DNA of 64,000 nt from Hippopus hippopus (Eukaryota > Mollusca > Bivalvia > Cardiida > Cardiidae), in NCBI GenBank assembly GCA_946811185.2, contig OX328102.1:18849194-18913193 (forward strand), in the 5' to 3' direction. The notes beneath the pieces were generated by a model. That model saw nothing but the letters and a program-made list of their open reading frames with translations. It was not told where the DNA came from and ran no database searches. Position numbers and translations under genes: made by a program. This document shows positions 1 through 64,000 of the stretch, piece by piece; position 1 is the first letter of the stretch, and the number at the start of each line of letters is the position of its first letter.

Positions 1-1530
1 TTCCACAAAGCTTAGGATATGAAGCAATTTCTTACTGGATGGAATGATATACAGATCTTACTCATAACAGATTTGACCAAATACTCATATTGGAAGGTTA
101 AGAATAGTTCTGGAAAATGATCATTTCTCCCTTTATTCCATATTTCTCAATCAATGTAAGGGAACAGCCATGGGAACCAAAGTTGCCCCAACATATGCAA
201 CATTAGTTTTAGGATTTCTAGAAGAGATACTATATGAAAAAAATTAGACATCCCAAGGACGAAAACTTCTGAGATTATATATACAAACAAAAGAAAAGAT
301 TTCTTGATGATTGTTTCATTTTTTGGACATACTCAATCAATGATTTATCTGTTTTTAACGAGATACTTTACCGTTTACCACACAATCCCTGGTTTGAACG
401 ACCCTGAGAAAGAAGCCATTTGAAAACAATATGGGAAAAAGAGAAAATGCTGGTAATCAACATTTTTTCCTTTTCCTACAATGTTTTCTACCCTTCCTAA
501 AACAAATTTCAATTTTTGAGTCATGTTTATTTTGATGTCTGCAAATGCTTTGAATTTGGACAAGCTTAAAACGAAGTTGTTTGGTAAAGAGTTAATTCAT
601 TACGTAAAGATACAGAATTTAAGATGGATATGAGCTTAAACAAAATGCCTTTTCTTGACGTGTTAGTGATAAAAAATGGTTGCAAAATTGTCACTGATAT
701 TTATTTTCAAATTACACATTCTAGGCAATATCTGAATTCTAGGTCATGCCACCTGAAACATAACAAGATCAATATTCTGTTCTCCCTAGCTTGCAGGATC
801 TGTACAATAGTATCTGAAAGAAGAATTCTACAGTTAAGATTACATGAACTAATAAAGCTCTAAATATTCCAAGACATACTCTTTTACAGGTAGAGGTTAA
901 AAATGATGACAATATCATGACATATATTTCGACATTTAACCCTTAAAACAGAGTTATTTGGAATTATCAAGAATAATTTTGAAATTTTGGAAAATGACCA
1001 AACAGTGTCACAAATACTAAAAAGTACCAAGTTAATTAAATGTAAAAGACAACTTCCAAATAAAACAATTTTGATTAAATCAAAATTCAAAGACACAGCT
1101 TCAAAATCTTCTGTGAACAAATGCAATGAGCCCCACCGCGGACTCTGTAAACATATTATCAAAGGAAATTAATTCAAAATCAAGGATTAAACATTTACTG
1201 TCGAAGAAGATATGGATTGTAAAGTTTCTAACTATTTGTATCTTTTAATTTGCAATGGCTGCCAAGAATTCTATATTGGTTAAACAGGAGATAAACCTAG
1301 GAACAGAACTACAATACATAATTAACAGATTAGGGACCCTTCAAAGAGACAAATACCAGTAAGTTCTCATTTAGATAATTGTTGTAAACAGATCCAAAAT
1401 TACCAATTTTTCCATTTTCTAAATGCAAATCAAACAACGTTTCATCTAGATTAATAAATGAAAAGAAGGCATCAAACTGAAAGCGCTATGGTAAACTTAC
1501 CATTTCAATACTGTTTGAGCACATGATATA
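1..1530 (+). mobile_element. Penelope-like retroelement, degenerate, 5' end outside the window
   Basis: Conceptual translation in shifting + frames gives reverse-transcriptase pieces: LGYEAISYW near 15-40, KGTAMGTKVAPTYATLV near 160-215 and KRFLDDCFIFW near 293-325. A block with FLDVLVIKNG, VTDIY and ICTIVSE follows at 624-830. Further on come KCNEPHRGLC (about 1119-1148) and, near 1230-1370, a GIY-YIG-like stretch (LYLLICNGCQEFYIG, then QIRDPSKRQIPVSSHL). This RT plus C-terminal GIY-YIG order is typical of Penelope-like elements, which prime at nicks made by the endonuclease. The copy is dead: there are several stops and frameshifts, and a 221-bp MITE interrupts it at 371-591. The 5' part lies off the window edge, and the 3' end near 1530 is estimated. 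Family call is firm; exact limits are not. Confidence 0.85.
371..591. mobile_element. Hairpin MITE with TTA duplication, inside the Penelope-like element
   Basis: Flanked by TTA at 368-370 and 592-594. Ends are imperfect inverted repeats (CCGTTTACCACAC against CTCTTTACCAAAC read on the other strand). The middle is a long foldback: one arm runs through GGGAAAAAGAGAAAATGCTG and the other through TTTTTTCCTTTTCCTACAATG. It splits the element's coding line between FNEIL and NSLRKD, so it landed after that element. It has no coding capacity. Related copies lie at 9712-9811, 44596-44757 and 45572-45778. Confidence 0.75.
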
Positions 1531-2089
1531 CTTTGGAATTTCAGTTGTGCCTCATGTTTAGTCTCTGCTAGTGTTAGCTGTAGTTGGTGTTTAAAGGAAC
1601 TGAAATGTATGGAGACTTGTGAAAACCAATCAATCAGGATGGTATGTAACTTTTCTTTCATTTTGAAGCCATTTGTTTCTTCACTTGAAATATGTATGCA
1701 CCTTAGAATTTATCTTGCATGTAATTGTAACAATTACAGCATAAGCACTTTTTCTGCGGGGACTGTATTTCTGCTATTTCTGCGGTCAGGGACGGTACCG
1801 CAGAATTAAAATAAGTGAAAAATTAACCCAAACATAGAAAAACCTACACTATAAAGTGACATTGTATTAATCAAACTTTCAAGCAAAATTTGCACTGGTG
1901 TGACATTATTTTTAGATTGACAGGTAGATTTCTTGCGTGTTCTTCTTTCACTCTTACCTGTAAAAGATTTTGCCCCTGGCTCGAATGAGTGTAGTTTTAC
2001 CGCAATAAAGTTACAAAGATTTAAAGGCTATTGCTTTAACATCTTGGAAAGGGAACTCATTGCTCATAGAAAGTAAGATTTCTCTTTTG
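1531..2089. other. No recognised gene or element
   Basis: AT-rich DNA. A short open frame at 1609-1809 has no family features or repeat of itself. I see no splice-bounded exon or terminal repeat here. Confidence 0.5.
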
Positions 2090-2272
2090 ATGTTGTTTAA
2101 TTTTATGTTGTTTCAATGATGGTTATGTGGGAAAGCAGCCAGTGGCTTGGGAAGAAGAATATTGTGGGGAGTACTCCAGAAAAGCATGGATAGGTGCATT
2201 GGCTGCCGAGATATAACTGAAATAATGTTGACAATGGCGCTAAACACCATACAATCAATCAATCATTACCTC
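2090..2272 (+). mobile_element. SINE-like body ending in a CAATCAATCAAT-type tail
   Basis: The stretch GGGAAAGCAGCCAGTGGCTT through TAACTGAAATAATGTTGAC to GCGCTAAACACCATACAATC reads like the conserved core and tail of molluscan SINEs. A paralogous body lies at 24045-24212 with the same order of motifs. No clear tRNA-like head is visible in this copy, so it is probably 5'-truncated. Confidence 0.5.
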
Positions 2273-2426
2273 GTTTGCCAAAGTGGCAAACTATAAAACT
2301 ATAATGAACTCATCGACAATATTAATTACACCGGAAGTTGGTTAAAATGAATTCAAAGGGTGGAAATTAAATCCATCTTATGACCAAACTAACAAGTGCA
2401 GAAAAAAAAGTAAGCAGAAATTTGAG

Positions 2427-2462
2427 ACCTCCTGAAAAAAAAAAACACACACACACACACAA
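2427..2462. repeat. A-rich tract followed by (AC)n microsatellite
   Basis: A run of about ten A residues leads into ACACACAC repeats. Simple sequence only. Confidence 0.85.
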
Positions 2463-2840
2463 TTTTGAACCTGCAGAAAAAAGTGCTTATATGATACTTT
2501 TCAGGTAGACATTTGATAAGAACATGAAAAGGATTTCTTTTAATTAGATTCTTTTTGTTGGTAAGGTACCTGATAGGATATTGATTTTAGTTGGAATGAT
2601 GAAAAAAAAAAATGATGTGGAATTTATAACTCCGGCGTCCAGAGCTCAATTGCCTGCCGAGCCGGTCATGGTGGAAATCAATTAAAAGTCATATTCCCCT
2701 TAGTTCTTGTATTAATAAACTGTAATGTGACAAATATTCATGTAAAAAGTGTGTTTAATACCCTCAGATCAAATCATTTTAAATTTAATGATACTGATTT
2801 TCATGATCGTTTATTAATGGGAAGTCTAGGATTTATTTCT

Positions 2841-3134
2841 TATTATCACCTGCCGAACGCGGAGGAATATAGTTTTAGTGTTGTCCGTCTGTCCGTCCTT
2901 CTCTCCATCCTTCCGTCCGTCCGTGTGTCCTTCTGGGACAATATCTCCAATACCATTCGACGGTATTTCGCGAACTTTATACGTGTGTACAATAACCCAT
3001 TCCGCCGATATACTTTTTTTTAAAATTGATTTGATGAAAAATGGCCGACTGGGAGCAATTTTGAGTTACGCGGTTGCGTAAATTTTTGAAAAGATCTTTT
3101 TTGGTGGGGGATATCATTTCAATGAAATTGCCTG
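2841..3134 (+). mobile_element. Family C hairpin element, short full-length copy
   Basis: The left end (CACCTGCCGAACGCGGAGG) can fold on itself and is followed by a GTCCGTCTGTCCG-type microsatellite at 2883-2930. The right end carries GGGGGATAT, then hairpin ATTTCAATGAAAT at 3116-3128, then TGCCTG before T. A second copy at 24635-26061 has the same ends. It has no tandem core, so it shows the minimal form of the family. It is non-coding; open frames over it are chance. Confidence 0.7.
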
Positions 3135-3592
3135 TTTCAATTATTTTTGTGACATTATTGGTCCTCAAGGTTATAATTAGTTGTAGTATTTTTTTTTTTG
3201 TTTCTGAATTTAATCTATATTTGCTTTGCAGGTTTCATGGGAGTGTTGTTTGTCATGGCTCTGCAGAACCCAAGCATAGCACAATTGAAACCTATGAATA
3301 AGTAAGCTGTGGCATGAAAGCTGTAATAAATCTGAGATACTATTAAAAGTGATGTAAAACACATCCCAGAGACTTAAGAAATAATCTGCAAATGCTTTCA
3401 TTGATATGTATAACATGTGGTTTTGTTCTAAGAGATATAGTGAGCTTGCTTACAATTTAGGCACTGTTTGGAAAGTAGTTGTTATGGTGGAAGGTAATCC
3501 ACATATTGCTTACCTTCCAAAATATCTCCATTTTAGACCCAAGCAAACCTTTCCATCTGTTTTATCTCCAAACCATATGTTTATCAAGACCA
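3135..3592. other. No recognised gene or element
   Basis: AT-rich spacer. A candidate acceptor (TTTGCAG before 3231) precedes a short open stretch ending at a stop near 3303, without a convincing donor or family match. Confidence 0.5.
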
Positions 3593-4062
3593 GGGCCCGG
3601 TTTCACGAAAAATCTTAAGTCCGTACTCAACTCAACTGAGTTTACAGGCTTAAGTCCGTCCATCGCTTTCCCTATCATCAAGAATTCGCTGCAGAGTGTC
3701 TTCGAGGGTCAATCTACGGTTCGCCATTTTACCTTCGTTTTCGAGAAGAGACTGACCAAAGTAAACACGCGTTTTTATTTGCCAAAATTTCACTTGATCC
3801 GATAGTTTCTTTGGAAATAATGACGTAAAATCACATGGTTTCTATATTAGTCCATGTCTACACACTTTATGAATGAATATACTGATAGTAAAAGCGAAAA
3901 CGAGGCAAATTACTTAGGCAACCCCCCCCGGCACAGATTGAAGTCACGTTTAGCACTGATAGGCGAGATAGTGCGGCGTGAACTGTGTCCGCGCTTAGCA
4001 GGAAAAGGGTTAAAGTATTTCAAAGGGATCAGAAGATACGGAGCAGACAAAATGTGTTACTG
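3593..4062. mobile_element. GGGCCCGG-ended DNA element remnant
   Basis: Starts with GGGCCCGGTTTCACGAAAAA followed by a CTTAAGTC motif; the same start occurs at 6206. A short open stretch on the minus strand begins near 3729 (MANRRLTLEDTL) and runs toward this terminus before breaking, which could be the N-terminus of a lost transposase. I found no matching right terminus, so the end is arbitrary. A separate GACGGACAGACAGAC microsatellite follows at 4069-4097. Confidence 0.4.
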
Positions 4063-4394
4063 ATGGACAGATAGATAGACGGACAGACAGACAAAGGCTA
4101 AAAAACAGTCAAATAACACCGTACTCAGTGGTGCATGAAAAAAGATTTAAGTCCATTAAGTCCATCAAAGGGTACAATTTGAAAAATGGCACTGATTACA
4201 TTCAGCCGTCACAAACACACAGGGAACATCAAATTATGTAATAAATGTTTGTATTTAATGCAGATGACACGAAGAAATTAGCAGGTGTTAAAATTTCTAA
4301 ACTTTAGCTCTGTATCATCTCAAATTTATTTTTGAAGACTAACCAAAAAATACTGAAATAAAAAACTTGGCAGAGAATGCATTTTTAAAACATA

Positions 4395-5690
4395 TGAGGG
4401 CTGTTCGATATATAATGTGTATTGTATCACAGCGCGATAACGCTTTGCACGATTTCGTGGATGATGATACGCTTGAATAGCTCTATTCAATACCTTTCCA
4501 ACGGTATAAACACGAGCCTTCAGCTCCACATAGTTTTAAACTTATAGTCATTTCAATAGAGTTAGTCGTTGACCACTGTTTTAAAAATGGTTGGGAAACG
4601 GATTAAGAATATTAAAGAAATTAGAGCTTATATGAAAGTTCGCACAAAACTCGGTCATTCGGTAATGCAGATTTTTACTGAATTGGGGGAAGTTTATGGG
4701 TCTGATAAGGTATCTTATGAGACAGTTCGTAGGTGGAGAAAGAAATTTCTGACTGGCACAGAGTCCGTCAAAGATGCAGCAAAATCTGGCCGACCTGTGA
4801 CTGTAACAGGCAAGGCAAATGTCTCAAAAGTCAGGGAAATAATTGAAAGTGATGGCAGATACACGATTCCTGATATTGCCAACGCTGTTGGCATATCGCT
4901 ATCGTGGGTGCATTTCATTTTGAAGCGTATTTTGAAAGTACGAAAGATTTCTGCCAGATGGATACCGCATATATTGACAGATGACAAAAAACGGGTACGA
5001 GTACAAACTGCTAAGCATTGCTCAAAATGTTTCCAGAATTCAATCAAAGACAATTTGTAAACATTGTTACTGGTGACGAAACATGGGTTCACTATTTCGA
5101 ACCAGTAAGAAAAATTGGAAACAAAATATGGCAAACTAAACACGGTAGAAGGCCTGTAGTTGCCAAAAAAAGCATAAGCACAAAGAAGGTTCTTTATTGT
5201 ATATTCTTCTCATGTGATGGTATAGCTGTACAAATTCCGGTGCCGAAGGGCAAAAGTGTTACAGGTCGGTATTACCGAGATGTTATACTAAAAAAGCTCA
5301 AGAAATATTATCTTAAACGACGCCCTGTGTCAGGATTTAGGCATGTTCGTCTACTTCATGATAATGCTCCATCACATACATCTGAGCTTGTGAAGCAATT
5401 TTTAAAGTCGGAGAAAGTTACCATCTTGCCACACCCACCATACTCTCCAGATCTAGACCCATGCGACTTTTTCCTTTTTCCAAAACTTAGAAGTTCTTAT
5501 CTGGTCGTTGTTGTTACAAGTCTACCTAAATCAGCGTACTGTGACGCATTTCAGAAATGGATTCAGAGATTGAAATTATGTATTTCAAACCGCGGAGAAT
5601 ACTTTGAAGGGATGTAATGTTCATTTCACTATTTGAGTCGAATGCGTTTGAGATATCGTACAATACACATTACATATCGAACAACCCTCG
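4395..5690 (+). mobile_element. Mariner-family DNA transposon, complete with TIRs and TA duplication
   Basis: 1296 bp flanked by TA at 4393-4394 and 5691-5692. The left terminus GAGGGCTGTTCGATAT and the right terminus read inward on the other strand (GAGGGTTGTTCGATAT) match over about 32 bp with three differences. The inside is filled by one transposase gene. Clean ends and a nearly open coding region point to a fairly young insertion. Host sequence on both sides is AT-rich and unrecognised. Confidence 0.95.
4569..5617 (+). pseudogene. Mariner D34D transposase with one frameshift
   Basis: The first part (4569-5060) holds the paired helix-turn-helix DNA-binding region, an AKSGRP linker and the WIPHIL motif that leads into the catalytic core. 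The second part (from 5018) carries TGDETWVHYF with the first Asp, LLHDNAPSH with the second, and YSPDLDPCDFF with the third. There are 34 residues between the second and third Asp, the mariner D34D signature. The protein cuts and pastes the element at TA sites in the nucleus. The frame moves near 5015-5018, where one base appears to be missing. The segment between the third Asp and the conserved tail (WIQRLKLCISNRGEYFEG) looks shorter than usual. So it is probably inactive but recently so. Confidence 0.92.
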
Positions 5691-5692
5691 TA

Positions 5693-6205
5693 CTCTACTT
5701 TTTGGTCTAAACTCAGACAATTCAATGGAAATAAGTCTGTGAAGAGCATTGAGCTGACAACAAACTTTTAGCCTGAAACTGGGGCCAGTACCACATATTA
5801 GATTTATTCTATGAGCATCTGACAGCTATGAAAGTAATGATCAAAAATATTCAACATGCAGACTTCGGATCAGGAAAATGTTGGACCCCATTATAGCTCT
5901 GTGCTTGAAAACAGCAGCACTACTGGTACATTTTAGGCAGACAGTGTCTCCTTTGCTACTATTGACTTCCATACAGCAAAATGGCAAAGGGCAGAGGCAC
6001 ACAGCCTTAAGCTGCTACATGCTACTGCCCCACTTCTTTGTCAAATTATGGTTGATAAATACCTAACAGAGAATCATACTAAGGTTTTATCCTACCCACC
6101 AAACTGCTCTAATCTTTCCCAGGTGACTAAGTCATGATTCAGGGGTAATACATGTACTTCAAAACATGCAGTGCAATCAATAAGACCTTATTCCTGTGTA
6201 TACCT
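5693..6205. other. No recognised gene or element
   Basis: AT-rich flank of the mariner element, with no supported exon or terminal repeat. Confidence 0.5.
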
Positions 6206-6400
6206 GGGCCCGGTTTCACGAAACAACTTAAGTCCGTTACTTTGCTCAAATCCGCTAACAGACTGAGTTTCTGACTTAAGTTGAGTTCATTATTTAAGTT
6301 GCGTTTCACGAAAGTTAACTGACTCAGTAACGATCTCAAAACTTTGAGTTGAATCTGTTAATTTGAGTCTACCCCTATGCTGGCTTAAATTGCTTGTTGT
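6206..6400. mobile_element. Second GGGCCCGG-ended DNA element terminus
   Basis: GGGCCCGGTTTCACGAAACA followed by CTTAAGTCCG and internal repeats of CTTAAGT / ACTCAGT motifs. It shares the terminus of the element at 3593. The far end is not recognised; the end coordinate is nominal. Confidence 0.45.
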
Positions 6401-8890
6401 CGACTCAAATATGGCGGACATGTAGCCGCTGGAGAGATGTAAACCGACAGAACGTCTATTTAGAGACAGAATTTCTCTATTTCAAATTTTAAGCATGGAG
6501 GAAATTTTTCAAGGATCGTCTATGTTCGAAATACGTACATGACAGATGTGTAGATCATTTCTAAGCTGCTGGAGAAATCGTCCCATGGAGAAATCGACCC
6601 TAAACTCAGAAATCGTCCCTAAAAACGGCTTTCAAAGACAAATACGATGACAACAAACAAGAATATGTCTTAGGTAAGATTTGAGTATTTTATATTTTGC
6701 AATGAGACTTTCTATCACAATATTTCGAAGCGAAAATACAAATTTTGGACACTTTCAATGACCCGGAAGTTGTGTCATCGGTAACTAATCAGTAAAAGGT
6801 TTGTTTATGACAACTGTCTTTTTGTACGTTGTCCGCCAAAATTTGAAAAGAAAATTAAAAAATCAGTGCATAAATTCACTCATTCCACTGAATACGATTC
6901 TACATTTATGGAAATAATCGTGTATCAGGACAATGTTTTGATTGAATGATTCAGAACAACGTATCGGTTGTCATGGGTGAAAAACTACCCAACTTTTGAA
7001 AATAAACTTGGTACAGAATCCAGTGTTGTAGATCTAAGATATATAGACCTACTATGAGTCCGATAATTATTCCGGTAATGGCAACAATCTTAAATTTGAA
7101 ACAGAAAACCAAAAATCTGTATAGATCTACTGTATGTGTGTTGGCCTATATTTTTGTATTAAGGTTTTGGTTATTCATTACAAAGGCAGATACTGAAGTG
7201 AAATTGTGTTTTGCATCTCTTGTTAAATTGGCTTAAAACTAAATGAAAGTGTAATAGGATGAACATGTTAGCTGTTGAAAGTTATCACTATTTGCCTATT
7301 TATCAATTATCACCTGGCTTCAGTTAGGCTTCAAATTAACTAGGCAAACAATCAGGCATATAGGTAGTAACAATCATTGTCAAGTAACTTGACAGAGGAT
7401 CAAATATCAGGTTGCTTTCTGATTATCAGATGGAGATTGGAATTCTAAAACCTGTATGGTAGATATCCATCTGTAATTCCTATGAGCACCCACAACATAG
7501 GTTTCATCTTGTTTTTATTTGTTTTGTAGTTTTTTTTTTTAAATACAGAACTTTAATTTCTGTTACTCTCATCTTAGGTAAATAAACACATATTTGAGTG
7601 ACGACGGTTAATTGATTAATAAAGGGATGGTGAACTTAGCACTGCACAACAATTCCGATTCAGGACCTGGAGGTCAGCATTCTAAGAAACTGACAGGTAT
7701 GTCTTGTTCAACGATCTTGCAAATTGATTGTTTCTTTGAACTCTGTTGCTGCCAAAATAAATAAATTTAACTTATTTCATAGTCTGAAAGTAGATAACTA
7801 GTGCACTGTAAGATGGTTTTGGTAAAATATTAGCATAAGGTAGCAGACTGCACTCTCTGATCATGACCTACAGTCTCCAAAAGCTATATTGGTCCCCACA
7901 GGCAGAGAGAGGTAAAAGAAATTAGGTATATTGGAAAAATATCTGTCATGTCCATAAAGTAATGAAGTTGCTCACAGATCATCTTCAAATATATACATGT
8001 AAAGGGAACTTTTTCTCTCACATTTAACATGCATAGATGATTTTATCCTGTCACACTTGTGTTCTATGATTATGCTCTATCTTTCACACACATATTTTTG
8101 CACCAAATTCAGATTATGATTGCAAGTGATAGAGAAACAATTGTTTTACAGACTTCAAGCAATTTTCCAGCAGTACTGCTAGCTTACTTATATCTTTTCT
8201 GAAACTGACATACATTAATAAAACTTGAGCATCAAAATCCATAGTCTGTGAAACAGTGCTGCATCAATGGTTTTAAAAAAAAAATAGTGAAATCTTTTTC
8301 ATATCACTGTGGTAAATAGATCTACTATCAACAGAAGAAGAAAGTATTTTAAAATCTACTTCATTGTTGATAGTTTTAACAGGTTTGTGTATTTTCTTGT
8401 CAAAGATATATTCTTTGTGGAAATGAAAAGGTGAGCAGTGTGAGAAAACATGTTTGTTGTTGCTTTCATTTCCTGTGGGTATCAGACTTTGTAAACATTA
8501 CTAGTTACTGCATAGTCAAGTTAAAAACAGAAATCTGTGGCAGTCATAATACACTTTAAAAGGATATTTCGGTACTTTATCCGTAACCTTGACTGCCACA
8601 TCTATACAGTTTTCTATATGATTTTCAATTAATCATTTTCAGTAGACTTTTTTGTGATAAATTTCTCAAAGGAGTGAAAGGTTGAGACTAAAGCTTGACA
8701 GCTTGTAGAAAGATTGCATGCACAAGCAGACTGATTTTGGTGTACAAAGACAAAATTTCACACATGGTAGATAGCATCAAAGTTACAAAAGTGAGCTGGA
8801 TAGATCTTTGCAATTTTCATTTTGAGATGAAATCCATCTCTGAACTCTATACCAAACAAAAAAGTGTAGGACTGGTCCAGATTGAAAAAA
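6401..8890. other. Intergenic or intronic AT-rich DNA, nothing recognised
   Basis: No family-like coding, no convincing exon, no terminal repeat. One open stretch near 7626-7696 ends at a GTATGT donor-like site but has no upstream acceptor with a consistent frame. Confidence 0.5.
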
Positions 8891-8939
8891 TTTTCAGACA
8901 ACACATTTAAGTGTAACTCAAATGATGAAAATAATCTTA

Positions 8940-9065
8940 AAAGGTATAAAACATTGTGCTTTATGGAGAAAATGTTGATTTCTAGCATTTTCTCCTTTTC
9001 TCACAATGTTTACAAAGTCCTTCTTAGGGTTGCTAAAACAAAATTGTTTGGTAACAATGAATTTT
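8940..9065. mobile_element. Partial hairpin MITE of the TTA family
   Basis: Foldback arms GGAGAAAATGTTG and TAGCATTTTCTCCTTTTCTC match the middle of the MITE at 371-591. The TTTGGTAACAATG end is degenerate. Confidence 0.5.
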
Positions 9066-9711
9066 CACCCTTTAAATATTTAATTTTTATTTTAAATAGG
9101 TAAAACCAAAAGCATACAATACAGTGTGATGATGCCTAGACAGTACCAGACCAATTTTTCTCCTGACTGGTCCTTTGGTGTCATGAGGGGTTCAAATGGA
9201 GAGCCATTGTAAAATTTACATTCAATCAGTTGAACTTTTGTGTATTAATGTGTAATGGTCAACTGTGTGTCATAATTGGTAAAAGATCCTTGAACATGTC
9301 ATTTGTGCAATAAACCACTTAGGTATATAATAAATTATATGAAAACATCCCACGATGTCCTATCAAATACTCGGCAAGTGAAAAAGTAGTTTATTCAAAA
9401 GTTGAGTTGTAAAGGTACAGTCAGCTAGATATTCCTTCTTTAAAGGACAATTAGCTCAAGATCAGACTCCCTCAGACAGTGTAGACCAAGATCAGAGAGC
9501 AAAGAATATGCTAACTGATCTTTGATCTATACTGTTCTTTTGTCTTTTGTATTATGGCACATACCTTGGAAATAATATTGCTATTGGCCTTTTTATCCCA
9601 GACTGGAAGAAGTCCATTTGATATAAAACTTGACCAAAAGACAAAATTCTAGACTGAACCAAACTGAAAACATTTGCAGTTGACAAATTAACTGTGATAA
9701 AAAGATGATTA

Positions 9712-9811
9712 CTCTTATTGATGGGTAAAAAATATTATGGGAAAAGGAGAAAAGGCTAATAACGAATTTTCTCCTTTTCCAATAATGTTTTCTGGATTTT
9801 TTGATAAAGGG
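9712..9811. mobile_element. Short hairpin MITE copy with TTA duplication
   Basis: 100 bp with TTA at 9709-9711 and 9812-9814. The middle is a foldback of GGGAAAAGGAGAAAAGGCTA against AATTTTCTCCTTTTCCAATA. The right end GATAAAGG corresponds to the CTCTTTACC-type terminus. Confidence 0.65.
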
Positions 9812-9814
9812 TTA

Positions 9815-10355
9815 AATTGCATTCTAGGTGTACCATTAAACCAATTTGTTTGTTTCAGTGCATGTATTTTGGACAAATTTGGGTATTTGCTCAGTTTAGT
9901 ACAAAAGTTACATGTATACAATCATCAGTAATGGCACGTTACAGAAATAATGATGCTGCTAAAAAATAATATTTTCCTCTGCTATAAGTATATGCACTAT
10001 GTAAGTTCCAGAGTCATGAGAAATGTTCAACTATCAATATGCCGTAACTAATGTGTCATTTGTATGTATGTGAACATATGGAGGCTTTCATTTTTCTGAT
10101 TGACTGTTCCAACCTGCTACTTCATAAAAGCTCAAAAACTCATACCTAGATTGGCTGAGTTACTTCTGCAAAGCTAGTCAGTCATAATCTATCATCCGAA
10201 TAATATTTTAGCTTTTTGAAACTTTTTTGTGAAATATATACTCAAAATCAATAAAGCTCTCACTTCTTTTTAACTCAAAGTTTATTTAAAAGCTTAGTTA
10301 CAAATGTCCAATCAGCTGGATATTCCATTTTCATGGACAATTAGCTCAGGATCAG
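9815..10355. other. No recognised gene; fragment of a dispersed repeat
   Basis: CAGCTGGATATTCC followed by GGACAATTAGCTCAGGATCA at 10313-10354 resembles CAGCTAGATATTCC followed by GGACAATTAGCTCAAGATCA near 9422-9464. The two are copies of one dispersed motif. Nothing else recognised. Confidence 0.45.
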
Positions 10356-10359
10356 GAAT

Positions 10360-11238
10360 CTTTTCACGAAAGTGATGAAGAAATTATTCTTGAAGAAATT
10401 TTGATTGATGCCATCACTGTCAATGACTTTGAAATGAGACAATCCGATAGAGATTGTGAGCTGGACGCTGACAAAGAAAGTGGGTGGGGTAACGAGGACT
10501 CACCACCAGTATTGATGCCGTTCTTTGGGGACTTACTGAGGCCTTACCTGAAGACGATTTAAGTCCTCTTGTGTTTTTTAATTATTTCTTTGATGAAAAT
10601 ATGTGGATTTTACTGTGTGACATGACAAACAAATATGCACTGGACCGGATTCGTGAAGGCAGGTTGAAGCCAAACAGCCGTCTATAAAAATGGACTGACA
10701 CAACTGTGCACGAAATGAAGGTGTTTTTTGCGCTAGTTATAGCAATGGGAACAGTTCGGAAAACTAATTTAGAAGATTATTTGAGTACTAATGAAGTTTC
10801 GTATACCCCTTTTTTTCGTAATTATATGTCAAAAGACAGATTCTTTCTGATTCTTTTGAACTTGCATCTTGTTGACAATGGTGCAGATCAAAGGGTTGAC
10901 AATCTGTTCAAGGTAAGACCGTTTTTGTCTATGCTTCAAAATAATTTTGCTAGGTATAAGCCAGAAAGAGATCTTAGTTTTGATGAAGGGATTTGTCTTT
11001 TCAAAGGAAGTGTCCATTTTAGAGTTTATAACCCAATGAAGCCAAACAGATTTGGAATAAAACTTTTTCAACTCTGTGAGGCATCATCGGGTTATTGTGT
11101 CGGATTGGATGTTTATCATGGAAGCACTGACTGTACACAGTATGTTGAAGCATTAGACATGAATTATGATGACCTTACTCAAACATCAAAAATTGTCCTC
11201 GGTATGTTGACAAAACTTGGAATGCTTGATAAAGGCCA

Positions 11239-11285
<47 letters not shown>

Positions 11286-11618
11286 AAAGTATTATACGTC
11301 TCCTGAACTTTTCGATGTCCTTGATTCTTACAATACCTTTGCATGCGGAACTTTCCGTGTGAATAGAAAAGAGGTCCCTAAAGCTTTTCCAAGAATACAT
11401 CTTAGACAAGGAGCAGTCGTCTTCAGAAGAAGAGATAATCTGCTTGCTCTGAAGTATCATGATAAAAGAGATGTTCACATACTGACAAACATTCATGAAG
11501 CAAAATTCATGCTCACAAACAAAGTGAACAGACAAACCAATGAACCCATATGTAAACCAGTTGCAATTGTTGACTATATCCAGAGAATGGGGGGAGTTGA
11601 TTTGTCTGATCAAATTGT
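10360..11618 (+). pseudogene. piggyBac-family transposase, N-terminal and catalytic part, broken
   Basis: From an acidic N-terminal region (DEEIILEEI near 10375-10405) the coding line runs through FFDENMW and KPNSRL. A frame change occurs near 10535 and a stop near 10684. The long open part (10706-11235) has LSFDEGICLFKG with the first catalytic Asp, then YNPMKPNRFGIKLFQLCEAS, then DKGHH. At that point a (CA)n tract occupies the place of the segment that normally carries the second catalytic Asp. Coding resumes in another frame with YYTSPELFDVLDSYNTFACG, then AIVDYIQRMGGVDLSDQ holding the third Asp. It stops at an inserted hairpin element at 11618. The family is clear (DDE_Tnp_1_7, TTAA-targeting); this copy cannot work. 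Confidence 0.9.
11237..11279. repeat. (CA)n microsatellite inside piggyBac coding sequence
   Basis: About 20 CA units directly after the GHH codons. It shifts the frame and removes the residues before YYTSPELF. Confidence 0.95.
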
Positions 11619-11859
11619 TAGCTCACCTGAGCATATAGTGCTCGGGGTGAGCTAATGTGATTGGCCAATGTCCGTCGTCCGTAGTCCGTCTGTCTGTCCG
11701 TCCGTAAACTAATTACTAAAAAATCTTCTCCTCTGAAACCCCAATCAAATTTCAATGAAACTTCACAGAAATGATCCTTAAGGTGGTGCATTTTCAGAAT
11801 ACTTCAAAGATTTGAATTCCATGAAGAACTCTGGTTGCCATGGCAACCGAAAGAAAAAA

Positions 11860-12760
11860 ACTTTAAAAATCTTCTTGTCCCAAACTGTAAGGGCTAGAGC
11901 TTTCGTATATGGCATGTAGCATCATCTAGTGACCCTCTACCAAAATACTTCAAATTATGGCCCTAGTGTGGAAATTGGCCCTATGTTGTGGGTTCTCGGA
12001 TTTCACATAGAGATGAAGAAAGAAATCTTTAAAAATCTTCTTGTCCCAAACCGTAAGGGCTAGAGCTTTCATATATGGCATGTAGCATCATCTAGTGACC
12101 CTCTACCAAAATACTTCAAATTATGGCCCTGGTGTTAAAAATTGGCCCTATGTTGTGGGTTCTCGGATTTCACATTAGGATAAAGAAGGAAATCTTTAAG
12201 AATCTTCTTGTCCCAAACTGTAAGGGCTAGAACTTTCATATTTGGTATGTAGCATCATCTAGTGGCCCTCTACCAAAATACTTCAAATTATGGCCCTAGT
12301 GTTGAAAATGGCCCTATGTTGTGGGTTCTCGGATTTCACATAGAGATAAAGAGGGAAATCATTAAAAATTTTCTTGTCCCAAACTGTAAGGGCTAGAGCT
12401 CTCATATATGGCATGTAGCACCATCTAGTGACCCTCTACCAAAATACTTCAAATTATGGCCCTGGTGTTAAAAATTGGCCCTATGTTGTGGGTTCTCGGA
12501 TTTCACATAGAGATAAAGAAGGAAATCTTTAAAAATCTTCTTGTCCCAAACCGTAAGGGCTAGAGCTTTCATATTTGGCACGTAGCATCATCTAGTGGCC
12601 CTCTACCAAAATACTTAAAATTATGGCCCTGGTGTGAAAATTAGCCCTATGTTTTGGGGTCTCGGATTTCACATAGAGATAAAGAGGAAAATCTTTAAAA
12701 ATCTTCTTGTCCCAAACCGTAAGGGCTAGAGCTTTCATATTTGGCATGTAGCATTATGGT
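11860..12760 (+). repeat. Tandem array, about 164-bp unit, 5 to 6 copies
   Basis: Units start with AATCTTCTTGTCCCAAAC near 11869 and 12033 and recur to 12710. Each has AAGGGCTAGAGCTTTCATAT, then CATCTAGTG and CTCTACCAAAATACTTCAAA. A related unit forms the core of family B elements. Confidence 0.9.
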
Positions 12761-12883
12761 GTTGAGTCTTCTTGCAAGTAGTTGTGGGAAAGAGGTTGAT
12801 CACCATTATATCTTGAAAAGAGTCAACTCAATACTGATCTGCTAAAATATTAATTAATTTCTTGAGCATCTCTGCAACAATTA

Positions 12884-13067
12884 CAGTAAACTTTGCTTAT
12901 TACTATATTGCTTAATACAATATATTGCTTATAATGACGTTAATCCCTTGGTCCCAACAGGGTCTCTTTTTATAAGAATATACATCAGTTAAAACAATAT
13001 TCAGATAAAACGATATGATTTCTTCGGTCCCCTGAGTATCATTATAAGTGGAGTTCACTGTATTGTT
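12884..13067. mobile_element. MITE with ACAGTAAAC-type inverted ends
   Basis: Left ACAGTAAACTTTGCTTAT and right end, read on the other strand, ACAGTGAACTCCACTTAT are inverted repeats. The middle holds CTTATAATGACG and AAAACGATATGATTTC. Non-coding. Confidence 0.55.
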
Positions 13068-13215
13068 AAATCAGAGTATATTTGCAATGAATAACTTTTT
13101 ATTGTAAATTTGATTGCAAATAAATAAAGCACAACATAACCCTATTTTGGGCTGTCGCAGATGTCAACCCGTACCAGGTATGTGCCACTATTGGGTAACA
13201 CGGATTCTTTATAAT

Positions 13216-13588
13216 TAAGAGATATAGTAAAACATGTATTAAGCGACCACTCAAGGGACTGCCAAAATTGGTCACTTTAGAAAATGGTCTCTTAATGCAA
13301 CAAAAACTTACTCAGATTACATGGAGTGGCAACATTTCTTGCACTCAAATAATACCTTACTTTCAAGAAAAGCTTTTGTTGGTAATACTCATTACAATAC
13401 TCTCACTTAGACGATTGTAATAAGTACTAACAGCATAGGATTTAGCTCAGCATAAAGGCTTTAATCCATGGGGCATTCAATTCCAGCTAGTCTTATATAT
13501 TTCAACAGAGACATTGGAATTCCTATCGCTTAATAAAAGTGTTGGCTTAATAAACGTAGTCGCTTAGCTAAGCAAGATCAACTGTATT
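13216..13588. mobile_element. Second MITE with GTAAAAC / AAGCGACC-type ends
   Basis: Left AGTAAAACATGTATTAAGCG and right CGCTTAGCTAAGCAAG...CAACTG are imperfect inverted repeats. The body mentions GGTCACTTTAG and GGTCTCTTAATGC, typical of MITEs with 'AGTAAAACCTC...' ends. Confidence 0.5.
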
Positions 13589-13856
13589 GCCCTTTGACAA
13601 ATTGGAATTCATGAACAACTCTGGTTTCCATGTCAACTGCTGAAAAAAAAATCAACCCAAACACAAAGCCTACAACTTAATTGGCAACAGTAGCACTCTA
13701 CCAAAGTACGTCGAATTGTGACCTTAGGAAAAAAAAAAAAAGTGCTTTGTTGTTGGATCCCAGTTTCCACATCCAAATAAAAGATCTTTTAAAATCTTCT
13801 TTCATCCAAACATTAACCCTAGAGCTTTCATATTCAGCATGGACTGGTGGATAGTT

Positions 13857-13920
13857 ATGCTCCCATAAGGGCGAGGATATAGTCGCCACTTCGTCTGTCT
13901 GTCTGTCCGTCCGAAGCGAT
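13857..13920 (+). repeat. Hairpin left end of another element (family H)
   Basis: ATGCTCCCATAAGGGCGAGG folds back on itself and is followed at once by GTCTGTCTGTCTGTCCGTCC. Same start syntax as families A to J; no right end identified. Confidence 0.55.
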
Positions 13921-14113
13921 TTCTCAACAACTACTTGACGGCTCTTGTATGCTAATAGCATTTACCAAATTTCTTCCTTGGAATCACAAAAAGTCCTTTG
14001 TAGTCACAATGTGGGATCAAATATGTAAAGAGTGTATTCTTGGAATCCTCCTGTTCCATATTGTATGGCCCACAACATACATTTGGCATGTGATTCTGTC
14101 TGAAAACCCATTA

Positions 14114-14150
14114 TCAGCTCACCTGAGCATAACATACTCATGGTTAGCTT
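14114..14150 (+). repeat. Extra family A left-end foldback
   Basis: AGCTCACCTGAGCATAACAT followed by ACTCATGGTTAGCT: the A-type 5' foldback without its own right end. It may be a nested or duplicated start sharing the right end at 16130-16173. Confidence 0.6.
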
Positions 14151-14441
14151 TTATGTATCCTTGAATATGCGTCGCCAAAATTCCACTGTTTATTATATAG
14201 CTATCGGAATTCCAGCATAATCTTGATCCATCGCCCAGAATGTTTGTAAGGTTGTGAACATGAACACACTCAGCAACCACAATTCTGGCTCAGTCATACT
14301 CAAAATTTCCCTGGATGTTCATAATAACCTAAGGACAAATCTGATCAAAATGCGGACAAGCTAAAAGCATCAAAATAGGGGATCTTGATGACAATTCCAT
14401 TGTTTACACTCTAGGGCCTATAATTTCGACTCTATCATTTT

Positions 14442-16022
14442 TATGCCCCGCTTCAACGAAGTGGGGGTATATTGCTTTGCTAATGTCGGTAGGTCGGTCC
14501 GTCGGTCGGTAGACCTTACCTTGTCCGGATGATAACTAGACACAGAATTGATCTAGGTTCGTCAAATTTGGCACAGACATGCGTCTCGGAGTGTAGATGA
14601 TCCCTATTGATTTTTAGGTCAATCGGTCAAAAGTCAAGGTCACAGTGACCGTCAACATGTTGATATATAGACCAAACCTTGTCCGGATGATAACTAGACA
14701 CAGAGTTGACCTAGGTTTGTCAAATTTGGCACAGACATGCGTCTTGGAGTGCAAATGATCCCTATTGATTTTGAGGTCAATCGGTCAAAGGTCAAGGTCA
14801 CAGTGACCGTCAACATGTTGATATATAGACCAAACCTTGTCCGGATGATAACTAGACACAGAATTGACCTAGGTTTGTCAAATTTGGCACAGACATACGT
14901 CTTGGAGTGTAGATGATCCCTATTGATTTTGAGGTCAATCGCTTAAAGGTCATGGTCACAGTGACCGTCAACATGTTGATATATAGACCAAACCTTGTCT
15001 GGATGATAACTAGACACAGAATTGACCTAGGTTCGTCAAATTTGGCACAGATATGCGTCTCGGAGTGCAGATGATCCCTATGGATATTGAGGTCAATGAA
15101 AGGTCAAGGTCACAGTGACCATCAACATGTTGATATATAGACCAAACCTTGTCCGGATGATAACTAGACACAGAATTGACCTAGGTTCATCAAATTTGGC
15201 ACAGACATGCGTCTCGGAGTGCAGATGATCCCTATTGATTTTGAGGTCAATCAGTCAAAGGTCAAGGTCACAGTGACCGTCAACATGTTGATATATAGAC
15301 CAAACCTTGTCCAGATGATAACTAGACACAAAATTGACCTAGGTTCGTCAAATTTGGCACAGACATTCGTCTCGGAGTGCAGATGATCCCTATCGATTTT
15401 GAGATTAATCCATCAAAGATCAAGGTCACAGTGGCCTTCAACTTAATGATATTTAGACCTAACCTTGTCCAGATGATAACTAGACACAGAATTGACATAG
15501 GTTCTTCAAATTCTGTACATATATTTTTCTTGGAGTGTAAATGATCCCTATCGATTTTAAGGTTAATCCGTGAAAGGTCAAGGTCACAGTGACCACCAGA
15601 TGATTCCGGGCCTGCGCTGCCGTTCGCCACTTGAGCCATTTGCTAAAAAAAATTTAAAGTGTCTCAAAAATCATCATATGTGGCTCAACTTGTGGCTCCA
15701 ACATTTTATTCGTGTATTATCGGGGACGTAGTAAGCATCGAAGTTGACTGGGAAAAAGCGGAAGTCAAACGCGCGTGCCGAAGAGAAAATCGATAACCCA
15801 GTCTGTGTATCGGCGACTGTTTACAATCTTGTATGTATACACACGGCGGTGTGTATAATTATGCGAACTGTTGACAGATTATCACGTTTAACAATTGAAG
15901 TGGGCTATAAATCAAAAAGATGACCCCCAATCAATTCTTTTGATATCAGTTTATGACCTGTGCCACTTTCTGTATCAATGTGGCAGTAGGGGGGCATGAC
16001 TGTTTTACAAACAGACATCTTG
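14442..16022 (+). mobile_element. Family F hairpin element
   Basis: The left foldback ATGCCCCGCTTC / GAAGTGGGGGTAT (14443-14470) is followed by GGTCGGTCCGTCGGTCGG. The core is seven tandem units of 158 bp. The right end has GGGGGGCAT (complement of the left arm), hairpin CTGTTTTACAAACAG at 16000-16014, then ACATCTTG before T. It lies nested in element A1. Unique sequence at 15600-15980 between core and right end is unrecognised. Confidence 0.8.
14521..15600 (+). repeat. 158-bp tandem array, seven units
   Basis: The mark GTCCGGATGATAACTAGACA recurs at 14523, 14681, 14839, 14997 (one base changed), 15151, 15309 and 15467. Steps are 158 bp except one of 154. Each unit ends with AAGGTCAAGGTCACAGTGAC. 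Confidence 0.97.
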
Positions 16023-16173
16023 TCTTACCTGCTCTGATTGTTGGTATTGTCATATGGATGAAGCATTTTCAAAACTAAAACATTCCAGCAAAAAACAAGA
16101 GGCAAGTGGCCATAACAATGACAGCTGAGTTGCATTTCAGGTGAGCGATTTAGGACCATCATGGTCCTCCTGT

Positions 16174-16639
16174 TCAGTATTATGATGTGCTTCGTAAATG
16201 TGTAAAGTGGTGGAGGAAACTATTTTTTCGTATCTTCAACCTGATGTTAGTAAATTCATATATGTTACATCGCAAATATGGAGGTCCATAGAAAAAATGT
16301 GCCCACATTGAATTTAGGCAGGCTCTTGTCCTTGCACTTGTGGAATCCACAACGGATGCCCCGAGGCCACAAAGAAAGGGACTGCAGACTGCTGAACCAC
16401 TTGCTCGCCTCACAGAAAGGCATTTTATCGGTCCTGTTCAGCCTAAGCCCGGGGCTAAGAAACAGAGGGTTGTGAGAGACTGTATTGTATGTAATAGAAA
16501 GAAAAAAGACAGAGAAGGGTTCAAAAGAAAACAAACTGCTTATGAATGCATTAATTGTCAAAAACCTATGTGCAATCCGCAGTGTTTTCAAAGGTATCAC
16601 ACACTAAAGTATTATAAACTGGTTGCCAGAAATGAGTAA
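16174..16639 (+). pseudogene. piggyBac-family transposase, C-terminal part
   Basis: Resumes directly after the A1 insertion: QYYDVLRKCVKWWRKLFFRI, then NSYMLHRKYGG and one stop at about 16289. An open stretch to the end follows (RPQRKGLQTAEPLARLTERH). The tail has the cysteine-rich zinc-binding domain of piggyBac proteins: CIVC, then ECINC, then MCNPQCFQRYH, followed by the stop at 16637-16639. In active relatives this domain helps bind the transposon ends. Together with 10360-11618 it forms one ancestral gene of usual length. Confidence 0.92.
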
Positions 16640-17270
16640 GATACATCGTCCTCTGATTCTGACTGATTCTTTTTATTTTTTTTGTTATTTTTCATGATGT
16701 TTCATAAGTTAAAAAACACGAAAAATAACAAGCACACTAAAATGTAAATTTATGTATCATAAAAGATTAAAAAAGACCGTCACAACATCGGAAAGAATCT
16801 GTCAATTTTCTATGCCATATTCATATTATTTATCTATTTTGTTTTTCATTTGCGTAAATATTTAAAACATTCATTTAAATCTTGCATTGTTTATCATTTT
16901 TCATGAAATTTATTTTTTTATTTTTATTCTGTTGAAATTCCAGTCATTTTTTTTTTCATTTCTCTGCTCTTCTATTTGTCTGTATTTTCCATGTGGTGTT
17001 GCATAATGTATGTAAACAATTCTTGCTTTCATGTTTACAGAAGATTTTTTTCTATATAAACATGTGAAACTTACATCAAAGTGTTGCTTATTCATCATGG
17101 ATCATTTTATCTTCTTACACTAATTACCCATAACGAACGGTTTATCAGATAATGAGGATTAAATAGTGGTCAGTAGTCCAGTTAAGTAAATTGCTTCCAG
17201 ATGTAAAAGTTTTACCACAGTGGAGTGCTGATAAGCCATTAGTTACACAGCAGGAGAGCGGTTAATTAAA
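16640..17270. other. AT-rich 3' flank of piggyBac, nothing recognised
   Basis: Poly-T-rich DNA. I could not identify the piggyBac right terminal repeat or its TTAA with confidence. Confidence 0.5.
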
Positions 17271-17279
17271 CTTTGGTCA

Positions 17280-18120
17280 AACGTTCATCTTAGTGAGACT
17301 GTGCAGAACCCAAGATCTGTTACTCTGTCTTCAATATTTTGGCCTTACTTTGCCCTTATTTTTTTTACATTTTGGATTTTTGTCCTGAGCATAACTTCCA
17401 AAGATTAAAGATACTGGCTTCAAATTTCATATACAAATGATTCATGCTGAGGACAAGTGCAGTGCACAAGATTCATAAGTCTGTATTCATTATTACTGTA
17501 GTTATTGCCTCTTTGGAGTTACTGCCCTTGTTATTTTACAAATTGGATTTTCGTCAAGAGTATAACCCAAAATATATTTATAAGAGCTATTGGCCTCAGA
17601 CTTCATATATCCCCCACCTCAAAGCAGGAAGGGATTATAGGAATGGCTTTTGTCTGTCGGTCTGTCCGTCCTGTTGCTGAGGACAAGTGCAGTGCACAAG
17701 ATTCATAACTCTGTCTTCAGTACTTTTGAAGTTATTGCCCTTTGATATTTTGCAAATAGGTTTTTTGACTGGAGCATAACTTCCAAAGTATTAAAGCTGT
17801 TGACATCGGACTTCATATACAGATTGATCATGTTGAGGACAAGTGTAATGCGCAGGATCCATAACTCTTTCTCCATTTTTTGGGAGGTTATTGACCTGAG
17901 TTATTTTCAAAGTGGATTTTTATCTGGAGCATAACTAACAAAGTATAGAAGCTATGGACTTCAAACTTCATTTAAAAATAGATTATGTTGAGGACAAATA
18001 CATTCATTACTCTGTCCTGGTTATTTTTTGAGTTTTTGCCCTTCGTTCATCCTCCGCCCTTGAAGGCCTAGGTCCCAGTAACAGGTCTAATGTTTGAAGC
18101 CCAGCTATTTTGTTTGCAGC
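17280..18120 (+). repeat. Family E tandem array with an embedded E left end
   Basis: Repeats of GCATAACTTCCAAAGTAT, then CAAACTTCATATACA and AGTGCAGTGCACAAGATTCA, at roughly 150-170-bp steps. At 17609-17640 ATCCCCCACCTCAAAGCAGG with AAGGGATTATAGG forms the E-type start, followed by GTCTGTCGGTCTGTCCGTCC. The array is cut by the family A cluster at 18131. Confidence 0.75.
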
Positions 18121-19167
18121 TTTCCTGTTTTTAGCTCACCTGAGCACAACGTGCTCAAGGGGAGCTTTTAAGATCAACCTGTGTCCGTCGTCAACAGTTT
18201 CTTTAAACATCTTCTCCTCCTAAACCGCTGGGCCAATTTGGACCAAACTTGGCTGGAATGTTCCTTGGGAGGTCCTCGTTAAAAATTGTTCACAGAATTT
18301 GATTCCATCAAAAACTCTGGTTGCCATGGCAACCAAATGGAATTTTCTAAGAAATTCTTTAAAAATCTGCTCTGAAACCGCTGGTGAGATTTTGGAATAT
18401 TTTCACAGAAATGTTCATTGGGTGACCCTTTTCAAAAATGGTTCGCGAAATTTTGATCCGTCAAAAAACATGGCCGTGGCAGTGGGTGGGGCTCCTTGCG
18501 TCAAGTGGTGTCAACAATTCTTTAAACATCTCCTCCCAAACCGCTGGGCCGATTTGGACCAAACTTGGCTGGAATGTTCCTTGGGAGGTCCTCTTTAAAA
18601 AGTTTTCATAGAATTTGATTTCATCAAAAACTCTGGTTGCCATGGCAACCAAATGGAATTTTTTAAGAAATTCTTTAAAAATCTTCTCCTCTGAAACCGC
18701 TGGTCAGATTTTGAAATAATTTCACAGAAATGTTCCTTGGGTGACCCTTTTCAAAAATTGTTTGTGAAATTTTGATCCATCGAAAAACGTGGCCGCGGTG
18801 GGGGAGGGGGGCTGTTTGCATTCTTTAAAAATCTTCTCCTCTGAAACCGCTGGTCAGATTTTGAAATAATTTCACAGTAATGTGTCAACAATTCTTTAAA
18901 CAACTTCTCCTTAATTGCTGGGCCAATTAGAACCAAACTTTGCTGGAATGTTCCATGGGAGGTCCTCTTAAAAACTTGTTAACAGAATTTGATTCTATCA
19001 AAAACTCCGGTTGCCATGACAACAGAACGGAATTTTCTAAGAATTTTTTTAAAAATCTTCTCTGAAACCGCTGGTCAGATTTTGAAATAATTTCTTAGAA
19101 ATGTTCCTTGGGTGACCCTTTTCAAAAAGTGTTCGTGAAATATTGATCCATTGAAAAACATGGCTAT

Positions 19168-19187
19168 GGGGGGGGGGGGGGGGGGGG
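19168..19187. repeat. Poly-G tract, 20 bases
   Basis: Longest of several G-runs that sit at the same place in each sub-unit of the A2 cluster, after AAAACATGGC; others are near 18798, 19325, 20150, 20468, 20612 and 21276. Length may be affected by sequencing slippage. Confidence 0.85.
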
Positions 19188-21570
19188 CTCTTGGCATTAT
19201 TTAAAAATCTTCTCCTCTGAAACCGCTGGTCAGATTTTGAAATCATTTAACAAAAATGTTCTATCGGTGACCCTTTTCAAAAATTGTTCGCAAAATTTTG
19301 ATCCATCAAAAAACATGGCCATGGTGGGGGGGGGGGTGCTCCTTGCACTGTATTGACTTAAAGAAATTCTTTGAAAGTCTTTTTCTCTTAAACCATTCGT
19401 CAGATTTTGAAATAATTTCACAGAAATGTCCCTTAGATGCCCCTTTTGAAAAAATATTAGCGAAATTTTGATCCGTCAAGAAACAAGGCTGTGGTGGTGG
19501 GGGGCTATTTACACTATACAGACATGAAGAAATTCTTAAAATTTCTTCTTCTATGAAACAACTGGTCAGATTTTGAAATAATTTCACAGAAATGATCATT
19601 TGGTGCCAAATTATGCCCCTTTTTAGCTCACCTGAGGACAACATGCTCAAGGGGAGCTTTTAGGATCATGTTGTGTCCGTCGTCCTTCGTGCGGCGTCAA
19701 CAATTCTTTAAACATCTTCTCCTCCTAAACCACTTGGCCAATTTGGACCAAACTTGGCTGGAATTTCCTTGGGAGGTCCTGTTTAAAAATTGTGCACAGA
19801 ATTTGATTCCATCAAAAACTCTGGTTGCTATGGCAACCAAATGGAATTTTTAAAGAAATTCTTTAAAAATCTTCTCCTCTGAAACCGCTGGTCAGATTTT
19901 GAAAAAATTTCACAGAAATGTTCCTTGGGTGACCCTTTTCAAAAATTGTTTGTGAAATTTTGATCCGTCGAAAAACATGGCCGCGGTGGGGGAGGGGGGC
20001 TGTTCGCATTCTTTAAAAATCTTCTCCTCTGAAACTGCTAGTCAGATTTTGAAATAATTTCACAGTAATGTTCCTTGGGTGACCCTTTTCAAAAACTGTT
20101 TGTGAAATTTTGATCCGTCGATAAACATGGCTGTGGTGGTGGTTGTGGTGGGGGGGGGGCCTCTGCATTGTGCGGTGTCAACAATTCTTTAAACAACTTC
20201 TCCTAAACTGCTGGGCCAATTAGAACCAAACTTTGCTGGAATGTTCCTTGGGAGGTCCTCTTAAAAACTTGTTGACAGAATTTGATTCTATCAAAAACTC
20301 TGGTTGCCATGACAACCAAATGGAATTTTCTAAGAATTTTTTTTTAAAAATCTTCTCCTCTGAAACCGCTGGTCAGATTTTGAAATAATTTCATAGAAAT
20401 GTTCCTTGGGTGACCCTTTTCAAAAAGTGTTCGTGAAATTTTGATCCGTTGAAAAACATGGCTATGGTGGGGGGGCTCTTGGCATTATTTAAAAATCTTC
20501 TCCTCTGAAACCGCTGGTCAGATTTTGAAATCATTTAACAAAATGTTCTATGGGTGACCCTTTTCAAAAATTGTTCGCAAAATTTTGATCCATCAAAAAA
20601 CATGGCCATGGTGGGGGGGTGCTCCTTGCACTGTATTGACTTAAAGAAATTCTTTGAAAGTCTTTTTCTCTTAAACCATTCGTCAGATTTTGAAATAATT
20701 TCACAGAAATGTCCCTTAGATGCCCCTTTTGAAAAAATATTAGCGAAATTTTGATCCGTCAAGAAACAAGGCTGCGGTGGTGGGGGGCTATTTGCACTGT
20801 ACGGACATAAAGAAATTCTTAAAATTTCTTCTTCTATGAAACAACTGGTCAGATTTTGAAATAATTTCACAGAAATGATCATTTGGTGCCAAATTATGCC
20901 CCTTTTTAGCTCCCCTGAGGACAACATGCTCAAGGGGAGCTTTTAGGATCATGTTGTGTCCGTCGTCCGTCGTCCTTTGTGCGGCGTCAACAATTCTTTA
21001 AACATCTTCTCCTCCTAAACCACTTGGCCAATTTGGACCAAACTTGGCTGGAATTTCCTTGGGAGGTCCTGTTTAAAAATTGTGCACAGAATTTGATTCC
21101 ATCAAAAACTCTGGTTGCCATGGCAACCAAATGGAATGTTCTAGGAAATTCTTTAAAGATCTTCTCCTCTGAAACCGCTTGTGATATTTTGAAATAATTT
21201 CACAGAAATGTTCATTGGGTGACCCTTTTCAAAAAGTGTTTGCGAAATTTTGATCCGTCGAAAAACATGGCCGTGGTGGGGGGGGGGGGGGCTCTTTGCA
21301 CTGTATGGACTTAAAGAAATTCTTTGAAATTCTTCTTCTCTTAAACCACTGGTCAGATTATGAAATTATTTCACAGAAATGTTCCTTGGGTGCCCCCTTT
21401 GAAAAATTGTTCGCGAAATTTTGATGCGTCAAGAAACATGGCTGTGGTGGTGGGGGGCTATTTGCACTCTACGGACATGTAGAAATTCTTAAAAATTCTT
21501 CTTCTCTGAAACCACTGGTCAGATTTTGAAATAATTTCACAGAAATGATCCTTATATTATGCCCCTTTTT

Positions 21571-21864
21571 TTAGCTCGGCTGTTTTCGAAGAAAATATTG
21601 AGGTACTGTCATAGCCCTGTTGTTGTCGTCTGCGTTGTTGTCGTTGTGCAAAAACTTTGACATTTTGTTATATCTCGGCTTCCACTCAACACATGTACTT
21701 GAAACTTGGAATAATTGTACACTAATAAAAGAGCAACCCATACAACAAGGGCAGATAACTCTAAAATCATTTTGTCCAAATTATGCCCCTTTTTCGACTT
21801 AAAATTTTAACTTACTATCCAGCACCCAACAGTCAATCATTGGCACCAGCATGCGGTGCTCTTG
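21571..21864 (+). mobile_element. Small hairpin-ended element inside A2
   Basis: Starts TTAGCTCGGCTGTTTTCG with GAAGAAAATATTGAGG. Ends with hairpin GCACCAGCATGCGGTGC at 21843-21859 and TCTTG before TT. About 294 bp, non-coding. The left and right arms are not clearly complementary, so the family link is weaker. Confidence 0.55.
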
Positions 21865-22154
21865 TTCGACTTAATATTTTTAGCCACTATTGGGTATCTG
21901 CTCTTGTTCAAGAAATGGTCCTTGGGTGACCTATCCCAAAATTTATTTGCAGAATTCTGATTTGTCAAAAACATGGCTATGGTGATGATTGTAAGGGTGG
22001 TGACAGATTTTGAAATGATTTTTACAGGTGACCTTTTCAAGATTGCTTGGCAAAATAATGATTTTGTTTCCAAAATTTCAATACTTCATAAAAAAATGGC
22101 TATGGTCCTCTCAAAAATTCAGGTGAGCGATCCAGGGCCATCTTGGCCCTCTTG

Positions 22155-24226
22155 TTGGATTTCATGTTTGCAGAATTTGTGTTTGTAGTTTTATTATCAA
22201 GATATTATTTCGGTGCATTGGTTTTCATTCAATTCATCAACTCAACCAAAGATGTGGAAGGATGGATGGCTTAGCATTTTATGTTAGTCAACAGTATTTC
22301 AGTCATGATACAAGGATTAAAGGGTGATTGTAAAAGGCTCAGTGCAATAAATTGCTTTATAGTTCCAGCAGGAATCAAACCCAAGACTCCATGAGATATA
22401 GCAGTCCTTCAGACCGCCTTCTTGTTAGAAACATTTTAACCCTCTACCATATAACAACTTTTAGACTTAACCAGATTGAAAGCTTTTGCAGATGACAAAA
22501 TTATTGTTTATCAAAAACAGAAATTCGCCTTTGGAAGGATAGAGAACATTGTGGAAAAAGGAGAAAATTATCAGAGAATTAGTTTTCACATACCAGTCTG
22601 AAGGTCAAGGTCACAGTAGGAGTTTAAAGTTTACATAAACTAGAATCATGTGAAATTATTTCACACTTGTGTCCTCTTTATGAGACAACATGCTGAGAGC
22701 TGAGATTTCACATGCCAGTCTCTGGGGTCAGCTCCCAGTGGGATTTCAGCGTTGCCTGAACCAGCATTGTGTTTGCTGAGTATATTTTGAGGTCCATGCC
22801 ATAATCTTATTGAAGCTAATAGGTCAGGAGAAAAGGATTCCGGTGCTTTTGATTACATCAGGAGGTCACTGTAAAGAGGAGATGGGTGTGTCAAAATGAC
22901 ATAATTGATTAGAGGCTTTCTGGACAAATGCACCTGCTCGCAAGTTGCCAAGGCTGCTGTGACTAAATGCAGCTGTGAAGTCCTTCCTCAAACACTCCCC
23001 CCCCCCCATATTCTGATGAATTTTTTTATCATACATCATACTACTCTACCAAGTCAAAGTGACTGCAAGTATTTTAAAGGTCACATGTTCTAGAATTTTG
23101 TTGGCCCCCACATCTCTTGATATCATAGTCAGATTTTAGATATGTATTGCATGTGTGGCTGCCTGAAGGAGACAACATGCACAGTGGAGAATTTACATAC
23201 CAGTCACCAAAGTCACAGGGGCTCAAAGGTCACATATACCAAAATCATTTCAGCTTTATATCTCCCAAACCCCATGTAGGATTTTAAAAATAATTCACAC
23301 AATTGTCGATCTTAATGTAGAGCAGAGGCCTTACATGCCAGCTGCAAAGTCAAGGTAACAGTAAGGACTTAAGGTTCACATGCATTTTATCTTTCATTGC
23401 TACACTGACAGTAAAGTCACGAAGTTTTTGAGGTATACATCTGCATTCGAGGAAAAAAGGAAAAATCAAGATTATGACATGCTGTTTTATGTGTTCTTCT
23501 GTGATTCCTTCTTGAATGTTACTCAGTTGAACCTGGTTTAAAAGACCACACACTTGAAATATAAAAAGCGATCTCTTACAGCAGGTGGTCACCTATTGAA
23601 GTACTGTACTGTGTGATTTTGCCTTAATCTGTTTCAATCTATGTGACCATACTTATGCATGTGGAGAATATTCAAATTTCGAATTACGTACTACTTGTTC
23701 ATGAGAAAAGAGAGAGAGAAAAAAAAGATCTTTCCTAATACTACATGTACAAGAGAAAAGAAAGTGAATTTGATCTTTCTTTGTCAGTCTGTATTATACA
23801 TTTTATATCCAGAAATAGTAAATATCATTGCTGTTGATGAATAGACCTTCCCTTCCTTCTCTACACACAGCTGTGTGATCATAATTTAAACATGTAATTA
23901 AATATTATGGAGCTCAGTCGCCCAGTTAGTTACAAAGAGAAATTTAAACCAGGGGGGTTTGCAGATTGGAATTTCCAGCTTTGACATTTTCTTTCTAAGA
24001 ATTGATGATAGTTACTGTGTCTAGATTCATTCCTCTCTAACCCCTGACTGTTGATATGGCTATGGTTATATGGGAAAGCAGTAAATGGCTTGGGAAGAAT
24101 ATTGTGCAAAGTGCTGGTAAAAGAAACTTTGGGAAAGCATGTGTAGGTGCGCTGGCCGCTGCAATGTAACTGAAATATTGTTGAAATTGGTGTTAATCAC
24201 CATTCCTTATGTAAAAACAAATAATT
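22155..24226. other. Repeat-derived DNA without genes
   Basis: 22155-22440 is paralogous to 30640-30885 (TCATGTTTGCAGAATTTGTG; CAACAGTATTTCAGTCATGA), a decayed SINE-like body on the minus strand. 22480-22600 holds a fragment of the TTA hairpin MITE. 24045-24212 is a SINE-like body paralogous to 2090-2272. No exon seen. Confidence 0.55.
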
Positions 24227-24634
24227 AATCCCCCACTGCGTGGCAGGAGGGGATAAAAGGAATGGCCTTTGTCTGTCCATCCAGTCTGTCCGTCTATCCT
24301 GTCCCTTCGTCTGTCCATCCAACCTGTCTGTCCACCCCATCTGTCTGTCCATCCATAACAGTTTCTTTTCTGCTCCATATCTCCTGAATCCTTAGAAAGA
24401 TTTTTATCAAACTTTGGTCAAATGTTCATTTTAGATAGATGGTGTTCAGAACCCAAGATCCTTAACTCTATCTTCATTTTTTAGGAATTTTCGCCCTTTG
24501 TTATTCTTACATGTTGGATTTTTGTGCAAAGCATAACTTCCAAAGTGAAAGAGCTATCAACTTCGAACTTCATATGCAGATAGACCAAGTGGAGGAGAAA
24601 TGCAGTGCACAAGAACCATAATTCTGTCATTATT

Positions 24635-26061
24635 ATCCCCTGCCGAAGGTGGAGGGAGTGATATAGTTTTAGCATTGTCCATCCTTCCGTCTGTCCGTCC
24701 GTCTGTGAGAATATCTCCAATACCATTGGATGGAATTTCGTGAAACTTCATACATGTGTAAAATAACCCATTCCGCCGATACACTTTTTAGCTCACCTGA
24801 GCACGAAGTGCTCCGGGTGAGCTATTGTGATCGGTCATCGTCCGTCATCCGTCCGTCCGTCCGTCCATCTGTCTGTCCGTCCGTTAACAATTTCTTTGAA
24901 AATCTTCTCCTCCAAAACCAGATGGCCAATCTTGATAAAACTTGGCAGGAATGTTCCTTGGATGAAGCTCTACAAAAATTGTTAAAAGAATTTAATTCCA
25001 TCAAAAACTCTGGTTGCCATGGCAACAAAATTGCTGAAAATGGAAAAAATCTTTAAAAATCTTCTTGTGACAAAAACCATAAGGCTGGGAGCATTAATAT
25101 TTTGTATGAAGCGTCATTGGGTGACCCTTTACCAAAATTGTTAAAGTTATTCCCCGAGGGTCATATTTGGGCTTTGCCCGGGCGCACCCTATTTTACATA
25201 ATAACAAAGAAGGAAATCTTTAAAAAATCTTCTTCTGACAAACCATAATGGCTAGAGCATTCATATTTGGTATGTAGCATTATCTGACGATCTTCTACCA
25301 AAATTGTGAAAATTATATTTCTGTGGTCATATTTGGGCTCTGCCCGGGCGCACATTATTTTACATAGAATTAAAGAAGGAAATCTTTTAAAATCTTCTTG
25401 TGACAAACCATAAGGGCTAAAGCATTCATATTTTGCATGTAGCATCATCTGGTGACTCTTTATAAAAATTGTTAAAATTATCTCTTTGGGGTCATATTTG
25501 GGCTCTGCTCGGGTGCACCCAATTTTACATAGAAACAAAGAAGGAAATCTTTTAAAACTCTCGTTCTGACAAATCATAAGGGCTAGAGCATTCTTAATTT
25601 GTATGTAACATCATCTTGAGACTTTCTACCAAAACTTTAAAAATTGACCCCTTGGGTGGAGTTTGGGCTCTGCCCGGGTGCACCCTATTTAACATTGAAA
25701 AGGAAGAAAATTACATGTGACAAGTGAGAGACTAAAACTTTCATGTTTTGTTTGTAGCAAACTTCTGGTGACCCTCTGCCAAAAGTTGTTAGAGTAATTC
25801 TTATTTGGGTCACATTATGGCTTTCCTCCCCTCCTCCGGGTATGCCTTATCAAAAAAGAATGGCTTCTGGCTTTGATATACTATTATTTGTATGTGGTAT
25901 TCCATATAAGTTACAAATATACTCAGGTGAGCAATATAGGACCATCATAGTCCTCTTGTTTTTATTTTTTGATTCGATGAAAATTGCCGACTGGGAGCGA
26001 TTTTAAGTTACGCGGTCAAGTAAATTTTTCGGCAGGGGCTATCATTTCAACAAAATTGCTT
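24635..26061 (+). mobile_element. Family C hairpin element, itself interrupted
   Basis: Left ATCCCCTGCCGAAGGTGGAG with a GTCC microsatellite. Right CGGCAGGGG (complement of the left arm), degenerate hairpin ATTTCAACAAAAT, then TGCTTG before TT. The surrounding E repeat reads ...CTGTCATTATT before and TATTTTTAGACTTATTGCCC after, so this is a clean insertion. It is split by a family A element at 24789-25958 within a T-run; the copy at 2841-3134 shows the empty site. Confidence 0.8.
24789..25958 (+). mobile_element. Family A hairpin element (A3), nested in C
   Basis: The left foldback AGCTCACCTGAGCACGAAG / TGCTCCGGGTGAGCT is followed by TCCGTCCGTCCGTCCATC. The core has diverged units with AAATCTTCTTGTGACAAA and GGGCTCTGCCCGGG. 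The right end is ACTCAGGTGAGC, hairpin AGGACCATCATAGTCCT, CTTG before T. Non-coding; an open frame at 25194-25577 on the minus strand is repeat translation. Confidence 0.85.
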
Positions 26062-27077
26062 GTTATTTTTAGACTTATTGCCCTTTGTTATTTTACATAA
26101 ATGATTTTTTGTCCGCAGCATAACTTCCAAAGTATAGAAGCTATCATGTTCACACTTCATATGCAGATAGATCACATTGAGGAGAAGTGCAGTGCACAAG
26201 AATCATAACTCTGTCATCAACTTTTTTTTTATTGCCCTTTGTTTTTTAAATGTTGGATTTTTGTCTAGAGCATTACTTCCAAAGTATAGAAGCTGTCAAC
26301 TTCAAACTTCATATATAGATAGATCACACTAAGGAGAAGTGCAGTGCACAAGATTCATGACTCTATCATCATTAATTTTAGAGTTATTGCCTTTTGTTTT
26401 TTTACATGATGGATTTTTGTCCGGAGCATAATTTCCAAAGCATAGAAGCTATCAACTTCAAACTTAATATACAGATAGATCACATTAAAGAGAATTGCAG
26501 TGCATAAGATGTATAACTTTATCTTGATTATTTTTAGAGTTATTGGCCTTAGTTATTTTAAAGAGTGAATTTTTTCCAAAACATAACTCACAAAGTATAA
26601 AAGCTATTGACATCAAACTACATGTAAAGATAGACAATGTTCAGGACAAGTGCACTGCACAAGATCCATTACTCTGTCACCACTATATTTGGAGTTGTGC
26701 CCTTAAGTTATATTATGAATTTGATTGTTGTTCAGGGCATAACTTTCGAAGTTTAAAAGCTGTTTGCTTCAACCTTGATATACAAATAGATCATGTGGAG
26801 GTGAAGTGCAGTGCACAAGATCCATATACCTAGAAGTTATTGCCCTTTTGTTATTTTATAAATCAGATTTTTGTTTGAAGCATAATTTCCAGGATATATA
26901 AGCTACAGGCTTCAAACTTCATATGAAAAAAGATCATGTTGAGAACAAGTGCAGTGCACAATATCCATAACTCTATTTCTCATTATTGTTGGAAAAATTG
27001 CCCTTTGTTATTTTCAAACTAGGATTTTTGTCTGAGGCATAACTTTCAAAGAATAGAAGCTATTGTCTTCAAACTTC

Positions 27078-30000
27078 CAGGGGTAAAAGTTTTCCGTATT
27101 GTAACGGAATTCCGTATTTTCAGGGGCCGACCAGGTCATTTTTCCAAATCGTTTAAATCCGAGGAGATTTTTTTTTTGGGGGGGGGGGTACCCCTTTATC
27201 TCGTATCTATTGCAAGTCAATAGATTTCCAGATGCCGTATCAATAAAATTTATTGCCCCACTGCATTTGCTTTGTCCGGGGCTGATCTCGGTCGTCAAAC
27301 GCACTCGCCCTAAAAACAATGAAATTCAAAGAATTTTGTAATTTCGGGGATAATTTGCACCGAAATGTTTACAGTCACTCACTCTTGCTTAGGGTTTCCC
27401 GATTCTAAATATAGATGCTGAACCGGAACGTTCTAAGGTTATTGTATGATGTTATATTGATTGTGTCCAAAATGTTGCGGCTGTGTTTTGATTGTTTTGA
27501 TCGGTTTGCCGACTTCAACATTTTTGCCGCTAGGATTGTAAAACAAAATAAAGCATTAACAAAGCCCTTCGTTTTAGGGGACAAATATTGGCTGCAATTT
27601 GATTATTTGCTAGCGAAAGATGGCTCAGTTTAAATTATCTTTGTTCTTTTCAATAACAAATGGATGTCAGAGCTGGGGATCGGCAACTATCTTCCGAAGT
27701 TGACAGTATGTGCTACTCAAATGCCGAAGCGACCGAAAAAGGGGGAAAAGTTTTATTCATACACTGTAGTCCGATTTGTAGTGGTGGGCCAATGATTGAC
27801 TATAGTCGAAAGTCAGTTGGTTTTGGCTTCCGATTGCGATTAGCTCTTGAGAAATCCCGGAATCGATTGCAGTCGGTACCGAAGCTCGCTCGGTCGTGAG
27901 ACGTGAATACTGGTTTGTAGCGCTTGGTTTTGTGACTGATATTAATCACACTCTAGGATTCAATATAGTGATAACAAACACGAAAATTGGCCGGAAAAAT
28001 GAGAAAGAAATTTTTGTCCATGGATGTCTTGTCAAAACTCGTCAACTCGGTAAGTTTTTTATTTGATCCCTGAGACCGGAAATTTGAAATGACATGTGTT
28101 TGACGTTGAAAAATGTTTGCTTAATTGTCAATCTGACGCATGAAATTATCGTCAAGAGCTTCATATAACCTAGCTTGTGCGCATCCGGCAGAAATATGGG
28201 CTAAACACGATCAGTATAAAATGTGAAGGACATGCGCGTGATCTAATGAAGCTGGCGAGTCATTTACGAGAACGTAATAACGGTGTTAATCCTCTGATCT
28301 AGTGTAAAGTGACAGATTTTAAAGTTACCTGCTATTCAAAATGACTAACTGATGTCAAATCATGTGGTAATACTTCTCCAGAAATTAATTGACACGAAAA
28401 ATTGATCGCCAAAAAAAAAAAACGTGAAAACCCATGACACTACCATGATCAGCGTGGCATCGTCCGATCAGAGGGGCTTCAAACTATCTTCTCATCTAAA
28501 ATAATGAATTTAAACAGTGAATTTACACAAATCTCTGAATAAAACAATAAGTGGAATCTAAAATTCTGTCATGAGTGAAAAAATTGTTGTTTTATGAAAT
28601 GAAAATATAGATCTAAAGGGGGGGGGTCGTCTGCAAATGCTTGAAATATGTCTGAATTTTTTTTAACTGGTTAGGAAATTAAAATTTAAAGATCAAAATA
28701 AATGATATTAAATAAAGTAAAAAAAAATTAAAGCACAAAACACCACATCTTTATAAACTTAATATCATGTAGACAAATTGTCAAAGTATTTAAAGCAAAA
28801 AGGCATTCTCAGTTCAATCAGGGATCGTATATACACACTAGATTTGATTTAAAAACAAAAAGAAATACTTCCTGCTTATAAATATGTCAAAATCTGAACA
28901 AATTTATTTCTAAAAATAAATTGAGAATGCTACAACTATCACTAGGGTCCCGCCAAATTCACCACATTGGTCCGCCATTTTGTGATGAAATACCGAAAAT
29001 AGCCCAGTTTTGAGCCCATAATTATCTAACTTAGGAATCGAAAACCAGCACAAAATTGGCTTTAATACAAGATGTACTCTATCTCGTGATTTTTACCAAC
29101 ATGTTGCTATTTGGACGCTACTTTATGTACTTAAAAAGTACTTTTGCACGTCACTAAATCCTCCTGCCGAACATCCCCTACGGGGCAAACATGATTAGGT
29201 CATGATTTTTTAATGCCAAAATAAGCATATAAAATAAAATCTCCGAAAAAATTGATGTTACATATATTCTAAGCATGTAAATATTCGGAAACTTACCTGT
29301 TGAGAAGGACGTATGGGATAACCAAGCAAAACGTTGATTAAAACAGTGACCGTTGTATGCCGAAATTTAAGATGGCCGCCGTTTTTTCCTTTGCGGTCAA
29401 TTCGAAAGAAGACAGTGAATAACTGAAAGTTATACCGCATTTCCTATCCCTGTATATAAGATCCCTGGTTCAATGGAGAAACCGATTGTACAACCAATAG
29501 CTAGTTGGTTTGCTCTTCCGGTTACAAAGTGATAATAAAATTTTGCATTTAAACTGATTGCCCCACACTGCCGATTTGATAGATTTTTTACAGGAATTGG
29601 ACCAGTTCCATGGTATATCACTTACCTGCTTGTTTTAGCAAACATTAGAATTGATTTTGCCAAAAATGTTTGCACATTTTAGGAAAGGTTCTTAAAGTGT
29701 TTGAAGAGCTTTTAACTGTGAACATGTAGATCTATCTATAAAATCTTGTTTGCGCATGTCACATGAAAACAGTCTATCTTTTAATAGGCTGTCATTAAAA
29801 CTTGATATTTTAATGAAATTATGTAGTTTAGATCTGAACCCCCATCCTTGTTTGTGTACCCCAAACTCCAGTTACCAAAGGGTACAAAAAGCTCAAGCTA
29901 GAATATGCACAGCACACTCTGTCACATTCTCCCTGATAAATTAGCCATTCTTAAAGAGAGTGTTGTTTTCCTATTTGACAGATTTGATTTTATTCTTTTG

Positions 30001-30424
30001 ACAGAAATTTAGCACATGTGATTGCATTTTAATGAATCAAATATTAAATACTAGATATGTCCTTTTCTCATACTTGTTGTACTTTCAAATACAAAACTGA
30101 TGTAGGGCTAATCTGATTAGGTCCTGTGTACAAAATGGAGATAAAAGAGGACAAAAATAACATGGGTGCTAAAAACTTTGAGATTTTCTTAGGTTTTAGC
30201 ATATCATATCTTTCATTTGCTTCAAGATTTTTTCAACTTTAAAATGCTAAAACTGGATCTCATTAGAGGAATTTGATGCTTATAAAATAGCTAAATCTCA
30301 GGAGCTTCCGGGGGCCTCCAGCCCTCTGGACCCCTGGCCAGGGCAATGCCCTGGACCCACCGGGGGCCCTAGCGGCCCCCAGGCCAATTTTCAGTATTTT
30401 CAGATTTTTTAACTTTTACCCCTG
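27078..30424. mobile_element. TIR transposon of unassigned superfamily, 3.35 kb
   Basis: Inverted ends CAGGGGTAAAAGTT and AACTTTTACCCCTG are flanked by AACTTC on both sides (27072-27077 and 30425-30430), a 6-bp duplication. Without it the family E repeat reads through. The interior has no recognisable transposase. Small open frames at 27660-27899 (+) and 29258-29621 (-) show no domain. A GC-rich block of nested palindromes lies just inside the right end (30303-30383). A 6-bp duplication argues against Tc1, piggyBac and hAT; the superfamily is open. It may be a non-autonomous derivative. Confidence 0.8.
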
Positions 30425-30640
30425 AACTTCGTATGAAGATACTAGTAGATCATATTGGGGGCAAGTGCAGTGCATGAGATCAAGACAACTCTGTCTCCCT
30501 TATTTTTGAAGTAGAGGCCCTTAGTTATTTAACAGATTTAAAATTTTTTGTCTGGAGCATAACTTCCAAAGTATGAAAAACTATCAGCTTTAAATTCCGT
30601 ATATAAATAGATCATCTTCAGGCTGTCATGTTTGCAGCTG

Positions 30641-31753
30641 TCATGTTTGCGGATTCTGTTTGTGGATTTGTGTTTGTAGATATATTTTCAAGAAATTATA
30701 TCAATTTATTTGGTTTTCTTTGGCTTGGTGTTTTTGTCTGTCAACAGTATTTCAGTCATGATACGATGATGGAAGGGCTATTATAAAAGGCTCAGTGCAA
30801 TGACGTGCTGTTTAGGTCCTGCAGGAACCATACCCTGGACGTTGGTGGCAGGGGATATAGCTGTCCTTCAGACTGCTTTCTTGTTAAGATTGTTTTTTCA
30901 ATCTTAAGAGTACAGAAACATCCATTGTAATATGTGGTTATACAATTCCACATCGGCCATCCTTATCAGCTCCCTATTATTATTGAAATATTGGAATATA
31001 CCTCATTTTCCTAGTGTGTGTTATACTTTTGGTGTTTTTTATACAACCCAAATTCACAATATCTTACAATTGCTCTGTGATGCAAGTGAATGTGTAACAG
31101 AAAATTAATTATCCCTTCTTGGACCTTAATGATTGAAATATTTTGGATTTGAGAGCAATGCATATGAAATATTTTGAGGCAAGAACTAAAATTACAGTTG
31201 CTGATTTAAGAAAAAAAGTGATGGAAAAACAAGTGATTATTATGGGGTTTAATGTCTTCATAGATTTTGGCGTTGGGGGTCTTTGCAGAGTTGACTTGAA
31301 ATGAGGGACTCAACTCAAGATTGAGAATGTAACTAAGCCTGTTATATTTCCTGAAACACTTCCTAAATAAAAAACTTAAGTCTGAAAGTTAGACAGCAGA
31401 TTTGAGCAAAATTAAAAAATCAAGTTATGTGAAACTAGGCTTAAGTTCTTTTTATGGAGACATACTTGTTTTGCCAGTAGTGTGACGTGGCAGGGTAATG
31501 TCCCCAAGTACTTTGTCCATTATTAGTCAGTTTGAATTTGTGTTGCCCAGATGTCAAGCTATCCATTTGTTATGCCCTCTACTCTTCAAGAAAATTGCAG
31601 GTAGATTCAGCATTTTTTTTTCAGCAAGTGTAATATCATTTACTACATTTCAAATCATTCATAAAAAAACATAAGGCAACCTTGTTTGTTTCTCAAAATT
31701 GATCTCTAAAACTTAACTCTGAATGAACATGTTTTCCATACCTTTCTTTACAG
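30641..31753. other. Intronic DNA with a SINE-like remnant
   Basis: 30715-30885 has CAACAGTATTTCAGTCATGA and later CCTTCAGACTGC, a decayed SINE-like body on the minus strand, paralogous to 22280-22430. The rest is AT-rich and unrecognised up to the plexin exon acceptor. Confidence 0.5.
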
Positions 31754-31849
31754 GGTCAAAGAGAAAGCTGTCCACAGTTGGTAAACAATGATGATATATA
31801 TGTGCCAAGCGGGAGATCAACAATGATATCATTAAAAGGTCAAAACTTG
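31754..31849 (+). CDS. Plexin-like receptor, exon 1 of 4 seen (partial gene)
   Basis: 96 bp, phase 0 to 0, between CTTTACAG and GTATGT. It encodes 32 residues including RESCPQLV, IYVPSG and ISLKGQNL. In plexins this is the start of the segment after the second PSI domain, where a Cys-Pro pair is followed by a VP-x-G strand and an L-K-x-x-N-L turn. Plexins are single-pass cell-surface receptors for semaphorins that steer axons and cell movement; this piece would lie outside the cell. Exons upstream (Sema and earlier PSI domains) were not found in 1-31753. The call rests on the combined reading of four exons; alone, this exon would be weak. Confidence 0.72.
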
Positions 31850-32150
31850 GTATGTGAAATGAAATTTTTATAACCATGACTGTTTAACTACTAAAGTAGT
31901 ATACAAGGCTGTCAATCCAGGGGACACGAAACTGAATCCAGGCTCTGTCATACTCTTCAAAGAATTGATGAGATTCATTCCTCTGTCACCTCTGAATTTT
32001 TTTCCCCAGTACTTTGATGATAAAAGGTCTTGAGAGATATACAAATATAAGCTATTAAACACACAAATAATGTTAATACATGAATCTTAATTCTCTTTAT
32101 CTTCCAGTTATGCTCTAAAAATGGATTGTTCAAGTGTTGTAATTCTCTTT
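31850..32150. other. Plexin intron, nothing recognised
   Basis: AT-rich sequence between the exon donor and the next hairpin element. Confidence 0.5.
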
Positions 32151-33185
32151 TTAGCACACTTGAGCACAAAGTGCCCAAGTTAAGCTTTTGTGATGGTGCT
32201 CTGTCTGTCGTGTGTCGTTCATCATCCAGGCATCAACAGTTACATTGTGGGCACTCCAGAGACCACTTTTTCAGTTGAATACTCATGAAACTCGGTCAGA
32301 CTCTTCATTTTGATAATATCTTGGACAAGTATAACATTGGGTCACATCAAGTCAAATAAAATGTCACAGGGACAAATCTTAGAAAACCTTGTGTGCACTC
32401 TAGAGGCCACACTTTCAGTCTCATACTCATGAAAATTGTTCAGAATTTTTTTTGATGATATCTTGGACATGTTTGAATTTGTATCACAGTGGGTAAAGAA
32501 GAAGGTCAAGGGTTCAAATTTTAGGAAAACCTTGTGTGCACTCTAGAGGCCACATTTTCAATTTGATACTCAAAATACTTGGTCAGAATGTTTGTCTGGA
32601 TGATATCTTGGACAAGTTTGAAATATGGTCACCTCAGGTCAAAAAGTAGGTCACTAAGACAAATCTCAGAAAATCTTTTGTTGCATTCTAGAGGCCCCAA
32701 CATCAGTCATATACTCTTGAAGTTTGGTCGGAGAGGTTGTCCTTCTGATATCTGGTTCAAATTCAAAATTGGGTCAGCTTATGTCAAGAAGCAGGTCACT
32801 GGGACAAATTTTACAAAAACCTGTGCACACCAGAAGCCACATTTTTGGTCAGATACTTATGAAAATTGGTCAGTGTTTGTCCTGATGGTATGTCAGAAAA
32901 GTTCAAAATTGGGTCATGTTGGGTCAAAAAGTTAGTCACCTGGACAAATGGTAGAAAAGTCTTGTATGCACTCTAGAGACCATATTTTCAGTCTGATACT
33001 CATGAAAGTATGTTAGAAAGTTTGTCTTGATGATTTCTCAAACAAGTACAAAATTGGGTTATGTTTGGTCAAAAAATAGGACACTCCTGTTTTTTTTGTT
33101 ACATGATCACAATCAGGATCTCTCCAACTTTATTAATTCTAGATGACTTTCCTTAGGTCAGGCTTTAGGGCCAATTGCTCTCTTG
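32151..33185 (+). mobile_element. Family A hairpin element (A4)
   Basis: Left TTAGCACACTTGAGCACAAA with GTGCCCAAGTTAAGCTTTT, diverged from the A consensus. The core has about 140-bp units with CACTCTAGAGGCCACA and GATGATATCTTGGACA. Right end TTAGGTCAGGCTTTAGGGCC, then CTCTCTTG before TTG. About 300 bp downstream of a plexin exon. Confidence 0.75.
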
Positions 33186-33201
33186 TTGTCAGTTTGCTTT
33201 T

Positions 33202-34782
33202 TTAGCTCCACTGGCCAAAGGCCAGCGAGCTATTGTCATGGTGTTGTGTCCGTTGTGCGTCCGTCCGTCCGTTCGTCCGTGCGTCCGTCCGTCCGTGCGT
33301 GCGTGCGTGCGTCCGTAAACTTTTTCTTTAAAAAACTTCTCCTCAGAAACTATTGACTGGATTTTTACCAAATTTCACAGGAATGTTCCTTTGGTGGTCC
33401 TCTTTCAAATTCCTTCAAATAATTGTGTTCCATGAAGAATTCTGGTTGCCATGGCAACCAAAGTAAAAAACCTTTAAAAGTCTTCTCCTCCCAAACCGCT
33501 ATTTGGATAGCATTATTGTTTTGCAGGAATGTTCCTTAGATACAGGTTAACAGAATTCCTTAAAAAAAAAAAAGATCTGTCAAAAAACATGGCTTTTATG
33601 GGAGACTCATTTTCCTTTTATGGTATAAAGTAAAATCTTTGAAAAATTTCTTCTCTAAAACTATTCATTGGATTTCATTGTTGTTTTGCAGGTAAGTTCC
33701 TATGGTGGTTGTCTACCAAATTGTTTCTTCAGTGAGCGTCCGTCCGTCAGTCCGTCCGTCCGTCCGTTCGTTCGTCCGTTCGTCCGTGCGTGCGTGCGTG
33801 CGTGCGTCCGTAAACTTTTTCTTTAAAAAACTTCTCCTCAGAAACTGTTGACTGGATTTTTACCAAATTTCACAAGAATGTTCCTTTGGTGGTCCTCTTT
33901 CAAATTCCTTCAAATAATTGTGTTCCATGAAGAATTCTGGTTGCCATGGCAACCAAAGTAAAAAACCTTTAAAAATCTTCTCCTCCCAAACCGCTATTTG
34001 GATAGCATTATTATTTTGCAGGAATGTTCCTTAGATACAGGTTTACAGAATTCCTTAAAAAAAAAAAGATCTGTCAAAAAACATGGCTTTTATGGGAGAC
34101 TCATTTTCCTTTTATGGTATAAAGTAAAATCTTTGAAAAATTTCTTCTCTAAAACTATTCATTGGATTTCATTGTTGTTTTGCAGGTAAGTTCCTATGGT
34201 GGTTGTCTACCAAATTGTTTCTTTAGTGAGCGTCCGTCCGTCCGTTCGTCCGTGCGTGCGTCAGTAAACTTTTTCTTTAAAAAACTTCTCCTCAGAAACT
34301 ATTGACTGGATTTTTACCAAATTTCACAGGAATGTTCCTTTGGTGGTCCTCTTTCAAATTACTTCAAATAATTGTGTTCCATGAAGAATTCTGGTTGCCA
34401 TGGCAACCAAAGTAAAAAACCTTTAAAAATCTTCTCCACCCAAACCGCTATTTGGATAGCATTATTATTTTGCAGGAATGTTCCTTAGATACAGGTTTTC
34501 AGAATTCCTTAAAAAAAAAAAGATCTGTCAAAAAACATGGCTTTTATGGGAGACTCATTTTCCTTTTATGGTATAAAGTAAAATCTTTGAAAAATTTCTT
34601 CTCTAAAACTATTCATTGGATTTCATTGTTGTTTTGCAGGTAAGTTCCTATGGTGGTTGTCTACCAAATTGTTTCTTCAGTGAGCTAAAATGCAGGATTG
34701 AATGATAATTGTTAAAAACTTCCTTTCGCCATTATAGAAATATCAGGCCTGTGGAGCGATACAGGCGCTCAAGCGCCTCTAG
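33202..34782 (+). mobile_element. Family B variant (B1) with triplicated interior
   Basis: The left foldback AGCTCCACTGGCC / GGCCAGCGAGCT is followed by long CCGTCCGT tracts. The interior is three near-identical units starting near 33250, 33735 and 34230, each with its own microsatellite and GGTTGCCATGGCAACCAAAG. Right end GTGGAGCGATACAGG, hairpin GGCGCTCAAGCGCC at 34764-34777, then TCTAG before TT. Two 63-residue frames at 33998 and 34452 are translations of the repeat. Confidence 0.8.
33255..33317. repeat. CCGT / GCGT microsatellite
   Basis: GTCCGTCCGTCCGTTCGTCC passing into TGCGTGCGTGCGTGCG. Similar tracts at 33735-33812 and 34228-34262 differ in length between otherwise matching units. 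Confidence 0.95.
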
Positions 34783-34970
34783 TTTGTATTTATGTCCAAA
34801 AATTTACAATTTGGACTGTTCAAATTCAATTCTGTGTTTTAAATCAAATTTCACTTCTAAATGGTTTTTATACAATCGTTTATGCCTAGTCTAGCATACA
34901 AATGTTAATTTCAAAGAAAAAAGGTTTGAAGGGTCTGAATCTGTTTCACTGTACTTCGATAATAATTGTA

Positions 34971-35234
34971 TTGTTTGGTTTTTATTGGAGTTTAATGCCA
35001 TTTTAACAGCTTAGGTCATATCATGGCCGTCAGTGACACACCAATGTGTTTCCTGGCTTTCTCACACCAGTACTGACACAACTTTCTTTCCAAAGCCACT
35101 TACAACTTTTCTCACATGCATCAGAGGTGAGAGGCAAAAAATCCCCGGAAAGAAAGTTCGCCACAACCGGGTATCGAATCTGCAACCTCCAGGTCATGAG
35201 TCAGATACACTAACCACTGAGCTACCTGGCCGGG
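34971..35234 (-). mobile_element. tRNA-derived SINE, full length with 14-bp target duplication
   Basis: On the minus strand the head reads GGTAGCTCAGTGGTTAGTG (A-box-like), then GATTCGATACCC (B-box-like). A body follows, and the tail is GCATTAAACTCCAATAAAAA. It is flanked by CGATAATAATTGTA at 34957-34970 and 35235-35248. The perfect duplication shows a recent LINE-machinery insertion into this plexin intron. It is transcribed, if at all, by RNA polymerase III; it is not a working tRNA gene because the acceptor stem is absent. Confidence 0.9.
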
Positions 35235-35248
35235 CGATAATAATTGTA

Positions 35249-36639
35249 AATATCTAGTAATTTTACAGGGAATTCACTCTGGGAGTTGTTTCCAGAGGAT
35301 TCAAAGTTTATAGGTCAAGATTTTTGCTATTGCTCCTGTTTTATAGAATTAATTTGTTGCATAATGGTTGAATTGAATAGAAAGATTGTGTCAAAATACC
35401 TAAATAGGTGGTAAGACGATCAAAAAACAAGTAATGCACACTCGGTAAAATTGAATTTGAAAAACAGAGGTGGACAGCGAATTTAGTCGCCAGGGGGAAG
35501 CTTGTCAGAACGGCGCATCAAAAAAAATCCAAAGGTTTGAAACCGATATTATTAGAACAGCGATTACGTACTCACTGTTTTAAAAATCACTGTTCACCTC
35601 TTGTTAACAGGTAAGATACGTTTTAAAAGTAAATAAACGCAACATAGCTCATTGGGTCCCAGAGACACTGACAAAAATGAGTGAAAACATTAAGTTAATC
35701 AGCAACGAAAGCAATGAAAAAGTACAAAGTTTTAAACTGTTACTGCAAAAACTTATTTCCAGTTTGTCTTCAAATAGATCGACCTGCATTAGTTTTATTG
35801 AAATCAATGACTTAGCAATATTCAACTAGTTACCCGCATGAGAAATATGGTAATTCCCTGGGCTCTGATCACAGGAACCAACTGTTACTGATGCTGAAGA
35901 TTACATTCAGATTTTTTTTGTATAGAGCAGGTTTTTTTTTTGTTTTTTTTTTTTCGTTTTTTTTTCTATACTTTGAAGATATTGTACTGATAATTTATGC
36001 AGGCAAATATGGTACTCAGAAGGAACTCAATGGGACTCAATTTCTTTCAGTGACAAACAGTATGACAGCTTGTCATTTAAAAAGTTACCATCATTTGAGC
36101 CGGATTATAAGGTGTTTTGTCTGAGACATTTGTCTGCAATTTTGGAGTACCAAAGAGAATGATGAATGATACGATAAAATGTGGTACTCTGTAGTCTCTA
36201 CTTAAAGCTAAAACATTATGTGTACAATATAAAGTGGAAGAATATCTTTAAAGAATAAGTCAAGATTATTATGCTACATACAAAACTGTGAAAATGTAAA
36301 GGACAAAGTAGCATTTGATAACATTACAGTGCTTCCTATACCATAGTGCTTTCTATTTATTTATGACTGTAACAATTGATTTTTTTAAGCTCAAATTACT
36401 TACATACTGTACATTTGATTAACACTAACATTTACTAAATAAGAATGAAATTAACCAATAGCCATGATTTTGTGTAATTATAAAAACCTCGAGTGGTTTA
36501 AAAATGATCTTATGAAAGATTGTCTGGTATGACTAAAAAAGTCTCCCGCTTGAAACCCCAAATCTTTCCCTTTGAAACTGTGAAAAAAACCCTTTGGTGA
36601 TTGAAAAAGTTGAGCTTAAATCTTAGAAAAAAACTTTGT
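35249..36639. other. Plexin intron, nothing recognised
   Basis: AT-rich with poly-T tracts at 35914-35965. No exon, no terminal repeats. Confidence 0.5.
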
Positions 36640-37382
36640 TTACACCTTAAAGGAACTTAGAGAAATCTTGTGTGCATTCTAGAGGATTTATTTTCAGTCC
36701 AAAACTCATGAAACATGGTCAAAATGTTTGAGTTGATAATCTTTCTGACAACAATGAAATTAGGTCACATCTGGTGAAGAATGGACATATCTTAGAAATA
36801 CCTTGTGTACACTCTAGAGGCCACATTTTTTGTCTGATAATTACGCATGAAACTTTGGTCAGAATAACTGGCTTGATGATATCGCAGATAAGTTCAAAAA
36901 TAGGTCATATCAGGTCAAAAAGTATGTCACTGGGACAGATCTTGTGAGCACTGTAGAGGCCGCAGCTTCAGTTGATGGTCATGAAGCTTTATCAAAATGT
37001 TTGCATTTAATCATATTCAGTACTGGATCAAAATTATGTCACATCAGGTAGTTATAAGGACAAATGTTAGAAAAACCTTAAGTGTAATCTAGAGGCCACA
37101 TTTTTAGTCCGATACTCATGAAAATTGGTCAGAAACTTAGAAATACCTTGTATGCACTCAAGAGGCCACATTTTTGGTTTGAGATTCACGAAATTTGATC
37201 AGAGTATTGTCTAGATAATATCGTCAACAAATTTGAAGTGGGTTGATCTTGTTTGGTAACAAAAGTAGACAACTAACACTTACATGTATGTGTATTACAT
37301 CATCACAACAAAGATGTCTACAACATTATTAATCCAAGATAAGTTTACTCAGGTGAGCGCTTTAGGGCCAATGGCCCTCTTG
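36640..37382 (+). mobile_element. Family A element (A5), left end missing
   Basis: About 140-bp units with CTCTAGAGG and GTCACATC run into the right end ACTCAGGTGAGCGCTTTAGG, hairpin GGGCCAATGGCCC, then TCTTG. Here the base after CTTG is C, not T. Confidence 0.7.
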
Positions 37383-37785
37383 CTAAGGGTAATCAGGAAT
37401 TGGTCTTACCTCTCTACGTTCTTTCTTTTTCTTTTGCTGTCCATATGTCTGTTAGCAGAGGTATCATGTGTCTTCATGTGACAGTTCTAGTTTTCTGCTA
37501 GATAAATCAAACCTCTGTCAGGTCTGTACATGAAATTGGGTCTTCTTTTTCCCCACAAAGTGTTTATTTTTAAACAAAACATCAACTTGATGAGCCCACC
37601 AGTTAGTTTTCTTTAGACTTGAACAGATACCTTCCTTTTTAATCACATATACAATTTCAAAGTTTGACCAGGTAAAAGCTAAATATCATAAAAAGAAAGC
37701 ATGACAGTATTTAGATAAACATTCTGTTTCAGGCCAGAATCTAATGTAAAATGAGGAGTAAATATATTTAGAATGATTTTTGTCG
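37383..37785. other. Plexin intron, nothing recognised
   Basis: T-rich sequence without exon signals. Confidence 0.45.
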
Positions 37786-38800
37786 AGCCCACTTGTGGTG
37801 AGGGAGACATAGTTGTTACAACTTTGCTATGGTGTCTGTGCGTTAGTGGGTGTGTTACCGCGTGCGTACATGTGTCCATCAAGGTTTGTACAAACCAGAA
37901 CTTGTACGTTTATGGATAAATTTCACAGTAATTTACCATAGATATTTTTCCTGATGAGTAGGAGTTCTTTGTACAGTTAGGTCCAAGGTCAAGGTCACTC
38001 TTGAAGGTCAAACAATATAATGGTGTCTGGGCCAGAACTACACTTATGGATGAATTTAACAATAATTTGTACCAAATATTCTCCTTGATGAGTATGGGTA
38101 CCATTTGAAACATTTGTTTAGGTTGGCTCAGGGTCAAGGTTACATTTGAAGTCATACTCTAAAATAATGAGAAATTGAGGTTGTCTGAATTGTTTCTTCT
38201 ACTCTAGAATAGTGAGGAATTGAGCTTGTCTGAACTGTTTCTTCTACCTTTATGCATGTATAGGTACAGTATTTGTACATTTATGCATAGATTTCAAAAT
38301 AATTTGGCACAATTGTTCTCACCCCAAGACATAGTTTTCACAACTTCAGTCCAGTTATGTGTGTTAGTGCATGTGTTCATTTGTCCGAATTTTTCTGGGC
38401 TACAACTTTTACAGCCCAGAATTTTTTTCCTTTGTGGGTGAAATTCAAAAGAATTTGGCACCAATTTTCTCCTTGATGAGTAGAGGTGTGGTTTGAAACG
38501 TCTTTCTTCCATATAGTTGGTCAACTAGGAAAGGATTTCTTAAACCCGCCTTCTGAAACTGGTATACTCGAACTACATATGCATTTTTTTGCTGTGGACA
38601 AGCAATTTGCATACTATTTTAAGTTTCGGTTATGTATATTTTTTGCCATTAATGAACTCAATTGTTTTCATGCATTGTTGTGCCTGCTTGCATCGAGTTG
38701 TCGTCACAACTTTGCTCTGGTGTATGTGCATCCCTGTGTTAGTGTATGTGTCCATTTGCCCTGACATGCTTCTGGGTAGCCAAAGCAAAAATTGTTCTCG
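37786..38800 (+). mobile_element. Probable hairpin-type element (family G)
   Basis: Starts GTCGAGCCCACTTGTGGTGA with GGGAGAC, a weak foldback, followed by GTGTCTGTGCGTTAGTGGG. Internal repeats of AGTTGTTACAACTTTG and TTCTCCTTGATGAGTA occur up to 38770. The right end is not recognised. Confidence 0.45.
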
Positions 38801-39457
38801 ACAATCCCTGGACAACCATCTAGTCCAGATAAATTGATGTTATCTGATATTTTGATGTTGATTTACTAAACTCAGTCACAACAATTGCATGTCTAGCAGC
38901 AATTTGTTTCAAAGGTAAGTTGAAGAAATGTTTAACCTATCAAAACAGTGGGTTTGAGGCACAAACGATCTCGCTATAGACAGAAAAAAACCACATTATT
39001 TCTAAATATAACAGACAAACCATGAATGTATTTGTAGGACTGGTATGTACATGTATGTGCCTGTACGTATATTTTATGGTCTCATTCCATCTACACCTCT
39101 ACCGCTGTCTTTATTTATGAATAAATGTTTTTTTACGCTCCTCAAATTTGTTTGTGGGGGGAAATATAGTTTTTGTTTAATCAATCCGCCTGTTTGTCTG
39201 TCTGTCTATCTGTCTGTCCGTCCATTTTCGTGTCTGGGCAATAACTTTTCTCCCTATGTTTAATTTCGAAACAATTTGGCACAAATGTTCACGGCATCGA
39301 GACGATGTGTCATGCGCAAAAATCATGTCCATTGATTAAAGGTCAAGGTCACAGTAGGGTCAAATCTGTTGGGGGGTAGTATGCGTGTCCGGCCTGTAAC
39401 TTTTTAAATTATGAATGAATTTCAGTATATCTGTGCAGAATTGTTAATCAAATAAAG

Positions 39458-40623
39458 ATGATACCCTCTAGAGGCCACATTTTCAGTCCAATACTCTTGA
39501 AATTTGGTCAGGATGTTTGTCTTGATAATATCTCGGATGAGTTTGAAAATGGGTCATGTCGGGCCAAAAATTAGGTCACTAGGTCAAATCTTAGAAAAAC
39601 GTTGTGTACACCCTAGATGCTTCATTTTAAGTCTTTTATTCTCATGAATCTTGGTCAGGATATTTGTCTTGATGATATTTTAGACGAGTTTGAAAATGGG
39701 TCATGTTGGGTAAAAAACTAGGTCACTAGGTCAAATCATAGAAAAAACCTTGTGTACACTCTAGAGGCCACATTTTCAGTCCAATACCCTTTAAAGTTGG
39801 TCAGAGTTTTTGTCTTGATGATATCTTAGACGAGTTTGAAAATAGGTCAAGTGGGGTCAAAAGAAAAGGGCACTAGGTTAAATCTTAGAAAAAACTCGTG
39901 TACACTCTAGAGGCCATATTTTCAGTCCAATACTCTAGAAACTTGGTCAGGATGCTTGTCTTTATAAGATCTTGGAGGAACTTGAAAATGGGTCATGTCG
40001 GGTCAAAAACTAGGTCACTAGGCCAAATCTTAGAGGAACTTGTGTACACTCTACAGGCCACATTTTCAGTAGATGCTCATGAAACTTGGTTTAAAATGTT
40101 TGTCTTGATGATATCTTGGACACGTGTGAAAATGGGTCACAGTGGGTCAAAAACAAGGTCACTAGGTCAAATCTTAAAAAAAAACCCTTGTGTATCCTCA
40201 AGAGGACAGATTTTCAGTCCAATACTCTTGAACGTTAGTCAGATTCTTTGTCTTGATGATAGCTTTGATGAGGTTGAAAGTGCTTCATGTAGGGTCAAAA
40301 AGTAGGTCACTAGGTCAAACTTTGAAAAACCTTGTGTACGCTATAGAGGCTGCATTTTCAGGCCGATAATCTTGAAACTTGGTCAGAATGTTTGTCTTGA
40401 TATCTTGGATGAGTTTGAAAATGGGTCACATGGGGTCAAAAATTAGGTCACTAGGTAGAATTTTAGATAAACATAATGTACACTCTACAGGACATATTTT
40501 AGGTCCAATATGAATGAAAGTTTGTCAGAATATTTGTCACTATATCCTGGAAGAGATTAGAAATGGGTCATGTATGGTCAAAAGGCTCAGGTAAGCAACT
40601 TCAGGGCCATCATGGCCCTCTTG
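39458..40623 (+). mobile_element. Family A element (A6), left end missing
   Basis: Eight or so units of about 140 bp (CTCTAGAGGCCACATTTTC; GTCTTGATGATATCTTGG; AAAACTAGGTCACTAGGTC). Right end GCTCAGGTAAGC, hairpin GGGCCATCATGGCCC, TCTTG before TT. The open frame at 39898-40305 (135 residues) is repeat translation with a period of about 46 residues. Confidence 0.75.
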
Positions 40624-40999
40624 TTTAATGATGAATGAATTTCAATACAACTTTGTAGAATTGTCAACCACATCAAGACACTGTGTCACACATAAGAACT
40701 TGCATCTCTAGATCAGGGGTCAAGGTCAAGGAGAGGTCAAATATCAATTTTGTGACAGGGCCATAACTTTTTTTCCTATTACATACTTTCAGAATCACTT
40801 TACACCAATGTTAATCACATCAAGATGATGTGTCATGCGTAGGACTAACTTCTGAAGGCTAAAGGTCAAGGTTACAGCAAGGTCAAATGTGTTTTTAGGG
40901 GGTAGTGTAGGTGTCTGGCCTGTAACTTTTTTTCAATTTGAATGAATTTCAGTGTAACTTTGTAGAGTTGTCAACCACTTTTAACGATGGGTTACAGGG

Positions 41000-41271
41000 G
41001 TTACAATTTTGAACATGGGAACAAAAAAGGAAAACTTTAAATTCTTCTTCTCTGAAACTGGAAGGCGTAGAACTTTGATTTTTGGTATGTAGCATCTCCT
41101 AGTGAACCTCTACCAAGTTTGTTCATGCCCTGGGGGTCAAAACTAGCCCGCCCCGGGGCTCACAAGTTCAAACATAGGAACAAAGAAAGAAAACTTTAAA
41201 ATTCTTCTTTGCTGAATCTGGAAGGCGGAGAGCTTTGATATTTGGTATGTAGTGAACCTGTTCTAAGTTTG
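41000..41271 (+). repeat. Fragment of the 160-bp A/B core repeat
   Basis: Two units of AAATTCTTCTTCTCTGAAAC, then TTTGGTATGTAGCATCTCC and CTCTACCAAGTTTGTTCA, related to the cores of A1 and family B but without ends. Confidence 0.65.
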
Positions 41272-42364
41272 TTAGCCCACCGGAGCACAACATGTTCAAT
41301 GAGTTCAAAATTGGGTCACCTGGGGTCATAAACTAGGTCACTATGTTAAATTAAAGAAATAAGTTGTGGGCACTCTAGAGGCCACATTTTTTGCTCAACT
41401 GACTTGAAAATTGGTCAGAATGTTTGTCTTGATAAAATCTCACATGAGTCTGAATTTGGGTCAACTGGGGTCATAAACTAGGTCACTAGGTCAAATAAAA
41501 GAAATATAACTCTAGGGCTTTCTAGAGGCCACATTTATTGTTCAATTGATTTGAGAACTGGGTAAAATGTTTCTCTTGAGGAAATCTAGGAATAGTTCAA
41601 AATTGGGTCACCTGGGGTAAAAACTAGGTCACTATGTCAAATTAAAGAAATACCTTTAGGGCACTACAGAGGCCACATTTCTTGATCAACCGACTTGAAA
41701 ATTGGTCAGAATGTTTGTCTTGATAAAATCTCACATGAGCCTGAATTTGGGTCAACTGGGGTCATAAACTAGGTCACTAGGTCAAATTAAAGAAATATAA
41801 CTAGGGCTTTCTAGAAGCCACATTTATGTTCAATTGATTTAAGAATTGGGTAAAATGTTTCTCTTGATGAAATCTAGGATTAGTTCAAAATTGGGTCACC
41901 TGGGGTCATAAACTAGGTCACTAGGTCAAATTAAAGAAATACCTTTAGGGCACTGCAGAGGCCACATTTCTCGCTCAGTTGGCTTGAAAATTGATCAGAA
42001 TGTTTATCTTGATGAAATATCGGATGAGTATGAAATTGGGTCACCTGGGGTCATAATCTAGGTCACTAGGTCAAATTAAAGAAATACCTCGTGGGCACTC
42101 TAGAGGCCACATTTATTGCTCAATTAACTTGAAAAGTGTTCAGAATGTTTGTCTTGATCAATTTGTGAAGAGTTCTATATTGGGTCACCTATGGTGATAA
42201 AGTAGGTCACTATGCCAACTTACGGAAATTCCATGTGGACCCTCTAGAGGCCACATTTTAAGCTCAATTGACCTATCTATTGGTCAGAAATTGAATTATG
42301 CACATGGAGTGAAATTTTGCCTATTGACTCCGGTGAGCGATCCAGGGCCATCATGGCCCTCTTG
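41272..42364 (+). mobile_element. Family A hairpin element (A7)
   Basis: Left AGCCCACCGGAGCACAACAT with a decayed second arm. Core of about 150-bp units (GGGTCACCTGGGGTCATAA; CTCTAGAGGCCACATTT). Right GGTGAGCGATCCA, hairpin GGGCCATCATGGCCC, TCTTG before TT. The left arm shows the decay expected of an older copy. Confidence 0.75.
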
Positions 42365-43303
42365 TTTCATATTGTTTAGAATTATGAATGCTATAAGTAT
42401 GGAAATTTTAAGAAAAAACTGTCTGTCAGAAAGTATTTTATTGTCAGAAAGTATGTATTTATTAAAGATTAACCTTTTGTCAAATAATCTCCCTTTTTAA
42501 CCCATTGGTCTATATATAACATGCATATTTGTACATTTACCATGCTCAAAACCAGGCTTTTATGTATATTTTTGCGCAAAACTAAATGAATTTTCATTAA
42601 AATGATGTATACTTGTATATTCTTTGGGTAATTTTCCTGTTTAACTGACTGTTGAAGAAAAGCATGTTAAATCCGATATAAGCTGAATTTTGGAACTTTA
42701 TATGTCTTTTTCAAAGGCAAATGTCTTGGAAACGAGCACGGTGACCCATATCTTTTTTTATTGTAAACTCCTAGCACATGATGAGCTTTGTATGTGCAAA
42801 GTTTTAAAAAAAAAAATGTCGGTTAGAAAAAATTGTGATATACGTCCTTAAACACTGTATCACACACAAGAGCCATGTCAATAGGTCAAAGGTCAAGGTC
42901 AGTGCAAGTTAAAATATCATTTAAAAGAAAAATTTTGGGGGTAATGTTCTTATCTGGGCAGTTATTTTTTCAATTATGAATAAATTTCAAGGCAGAATGG
43001 TCAACCATACAATGACAATGTGTCATGCACGAGTTATGTCCATACATTAAAGGTCAAGGCCACAGCAAGGTCTTTGGTAGTAGTGTTTGTGTCTGGCCTA
43101 TTACTTTTCAATTATAGGTGAATACCCGTATTACTTTGCAGATTTGTCAACTACATATAAACAATGTGTGGCACACAAGAACCTTATCAGTAGGCCAAAA
43201 GTCAGGGTCAGGGCAAGGTCAGAAATGTTTGTAAGTGTACATTGCTCACAGGAAAAGATAACTATTTTCGGGGGCATCAGTCACTTCTAAGTGATATCTC
43301 TTG

Positions 43304-43705
43304 TTTTCTTAAAAGTTGGTGATAAATTGTACCTCTTGAACTTGCATGAAAGGTGTAGAAGTATTTATTACTTCGAAATGTAAGTCGTTGATTTATTTTT
43401 ATATTGAACGAAACGTTACCTTTTTTTAACCAGAGATACATGTATGCTTAAACAATTATGTGCACATACTGTACAGTCTTACCCTGCCAACAAATGCACT
43501 TAAGTTTATACTCTACATTCTCAGAGTTATTATTTTGATTTTTATGAAGTTATTTTGATATGTATCTACATAATATTAAATGCAATGAAATGCATTACAG
43601 TGTAATCCAGTTAAAAACTTATAGTCATGGATTTTACTTTAGCCATCATTGCTATATAATCAGTTCAACTATATGAATGCATTAAAATAAACTTTCATCT
43701 TTCAG
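43304..43705. other. Plexin intron, nothing recognised
   Basis: AT-rich sequence up to the polypyrimidine tract and acceptor of the next exon. Confidence 0.5.
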
Positions 43706-43807
43706 GTACAAGGTATCCAGTACAGGTGTATTGTAAATGAAACTTACCGTTTTGATGCAGTGTTATATGAAACTGCAGGCAATGGCTCATTAAATTGTAA
43801 CATAAAT
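43706..43807 (+). CDS. Plexin-like receptor, second exon seen
   Basis: 102 bp, phase 0 to 0, between CATCTTTCAG and GTAAGT. It encodes 34 residues: VQGIQYRCIVNE, then FDAVLYETAGNGSLNCNIN. In plexins the stretch after the L-K-x-x-N-L turn has a YxC strand and a second Cys some 20-25 residues on, as here (YRC...LNC), likely a disulphide pair of this immunoglobulin-like segment. It joins in frame to the exons at 31754 and 45245. The upstream intron is 11.9 kb, almost all mobile DNA. Both splice sites are strong. Confidence 0.75.
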
Positions 43808-44595
43808 GTAAGTTTCTTCACTTTTACCTGTGATTGATGCAGGGTTATGTTGTCATTAAGCTGATTTGCATGCAAAATTAAGACCATGTGAAATTAGATC
43901 CTTTCCAGTCTTATGAATCTTACAAATTAAGGCTTTATTCAGAAAAATTGCTTTACAGAATATTAGACAGTTTAAGTTGAGGGTCAAAAAGCAACTTTGC
44001 ACTGCCTGCACATGTAACTAGACTTGTGCTGTGCTTTTGCATAATTTGAGTTAAAGAGAACGGATCCAACTCTTCAAACTTGGAGAAAGTCCAGCTGAAA
44101 AGTAAGTATGGTAGTCTGAGAATACAAATTTATTCTACGTAACGAATCAAGTAATGAAATGTTTAACAGCTAGTATGGCTTTACCTCACTTGGTCACTTG
44201 GTTTTTTTCTACAATCATACATTTTCATCTGCCCTCCTGAATTTTTACAATTAAATAACCTTAATATTTGCATTAGCTGTACCTTTATGGCTCAATGTTT
44301 GGGTGTCTGATTGATTTTGTCTTGGACACTTTTGCACCTGACAAGTAGACTTGAAATCTATGTAACTCGTGGAATGAGAAAAAGAGTTAAATGGAAAAAG
44401 CTGGCATAAGTTTTATAGCCCAGCAAAGCAAATAATTCATAAGTTGACCTATTGTGATCCATCACTGCTTGTCATTAAAAATTGTTTGAACCAAGGGGAC
44501 AGACGTTTAATACAGGGTTGTATATAGAAACTGTCAAGACTTTCTTGTCTGATACTGCAAGCTTTTTAATTTGGTATAGTCAATATCAGTCCTTA
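43808..44595. other. Plexin intron, nothing recognised
   Basis: AT-rich intron sequence preceding a small MITE. Confidence 0.5.
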
Positions 44596-44757
44596 CTTTT
44601 TTTCCACACAATCCTGAGTGTTAACAACCCTAAGGGAAAAGGATTTTGAAAACATTGTGGTAAAAGAAGAAAATGCCGGTAACCAGCTACATTTAATTTG
44701 TTGTCAGCAAATGCTTTCGTTATGGAAGAGTCTAAAGAGTAATTATGAGGTAAAGAG
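44596..44757. mobile_element. Hairpin MITE with TTA duplication
   Basis: TTA at 44593-44595 and 44758-44760. The right end GAGGTAAAGAG, read inward, is CTCTTTACCTC; the left is CTTTTTTTCCACAC. The centre has GAAAACATTGTGGTAAAAGA, one arm of the foldback; the second arm is eroded in this copy. Confidence 0.7.
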
Positions 44758-44908
44758 TTAAACAATGACCTTTGGGTCAATAATGTTTAAGATATCCCAG
44801 GGTTTCAAAGAGTTGGATATTTTGTGATAACTATTTGGATTCTCTTGTCTACAGCCATAAGATCTGAAGTTGTTTGAAGCTTTAGTAATTTGCCAAATAA
44901 CAAGGTTT

Positions 44909-45119
44909 TTCTGTCTTTTTATTGGTATCCATGGTTGTGAAGTAGAGCATTGGCCTCATAATTATAAGGTCCTGAGTTTGATACCCGGGATCTTGAGGAC
45001 TGTTCATTGGCTCACACATTCGGCGCAAGTACTGGTTAAGTTTCTGGTATGCAGAATCGAGAGAGATTAGTATTAGTTGCAACAACTGGTTTTTCTATGG
45101 AAAATAAATATATTTAAAC
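44909..45119 (+). mobile_element. tRNA-like-headed SINE with 11-bp target duplication
   Basis: The head contains GTAGAGCATTGGCCTCATA and GAGTTTGATACCC, resembling A and B boxes. The tail is GAAAATAAATATATTTAAAC. Flanked by TAACAAGGTTT at 44898-44908 and 45120-45130. It lies in the 1.4-kb plexin intron, 115 bp before the next exon. Confidence 0.75.
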
Positions 45120-45244
45120 TAACAAGGTTTCTTAAAGTTGGCCCCTTTGATCAGAAACATGCAATATTACCAGAGCCTTTGTGGGGTTATTTAGTCTAGT
45201 GTGTACTTAACATCTACCGTGATCCATTTTTGTGTTACTATCAG

Positions 45245-45347
45245 GTTACAATTGAAGACAGTGCTGCAAAGAAAGAAATACCTATCTCAGTGCTTCAGAT
45301 GAAACAGGGTTTTGAAGTTAAAGTAGAAGATGCTAAAAACAGTTCAA
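45245..45347 (+). CDS. Plexin-like receptor, third exon seen
   Basis: 103 bp, entering in phase 0 and leaving one base into a codon, between TTACTATCAG and GTTTGT. It encodes VTIEDSAAKKEIPISVLQ and on to EVKVEDAKNSS. This matches the position of the last beta-strands of the plexin segment before the next PSI domain. The leftover A joins TC from the exon at 52182 to give one Ile codon, which confirms the pairing of the two splice sites. The donor GTTTGT is weak but frame-consistent. Without it the frame runs to a stop at 45374-45376. Confidence 0.72.
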
Positions 45348-46083
45348 GTTTGTACTTTATTTTACTTCTATGCTAACACAAAAGGAAACTTTTGATTGTT
45401 TGTTTGGATAAATCAACGTGGTTTTCAAAATTATTTTTGAGATAGCTCAGTTTTTAAGTTCAAGGTGTTTATTTAGTATACAAGTCCTCTGGCCTTTAGT
45501 ATAATACAAAACATAGTGAAACATGATTATTAGAAAAGAGACAATTTTACATAAACAAATTTAAATCTTTACCCCATTACATTTATTTAGATTCTACCAA
45601 ATTGAAAACATTTGCAGAGGACAAATGAAATATGGTGCAACAAATGGGATTTATCCTTAAAGATAGAAAACAATGTAGGAAAAGGAAATAATGCTGGTTG
45701 CCAGCATTCTTTCGTTTTCCCACAATGTTTTTTCAAAAACACTATTGCAGGTCATTAAAAATCTTGTGTTGTAAAGGGTGATGCAAGTTATAAACACAAA
45801 TTCAAGTTTGTCATAATGACACTAGATGAAAATGTAACATAAAATTGTAATAAATAATAATGTTTTATTTTACTATGCGAATACCAATTTTTAGTCGTAA
45901 GCTTTTATAAACATTGTGACAAAAGTACTGATCCAAATTGTTACATAATATGGTACCAAGCAATAGTAATGTTTATTGTTTTATTCATAGCTGTCAGCAG
46001 ACAACTTATCATGCCTGTGATATTGAAAGATTTTCATTTGTAAGGGAGGAAAAATATTTTATGAAGTATTAGTAGAAACATAA
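45348..46083. other. Plexin intron with a hairpin MITE
   Basis: 45572-45778 is a further copy of the TTA hairpin MITE: GGAAAAGGAAATAATGCTGG against CCAGCATTCTTTCGTTTTCC, with left end after TTA and right end TTGTAAAGG. The remainder is unrecognised. Confidence 0.55.
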
Positions 46084-46090
46084 GTTGTAT

Positions 46091-46226
46091 GGTCAGGTGG
46101 CAGGGGACTTGGAAACTTGTTCACACCTGTGGCGATTCAGGTCACCTGAAGCCAAAGGCAAGGTCGTGACATGATTCGCCACAGCCATGAACAAGTTTCC
46201 AAATTCCCTACCGCCTGACTGTACAA
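46091..46226. repeat. Large imperfect palindrome, arms of about 50 bp
   Basis: GGACTTGGAAACTTGTTCA and TGTGGCGATTC on the left pair with GATTCGCCACAG and TGAACAAGTTTCC on the right, with a loop of about 35 bp. The outer arms GTCAGGTGG and CCGCCTGAC also pair. It could extrude as a cruciform or be the end of a foldback transposon. Confidence 0.85.
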
Positions 46227-46689
46227 CAAATTTATTGTACTGCAAAGTTTTACCGTTTCAGGGTGTATGAAGTGAAATTTCCCTGTATCATGGTCTCATG
46301 ATTTGAGTAGAATTGAAATAGATTTGAAGTAGAATTTCCCTTCTGAGTGCCCCATTCAATGAAAATTGACGTCTTTGAGAACTGACGTCACAAAAAAAAC
46401 CTAGGTAAAACTTGCAGTTTGGTGCATAAACTTGATGATGTCACTACGATAGACATTCAACGTTTTTGTCGTAGGCCACATTGGAATCTAGGCAGGTCCA
46501 GAATATTCCCAGAATCTGCCCAGGCAGATCTGGAATCTGCCTTGACCAAATTAGAATTATAATTTGGTCTAGACCAAAATAAGATTCTTGTTTGGCCCAG
46601 GCAGATCTAGGATCTGCCTGGGCCAAATTAGAATTCCAGTTTGGCTAGGCAGATACAGGATCTGCCTAGACCAAATTGGAATCTCTTTT

Positions 46690-47504
46690 TTTTTCTTTTT
46701 TTTTTACAGTCTTTTTAGTGGATATCCATTTTAACACACAAAAAAACGCAAACTATTTGAGTTTTAATATTTAAACTTTTTACCATACATATAACATTTT
46801 ATAAACACCTTTATAAAAAAGAAGAAAATTGTAAGTTATGAATTTATCCTTCTTCTTCATTTTTTTCTGCAGTTCCCTACTGAAATCATGTTTTGTAGGA
46901 AGTGTAGACAAAGACCAGCGTGTACATCATTACAGTTTGGCCTTTGGTCTACATTTTCATTTTTTTTTTTTACTATCGTTTCTATGATTGGAACATTTAT
47001 TATTCATAAACAATTTAATAAATTGCATCGATTTATAAAAAAAAAAAAAGCACATTTAAGTAAATGCTACCCTTCAAAAGCGGCTTCCAGTAGGAATGTA
47101 CCTAAACTATTTACCATGTAGATAATCAGTAATTATTTGATTGGTTATTATTTTTCGAAATTTTCTAATGATATCTTGTGAGTGTTGCAAAAATGCTCCA
47201 CATGACTCTTTCTTAAATATTCAATCAGACTTACATAAAAATCAAGTCTGGTTTTCTTGCAATAAAAGTTTCTTCCAAAATTACAATAAAAATACAAAAA
47301 AAATCAACTTCTTTTTATTGGCTAGTCCCCAAAATATTTCCAACATACAGGATTCCTTTTGTTCCCAAATAAAGTTGTAATTCTATCCGTTCACCACAGG
47401 CCTTCCCGCCCCTATACGGTTTTTGCATTTGTCTGCATTTTTACAAAACAAAAAAATGATAATTATGAGATGAAGAACTTCTTGGAATATCTTGGAATAT
47501 AATA
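46690..47504. other. AT-rich interior of the foldback element
   Basis: Poly-T and poly-A tracts. The open frame at 46888-47121 is low-complexity and unrecognised. Confidence 0.45.
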
Positions 47505-47506
47505 TA

Positions 47507-48771
47507 CTCAGAGGCAAAAGAAAGTATGTACCTTCTAATTTTGGCTGTTTTGGCAAAATATTTAAAGCTAAGCCCTTGCAATTTTTTTCTTGCGATAGTC
47601 CAGTCATTTTTAAACGGCAAAACTAAAAAAAGATGTCAGCAATACATCATTATTAACAGAAAACAAGGGAGTTATTTATCAAAGGTTAGCAAAAGACTTT
47701 TTGTTACGACGGGGTTTTTAATGGTTGATGGACTAAATGGTGTTTCACTTTGCTCTCAACATTATCACAACATTTGCTCACTCCATCAAACTTATTCATG
47801 TTCATCATGAGTTTAACCGATCTACGACCGGGCCCTCAAATGTATTGCCAAAGGAAACTCGCACGAGATCGGAACACCTTGGGTCGGGATCGAACTCTTT
47901 ACGTATAAGCCATGCGGGTCCCTATTTCTTTTAAAGACAAGAAGATGTTTCCATTTCAGTCTCTAAAAGTATTGTCAGACTCAATTTGCTTCAATAGTCA
48001 GGCCTCTGGATGGGTATCTGTGACAAGTTAACTTTCTTTGGCATACTTTTTAAGCAGTTCCTCCTAATTTCCAGACACTTTCATGTGATGTTACCAAATT
48101 TCGTTCTCATTTATTGATTGCAGATCTCAAATGAATCAGATCTCAAATGAATCAGAACCATGTTCATGGCTTCGAATTTGACTAAATTTGATTGAGTGCA
48201 GACACTGCACATCACCTTGATTCACTTTCACTTAAGTGATTCACTAGGACCTCGCAATGTTGATTTTATGTATCATTCCACTCCCAACTCCCGATGTACC
48301 GGTCTTACTTCGACATGATTACTTTAGGTCAAACAGACGGCAGTTCCTTCAACTCATAGCACCTTCACAGCCGATCAATCGTGACTTGTGTACATTGCAA
48401 GTAACAAGCTACTGACCGGTCTTGAATGACCAGCTTCCAAAATCTTAATGACACAATTTCTATCGGCTTCTGAAAGCCGCTCCATTGTTCGATAGAAAAA
48501 CGAAAAGGCTGTGGTTTTTTTAGATTATCGACTTAGAAACCAAATACCGATTTCCAGCAATATGTTGATTGTCCAATAGGTTGCAGGTGCAGATATACAA
48601 AATTGACATGTACCTGCACTGTAGCCAGTCAAGTGTGTCAATTTGTAAATTAATGACAGAATATCATTTCAAACTTAGTAGCAATGGGTTTTTGAAGATT
48701 TCAGGTCAAAAATATGAAAAATGAGAATATTATGAGAGATCAAAAACTGTATACTTTCTTTTGCCTTTGAG
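47507..48771 (-). mobile_element. Tc1/mariner-type transposon, dead copy
   Basis: 1265 bp with TA at 47505-47506 and 48772-48773. The inverted ends CTCAGAGGCAAAAGAAAGTA and, on the other strand, CTCAAAGGCAAAAGAAAGTA match over 20 bases with one difference. On the minus strand near 48495-48420 MERLSEADRNCVIKILEAG looks like the start of a helix-turn-helix of a Tc1-type transposase; downstream frames are full of stops. It lies inside the foldback element and a plexin intron. Confidence 0.75.
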
Positions 48772-48773
48772 TA

Positions 48774-50319
48774 TAATTATAGTAATCAGAAGCAGTTTTA
48801 TGTACATGTTTTTCGTCTAATTTTAATCCTAGAACAAAGAGCAGTCTACGTCAGCTATTTATAGAATACTTGTGAAATGATAACGCTTTTTCTTCTTTTC
48901 GTCGACACTTTAGCCAAATGGATTTTTGTGACATGGGAGTTCTACCTTATAAGCCCTGTAAAATTAAGCATTTTATGTACTGTGTGTCGAAGCTGTTATA
49001 ATCAGACTATATGATCTGTATGGTCCTGATCTACAATGCCCATGAAAAACATATGGATCGTGATGGACATTGTCTACAGAGATTACCAAAGTGGTGCCTA
49101 GTGCTCTAATGGTTAAAACTGCTTGAAATGACAGAAATATATAAAGATCAGACAGTGCATAGCCTGTGTGATACTTTTTAAGATATTGCAAACATAAAAA
49201 TTTCTTGTTTCTTTTTCCTTACTCAGTGTATTAATTTCATTGTGTAGGCAAAGGGTTGAAGTTATTACCGAACCTGTCACTGTGCATATTCAACTTTTTA
49301 CATCGCTGTTGGTCAAAGGTTTGGAATGGCTCTTGAAATTTTACATCAGAAGTTTTATAGATTTGTAAGAGGCCTATGCAGAAAATGCTTCAAACTACTT
49401 TTTATGAAACAAAGTATGTATAGTAATAGTCATTATGATGTGGTTGAATAAAACCAGATCCTTAACATTTACAGTGATGAATTAATATGATGGACCGTTT
49501 CAATTATGAAAAATATCAAAAATACCAAATTTTCATTGTTGTTATGGCCAGAAGATGTAACAAAGTAGCAGACAGTGTAGATTCAAGATCAGACTGCACT
49601 GTCTGCCAAAAACAACTTAAATCGGTTCCAGGGCTTTATGGGTTAAAACCTTAAAAAGTAATTTTGTTTTTTGGTGTTTTGTACCAACTGTGAAGGCTAT
49701 GATAAGAATTTTGGAGATGCCATGCAAAAGTCTCTGATTTTGGAGTAGAAATGTAAAAATTCACTTGGTTACAAGCAGGCTAAGATATTTTTTGACAGGC
49801 AGAAAGATCATGTTTTAGAAGAAAGTTGAATATGTTTGTTTTTGTAAAAACTGAAAGACAAGAAAAAGATCACGGATGAAAATTGTAAACACATGTAGTT
49901 CTATGTGAATAACGATCTTTGAATAATTACTAACTTGTATAATTCCGTAGTACCACCTTTGATGCCCGTACTGAAGTTTGCTTTTTAAAATCGTTTTAAA
50001 AATGGAAAATGCTGTACTTGAATGTGCTGTTTTTCTGTTTTCTAATTTCTAGTAGAAATTTAAAAATTACAACGCTTTTACATGTTTTTTTTTTCACATA
50101 AACATTATCAATTAATAATAATAACAATAATAATGATACAATATAATTTAAGATTCCTCTCCTAACTTCTGCCTTTGTTTTAGAATTAGAATGCTTATTA
50201 CTTTCTGTTGTATTTGTTTTTTTCCCTGAAGGTGGGTGGGGTAATGTAAATTGACCGCCGTTGATCCGCCAGACCGATTGAGATTACAAAACTTCTGTAG
50301 CCCTGCAGTCTGAAGTTAA
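48774..50319. other. AT-rich interior, nothing firm
   Basis: 49575-49615 contains AGCAGACAGTGTAGATTCAA and CAGACTGCACTGTCTGCC, a copy of a dispersed motif also near 9470. No gene or clear element. Confidence 0.45.
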
Positions 50320-50775
50320 AGGCTTTTGAAAAAATATGGGAAAAGAAATTGCTTGGAATGACTTTTAATGCCTCTGAAAGGCTTTCAAAAACATTATTAG
50401 AAAAAAAGAAATTGCTTGGAATGACTTTTTATGCCTCTGACATAAAAAGGATTTTGAAAACATCATGGTAAAAGAAGACATTGCTGAGAAGAAATGGATT
50501 AATTAAGCCTTTCCCTGATACAGACCACTGTTTATGACTGTATTTTTAGACTTTTAAAAAAAATATTGGAAAAGAGGAAATTGCTTGGAACGACTTTTCA
50601 TGCCTCAGATGTCAAAGGCTTTCAAAAACATTATGAAAAATAGGAAATTGCTTGGTACTACTTTTCATGCCTGTAAGATAAAAGGATTTTGAAAACATTG
50701 TGGGAAAAGAAGACAGTGCTCTAGACAAATGGATTATGGTAAGTAAGCCTTTCTTTGATACAGATGACTTTTTAC
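50320..50775. repeat. Degenerate tandem repeats derived from the hairpin MITE arm
   Basis: Four or five units with AAAAATATGGGAAAAGAAAT or GAAAACATTGTGGGAAAAGA, then TTGCTTGGAATGACTTTT, spaced about 70-120 bp. They resemble one arm of the TTA hairpin MITE copied side by side. Confidence 0.6.
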
Positions 50776-50779
50776 ATTG

Positions 50780-50876
50780 CATTGCAGTCCAGATCCAGTA
50801 TTAAGACCAACCGGCTATTAAGACCATTTTGCAAAAAAAAGCAAAGTGGTCTAAATAGTGGGGTTTTACTGTATTA
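50780..50876. mobile_element. Short MITE with AAGACCA / GGTCT inverted halves
   Basis: CCAGTATTAAGACCAACCGG on the left and GGTCTAAATAGTGGGGTTTT with ACTG on the right are imperfect inverted repeats, like the 'CAGTAAAACCCC' ends common in invertebrates. Confidence 0.5.
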
Positions 50877-51510
50877 CTGATTATCAATTATTGGAAAACA
50901 AATTAAAGAATATACAGATTCAACAATTCTCCTTTTTCCACAAATCTTTCTACTTGATTTATGCATCGTCGTTCTCAATGTTATGATCATATCAATCCTA
51001 CTTAAAAAAAATCAGATTTGCAATCTTGAGGTAGAATTCTTAGGATATTGAAACATTTTCCCCTTTTCCTACAGTGCATACAACTTAATTATTTGATTAT
51101 TTACCCGATTTTTGTAGTAATATTAATCCTCATATGTTGACAACTGAGAGGTATTTTTAATTAAAGGGATTTTTTTTCCCCCACAATTGCTCCATCATTT
51201 TTTTTCCTGTAAAGTGCAAAACATTTCAAATTTATTCTTACCATGAATTTCTGATTGAAACCTCCTTTATATAGGGGTTTAAATTAAATCAGATGGTTTT
51301 TATGTGGTCACACTATATGTAACGAGAAAATATTCCAATTTGGTCTAGGCAGATTCTTGATCTGCCCAGCCAAACTAGAATCCTAATTTGGTCTAGGCAG
51401 ATCTGGAATCTGTCTAGACCAAAGTAGAATTCTAATTTGGTCTAGACCAAAATAGAATTCCATTTTGGACCAGGCAGATTCCAGATCTCCCTAGATTCCA
51501 GTGAGGACTA

Positions 51511-52181
51511 CGACATATTTTTACTTCAATATGGATTTAAACAACTTCAAGGTAAGTAAGTATGCATATTAATGATTTGTTGGCAAAGGTAAACGACCAG
51601 TAGTTGCCTCAAACAACAATTAGGTTATCCTTTTAAACGTTACAATGTATGGGTTTTGACACTGATGAAGGGATGTTTGTTTTAGACCAATGTATTTGTT
51701 TTAGAATGACAATCAAGGATAATATATGTAACTACAATCATTAATTTTATTTACAAAAATAATCCATTCTCTCCGCGTAAATGACAACCATCGACGGAAA
51801 TTAGTATTAAATATGGTGCAGGCTACTCGGAATGTTTGTCTTATGGGCGGCTCGAATTGATTGACGCTGCCATTTTAGATGTTGTTTTGAAAGTTCAGTC
51901 ATGTATACAGAGCTCCCAAAAGGGAAACTGCTTTTACATTGATTTTGCCAGTGTACATGAATATATGTTCCGGGCATATTATCCAATCAGAAATTTCTTT
52001 GCAGTATAATAATGAAGTTTGGACAGTATAGGTCAAAGGTCAGATTGCCTAATTTACACTATCCACAAAAAGTTTTGAGACTGTTCTCTGCATTGTAAGG
52101 GTTAAAGTATTTCATGACATACTTCTGGCTCAGTGTTTCATATTCTCTCTTGGGAATCATGCTGCAATTTTTATGTTTCAG
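51511..52181. other. Plexin intron, nothing firm
   Basis: Sequence between the right foldback cassette and the next exon; a possible outer inverted repeat lies near 51990-52035. Confidence 0.45.
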
Positions 52182-52339
52182 TCATTGTATACAGATGTGA
52201 GACCTTAGCGTCAGACTGCACCATGTGTAAGGCATTGAAAAAAGATAGATTTAAATGTCATTGGTGCCAACAAGGTATCTGTAGTCATAAATCGTCTTGT
52301 GGAGCCAATGAAACATGTCCATTACCAGAAGTAACCAAA
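52182..52339 (+). CDS. Plexin-like receptor, fourth exon seen: PSI domain
   Basis: 158 bp: two bases complete the codon begun at 45347, followed by 52 codons ending in phase 0 before GTAATT. The peptide has eight cysteines in PSI order: YRCETLASDCTMC, then FKCHWCQQGIC, SSCG and ETCPLPEVTK. The C-x2-C and C-H-W-C spacing and the closing CP(L)P-x-VTK stretch fit the plexin PSI domain that precedes the IPT/TIG repeats. PSI domains are small disulphide knots that set the angle of the ectodomain. The acceptor ATGTTTCAG is good; the donor is weak and a family A element starts only about 17 bp beyond it. The next exon (IPT) is not in the window. Confidence 0.85.
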
Positions 52340-52356
52340 GTAATTATATTAATTGT

Positions 52357-53421
52357 TAGCTCACCTGAGCACAAAGTGCTCAAGGTGAGCTTTTTTGACC
52401 GTGCTGTGTCCGTCGTGTGTCGTCAACTTTTACCTTGTGTACGTTCTAGAGGTAGCATTTTCAGTACAATACTCATGAAACTTAGTCAGAATGTTTGTCG
52501 TGATGATATCTCAGACACATTTGAAAATGGGTCATGTTGGGTCAAAAACTAGGTCACTAGGTCAAATCTTAGAAATACCTTGTGTACGCTCTAGAGGCCA
52601 CATTTTCAGTCCAAAACTCTTGAAAGTTGGTCAGAATTACTGTCTTGATGATATCTTGTACAAATTGTAAAATGGGTCATGTCAGGTCAAACACTAGGTC
52701 AGATCTTAGAAAAACCTTGTGTACGCTGTAAAGGCCACATTTTCAGTCCAAAACTCTTGAAAGTTGGTCAGAATATTTGTCTTGATAATATCTTAGATCA
52801 GTTTGAAAATGGGTCTTGTCAGGTCAAAAACTTGGTCACTAGGTCAAATCTTAGAAAAATTTGTGTATGCTCTAGAGGCCACATTCACAGTGCAATACTA
52901 ATGAAACTTGGTCAAAATGTTTGTCTTGATGATTTATTGTGTGAGTTTGAAAATGGGTCACATCAGATCAAAAACTAGGTCACCAGGACAAACCTTTTAA
53001 ATAGCCTGTGTAGCTTTTGAGTCGAAATTTTCTGTCCAATACTTATAAAAATTAGAATGTTTATATTTTGATGATCAATACGATGAAGTTGGAAATGGGT
53101 CACATTGCCATGTCAAATCTTGGAAAAACCTTGTGTACACTCTAGAGACAACATTTTCTGTCCAATATTTATGAAAGGTGGTCAGAATCTTTGTTTTGAT
53201 AGTATCTACAATGGGAAAAAGGGCTATGTTTGGTTGAAAAGTAGGTCACTGAGGGAAATTCTAGAAAAAGCTTGTGGACAAGCTAGAGGACAAATTTTAA
53301 GTCCAATAATTATGAAAGCTTGATAGAATGTTTGTCATAATATCTCTAAAGAGATTGAAAATGGGTCAAGTTTGGTCAAGAAACTCAGGTGAGTGACTTC
53401 AGGGCCATCATGGCCCTCTTG
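52357..53421 (+). mobile_element. Family A hairpin element (A8), next to a splice donor
   Basis: The left foldback AGCTCACCTGAGCACAAAG / TGCTCAAGGTGAGCT is intact. The core has seven units of 138-147 bp (TCTAGAGGCCACATTTTCAG; GTCTTGATGATATCTT). Right ACTCAGGTGAGTGACTTCAG, hairpin GGGCCATCATGGCCC, TCTTG before TATT. Open frames at 52679 and 53105 are repeat translations. Confidence 0.85.
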
Positions 53422-53467
53422 TATTATTATTTATTGTTGTGATAAATACTGATGTCTCAATAATTTT

Positions 53468-54150
53468 CAGCTCCACTGGCTGAACACCAGTGAGCTTATA
53501 TCATGGCCCTGTGTCTTATCATGTGTCAGGGGTGCATGTGTGCATGCGTGCGTTATTTCAAACGCTTTCACCTCTGAAACCACTCATCTAGTTTTATTTC
53601 AGAATTTCTAAAAGAATTTGATTCCAGTAAAAAGTCTAGTTGCCATGGAAACAAAGCTATTTAAAATCTTTTAATTTTTTTTTTCTTTTCAAAAACTATT
53701 AGGCCATAGGGCTACCAAGTTAAGTATGTAGCTTCGAACTAATGAACGTCTACCAGAATTATTCAAGTTACAGCCTGTGGGTCAATATTAGCCCGGCCCA
53801 TGGTTCACCAGTTTTACATGGGCTTGTAATTGAAAACTGAGAAAATCTTCTAGTTCCTAACCATAGAGCATAGGGTTACTAAATTTTGTGTGTAGCTTTA
53901 TCTAGTGGACCCCTACTAAGATCTTTCAAATAAAAGCCTTTGAGTTAATATTGGCACTACCCCAGGGGTCATAAATTTTACATGGGCTTACATTGTGAAA
54001 ACTTCAAAAATCCTCTTGTTCTTTACCATAAGACCTAGGGCTAACATATTTAGCATGCAGCTTCATCTGTTGTTCAAATTACAGCACTTGGTTGAAAAAG
54101 GTGGCCCAACCCTGGGGGCATGGTAGTACATGAAGTATTAATTAAGCCTA
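53468..54150 (+). mobile_element. Family B element (B2), right end missing
   Basis: Left AGCTCCACTGGCTGAACACC with AGTGAGCTTATATCATGG, then TGCATGCGTGCG. Core units CATAGGGCTACCAAGTTAAG, diverged. Fades out near 54150 without a right hairpin. Confidence 0.65.
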
Positions 54151-54312
54151 TATAATCATCAAGGGAAATAACTCGCATTCATTTATAACAGATATATCTC
54201 CGTTTGTTACCATTTACTCCGTTGATAATCAAGCTGCGCTATTACATGATTTGTGTTGGGTATTCAATGAATTGAATATATGATATAAAGTAAGGTTTAT
54301 ATCATTCAGTTT

Positions 54313-55533
54313 TTAGCTCCACTGGCCAAAGGCCAGTGGGCTTATGTCATGGCCCGGTGTCCGTGCGTGCATGCGTGAGTTAACTTTTATTTCAAATATC
54401 TTCTTCTCTGAAACTACCCATCCAATTTGATGAAACTTCACACAAATGATCCTGCCATGGTCCTCTTTAGAATTTCTTGAATGAATTTGATTCATTCAAA
54501 AACTCTGGTTGGCATGGCAACAAAACTGAAGAATATTGAAAATCTTTGAAAATCTTCTTGTCTAAAACCTTAAAGCCTAGGGCTACCAAATTTGGCATGT
54601 AGCTTTATCTAGTGGACCTCTACCAAGTTTCTTCAAACTATAGCCCTGGGGTCAAATTTGGCCCCGCCCGGGGGTCACAAGTCTTACATGGGCTTATGCA
54701 GGGAAAACTTTAAAAATCTTCTTGTACCAAGCCATGAGGCCTAGGGCTACCAAATTTGGCATGTAGCTTTATCTAGTGGACCTCTACCAAGTTGCGTCAA
54801 ATTATAGCCATGGGGTCTAATTTGGCCCCGCCCCGGGGGTCACAAGTCTTATATGGGCTTGTATAGGGAAAACTTTAAAAATCTTCTCGTACCTATCCAT
54901 TAGGCCAATGGCTACCAAATTTTGCATGTAGCTTTATCTAGTGGGTATCTATCAAGAGTGCCCAAATTATAGCCCTTGGTTCAAATTTGGCCAAGCCCCA
55001 GTTGTCACAAGTTTTTCATGGGCTTATATAGGGAAAAATTTAAAAATCTTCTCATACCTAGCCATAAGGCCTAGGGCTACCAAATTTTGCATGTGGCTTT
55101 ATCTAGTGGGCCTCTACCAAGAGTGCCCAAATTATAGCCCTTGGGTCAAAATTGGCCCTGCCTAGGGGGCACAAATTTTATATCTGGCCTATATAGAGAA
55201 AACTTTAGAAATCTTCCTGTACTTAATCATAAAACCTAGGGCTACCAAATTTCGCATGTAGCTTTATCTAGTGGGGTCTACCAAGAGTGCGCAAATTATA
55301 GCCATAGGGTCAAATTTGATTCATCCCCAGGGGTCAGAAGTTTTACATGGGCTTATATAGTGAAATCTTTAGAAATCTTCCTGTTACTAACCATAAGAAC
55401 TAGGGCTACCAATTTTAGTCCTGTCTCAGGGGTCTTATGTTCAAAACCAATTGGCCAAGTATTGTAATGTTTGGCATGAAGGGATTTTATGTATTAGCCA
55501 GTGGAGCGATACAGGGCCATCATGGCCCTCTTG
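54313..55533 (+). mobile_element. Family B hairpin element (B3), complete
   Basis: Left foldback AGCTCCACTGGCC / GGCCAGTGGGCTTATGTCAT. Core of about 162-bp units (AAGGCCTAGGGCTACCAAAT; GTAGCTTTATCTAGTGGACC; GGGGTCACAAGT). Right GCCAGTGGAGCGATACA, an exact complement of the left arm over 11 bases, hairpin GGGCCATCATGGCCC, TCTTG before TT. Confidence 0.88.
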
Positions 55534-55621
55534 TTGTAGATATATCATAAAGACATTATGTTAGTATACCAGTTTTCTTTGAAATCATCAATGCCACAAA
55601 AGATATGGATTGATGGATGGA

Positions 55622-56031
55622 TTCATTTTCTGTCCAATACTTACGAAAGTTGGTAAGAGTTTATGTCTCGATGATACTTCAGATATGAATGAAAATGGGT
55701 CATGTTGAATCTAAAACTAGGTCACCAGGTCAAATATTGGAAAAACCTTGCATATGCTCTAGAGGCCACATTTTTCCTCCAATACTCATAAAAGGTGGTC
55801 AGAATGTTTCTTTTGATAAGTTGGAAAATGGGCCATATTGAGATAAAGAGCAGGTGACAAAGACAAATTCTAGGGGAAAAAAGCTTGTTTACACTGTAGA
55901 AACCACATTTTCAGTCCAATACTGATAAAAGTTTGTTAGAATGTTTGCCATAATGACTGAGAAGAGATTTGAAATGGGTCATTGGTCAAGTGGCTCAGGT
56001 GAGCAACTTCCGGGCCATCATGGCCCTCTTC
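55622..56031 (+). mobile_element. Family A element (A9), left end missing
   Basis: Three units with CTCTAGAGGCCACATTTT lead to GGCTCAGGTGAGCAACTTCC, hairpin GGGCCATCATGGCCC, TCTTC before TTT. Confidence 0.7.
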
Positions 56032-56034
56032 TTT

Positions 56035-56455
56035 AGTATTTTTAGCAGCTTCAAAAGAACAAAAGCTATTAACTTCAAAAATTCAAATACAGATAGATCA
56101 AATTGATAACAAGTGCAGTGCACATGATGCATAACTCTGTCTCCAGTATTTTTGGAGTGATTGTCCTTTATTCAACATTTTGAGTTTTTGTACTTCTGGA
56201 GCATAACTTCCAAACTATAAGAGCTGTGGACTTTAAATACAGATAGATTACACTGGGAACAAGAGCAGTGCATGAGATCCTTAACTGTCTTCAGTGTTTT
56301 TAAGTAATTGCCCTTCGTTATATTACTTTTTGGATTTTTGTCCAGAGCATAACTTCCAAAGTATAAAAACTTTTGACTTCATGATACAGATTTAGATGAA
56401 TTACATTTAGGATAAATGCAGTGCTTAAGATCCATAATTCTATATTCATTATTTT
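56035..56455 (+). repeat. Family E tandem units
   Basis: Units with GCATAACTTCCAAACTATAA and AAGTGCAGTGCACATGATGC. The array is cut at 56455 by family D and resumes at 58221, then is cut again by a mariner at 58310. Confidence 0.8.
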
Positions 56456-58220
56456 TATATACACCCGTCGAAGACGGGACGTATTATGGGATCACCCATG
56501 GCGTACGGTCGGGCGGGCAGGTGGGCGGGTGGCTTCCAGTTCTTTGTCTGGAGCATAACTTTGTCATCTCCAGTCCGATTGACTTGAAACTTGGCATTTG
56601 TGTTTGTTGCAATAATACGGAGTGCAGTGCGAAAGAACCATAACTCTACCTCGTACTGTCTTTGAGTTATTTCCCTTTGATTGTCATTTTTACAGCATTT
56701 TCTGCTTGTCCGGAATATAACTTTGTCATTTTTAGTCTGAACATCTTCAAATTTGGTATGCTTGATTGTTGAAAAATTACGGAGTGAAATGCACAAGAAC
56801 CATAACTCTTCCTAGCACGAATTTTGAGTTATTCCCCCTTAGATCTTCATTTTTATAGCATTTCTTGCTTGTCCGGAGCATAACTTTGTCATCTTTAGCA
56901 GGATTGAGTTGAAATATGGTATCCTTATTTGTTGCAATATTTGGAAGTGCAGTGCGCAAGAATTGTAACTCTACCTTGTGCTGTCTTTGAGTTATTTCCC
57001 TTTGATCATCATTTTTACAGCATTCAGTGCTTGTCCGGAATACAACTTTGTCATCTCAAGTCAGAACGACTTCAAACTTGGTATGCATGTTTGTTGCAAT
57101 ATTACGGAGTATAGTGCTCAAGAACAATAACTCTACTGAGCGCGGACTTTGAGTAATTCCACTTTGATCTTCATTTTTACAGTCCAGTTCTTTGTCCGGA
57201 GCTTAACTTTGTCATCTCCAGTCTGACTGACTTGAAACTTGGCATTTGTGTTTGCTGCAATAATACAGAGTGCAGTGCGAAAGAACCATAACTCTACCTC
57301 ATACTGTCTTTGAGTTATTTCCCTTTGATTGTCATTTTTACAGCATTTTCTGCTTGTCCGGAATATAACTTTGTCACTTTTGGTCTGAACATCTTCAAAT
57401 TTGGTGTGCATGATTGTTGAAAAATTACGGAGTGAAATGCACAAGAACCATAACTCTTCCTAGCACGAATTTTGAGTTATTCCCCCTTAGATCTTCATTT
57501 TTATAGCATTTCTTGCTTGTCCGGAGCATAACTTTGTCATCTTAAGTAGGAATGACTTGAAATATGGTATGCTTATTTGTTGCAATATTTGGAAGTGCAG
57601 TGCGCAAGAATTGTAACTCTATCTCGTGCTGTCTTTGAGTTATTTCCCTTTGATCAGCATTTTTACAGCATTTAGTGCTTGTCCGTGATATAACTTTGTC
57701 ATCTCAAGTCAGAACGACTTCAAACTTGGTATGCATGTTTGTTGCAATATTATGGAGTATAGTGCTCAAGAACAATAACTCTACTGAGCGCGGACTTTGA
57801 GTAATTCCACTTTGATCTTCATTTTTACAGTATTTCTTGCTTGTCCGGAGCTTAACTTTGTCACCTCAAGTCAAATTGACTTGAGACTTGGTAAACATGT
57901 TTGTTGCAGTTACGAAAAGTGCAATGCACTGGAGCCATAACCTTACCTAATGCCCTTTTGGAATTATTCCCTATTCATTATTTTTTTTTTACAGCTTTTA
58001 ATGCTTCTCTACAATATAACTTTGTCTTTTTATGTTGGAATCACCTGAAACTTTACATGCATATTTTCTTAACATTTGAGGATACATTTTATGCCTATTT
58101 CAATCACTTACATGATTTCTGCTGCACTACTATTTTCCTCTACCTGCCCTTTACGATTATTATCCCCCCTTGACAACTGGCGGTCGGACAGGCGTATCTT
58201 GTGACAATTTGCCGCTCTTG
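56455..58220 (+). mobile_element. Family D hairpin element with four-unit higher-order repeat
   Basis: Left ATACACCCGTCGAAGACGGG folds on itself; GGTCGGGCGGGCAGGTGGGC follows. Core of 161-163-bp units marked by CTTGTCCGGAGCATAACTTT. Units 1-4 (56540-57187) and 5-8 (57188-57835) are near-identical as blocks of about 648 bp. Right GACAGGCGTAT (two mismatches to the left-arm complement), then CCGCTCTTG before TTGGAG. E repeat continues on both sides. Open frames here are repeat translations. Confidence 0.8.
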
Positions 58221-58309
58221 TTGGAGTTTTAGACCAGCCTGAGTTTTTTTTAAAATTGTCCAGAGCTAACTTCCAAAGTATAAAAGCTATTGACTCAACT
58301 TCAAATATA

Positions 58310-59635
58310 CGTGGGGTGATCAGAAAGAACGTGGACAGTCCCCGGTATCGGAATATTGTTATAAAAAACAAATTGGAGTGTTTACTATTTTTGAAAGTAA
58401 CCTCCTTTGAGTTCTATGCAGTTATTCATTCTTGATTTCCACGTGCGAAACACGTGTGCGAGCGCATCACGTGACATTACTCTCAATGACCCGGTTATAG
58501 CGAGGGTTAGCTCCTCTCTGCTGTCGTAGTGCGTGCCACATAGAGAATCTTTCAAAACAGGACCTAGTCAGAGGTCACATGGAGTCGGGACTAAATTATA
58601 AGGGGCTTTGGCTAGTGTTTCTATGTTTAGTTTTTGCAAAGTTTCCTGTCCAAGTGCGGCTTTGTGAGCTAGGGCGTTATCTTTGTATAAAGTGACGTCA
58701 CTCCGCAGGACTTCAGGCTGTTTTTTTCGTATGGTGTTTGTGAAATTTATTTGAATAATGTGGGCATAAAACTCAGTATTGTCTGTAGTATGTATAGATA
58801 CAACATGATGTAGAAGAAAAATAGGAGAACAGAAATACATGATGTATAACTTCACCAAGTGTCTTAGAAAGGTTGGCTTTATCAGCGGAAGGCGATGTTG
58901 GATGTTACCATACACTGCTTTGTAGTTTAGATTCAGTCTCGTTAAAGTGTGCCTGTGTCTCCTCGCATGATGCAATACGATCAGTAAAGTTTGACCCCTC
59001 TACCCTAATGCGTTCTGAAATTTCTTAACAGATTTCGACCATAACCCCCATTTTCTCGAGCGTCAGTTGCCGAGGTACCCACATTGTGCAAACACGCGAC
59101 ATTCCAAGATTCTCAGTTAAAATCTCCTGAGCACTTCTGTATGAAATGTTGAATGTGTCAACTATTTTCCTGACAGTATCTCGACGATCTTGTTTTACAC
59201 GCTACTCTACATCCGTTATGATTTTGTCTGTGACTGATGTTGATGGACGGCCAGATTTAGGGTTATCTTTAACAGTATCGCACCCTTGTCTAAATCAGCC
59301 CAATCCATCTACGAATATCAGATTTCTTTAGTGCAGAGTCCCCTTAAACTGTTTCCAAATCGGTTTTGATTTCCGATAAATATTTTCCGAGTTTGACGTA
59401 AAACTTTATGATTACTTTCGGCTCAAATAAAATGTCTTCCGACATTTTGGACCACTAATGCAGTATATGACGTCATGAAAATGACGTCATACTTTACCTA
59501 CTTAAATAATACAACATTTGAAAGCTTGAGTCAGTTACCAGACAATTAATCCTCATCTATGCAAATTTTTGTAACCCTCCGTGTAGTAGTTTTCAAAATA
59601 ACGAGGTGGTCCACGATTTTTTTTATCACCCCTCG
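58310..59635 (-). mobile_element. Second mariner, dead, inserted in a family E unit
   Basis: 1326 bp with TA at 58308-58309 and 59636-59637. Ends CGTGGGGTGATCAGAAAGAA and, on the other strand, CGAGGGGTGATAAAAAAAAT are inverted repeats. Taking it out rejoins CTTCAAATATA to GATAGGTCACATAG, matching the E-unit consensus, so the site is precise. It differs from the mariner at 4395 in both ends and protein. Confidence 0.9.
58568..59445 (-). pseudogene. Mariner D34D transposase pseudogene
   Basis: On the minus strand the start MSEDILFEPKVIIKFYVKL at 59445 begins the DNA-binding part; DIRRWIGL and a GRPS linker follow with stops between. The last open part (58975-58568) ends LYKDNALAHKAALGQETLQK and PYNLVPTPCDL: the second Asp and, 34 residues on, the third. 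The usual Ser-Pro-Asp-Leu before the third Asp is changed. The first catalytic motif is not intact. Inactive. Confidence 0.85.
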
Positions 59636-59694
59636 TAGATAGGTCACATAGAAAAGAAGTTCAATGCAGAAAAATCCTTACTCTGTAATCATTT

Positions 59695-61042
59695 TTAGCT
59701 CCACTGGCCGAAGGCCAGCGGGCTTATGTCATGGCCCGGTGTCCGTCGTCCGTCTGTCCGTGCGTGCGTGAATGCGTCCGTCCATCTGTCCGTGCGTGCG
59801 TGCATTAACTTCTATTTCAAACATCTTCTCTGGAACTACCCATCCAATTTTGGTGAAACTTCACAGAAATGATCCTGTCATGGTCCTCTTCAGAATTTCT
59901 TGAAAGAATTTTACTCCTTAAAAAAACTCTGGTTGCCATGGCAACAAAACTGAAAAAATATGAAAATCTTTGAAAATCTTCTTGTCTGAAACCATAAGGC
60001 CTAGGGCTACCAAATTTGGCATGTAGCTTTATCTAGTAGACCTCTACCAAGTTCTTCAAATTATAGCTCTGGGTTCAAATTTGGGCCCGCCCCGGGGGTC
60101 ACAAGTTTTACATGGGCTTATATAGTGAAAACTTTAGAAATCTTCCTGTACCTAGCCATAAGGCCTAGGGCTACAAAATTTTGCATATAGCTTTATTATG
60201 TAGGCCTCTTCCAACTGTCTTCAAATTATGACCCTGGAATCAAAGATGGCCCCATCCCAGGGATCACAATGTTTTACATGGTCTGATATAGTGAAAACTT
60301 AAAAAATCTTCCCGTACCTAGCCATAAGGCCTAGGGCTACCAAATTTTGTATGTAGCTTTATCAAGTGGGCCTCTACTGAAAGTGCTCAAAGTATAGCCC
60401 TGGGCTCAAATTTGGCCCTGCCCTGGGGGGTTACAATGCTTTACATGGGCTTATAGAGTGAAAACTTTAGAAAATCTTCTTGTTCCTGGGCTTATAGAGT
60501 GAAAACTTTAGAAAATCTTCTTGTTCCTAACTATAAGGCCTAGGGCTACCAAATTTTGCATGTAGCTTTATCGAGAGGGCATCTACCAAGAATGCCCATA
60601 TTATTGCCATAGGTCAAGTTTGGCCCAACCCCAGGGGTCACAAGTTTTACCTGGGTTTTTATAGTGAAACTTTAGAAATCTTCTTGTTACTAACTATAAG
60701 ACCTAGGGCTACCAAATTCAGTCCTGTCTCAGGGGTCTCATGTTTTACAGTGCCTTTTATTGAGGAAGCTTTGAAAATTTCTTGTTTTTAGCCACACATT
60801 CTAGACCTGTATTATTTGGTATAGGGCTTTATCTTGTGGACCTATACCAGGATTCAAGTAATTATAGCTCTGTGGTCAAAAATGGCTTTGCCTTGGGGTC
60901 ATAGCTTTCTCGTATGATTTTATAGAGAAAATTTTGTATGTCTTCTGGTTTAAAACCAATTGGCCAAGTATTGTAATGTTTGGCTGGTAGGGTTTTTACT
61001 TATTAGCCAGTAGAGCGATACAGGGCCATCATGGCCCTCTTG
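59695..61042 (+). mobile_element. Family B hairpin element (B4), complete
   Basis: Left foldback AGCTCCACTGGCC / GGCCAGCGGGCT, then CCGTCTGTCCGTGCGTGCG. Core of about 162-bp units (AAGGCCTAGGGCTACCAAAT). Near 60450-60520 a short stretch is duplicated (GGGCTTATAGAGTGAAAACT). Right GCCAGTAGAGCGATACA, hairpin GGGCCATCATGGCCC, TCTTG before TT. The left flank is family E; the right flank is not, so the insertion site has since been rearranged. Confidence 0.85.
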
Positions 61043-61435
61043 TTATCCAATTCTTACGAAACTGGCAAAGATTATTTGGTTTATCAAGTGATTGAACTCT
61101 ATTAAAAATGAAGAAAATCTAGTAATCAGTTTAGAAATAGCAGCCATTGGATGACAGTATTGTTTACTCATCAAAGTTCACATTATTAGTCACATTTCTT
61201 TGAAATTTCTTTGAGGATTGTTTATAATACTATGGGTACTGAAACCCTATCAAATTTGGCTGGATTCATAACAATTGGTTTTGAGAAATTGTACTTAAAT
61301 TTTTTCACTACTTGTTCAGTTCACCATACCTACTTATGCTGTCTTAGTGGGTTCAAGCCGACTTTTTTTGTGTGTTTTTGTCTTTTTCCTTCTTGCATCA
61401 TTAATTCATGATGTATGCTAGCAAAAAAGCAAAAT

Positions 61436-61476
61436 TACGGCCAGTAGAGCGACTTCAGGCCCTCAAGGGCCTCTAG
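61436..61476 (+). repeat. Right end of a family B-type element, left end missing
   Basis: GGCCAGTAGAGCGACTTCAG, hairpin GGCCCTCAAGGGCC at 61458-61471, then TCTAG before TT. The sequence before it (61050-61435) is not a recognised core. Confidence 0.7.
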
Positions 61477-62520
61477 TTATTTATTTTTAGTTTTACAGGC
61501 TGCACTAAAAGATCATTTAGAAAAATAAAATTTCCACTGCCGTGGCCTACTGTCCGGAAAAGAGGGTACCATTCGTGCAAAAAAAAAAATGTTTTTCTGC
61601 TACTAAAGGAGGGGTGTCCATAAGGCCCTTTTTTTGGGCTAGGATGGATTTTTGCCAAAATTTCCTGATTTGTACTACTATGTATTGGCTTTCATTTGGT
61701 GAAGTATTAAGATGCAGCGGCCATGTCTTCTATGGTATATACTTGAGAAAAGTGGGTGGGGTAATTTGATGTGATTTCACCTATGACTAAATTGCAAATA
61801 TCTTCCACTTGAAGCTGCAATTGATATTCATTCATTTCTTGTAGGTATTTACCCTATAAGAGGGTGTTAATGATGGAGACAATTTAAAACAAAATTCTCC
61901 AGCAATGTAGTTATAATCACTTTTTAAGTCGTACCTAAATTTTGCTTATTTTGCCATCTCCAACTTTGCAAAAAACCACAACATTGTTTTATCGATTAAT
62001 GGAAAACTAAGATATGTTGATATTATATGCTAGACATAGTTGACATTCCAAAATTATGAGGAATTTGCTCTGTGATGAACAACACTAGAGTTATTTGCCC
62101 TTGAAAAAGTGAAAAATGCTTATTTTTCTCATGTTCTGAAACTAAGCATACTAACAGTATGTAACAGATGACTAAACTCACTCAAACCTAAATTTTATAG
62201 ATGTTTGTCAGGAATAAGTATAGAATAAGTCATAGCATGTTGACCCTGACGTTTTTTCAAGGTCAAAGTGAGACCCAGATATCCAATCTGTGAGTGATAA
62301 TTCTCATAATGGGGTTGAACTAATAAATTTTTAAGTAGCAATTTAGGATTTCACATTTACTGCATACAAGAAATTTATAAGCCTGATGGTAAGGTTTAAT
62401 ATTGGTGGCATGGTAATGAATTACAGCTTGGTGACCTTGACCTTTTTCAACACAGTCACAATGAGGCCCACAGCTCTTTTTCAGGGAGGCAGATTCTCTT
62501 GTTGTGTTATTTAATTATTA
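61477..62520. other. No recognised gene or element
   Basis: AT-rich. Two TTGACCTTGACC / TTGACCCTGACG motifs near 62240 and 62440 resemble a pair of diverged repeat units. Confidence 0.45.
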
Positions 62521-62868
62521 TTAGTCCCCTACCAGCAAAGCCGAAGGGGACTTTAGGTTTGCATTCCGTCCGTCCGTCTGTCTGCATGCAAATCAGTTTT
62601 CCAGACTTTTTTCCTAAGCACTGGCAGATATTGAGCTGATTTTTGGTGTGTAAGTCAATCACTATGAGTTACAGATCAAGTTCGAGTTTCGTTCTGGTCT
62701 ACTAATTTTTGACGAAATTACGGGCCTTGGACTTAAAAATTTCATTGAAAAAACAGTTTTCCGGACTTTTTTTCTAACTGCTGGCAGATATTGAGCTGAT
62801 TTTCGGTGTGCAAGTCAACCAGCATGAGTTACAGATCAAGTTCGAGTTTCGTTCCGGTCCACTGATTT
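62521..62868 (+). mobile_element. Family J hairpin element, left part
   Basis: Foldback AGTCCCCT ... AGGGGACT (62523-62552), then CCGTCCGTCCGTCTGTCTG. Two core units 160 bp apart (CAGTTTTCCAGAC at 62594, CAGTTTTCCGGAC at 62754). Cut inside a T-run by a family B element at 62869. Confidence 0.7.
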
Positions 62869-64000
62869 TTAGCTCCACTGGCCGAAGGCCAGCGGGCTTA
62901 TGTCATGGCCTGTTGTCCGTCGTCCGTCCGTGCGTCCGTCCGTCCGTGCGTTAACTTTTTTTTAAAACGTCTTCTTCTCTGAAACTACCCATCCAATTTT
63001 GATGAAACTTCACAGAAATGATCCTGCCATGGTCCTCTTCAGAATTTCTTGAAAGAATTTAATTCCTTCAAAAACTCTGGTTGCCATGGCAACAAAACTG
63101 AAAAATTTTGAAAATCTTTGAAAATCTTCTTGTCTGAAACTGTAAGGCCAAGGGCTACCAAATTTGGCATGTAGCTTTATCTAGTGGACCTCTACCAAGT
63201 TTCTTCAATTTATAGCCCTGGAGTCAAAATTGGCCCTGCCCCGGGGGTTACAAGTTATACATGGGCTTATTTAGGGAGAACTTGAAAATTCCTCTTCTAC
63301 CTAGCCATAGGGCCTAGAGCTACCAAATTTGGCATGTAGCTTTATCAAGTGGACCTCTACCAAGATTGTTCAAATTATAGCCCTGGGGTCAAATTAGGCC
63401 CTGCCCGGGGGTAATAAGTTTTACATGGGCTTATATAACAAGTTTTACATGGGCTTATATAGGGAGAACTTTAAAATTCTTCTTTGACCTAGCCATGGGG
63501 CCTAGGGCGACCAAATTTGGCATGTAGCTTTATCTAGTGGACCTGTAGCAAGGGTGTCCAAATTATAGCCGAGGGTCAAATTTGACTTCGCTCCGGGGGG
63601 TAACATGTTTTACATGGGCGGGCTTATATAGGAAAATCTTTCGCATCTAGCTATAAGGGCTAGGGCTATCAAATTTTGCATTTAGCTTTATCTAGGGGGT
63701 CTCTATCAAGGGTGCCCAAATTATAGCCCAGGGGGTCAAATGTAGCCCCACCCCAGGGGGTCACAAGTTCTACATGGTCTTATATAAGGAAACTTTAATA
63801 ATCTACTTGTACATAGCCATATTTAGGCCTAGGGCTACCAAATTTTGCATGTAACTTTATATAATGGGCCTCTACCAAGAGGGCCCAAATTTTAACTTTG
63901 GGGGTCAAGTTTGACTCCACACCAGGGGTCACAAGTTTAACATTGGCTTTTATAGTGAAAACTTGATAAACCTGTGTCATGGATCACATATTTTACAGGG
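62869..64000 (+). mobile_element. Family B hairpin element (B5), runs off the window
   Basis: Left foldback AGCTCCACTGGCC / GGCCAGCGGGCT, CCGTCCGTGCGTCCGTCCG, GGTTGCCATGGCAACAAAAC, then six or so units of about 160 bp (CTAGGGCTACCAAATTTTGC). The right end is beyond 64000. Confidence 0.85.

Follow-up and report, generated by a model that had tools for sequence, protein, structure and literature searches.

Repeat elements among plexin exons

The window analysed here, a 64-kb stretch of Hippopus hippopus DNA (OX328102.1), carries exons of a plexin gene on its + strand at 1546..1641 (PSI domain 2; most elements lie downstream of this exon), 31756..31851 (first IPT/TIG domain), 43704..43809, 45244..45345 and 52190..52345 (PSI domain 3, the last exon seen). 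Plexin-A4 matches these pieces in the same order, from PSI2 through PSI3 (E 4e-11). The repeats that we describe as HINEs lie on the + strand, the plexin sense strand, most of them between plexin exons. Their family letters other than A were newly assigned in this analysis, and correspondence with the first-pass annotation of this DNA holds only for A. Further copies were taken from the same 1.07-Gb genome.

All A-family elements of the window are in + orientation. A1 (11620..16172) has a 5' foldback, a GTCC microsatellite and 166-bp units up to 12757, after which its interior holds other inserts (H, C1 and another A left end at 14117), and on its right side arm TCAGGTGAGC, a hairpin and CTCCTG; the element interrupts a piggyBac frame. 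A2 (18133..22156) has three tandem 5' ends (18133, 19625 and 20908) and one 3' end, A3 (24790..25958) has 11-bp arms and is nested in D2, and A6 (52358..53422) combines 10-bp arms with units of about 144 bp. A4 (32152..33188) is a degenerate A-like HINE, and in the A-like A5 (41276..42366) the arms are variant on both sides (CACCGGAG / CTCCGGTG). Three A-family 3' parts lie at 36655..37381, 39462..40624 and 55622..56030, with right arms at 37348, 40586 and 55994, respectively.

The B family, likewise on +, comprises B1 (33204..34782), whose 454-bp units include the microsatellite and which ends with CTAG, B2 (54315..55534; 11-bp arms, hairpin AGGGCCATCATGGCCCT, CTTG) and B3 (59698..61043; right arm with one mismatch), together with a 5' part (53469..54070, left end at 53470), a right end alone (61441..61477, CTAG) and the left part of a HINE that continues past the window edge (62872..64000). 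C1 (14441..16024, +) pairs ATGCCCC with GGGGCAT (7 bp) and has 158-bp units, a 3' hairpin and CTTG. D2 (24635..26062, +), with 11-bp arms, is split by A3 and itself lies within the 156-bp tandem body of element J (24227..27077, +; left end with microsatellite), and the copy D1 (2846..3140, +), without a tandem body, serves as empty-site paralogue for A3. E1 (39133..43304, to 43306, +) shows a T-run, a GTCT/GTCC microsatellite, a 3' hairpin and CTTG, and F1 (56460..58245, +) a 5' foldback CCCGTC...GACGGG and 162-bp units. Left-end-like stretches on + are G (62521..62870; foldback AGTCCCCT...AGGGGACT and microsatellite), H (13853..14000; microsatellite), I (17604..18000; microsatellite and 155-bp units) and the weak K (37782..38300) and L (21570..21800).

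Anatomy of the ends and insertion sites

The left arms are GCTCACCTGAG in A, GCTCCACTGGC in B and CCCCTGCCGAA in D. A complement of 10-11 bp to the left arm lies near the right end of A1, A2, A3, A6, B2 and D2, with subterminal inverted repeats of 10-11 bp in A and 11 bp in both B2 and D2; the right arm sits about 26-31 bp inside the right end, and beyond the arm the two ends are unlike. With at most one mismatch, GCTCACCTGAG occurs 15 times, compared to 0.44 expected from shuffling, and GGGCCATCATGGCCC has six exact occurrences, all on +. Arms are weaker in B1 and C1, where the mismatch-free part is no longer than 7 bp, and in B3, and none of at least 7 bp was found in A4 (not even one of at least 6 bp), in E1, where no arms match, or in F1 and D1, where a matching right arm was missing. 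Folded as single-stranded DNA, the six A and B left ends tested folded well (z -2.4 to -6.3). The eight right ends tested ranged from z +0.4 to -2.4; those of A, B and C form 6-8 bp stems before CTTG or CTAG at modest z values (-0.9 to -2.4), and the ends of D2 gave no significant fold (left z -0.9, right z +0.4).

A scan that treated both strands alike, for 9-bp arms after TT, a 3' hairpin and a CTTGT-type end, returned 21 matches on + and 0 on -, whereas 20 Markov resamplings gave between 1 and 8 per strand. A stricter version (foldback of at least 5, at least three microsatellite words) gave seven matches on +, of which 55225/59405 corresponds to no element and two join ends from different elements, and 3 in total over 20 resamplings. 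The first-pass annotation had proposed that at least seven sequence-unrelated families share one element syntax; this syntax is present in A, B and one D copy, and partial or absent in the others. For A and B, the families are also not unrelated in sequence, because they have a common body and an identical 3' hairpin: their bodies align at 68-76% identity (for example, 11719-12733 with 54394-55407, 68% over 1,040 bp). Bodies have been exchanged between end types.

Three natural empty sites were compared, namely the piggyBac frame cut by A1 at GTT|CAG, with Pfam matches to DDE_Tnp_1_7 and zf-Tnp_2 on its two sides, A3 in D2 as compared to D1, and D2 in the J body. At all three, insertion is into a T-run, with no target duplication detectable beyond the Ts, a TT duplication being indistinguishable from terminal Ts. 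Among 20 A copies retrieved from the genome by the A 5' end, TT or more directly precedes the element in 19. A right end with at most one mismatch lies 0.9-2.6 kb from the 5' end in 18 of the 20, each time followed by T (18/18); none was detected in the remaining two, L030 and L032.

Assignment to the HINE class

Several traits support the assignment of these repeats to the HINEs, non-autonomous Helentrons: T-run insertion, subterminal arms, a complementary arm at the 5' end, a microsatellite of GTCY type, tandem units resembling satellite DNA and a palindrome at the 3' end. Canonical Helitrons begin with 5' TC, end with 3' CTRR and insert between A and T. The A and B elements are not of this form: they begin with AGCTC after Ts and mostly end with CTTG before T, and only the CTAG of B1 and of the right end at 61441 fits CTRR. 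The Helentron traits found are subterminal inverted repeats, a 3' palindrome after the 3' subTIR, a 5' complementary inverted repeat with microsatellite, and TT insertion. As exceptions, D2 lacks the palindrome and E1 has a hairpin without an arm.

The layout is the same as that of 11 Cg_HINE elements of the Pacific oyster, as described in the parts of PMC7492417 covered here, from which the syntax was thus already known. Shared with these are the 5' subTIR and complementary inverted repeat, the GTCY-type microsatellite, satellite-like repeats, 3' subTIR, palindrome and TT insertion without TSD, as well as modules that only some of the elements share in related form, with no autonomous partner linked; the comparison covers layout. 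HINEs, DINE-1 and Helentrons, in the sections of PMC4067079 consulted, likewise have subterminal inverted repeats (12-15 bp in HINE-Mo, 13 bp in DINE-1), a 3' stem-loop and a T-rich target without target modification, and some carry a microsatellite or tandem repeats. The earlier reading of the elements as Helentron-associated, made from their end layout and T-run insertion, fits these published descriptions, and neither consensus ends lacking the arrangement nor a TIR transposase with matching ends and clear target duplications, the outcomes named as speaking against it, was seen. That the repeats are instead derivatives of TIR transposons (MITEs) with subterminal repeats is highly improbable: short inverted repeats do occur on both sides, and similar elements have at times been classed as MITEs (PMC4067079, in part), but the right arm is internal, the ends are unlike beyond it, the 3' hairpin is one-sided and no duplication beyond the Ts was seen.

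For the systems of PMC4067079, autonomous partners could be recognised by their high identity, the criteria being arms identical over at least 11 bp and 80% identity across the final 60 bp, whereas none was identified here. The genome has 73 matches to Helitron_like_N, with a longest open frame of 2,017 aa; no autonomous element with A, B or D ends was linked. Because two copies of a Rep element are 99.9% identical throughout both 2.5-kb stretches, its 3' end was not delimited. Pattern matches in viral and genome contigs outside this genome (L001-L008) were chance matches; in BLAST against the window, L004 and L005, from two actinobacteria, matched over the 21-22 bp scan word alone, and the other six (L001-L003, L006-L008) gave no match.

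Strand agreement of neighbouring copies

The strand of these HINEs is locally uniform in the samples taken. In the window, the 27 arms of families A, B and D at assigned ends (at most one mismatch) fit + without exception, and microsatellite clusters number 25 on + (16 taken as left ends, 9 internal or unrelated) and 1 on -. Around the 20 A copies elsewhere, with a fixed 2.7 kb omitted as the central copy, neighbours within about 5 kb were on the same strand in 21 cases and on the opposite strand in one, although one downstream neighbour each at L030 and L032 could be part of the central copy, as these have no right end. Four samples 50-100 kb from the window were concordant in 8/8 clusters (8:0). 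For adjacent copies matching the exact pattern, among the 100 of 176 copies listed, 14 of 16 pairs less than 600 kb apart agreed (permutation p = 0.002, with the 600-kb cut chosen after the data were seen), and beyond 600 kb there was no agreement (22:34, bins from 0.6 to 8 Mb).

Discordant cases are L026:8928-9552, L037 with one HINE per strand (the only HINE-bearing one of three fixed-mark stretches), and the pairs C7:28678985/28810553 (131 kb) and C6:2052793/2511956 (459 kb). The sole possible minus-strand left end of the window, a GTCT/GTCC cluster after a T-run at 4077..4140, is also discordant. A number of the neighbours may instead be duplications or pieces of a single element (C6:35.79-35.82 Mb).

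Along the HINE direction, the flanks have a GC skew of +0.030 (15/20 loci, p = 0.0017) and a weaker TA skew (p = 0.07); among four more stretches close to the window, one has a negative GC skew (L043, -0.054). T-runs of at least five are near-symmetric between strands (526:462). Cg_HINE integration is reported in both orientations, and agreement between neighbours, analysed here, is not treated in the parts of PMC7492417 covered. No report of strand agreement among neighbouring HINEs was found in the literature searched, which included parts of PMC7492417, PMC4067079, PMC5371812 and PMC10030826.

Probable strand-selective insertion and its alternatives

We consider it probable, at roughly 60%, that HINEs insert strand-selectively via a target strand exposed asymmetrically by the replication fork or by transcription. 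A Rep/helicase/endonuclease from another element would copy the HINE as one DNA strand, by putative rolling-circle movement, and the copied strand would be joined between the Ts of a T-run. Most probably the single-stranded intermediate joins the template of the lagging strand, if a fork is the exposing process, or else, in transcribed genes, the non-template strand, and the direction of insertion would then record that of fork or transcription. Of the two we favour the fork, since agreement persists over distances of up to about 0.5 Mb, taken here as longer than most genes; in plexin, the sole gene seen, the HINE direction fits transcription equally well. More tentatively, and at somewhat less than even odds, HINE strand may be a fossil record of the direction of the fork (most likely) or of transcription, with domains roughly half a megabase long.

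The bacterial IS200/IS605 elements, whose transposase is Y1, differ in transposase and ends and have no family relation to HINEs, and the fork link is one that we infer here. They work alike, being single-strand elements that insert on the strand given by one host direction, and they record fork direction (PMC5371812, in the parts covered). If this fork link holds, HINEs would be an animal counterpart of this fork-coupled insertion. If the coherence is genome-wide, it would bear on how eukaryotic rolling-circle transposons choose their target strand, and would allow the direction of replication or transcription to be read from sequence alone in HINE-rich genomes.

That transcription sets HINE strand, through copies that insert, or persist, in sense relative to host genes, appears rather unlikely, although the + copies do lie on the plexin sense strand, mostly between exons. 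Gene sense strands often have positive GC skew, as do the HINE flanks. The signal AATAAA occurs 6 times in sense and 19 times in antisense in HINE DNA, so that antisense copies could be culled; outside HINEs, however, it is present on both strands (46 sense and 50 antisense in 36.6 kb of the window, 128 and 112 in the flanks of the 20 loci) and is thus tolerated. The coherence, moreover, extends over hundreds of kilobases, taken as more than one ordinary gene, and the only gene of known strand is plexin. In the fetched loci, a search for coding exons whose strand is known returned mobile-element frames or nothing (10 frames, Pfam).

Local agreement could also arise with no strand preference, from tandem or segmental duplication of HINE-bearing chromosome pieces; in favour of this are the tandem 5' ends of A2, three C6 copies 15 kb apart and the C7:10.9/11.0 Mb stretches, which are 88 kb apart and 99.9% identical. 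We regard this as very unlikely, since many concordant neighbours match different families (K, L, C1, F1, A4, B) and, of 53 cross-locus pairs of non-HINE repeats in the same loci, no more than 31 run in the direction of the HINEs (31:22). One control component of 133 copies (69:64) was left out because it contains a palindromic repeat, which makes strand ambiguous. As a point against strand-selective insertion, majorities within the control families were above chance (51/61 copies compared to 44.4 expected), mostly in two-copy families, and families of at least three copies split 1:5, 3:3, 1:3 and 2:1.

Anatomy of the repeat elements

The first-pass annotation had proposed that the lettered repeat families of the window (positions 18849194-18913193 of contig C7 of G000, a 1.07-Gb genome comprising 34 contigs) share one order of parts. 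Scanning both strands for a 9-bp arm close to TT with a complement at a distance of 200-5000 bp, followed by a hairpin and a C[TC][TA][GC]T end, revealed 21 matches on the plus strand and 0 on the minus strand; in 20 Markov resamplings, each strand gave 1-8 matches. Requiring a foldback and a microsatellite as well, we obtained seven matches in the window vs three summed across 20 resamplings, although one of the seven is no element and two pair the ends of different elements. Arms of 10-11 bp are present in copies A1, A2, A3, A6, B2 and D2, and shorter ones in A5 (8 bp), B1 and C1 (7 bp each); the B3 arm has one mismatch, and a search of A4, E1, F1 and D1 returned no arm of at least 7 bp. In A5, both arms are altered in concert (CACCGGAG / CTCCGGTG). 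The left ends of A and B (n=6) fold well as single-stranded DNA (z -2.4 to -6.3), the left-end fold of D2 is not significant (z -0.9), and right ends (n=8) range from z +0.4 (D2) and -0.9 (A3) down to -2.4. According to the arm scan and folding, the proposed order thus holds for the main families and only partially for the others.

The families had also been described as unrelated in sequence, which does not hold for A and B: their bodies show 68-76% identity in alignments of 159 to 1,040 bases, and the six exact plus-strand copies of GGGCCATCATGGCCC form the right ends of four A and two B elements. Moreover, A ends occur with two body types, having units of ~165 bp and ~145 bp, a module exchange like that published for oyster HINE groups (Cg_HINE; PMC7492417).

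Insertion into T-runs

Three natural empty sites are found in the window. A1 splits a piggyBac transposase frame (10688-11619 and 16175-16639), which reads ...GVDLSDQIV to 11619 and continues with QYYDVLRK from 16175; the exact join, GTT/CAG, was taken from the sequence, as computed in-frame joins retain at least one extra codon. DDE_Tnp_1_7 and zf-Tnp_2 matches flank the insertion, one on each side, and the transposase piece has 42 relatives, including two from the bivalves Mizuhopecten and Mya. A T-run of D2 contains A3, and D1 represents the D2 paralogue without this interruption; D2 itself is located within the tandem body of element J (24227..27077). No target duplication was visible beyond Ts at these three sites. 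We further fetched 20 A copies from elsewhere in the genome via their 5' end, so that 5'-end agreement partly reflects selection. In 19 of the 20, TT or more immediately precedes AGCTCACC, in bases outside the query; in the exception, L035, the first bases diverge after TTTTT. The right end TTTCAGGTGAGCGATTTAGGACCATCATGGTCCTCTTG is exact in 11/20 copies and has at most one mismatch in 18/20, always followed by T, and was not found in the remaining two (L030, L032). T-run insertion and the A ends in genome copies are features of non-autonomous Helentrons (HINEs; PMC4067079), supporting the suggested Helentron link: the syntax is of a known kind.

Of note, A2 (18133-22156) carries three tandem A 5' ends, the second and third preceded by ATTATGCCCCTTTTT, and one 3' end, an arrangement that could stem from a tandem array made by rolling-circle replication or from local duplication.

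HINEs mostly share one strand locally in the stretches sampled

The aspect worth following is the coherent strand of these elements. Allowing one mismatch, all arms of A (15, three of them tandem 5' ends of one element), B (9) and D with assigned ends (3) fit plus-strand elements and none fit minus-strand elements; an extra D match lies at 29161, away from any end. Microsatellite clusters number 25 on the plus strand, 16 taken as left ends and nine as internal or unrelated, and one on the minus strand (4077-4140). The latter has a T-run, lacks a right end and is possibly a minus-strand HINE left end.

Elsewhere in the genome, 40 scored A matches divide into 24 plus and 16 minus, and the A left-end pattern occurs 95 times forward and 81 times reverse (reversed control, 0). 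In 9.9 kb fetched around 20 of the 40 matches (ranks 2-21; 2.7 kb omitted for the central element), neighbours were present at 14/20 loci, 21 on the same strand vs one opposite (binomial p 1.1e-5), a count in which pieces of a single element may figure as neighbours; in L030 and in L032, one neighbour may belong to the central copy. Among three stretches at fixed 20-Mb marks only one held HINEs, one per strand. An I/J/F type body is involved in both of these local strand discordances. Stretches offset by -100, -50, +50 and +100 kb relative to the window had 8/8 clusters on the plus strand. For the first 100 places listed of the 95+81 matches (C1-C8; copies <5 kb apart collapsed), adjacent copies had same:opposite ratios of 5:0 (<100 kb), 4:1 (100-350 kb), 5:1 (350-600 kb), 4:8 (600-1000 kb), 4:6 (1-2 Mb), 5:9 (2-4 Mb) and 9:11 (4-8 Mb). 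Agreement below 600 kb, a cut set after the data were seen, was 14/16 among the matches listed (permutation p 0.0019).

Controls and possible causes

Non-HINE, non-palindromic repeats at the same loci matched the HINE direction in 31/53 cross-locus pairs; their family majorities covered 51/61 copies vs 44.4 expected, somewhat above chance. T-runs of at least five (526 along vs 462 against the HINE direction) are too evenly distributed to explain the 21:1 ratio. Once HINEs were masked, GC skew along the HINE direction in the flanks of the 20 loci was +0.030 (positive in 15/20, Wilcoxon p 0.0017) and TA skew was +0.010 (14/20, p 0.07). Because T skew exceeds G skew in HINE DNA, residual HINE sequence would be expected to appear in TA first. 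The window's own flanks likewise had a GC skew of +0.030, and the four nearby stretches had +0.037, +0.012, +0.003 and -0.054.

A rolling circle would transfer one strand, and the target DNA may be exposed asymmetrically by strand. In bacteria, the direction of the fork is recorded by IS200/IS605 elements, whose mobile form is single-stranded (PMC5371812), and the half-megabase scale of agreement favours replication forks. Transcription setting the HINE strand fits as well: the plus strand is the sense strand of a plexin-A-like gene, five exon pieces of which (1546 to 52345), once concatenated, give a collinear alignment with Plexin-A4 (E 4e-11), and the majority of elements lie between these pieces, some following the last. 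Both this case and the GC skew are consistent with transcription, too. Possibly, selection removed antisense copies, given that AATAAA occurs 6 times sense and 19 times antisense in HINE DNA, yet 46 sense AATAAA are tolerated in window DNA outside the HINEs. The gene has a ~30 kb intron (1641 to 31756).

Candidate autonomous partners and other mobile elements

Helitron_like_N had 73 matches in the genome above the curated cut-off, some being pieces of one element. Their open frames reach 2,017 aa, several exceeding 1,600 aa, and are candidates for the autonomous partner; in the oyster study, the HINEs could not be tied to the 10 autonomous elements that it retrieved from Repbase (PMC7492417). 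Downstream of Rep matches, two stretches 88 kb apart (L044/L045; C7:10.91 and 11.00 Mb) share 99.9% identity across the 2.5 kb covered.

Mariner-type transposase pieces (HTH_48, DDE_3) lie at 4566-5617 of the window; visual inspection places inverted ends near 4410 and 5690. A palindromic repeat (AAAACATTGTGGGAAAAGGAGAAAATGCTGG plus complement) is abundant and probably a foldback MITE; it occurs at 421-490, 8960-9010 and 9740-9790 and at several loci. L028, a stretch from elsewhere in the genome, contains a Penelope-like frame (2218-4593, minus strand) that matches RVT_1 and, weakly, GIY-YIG.
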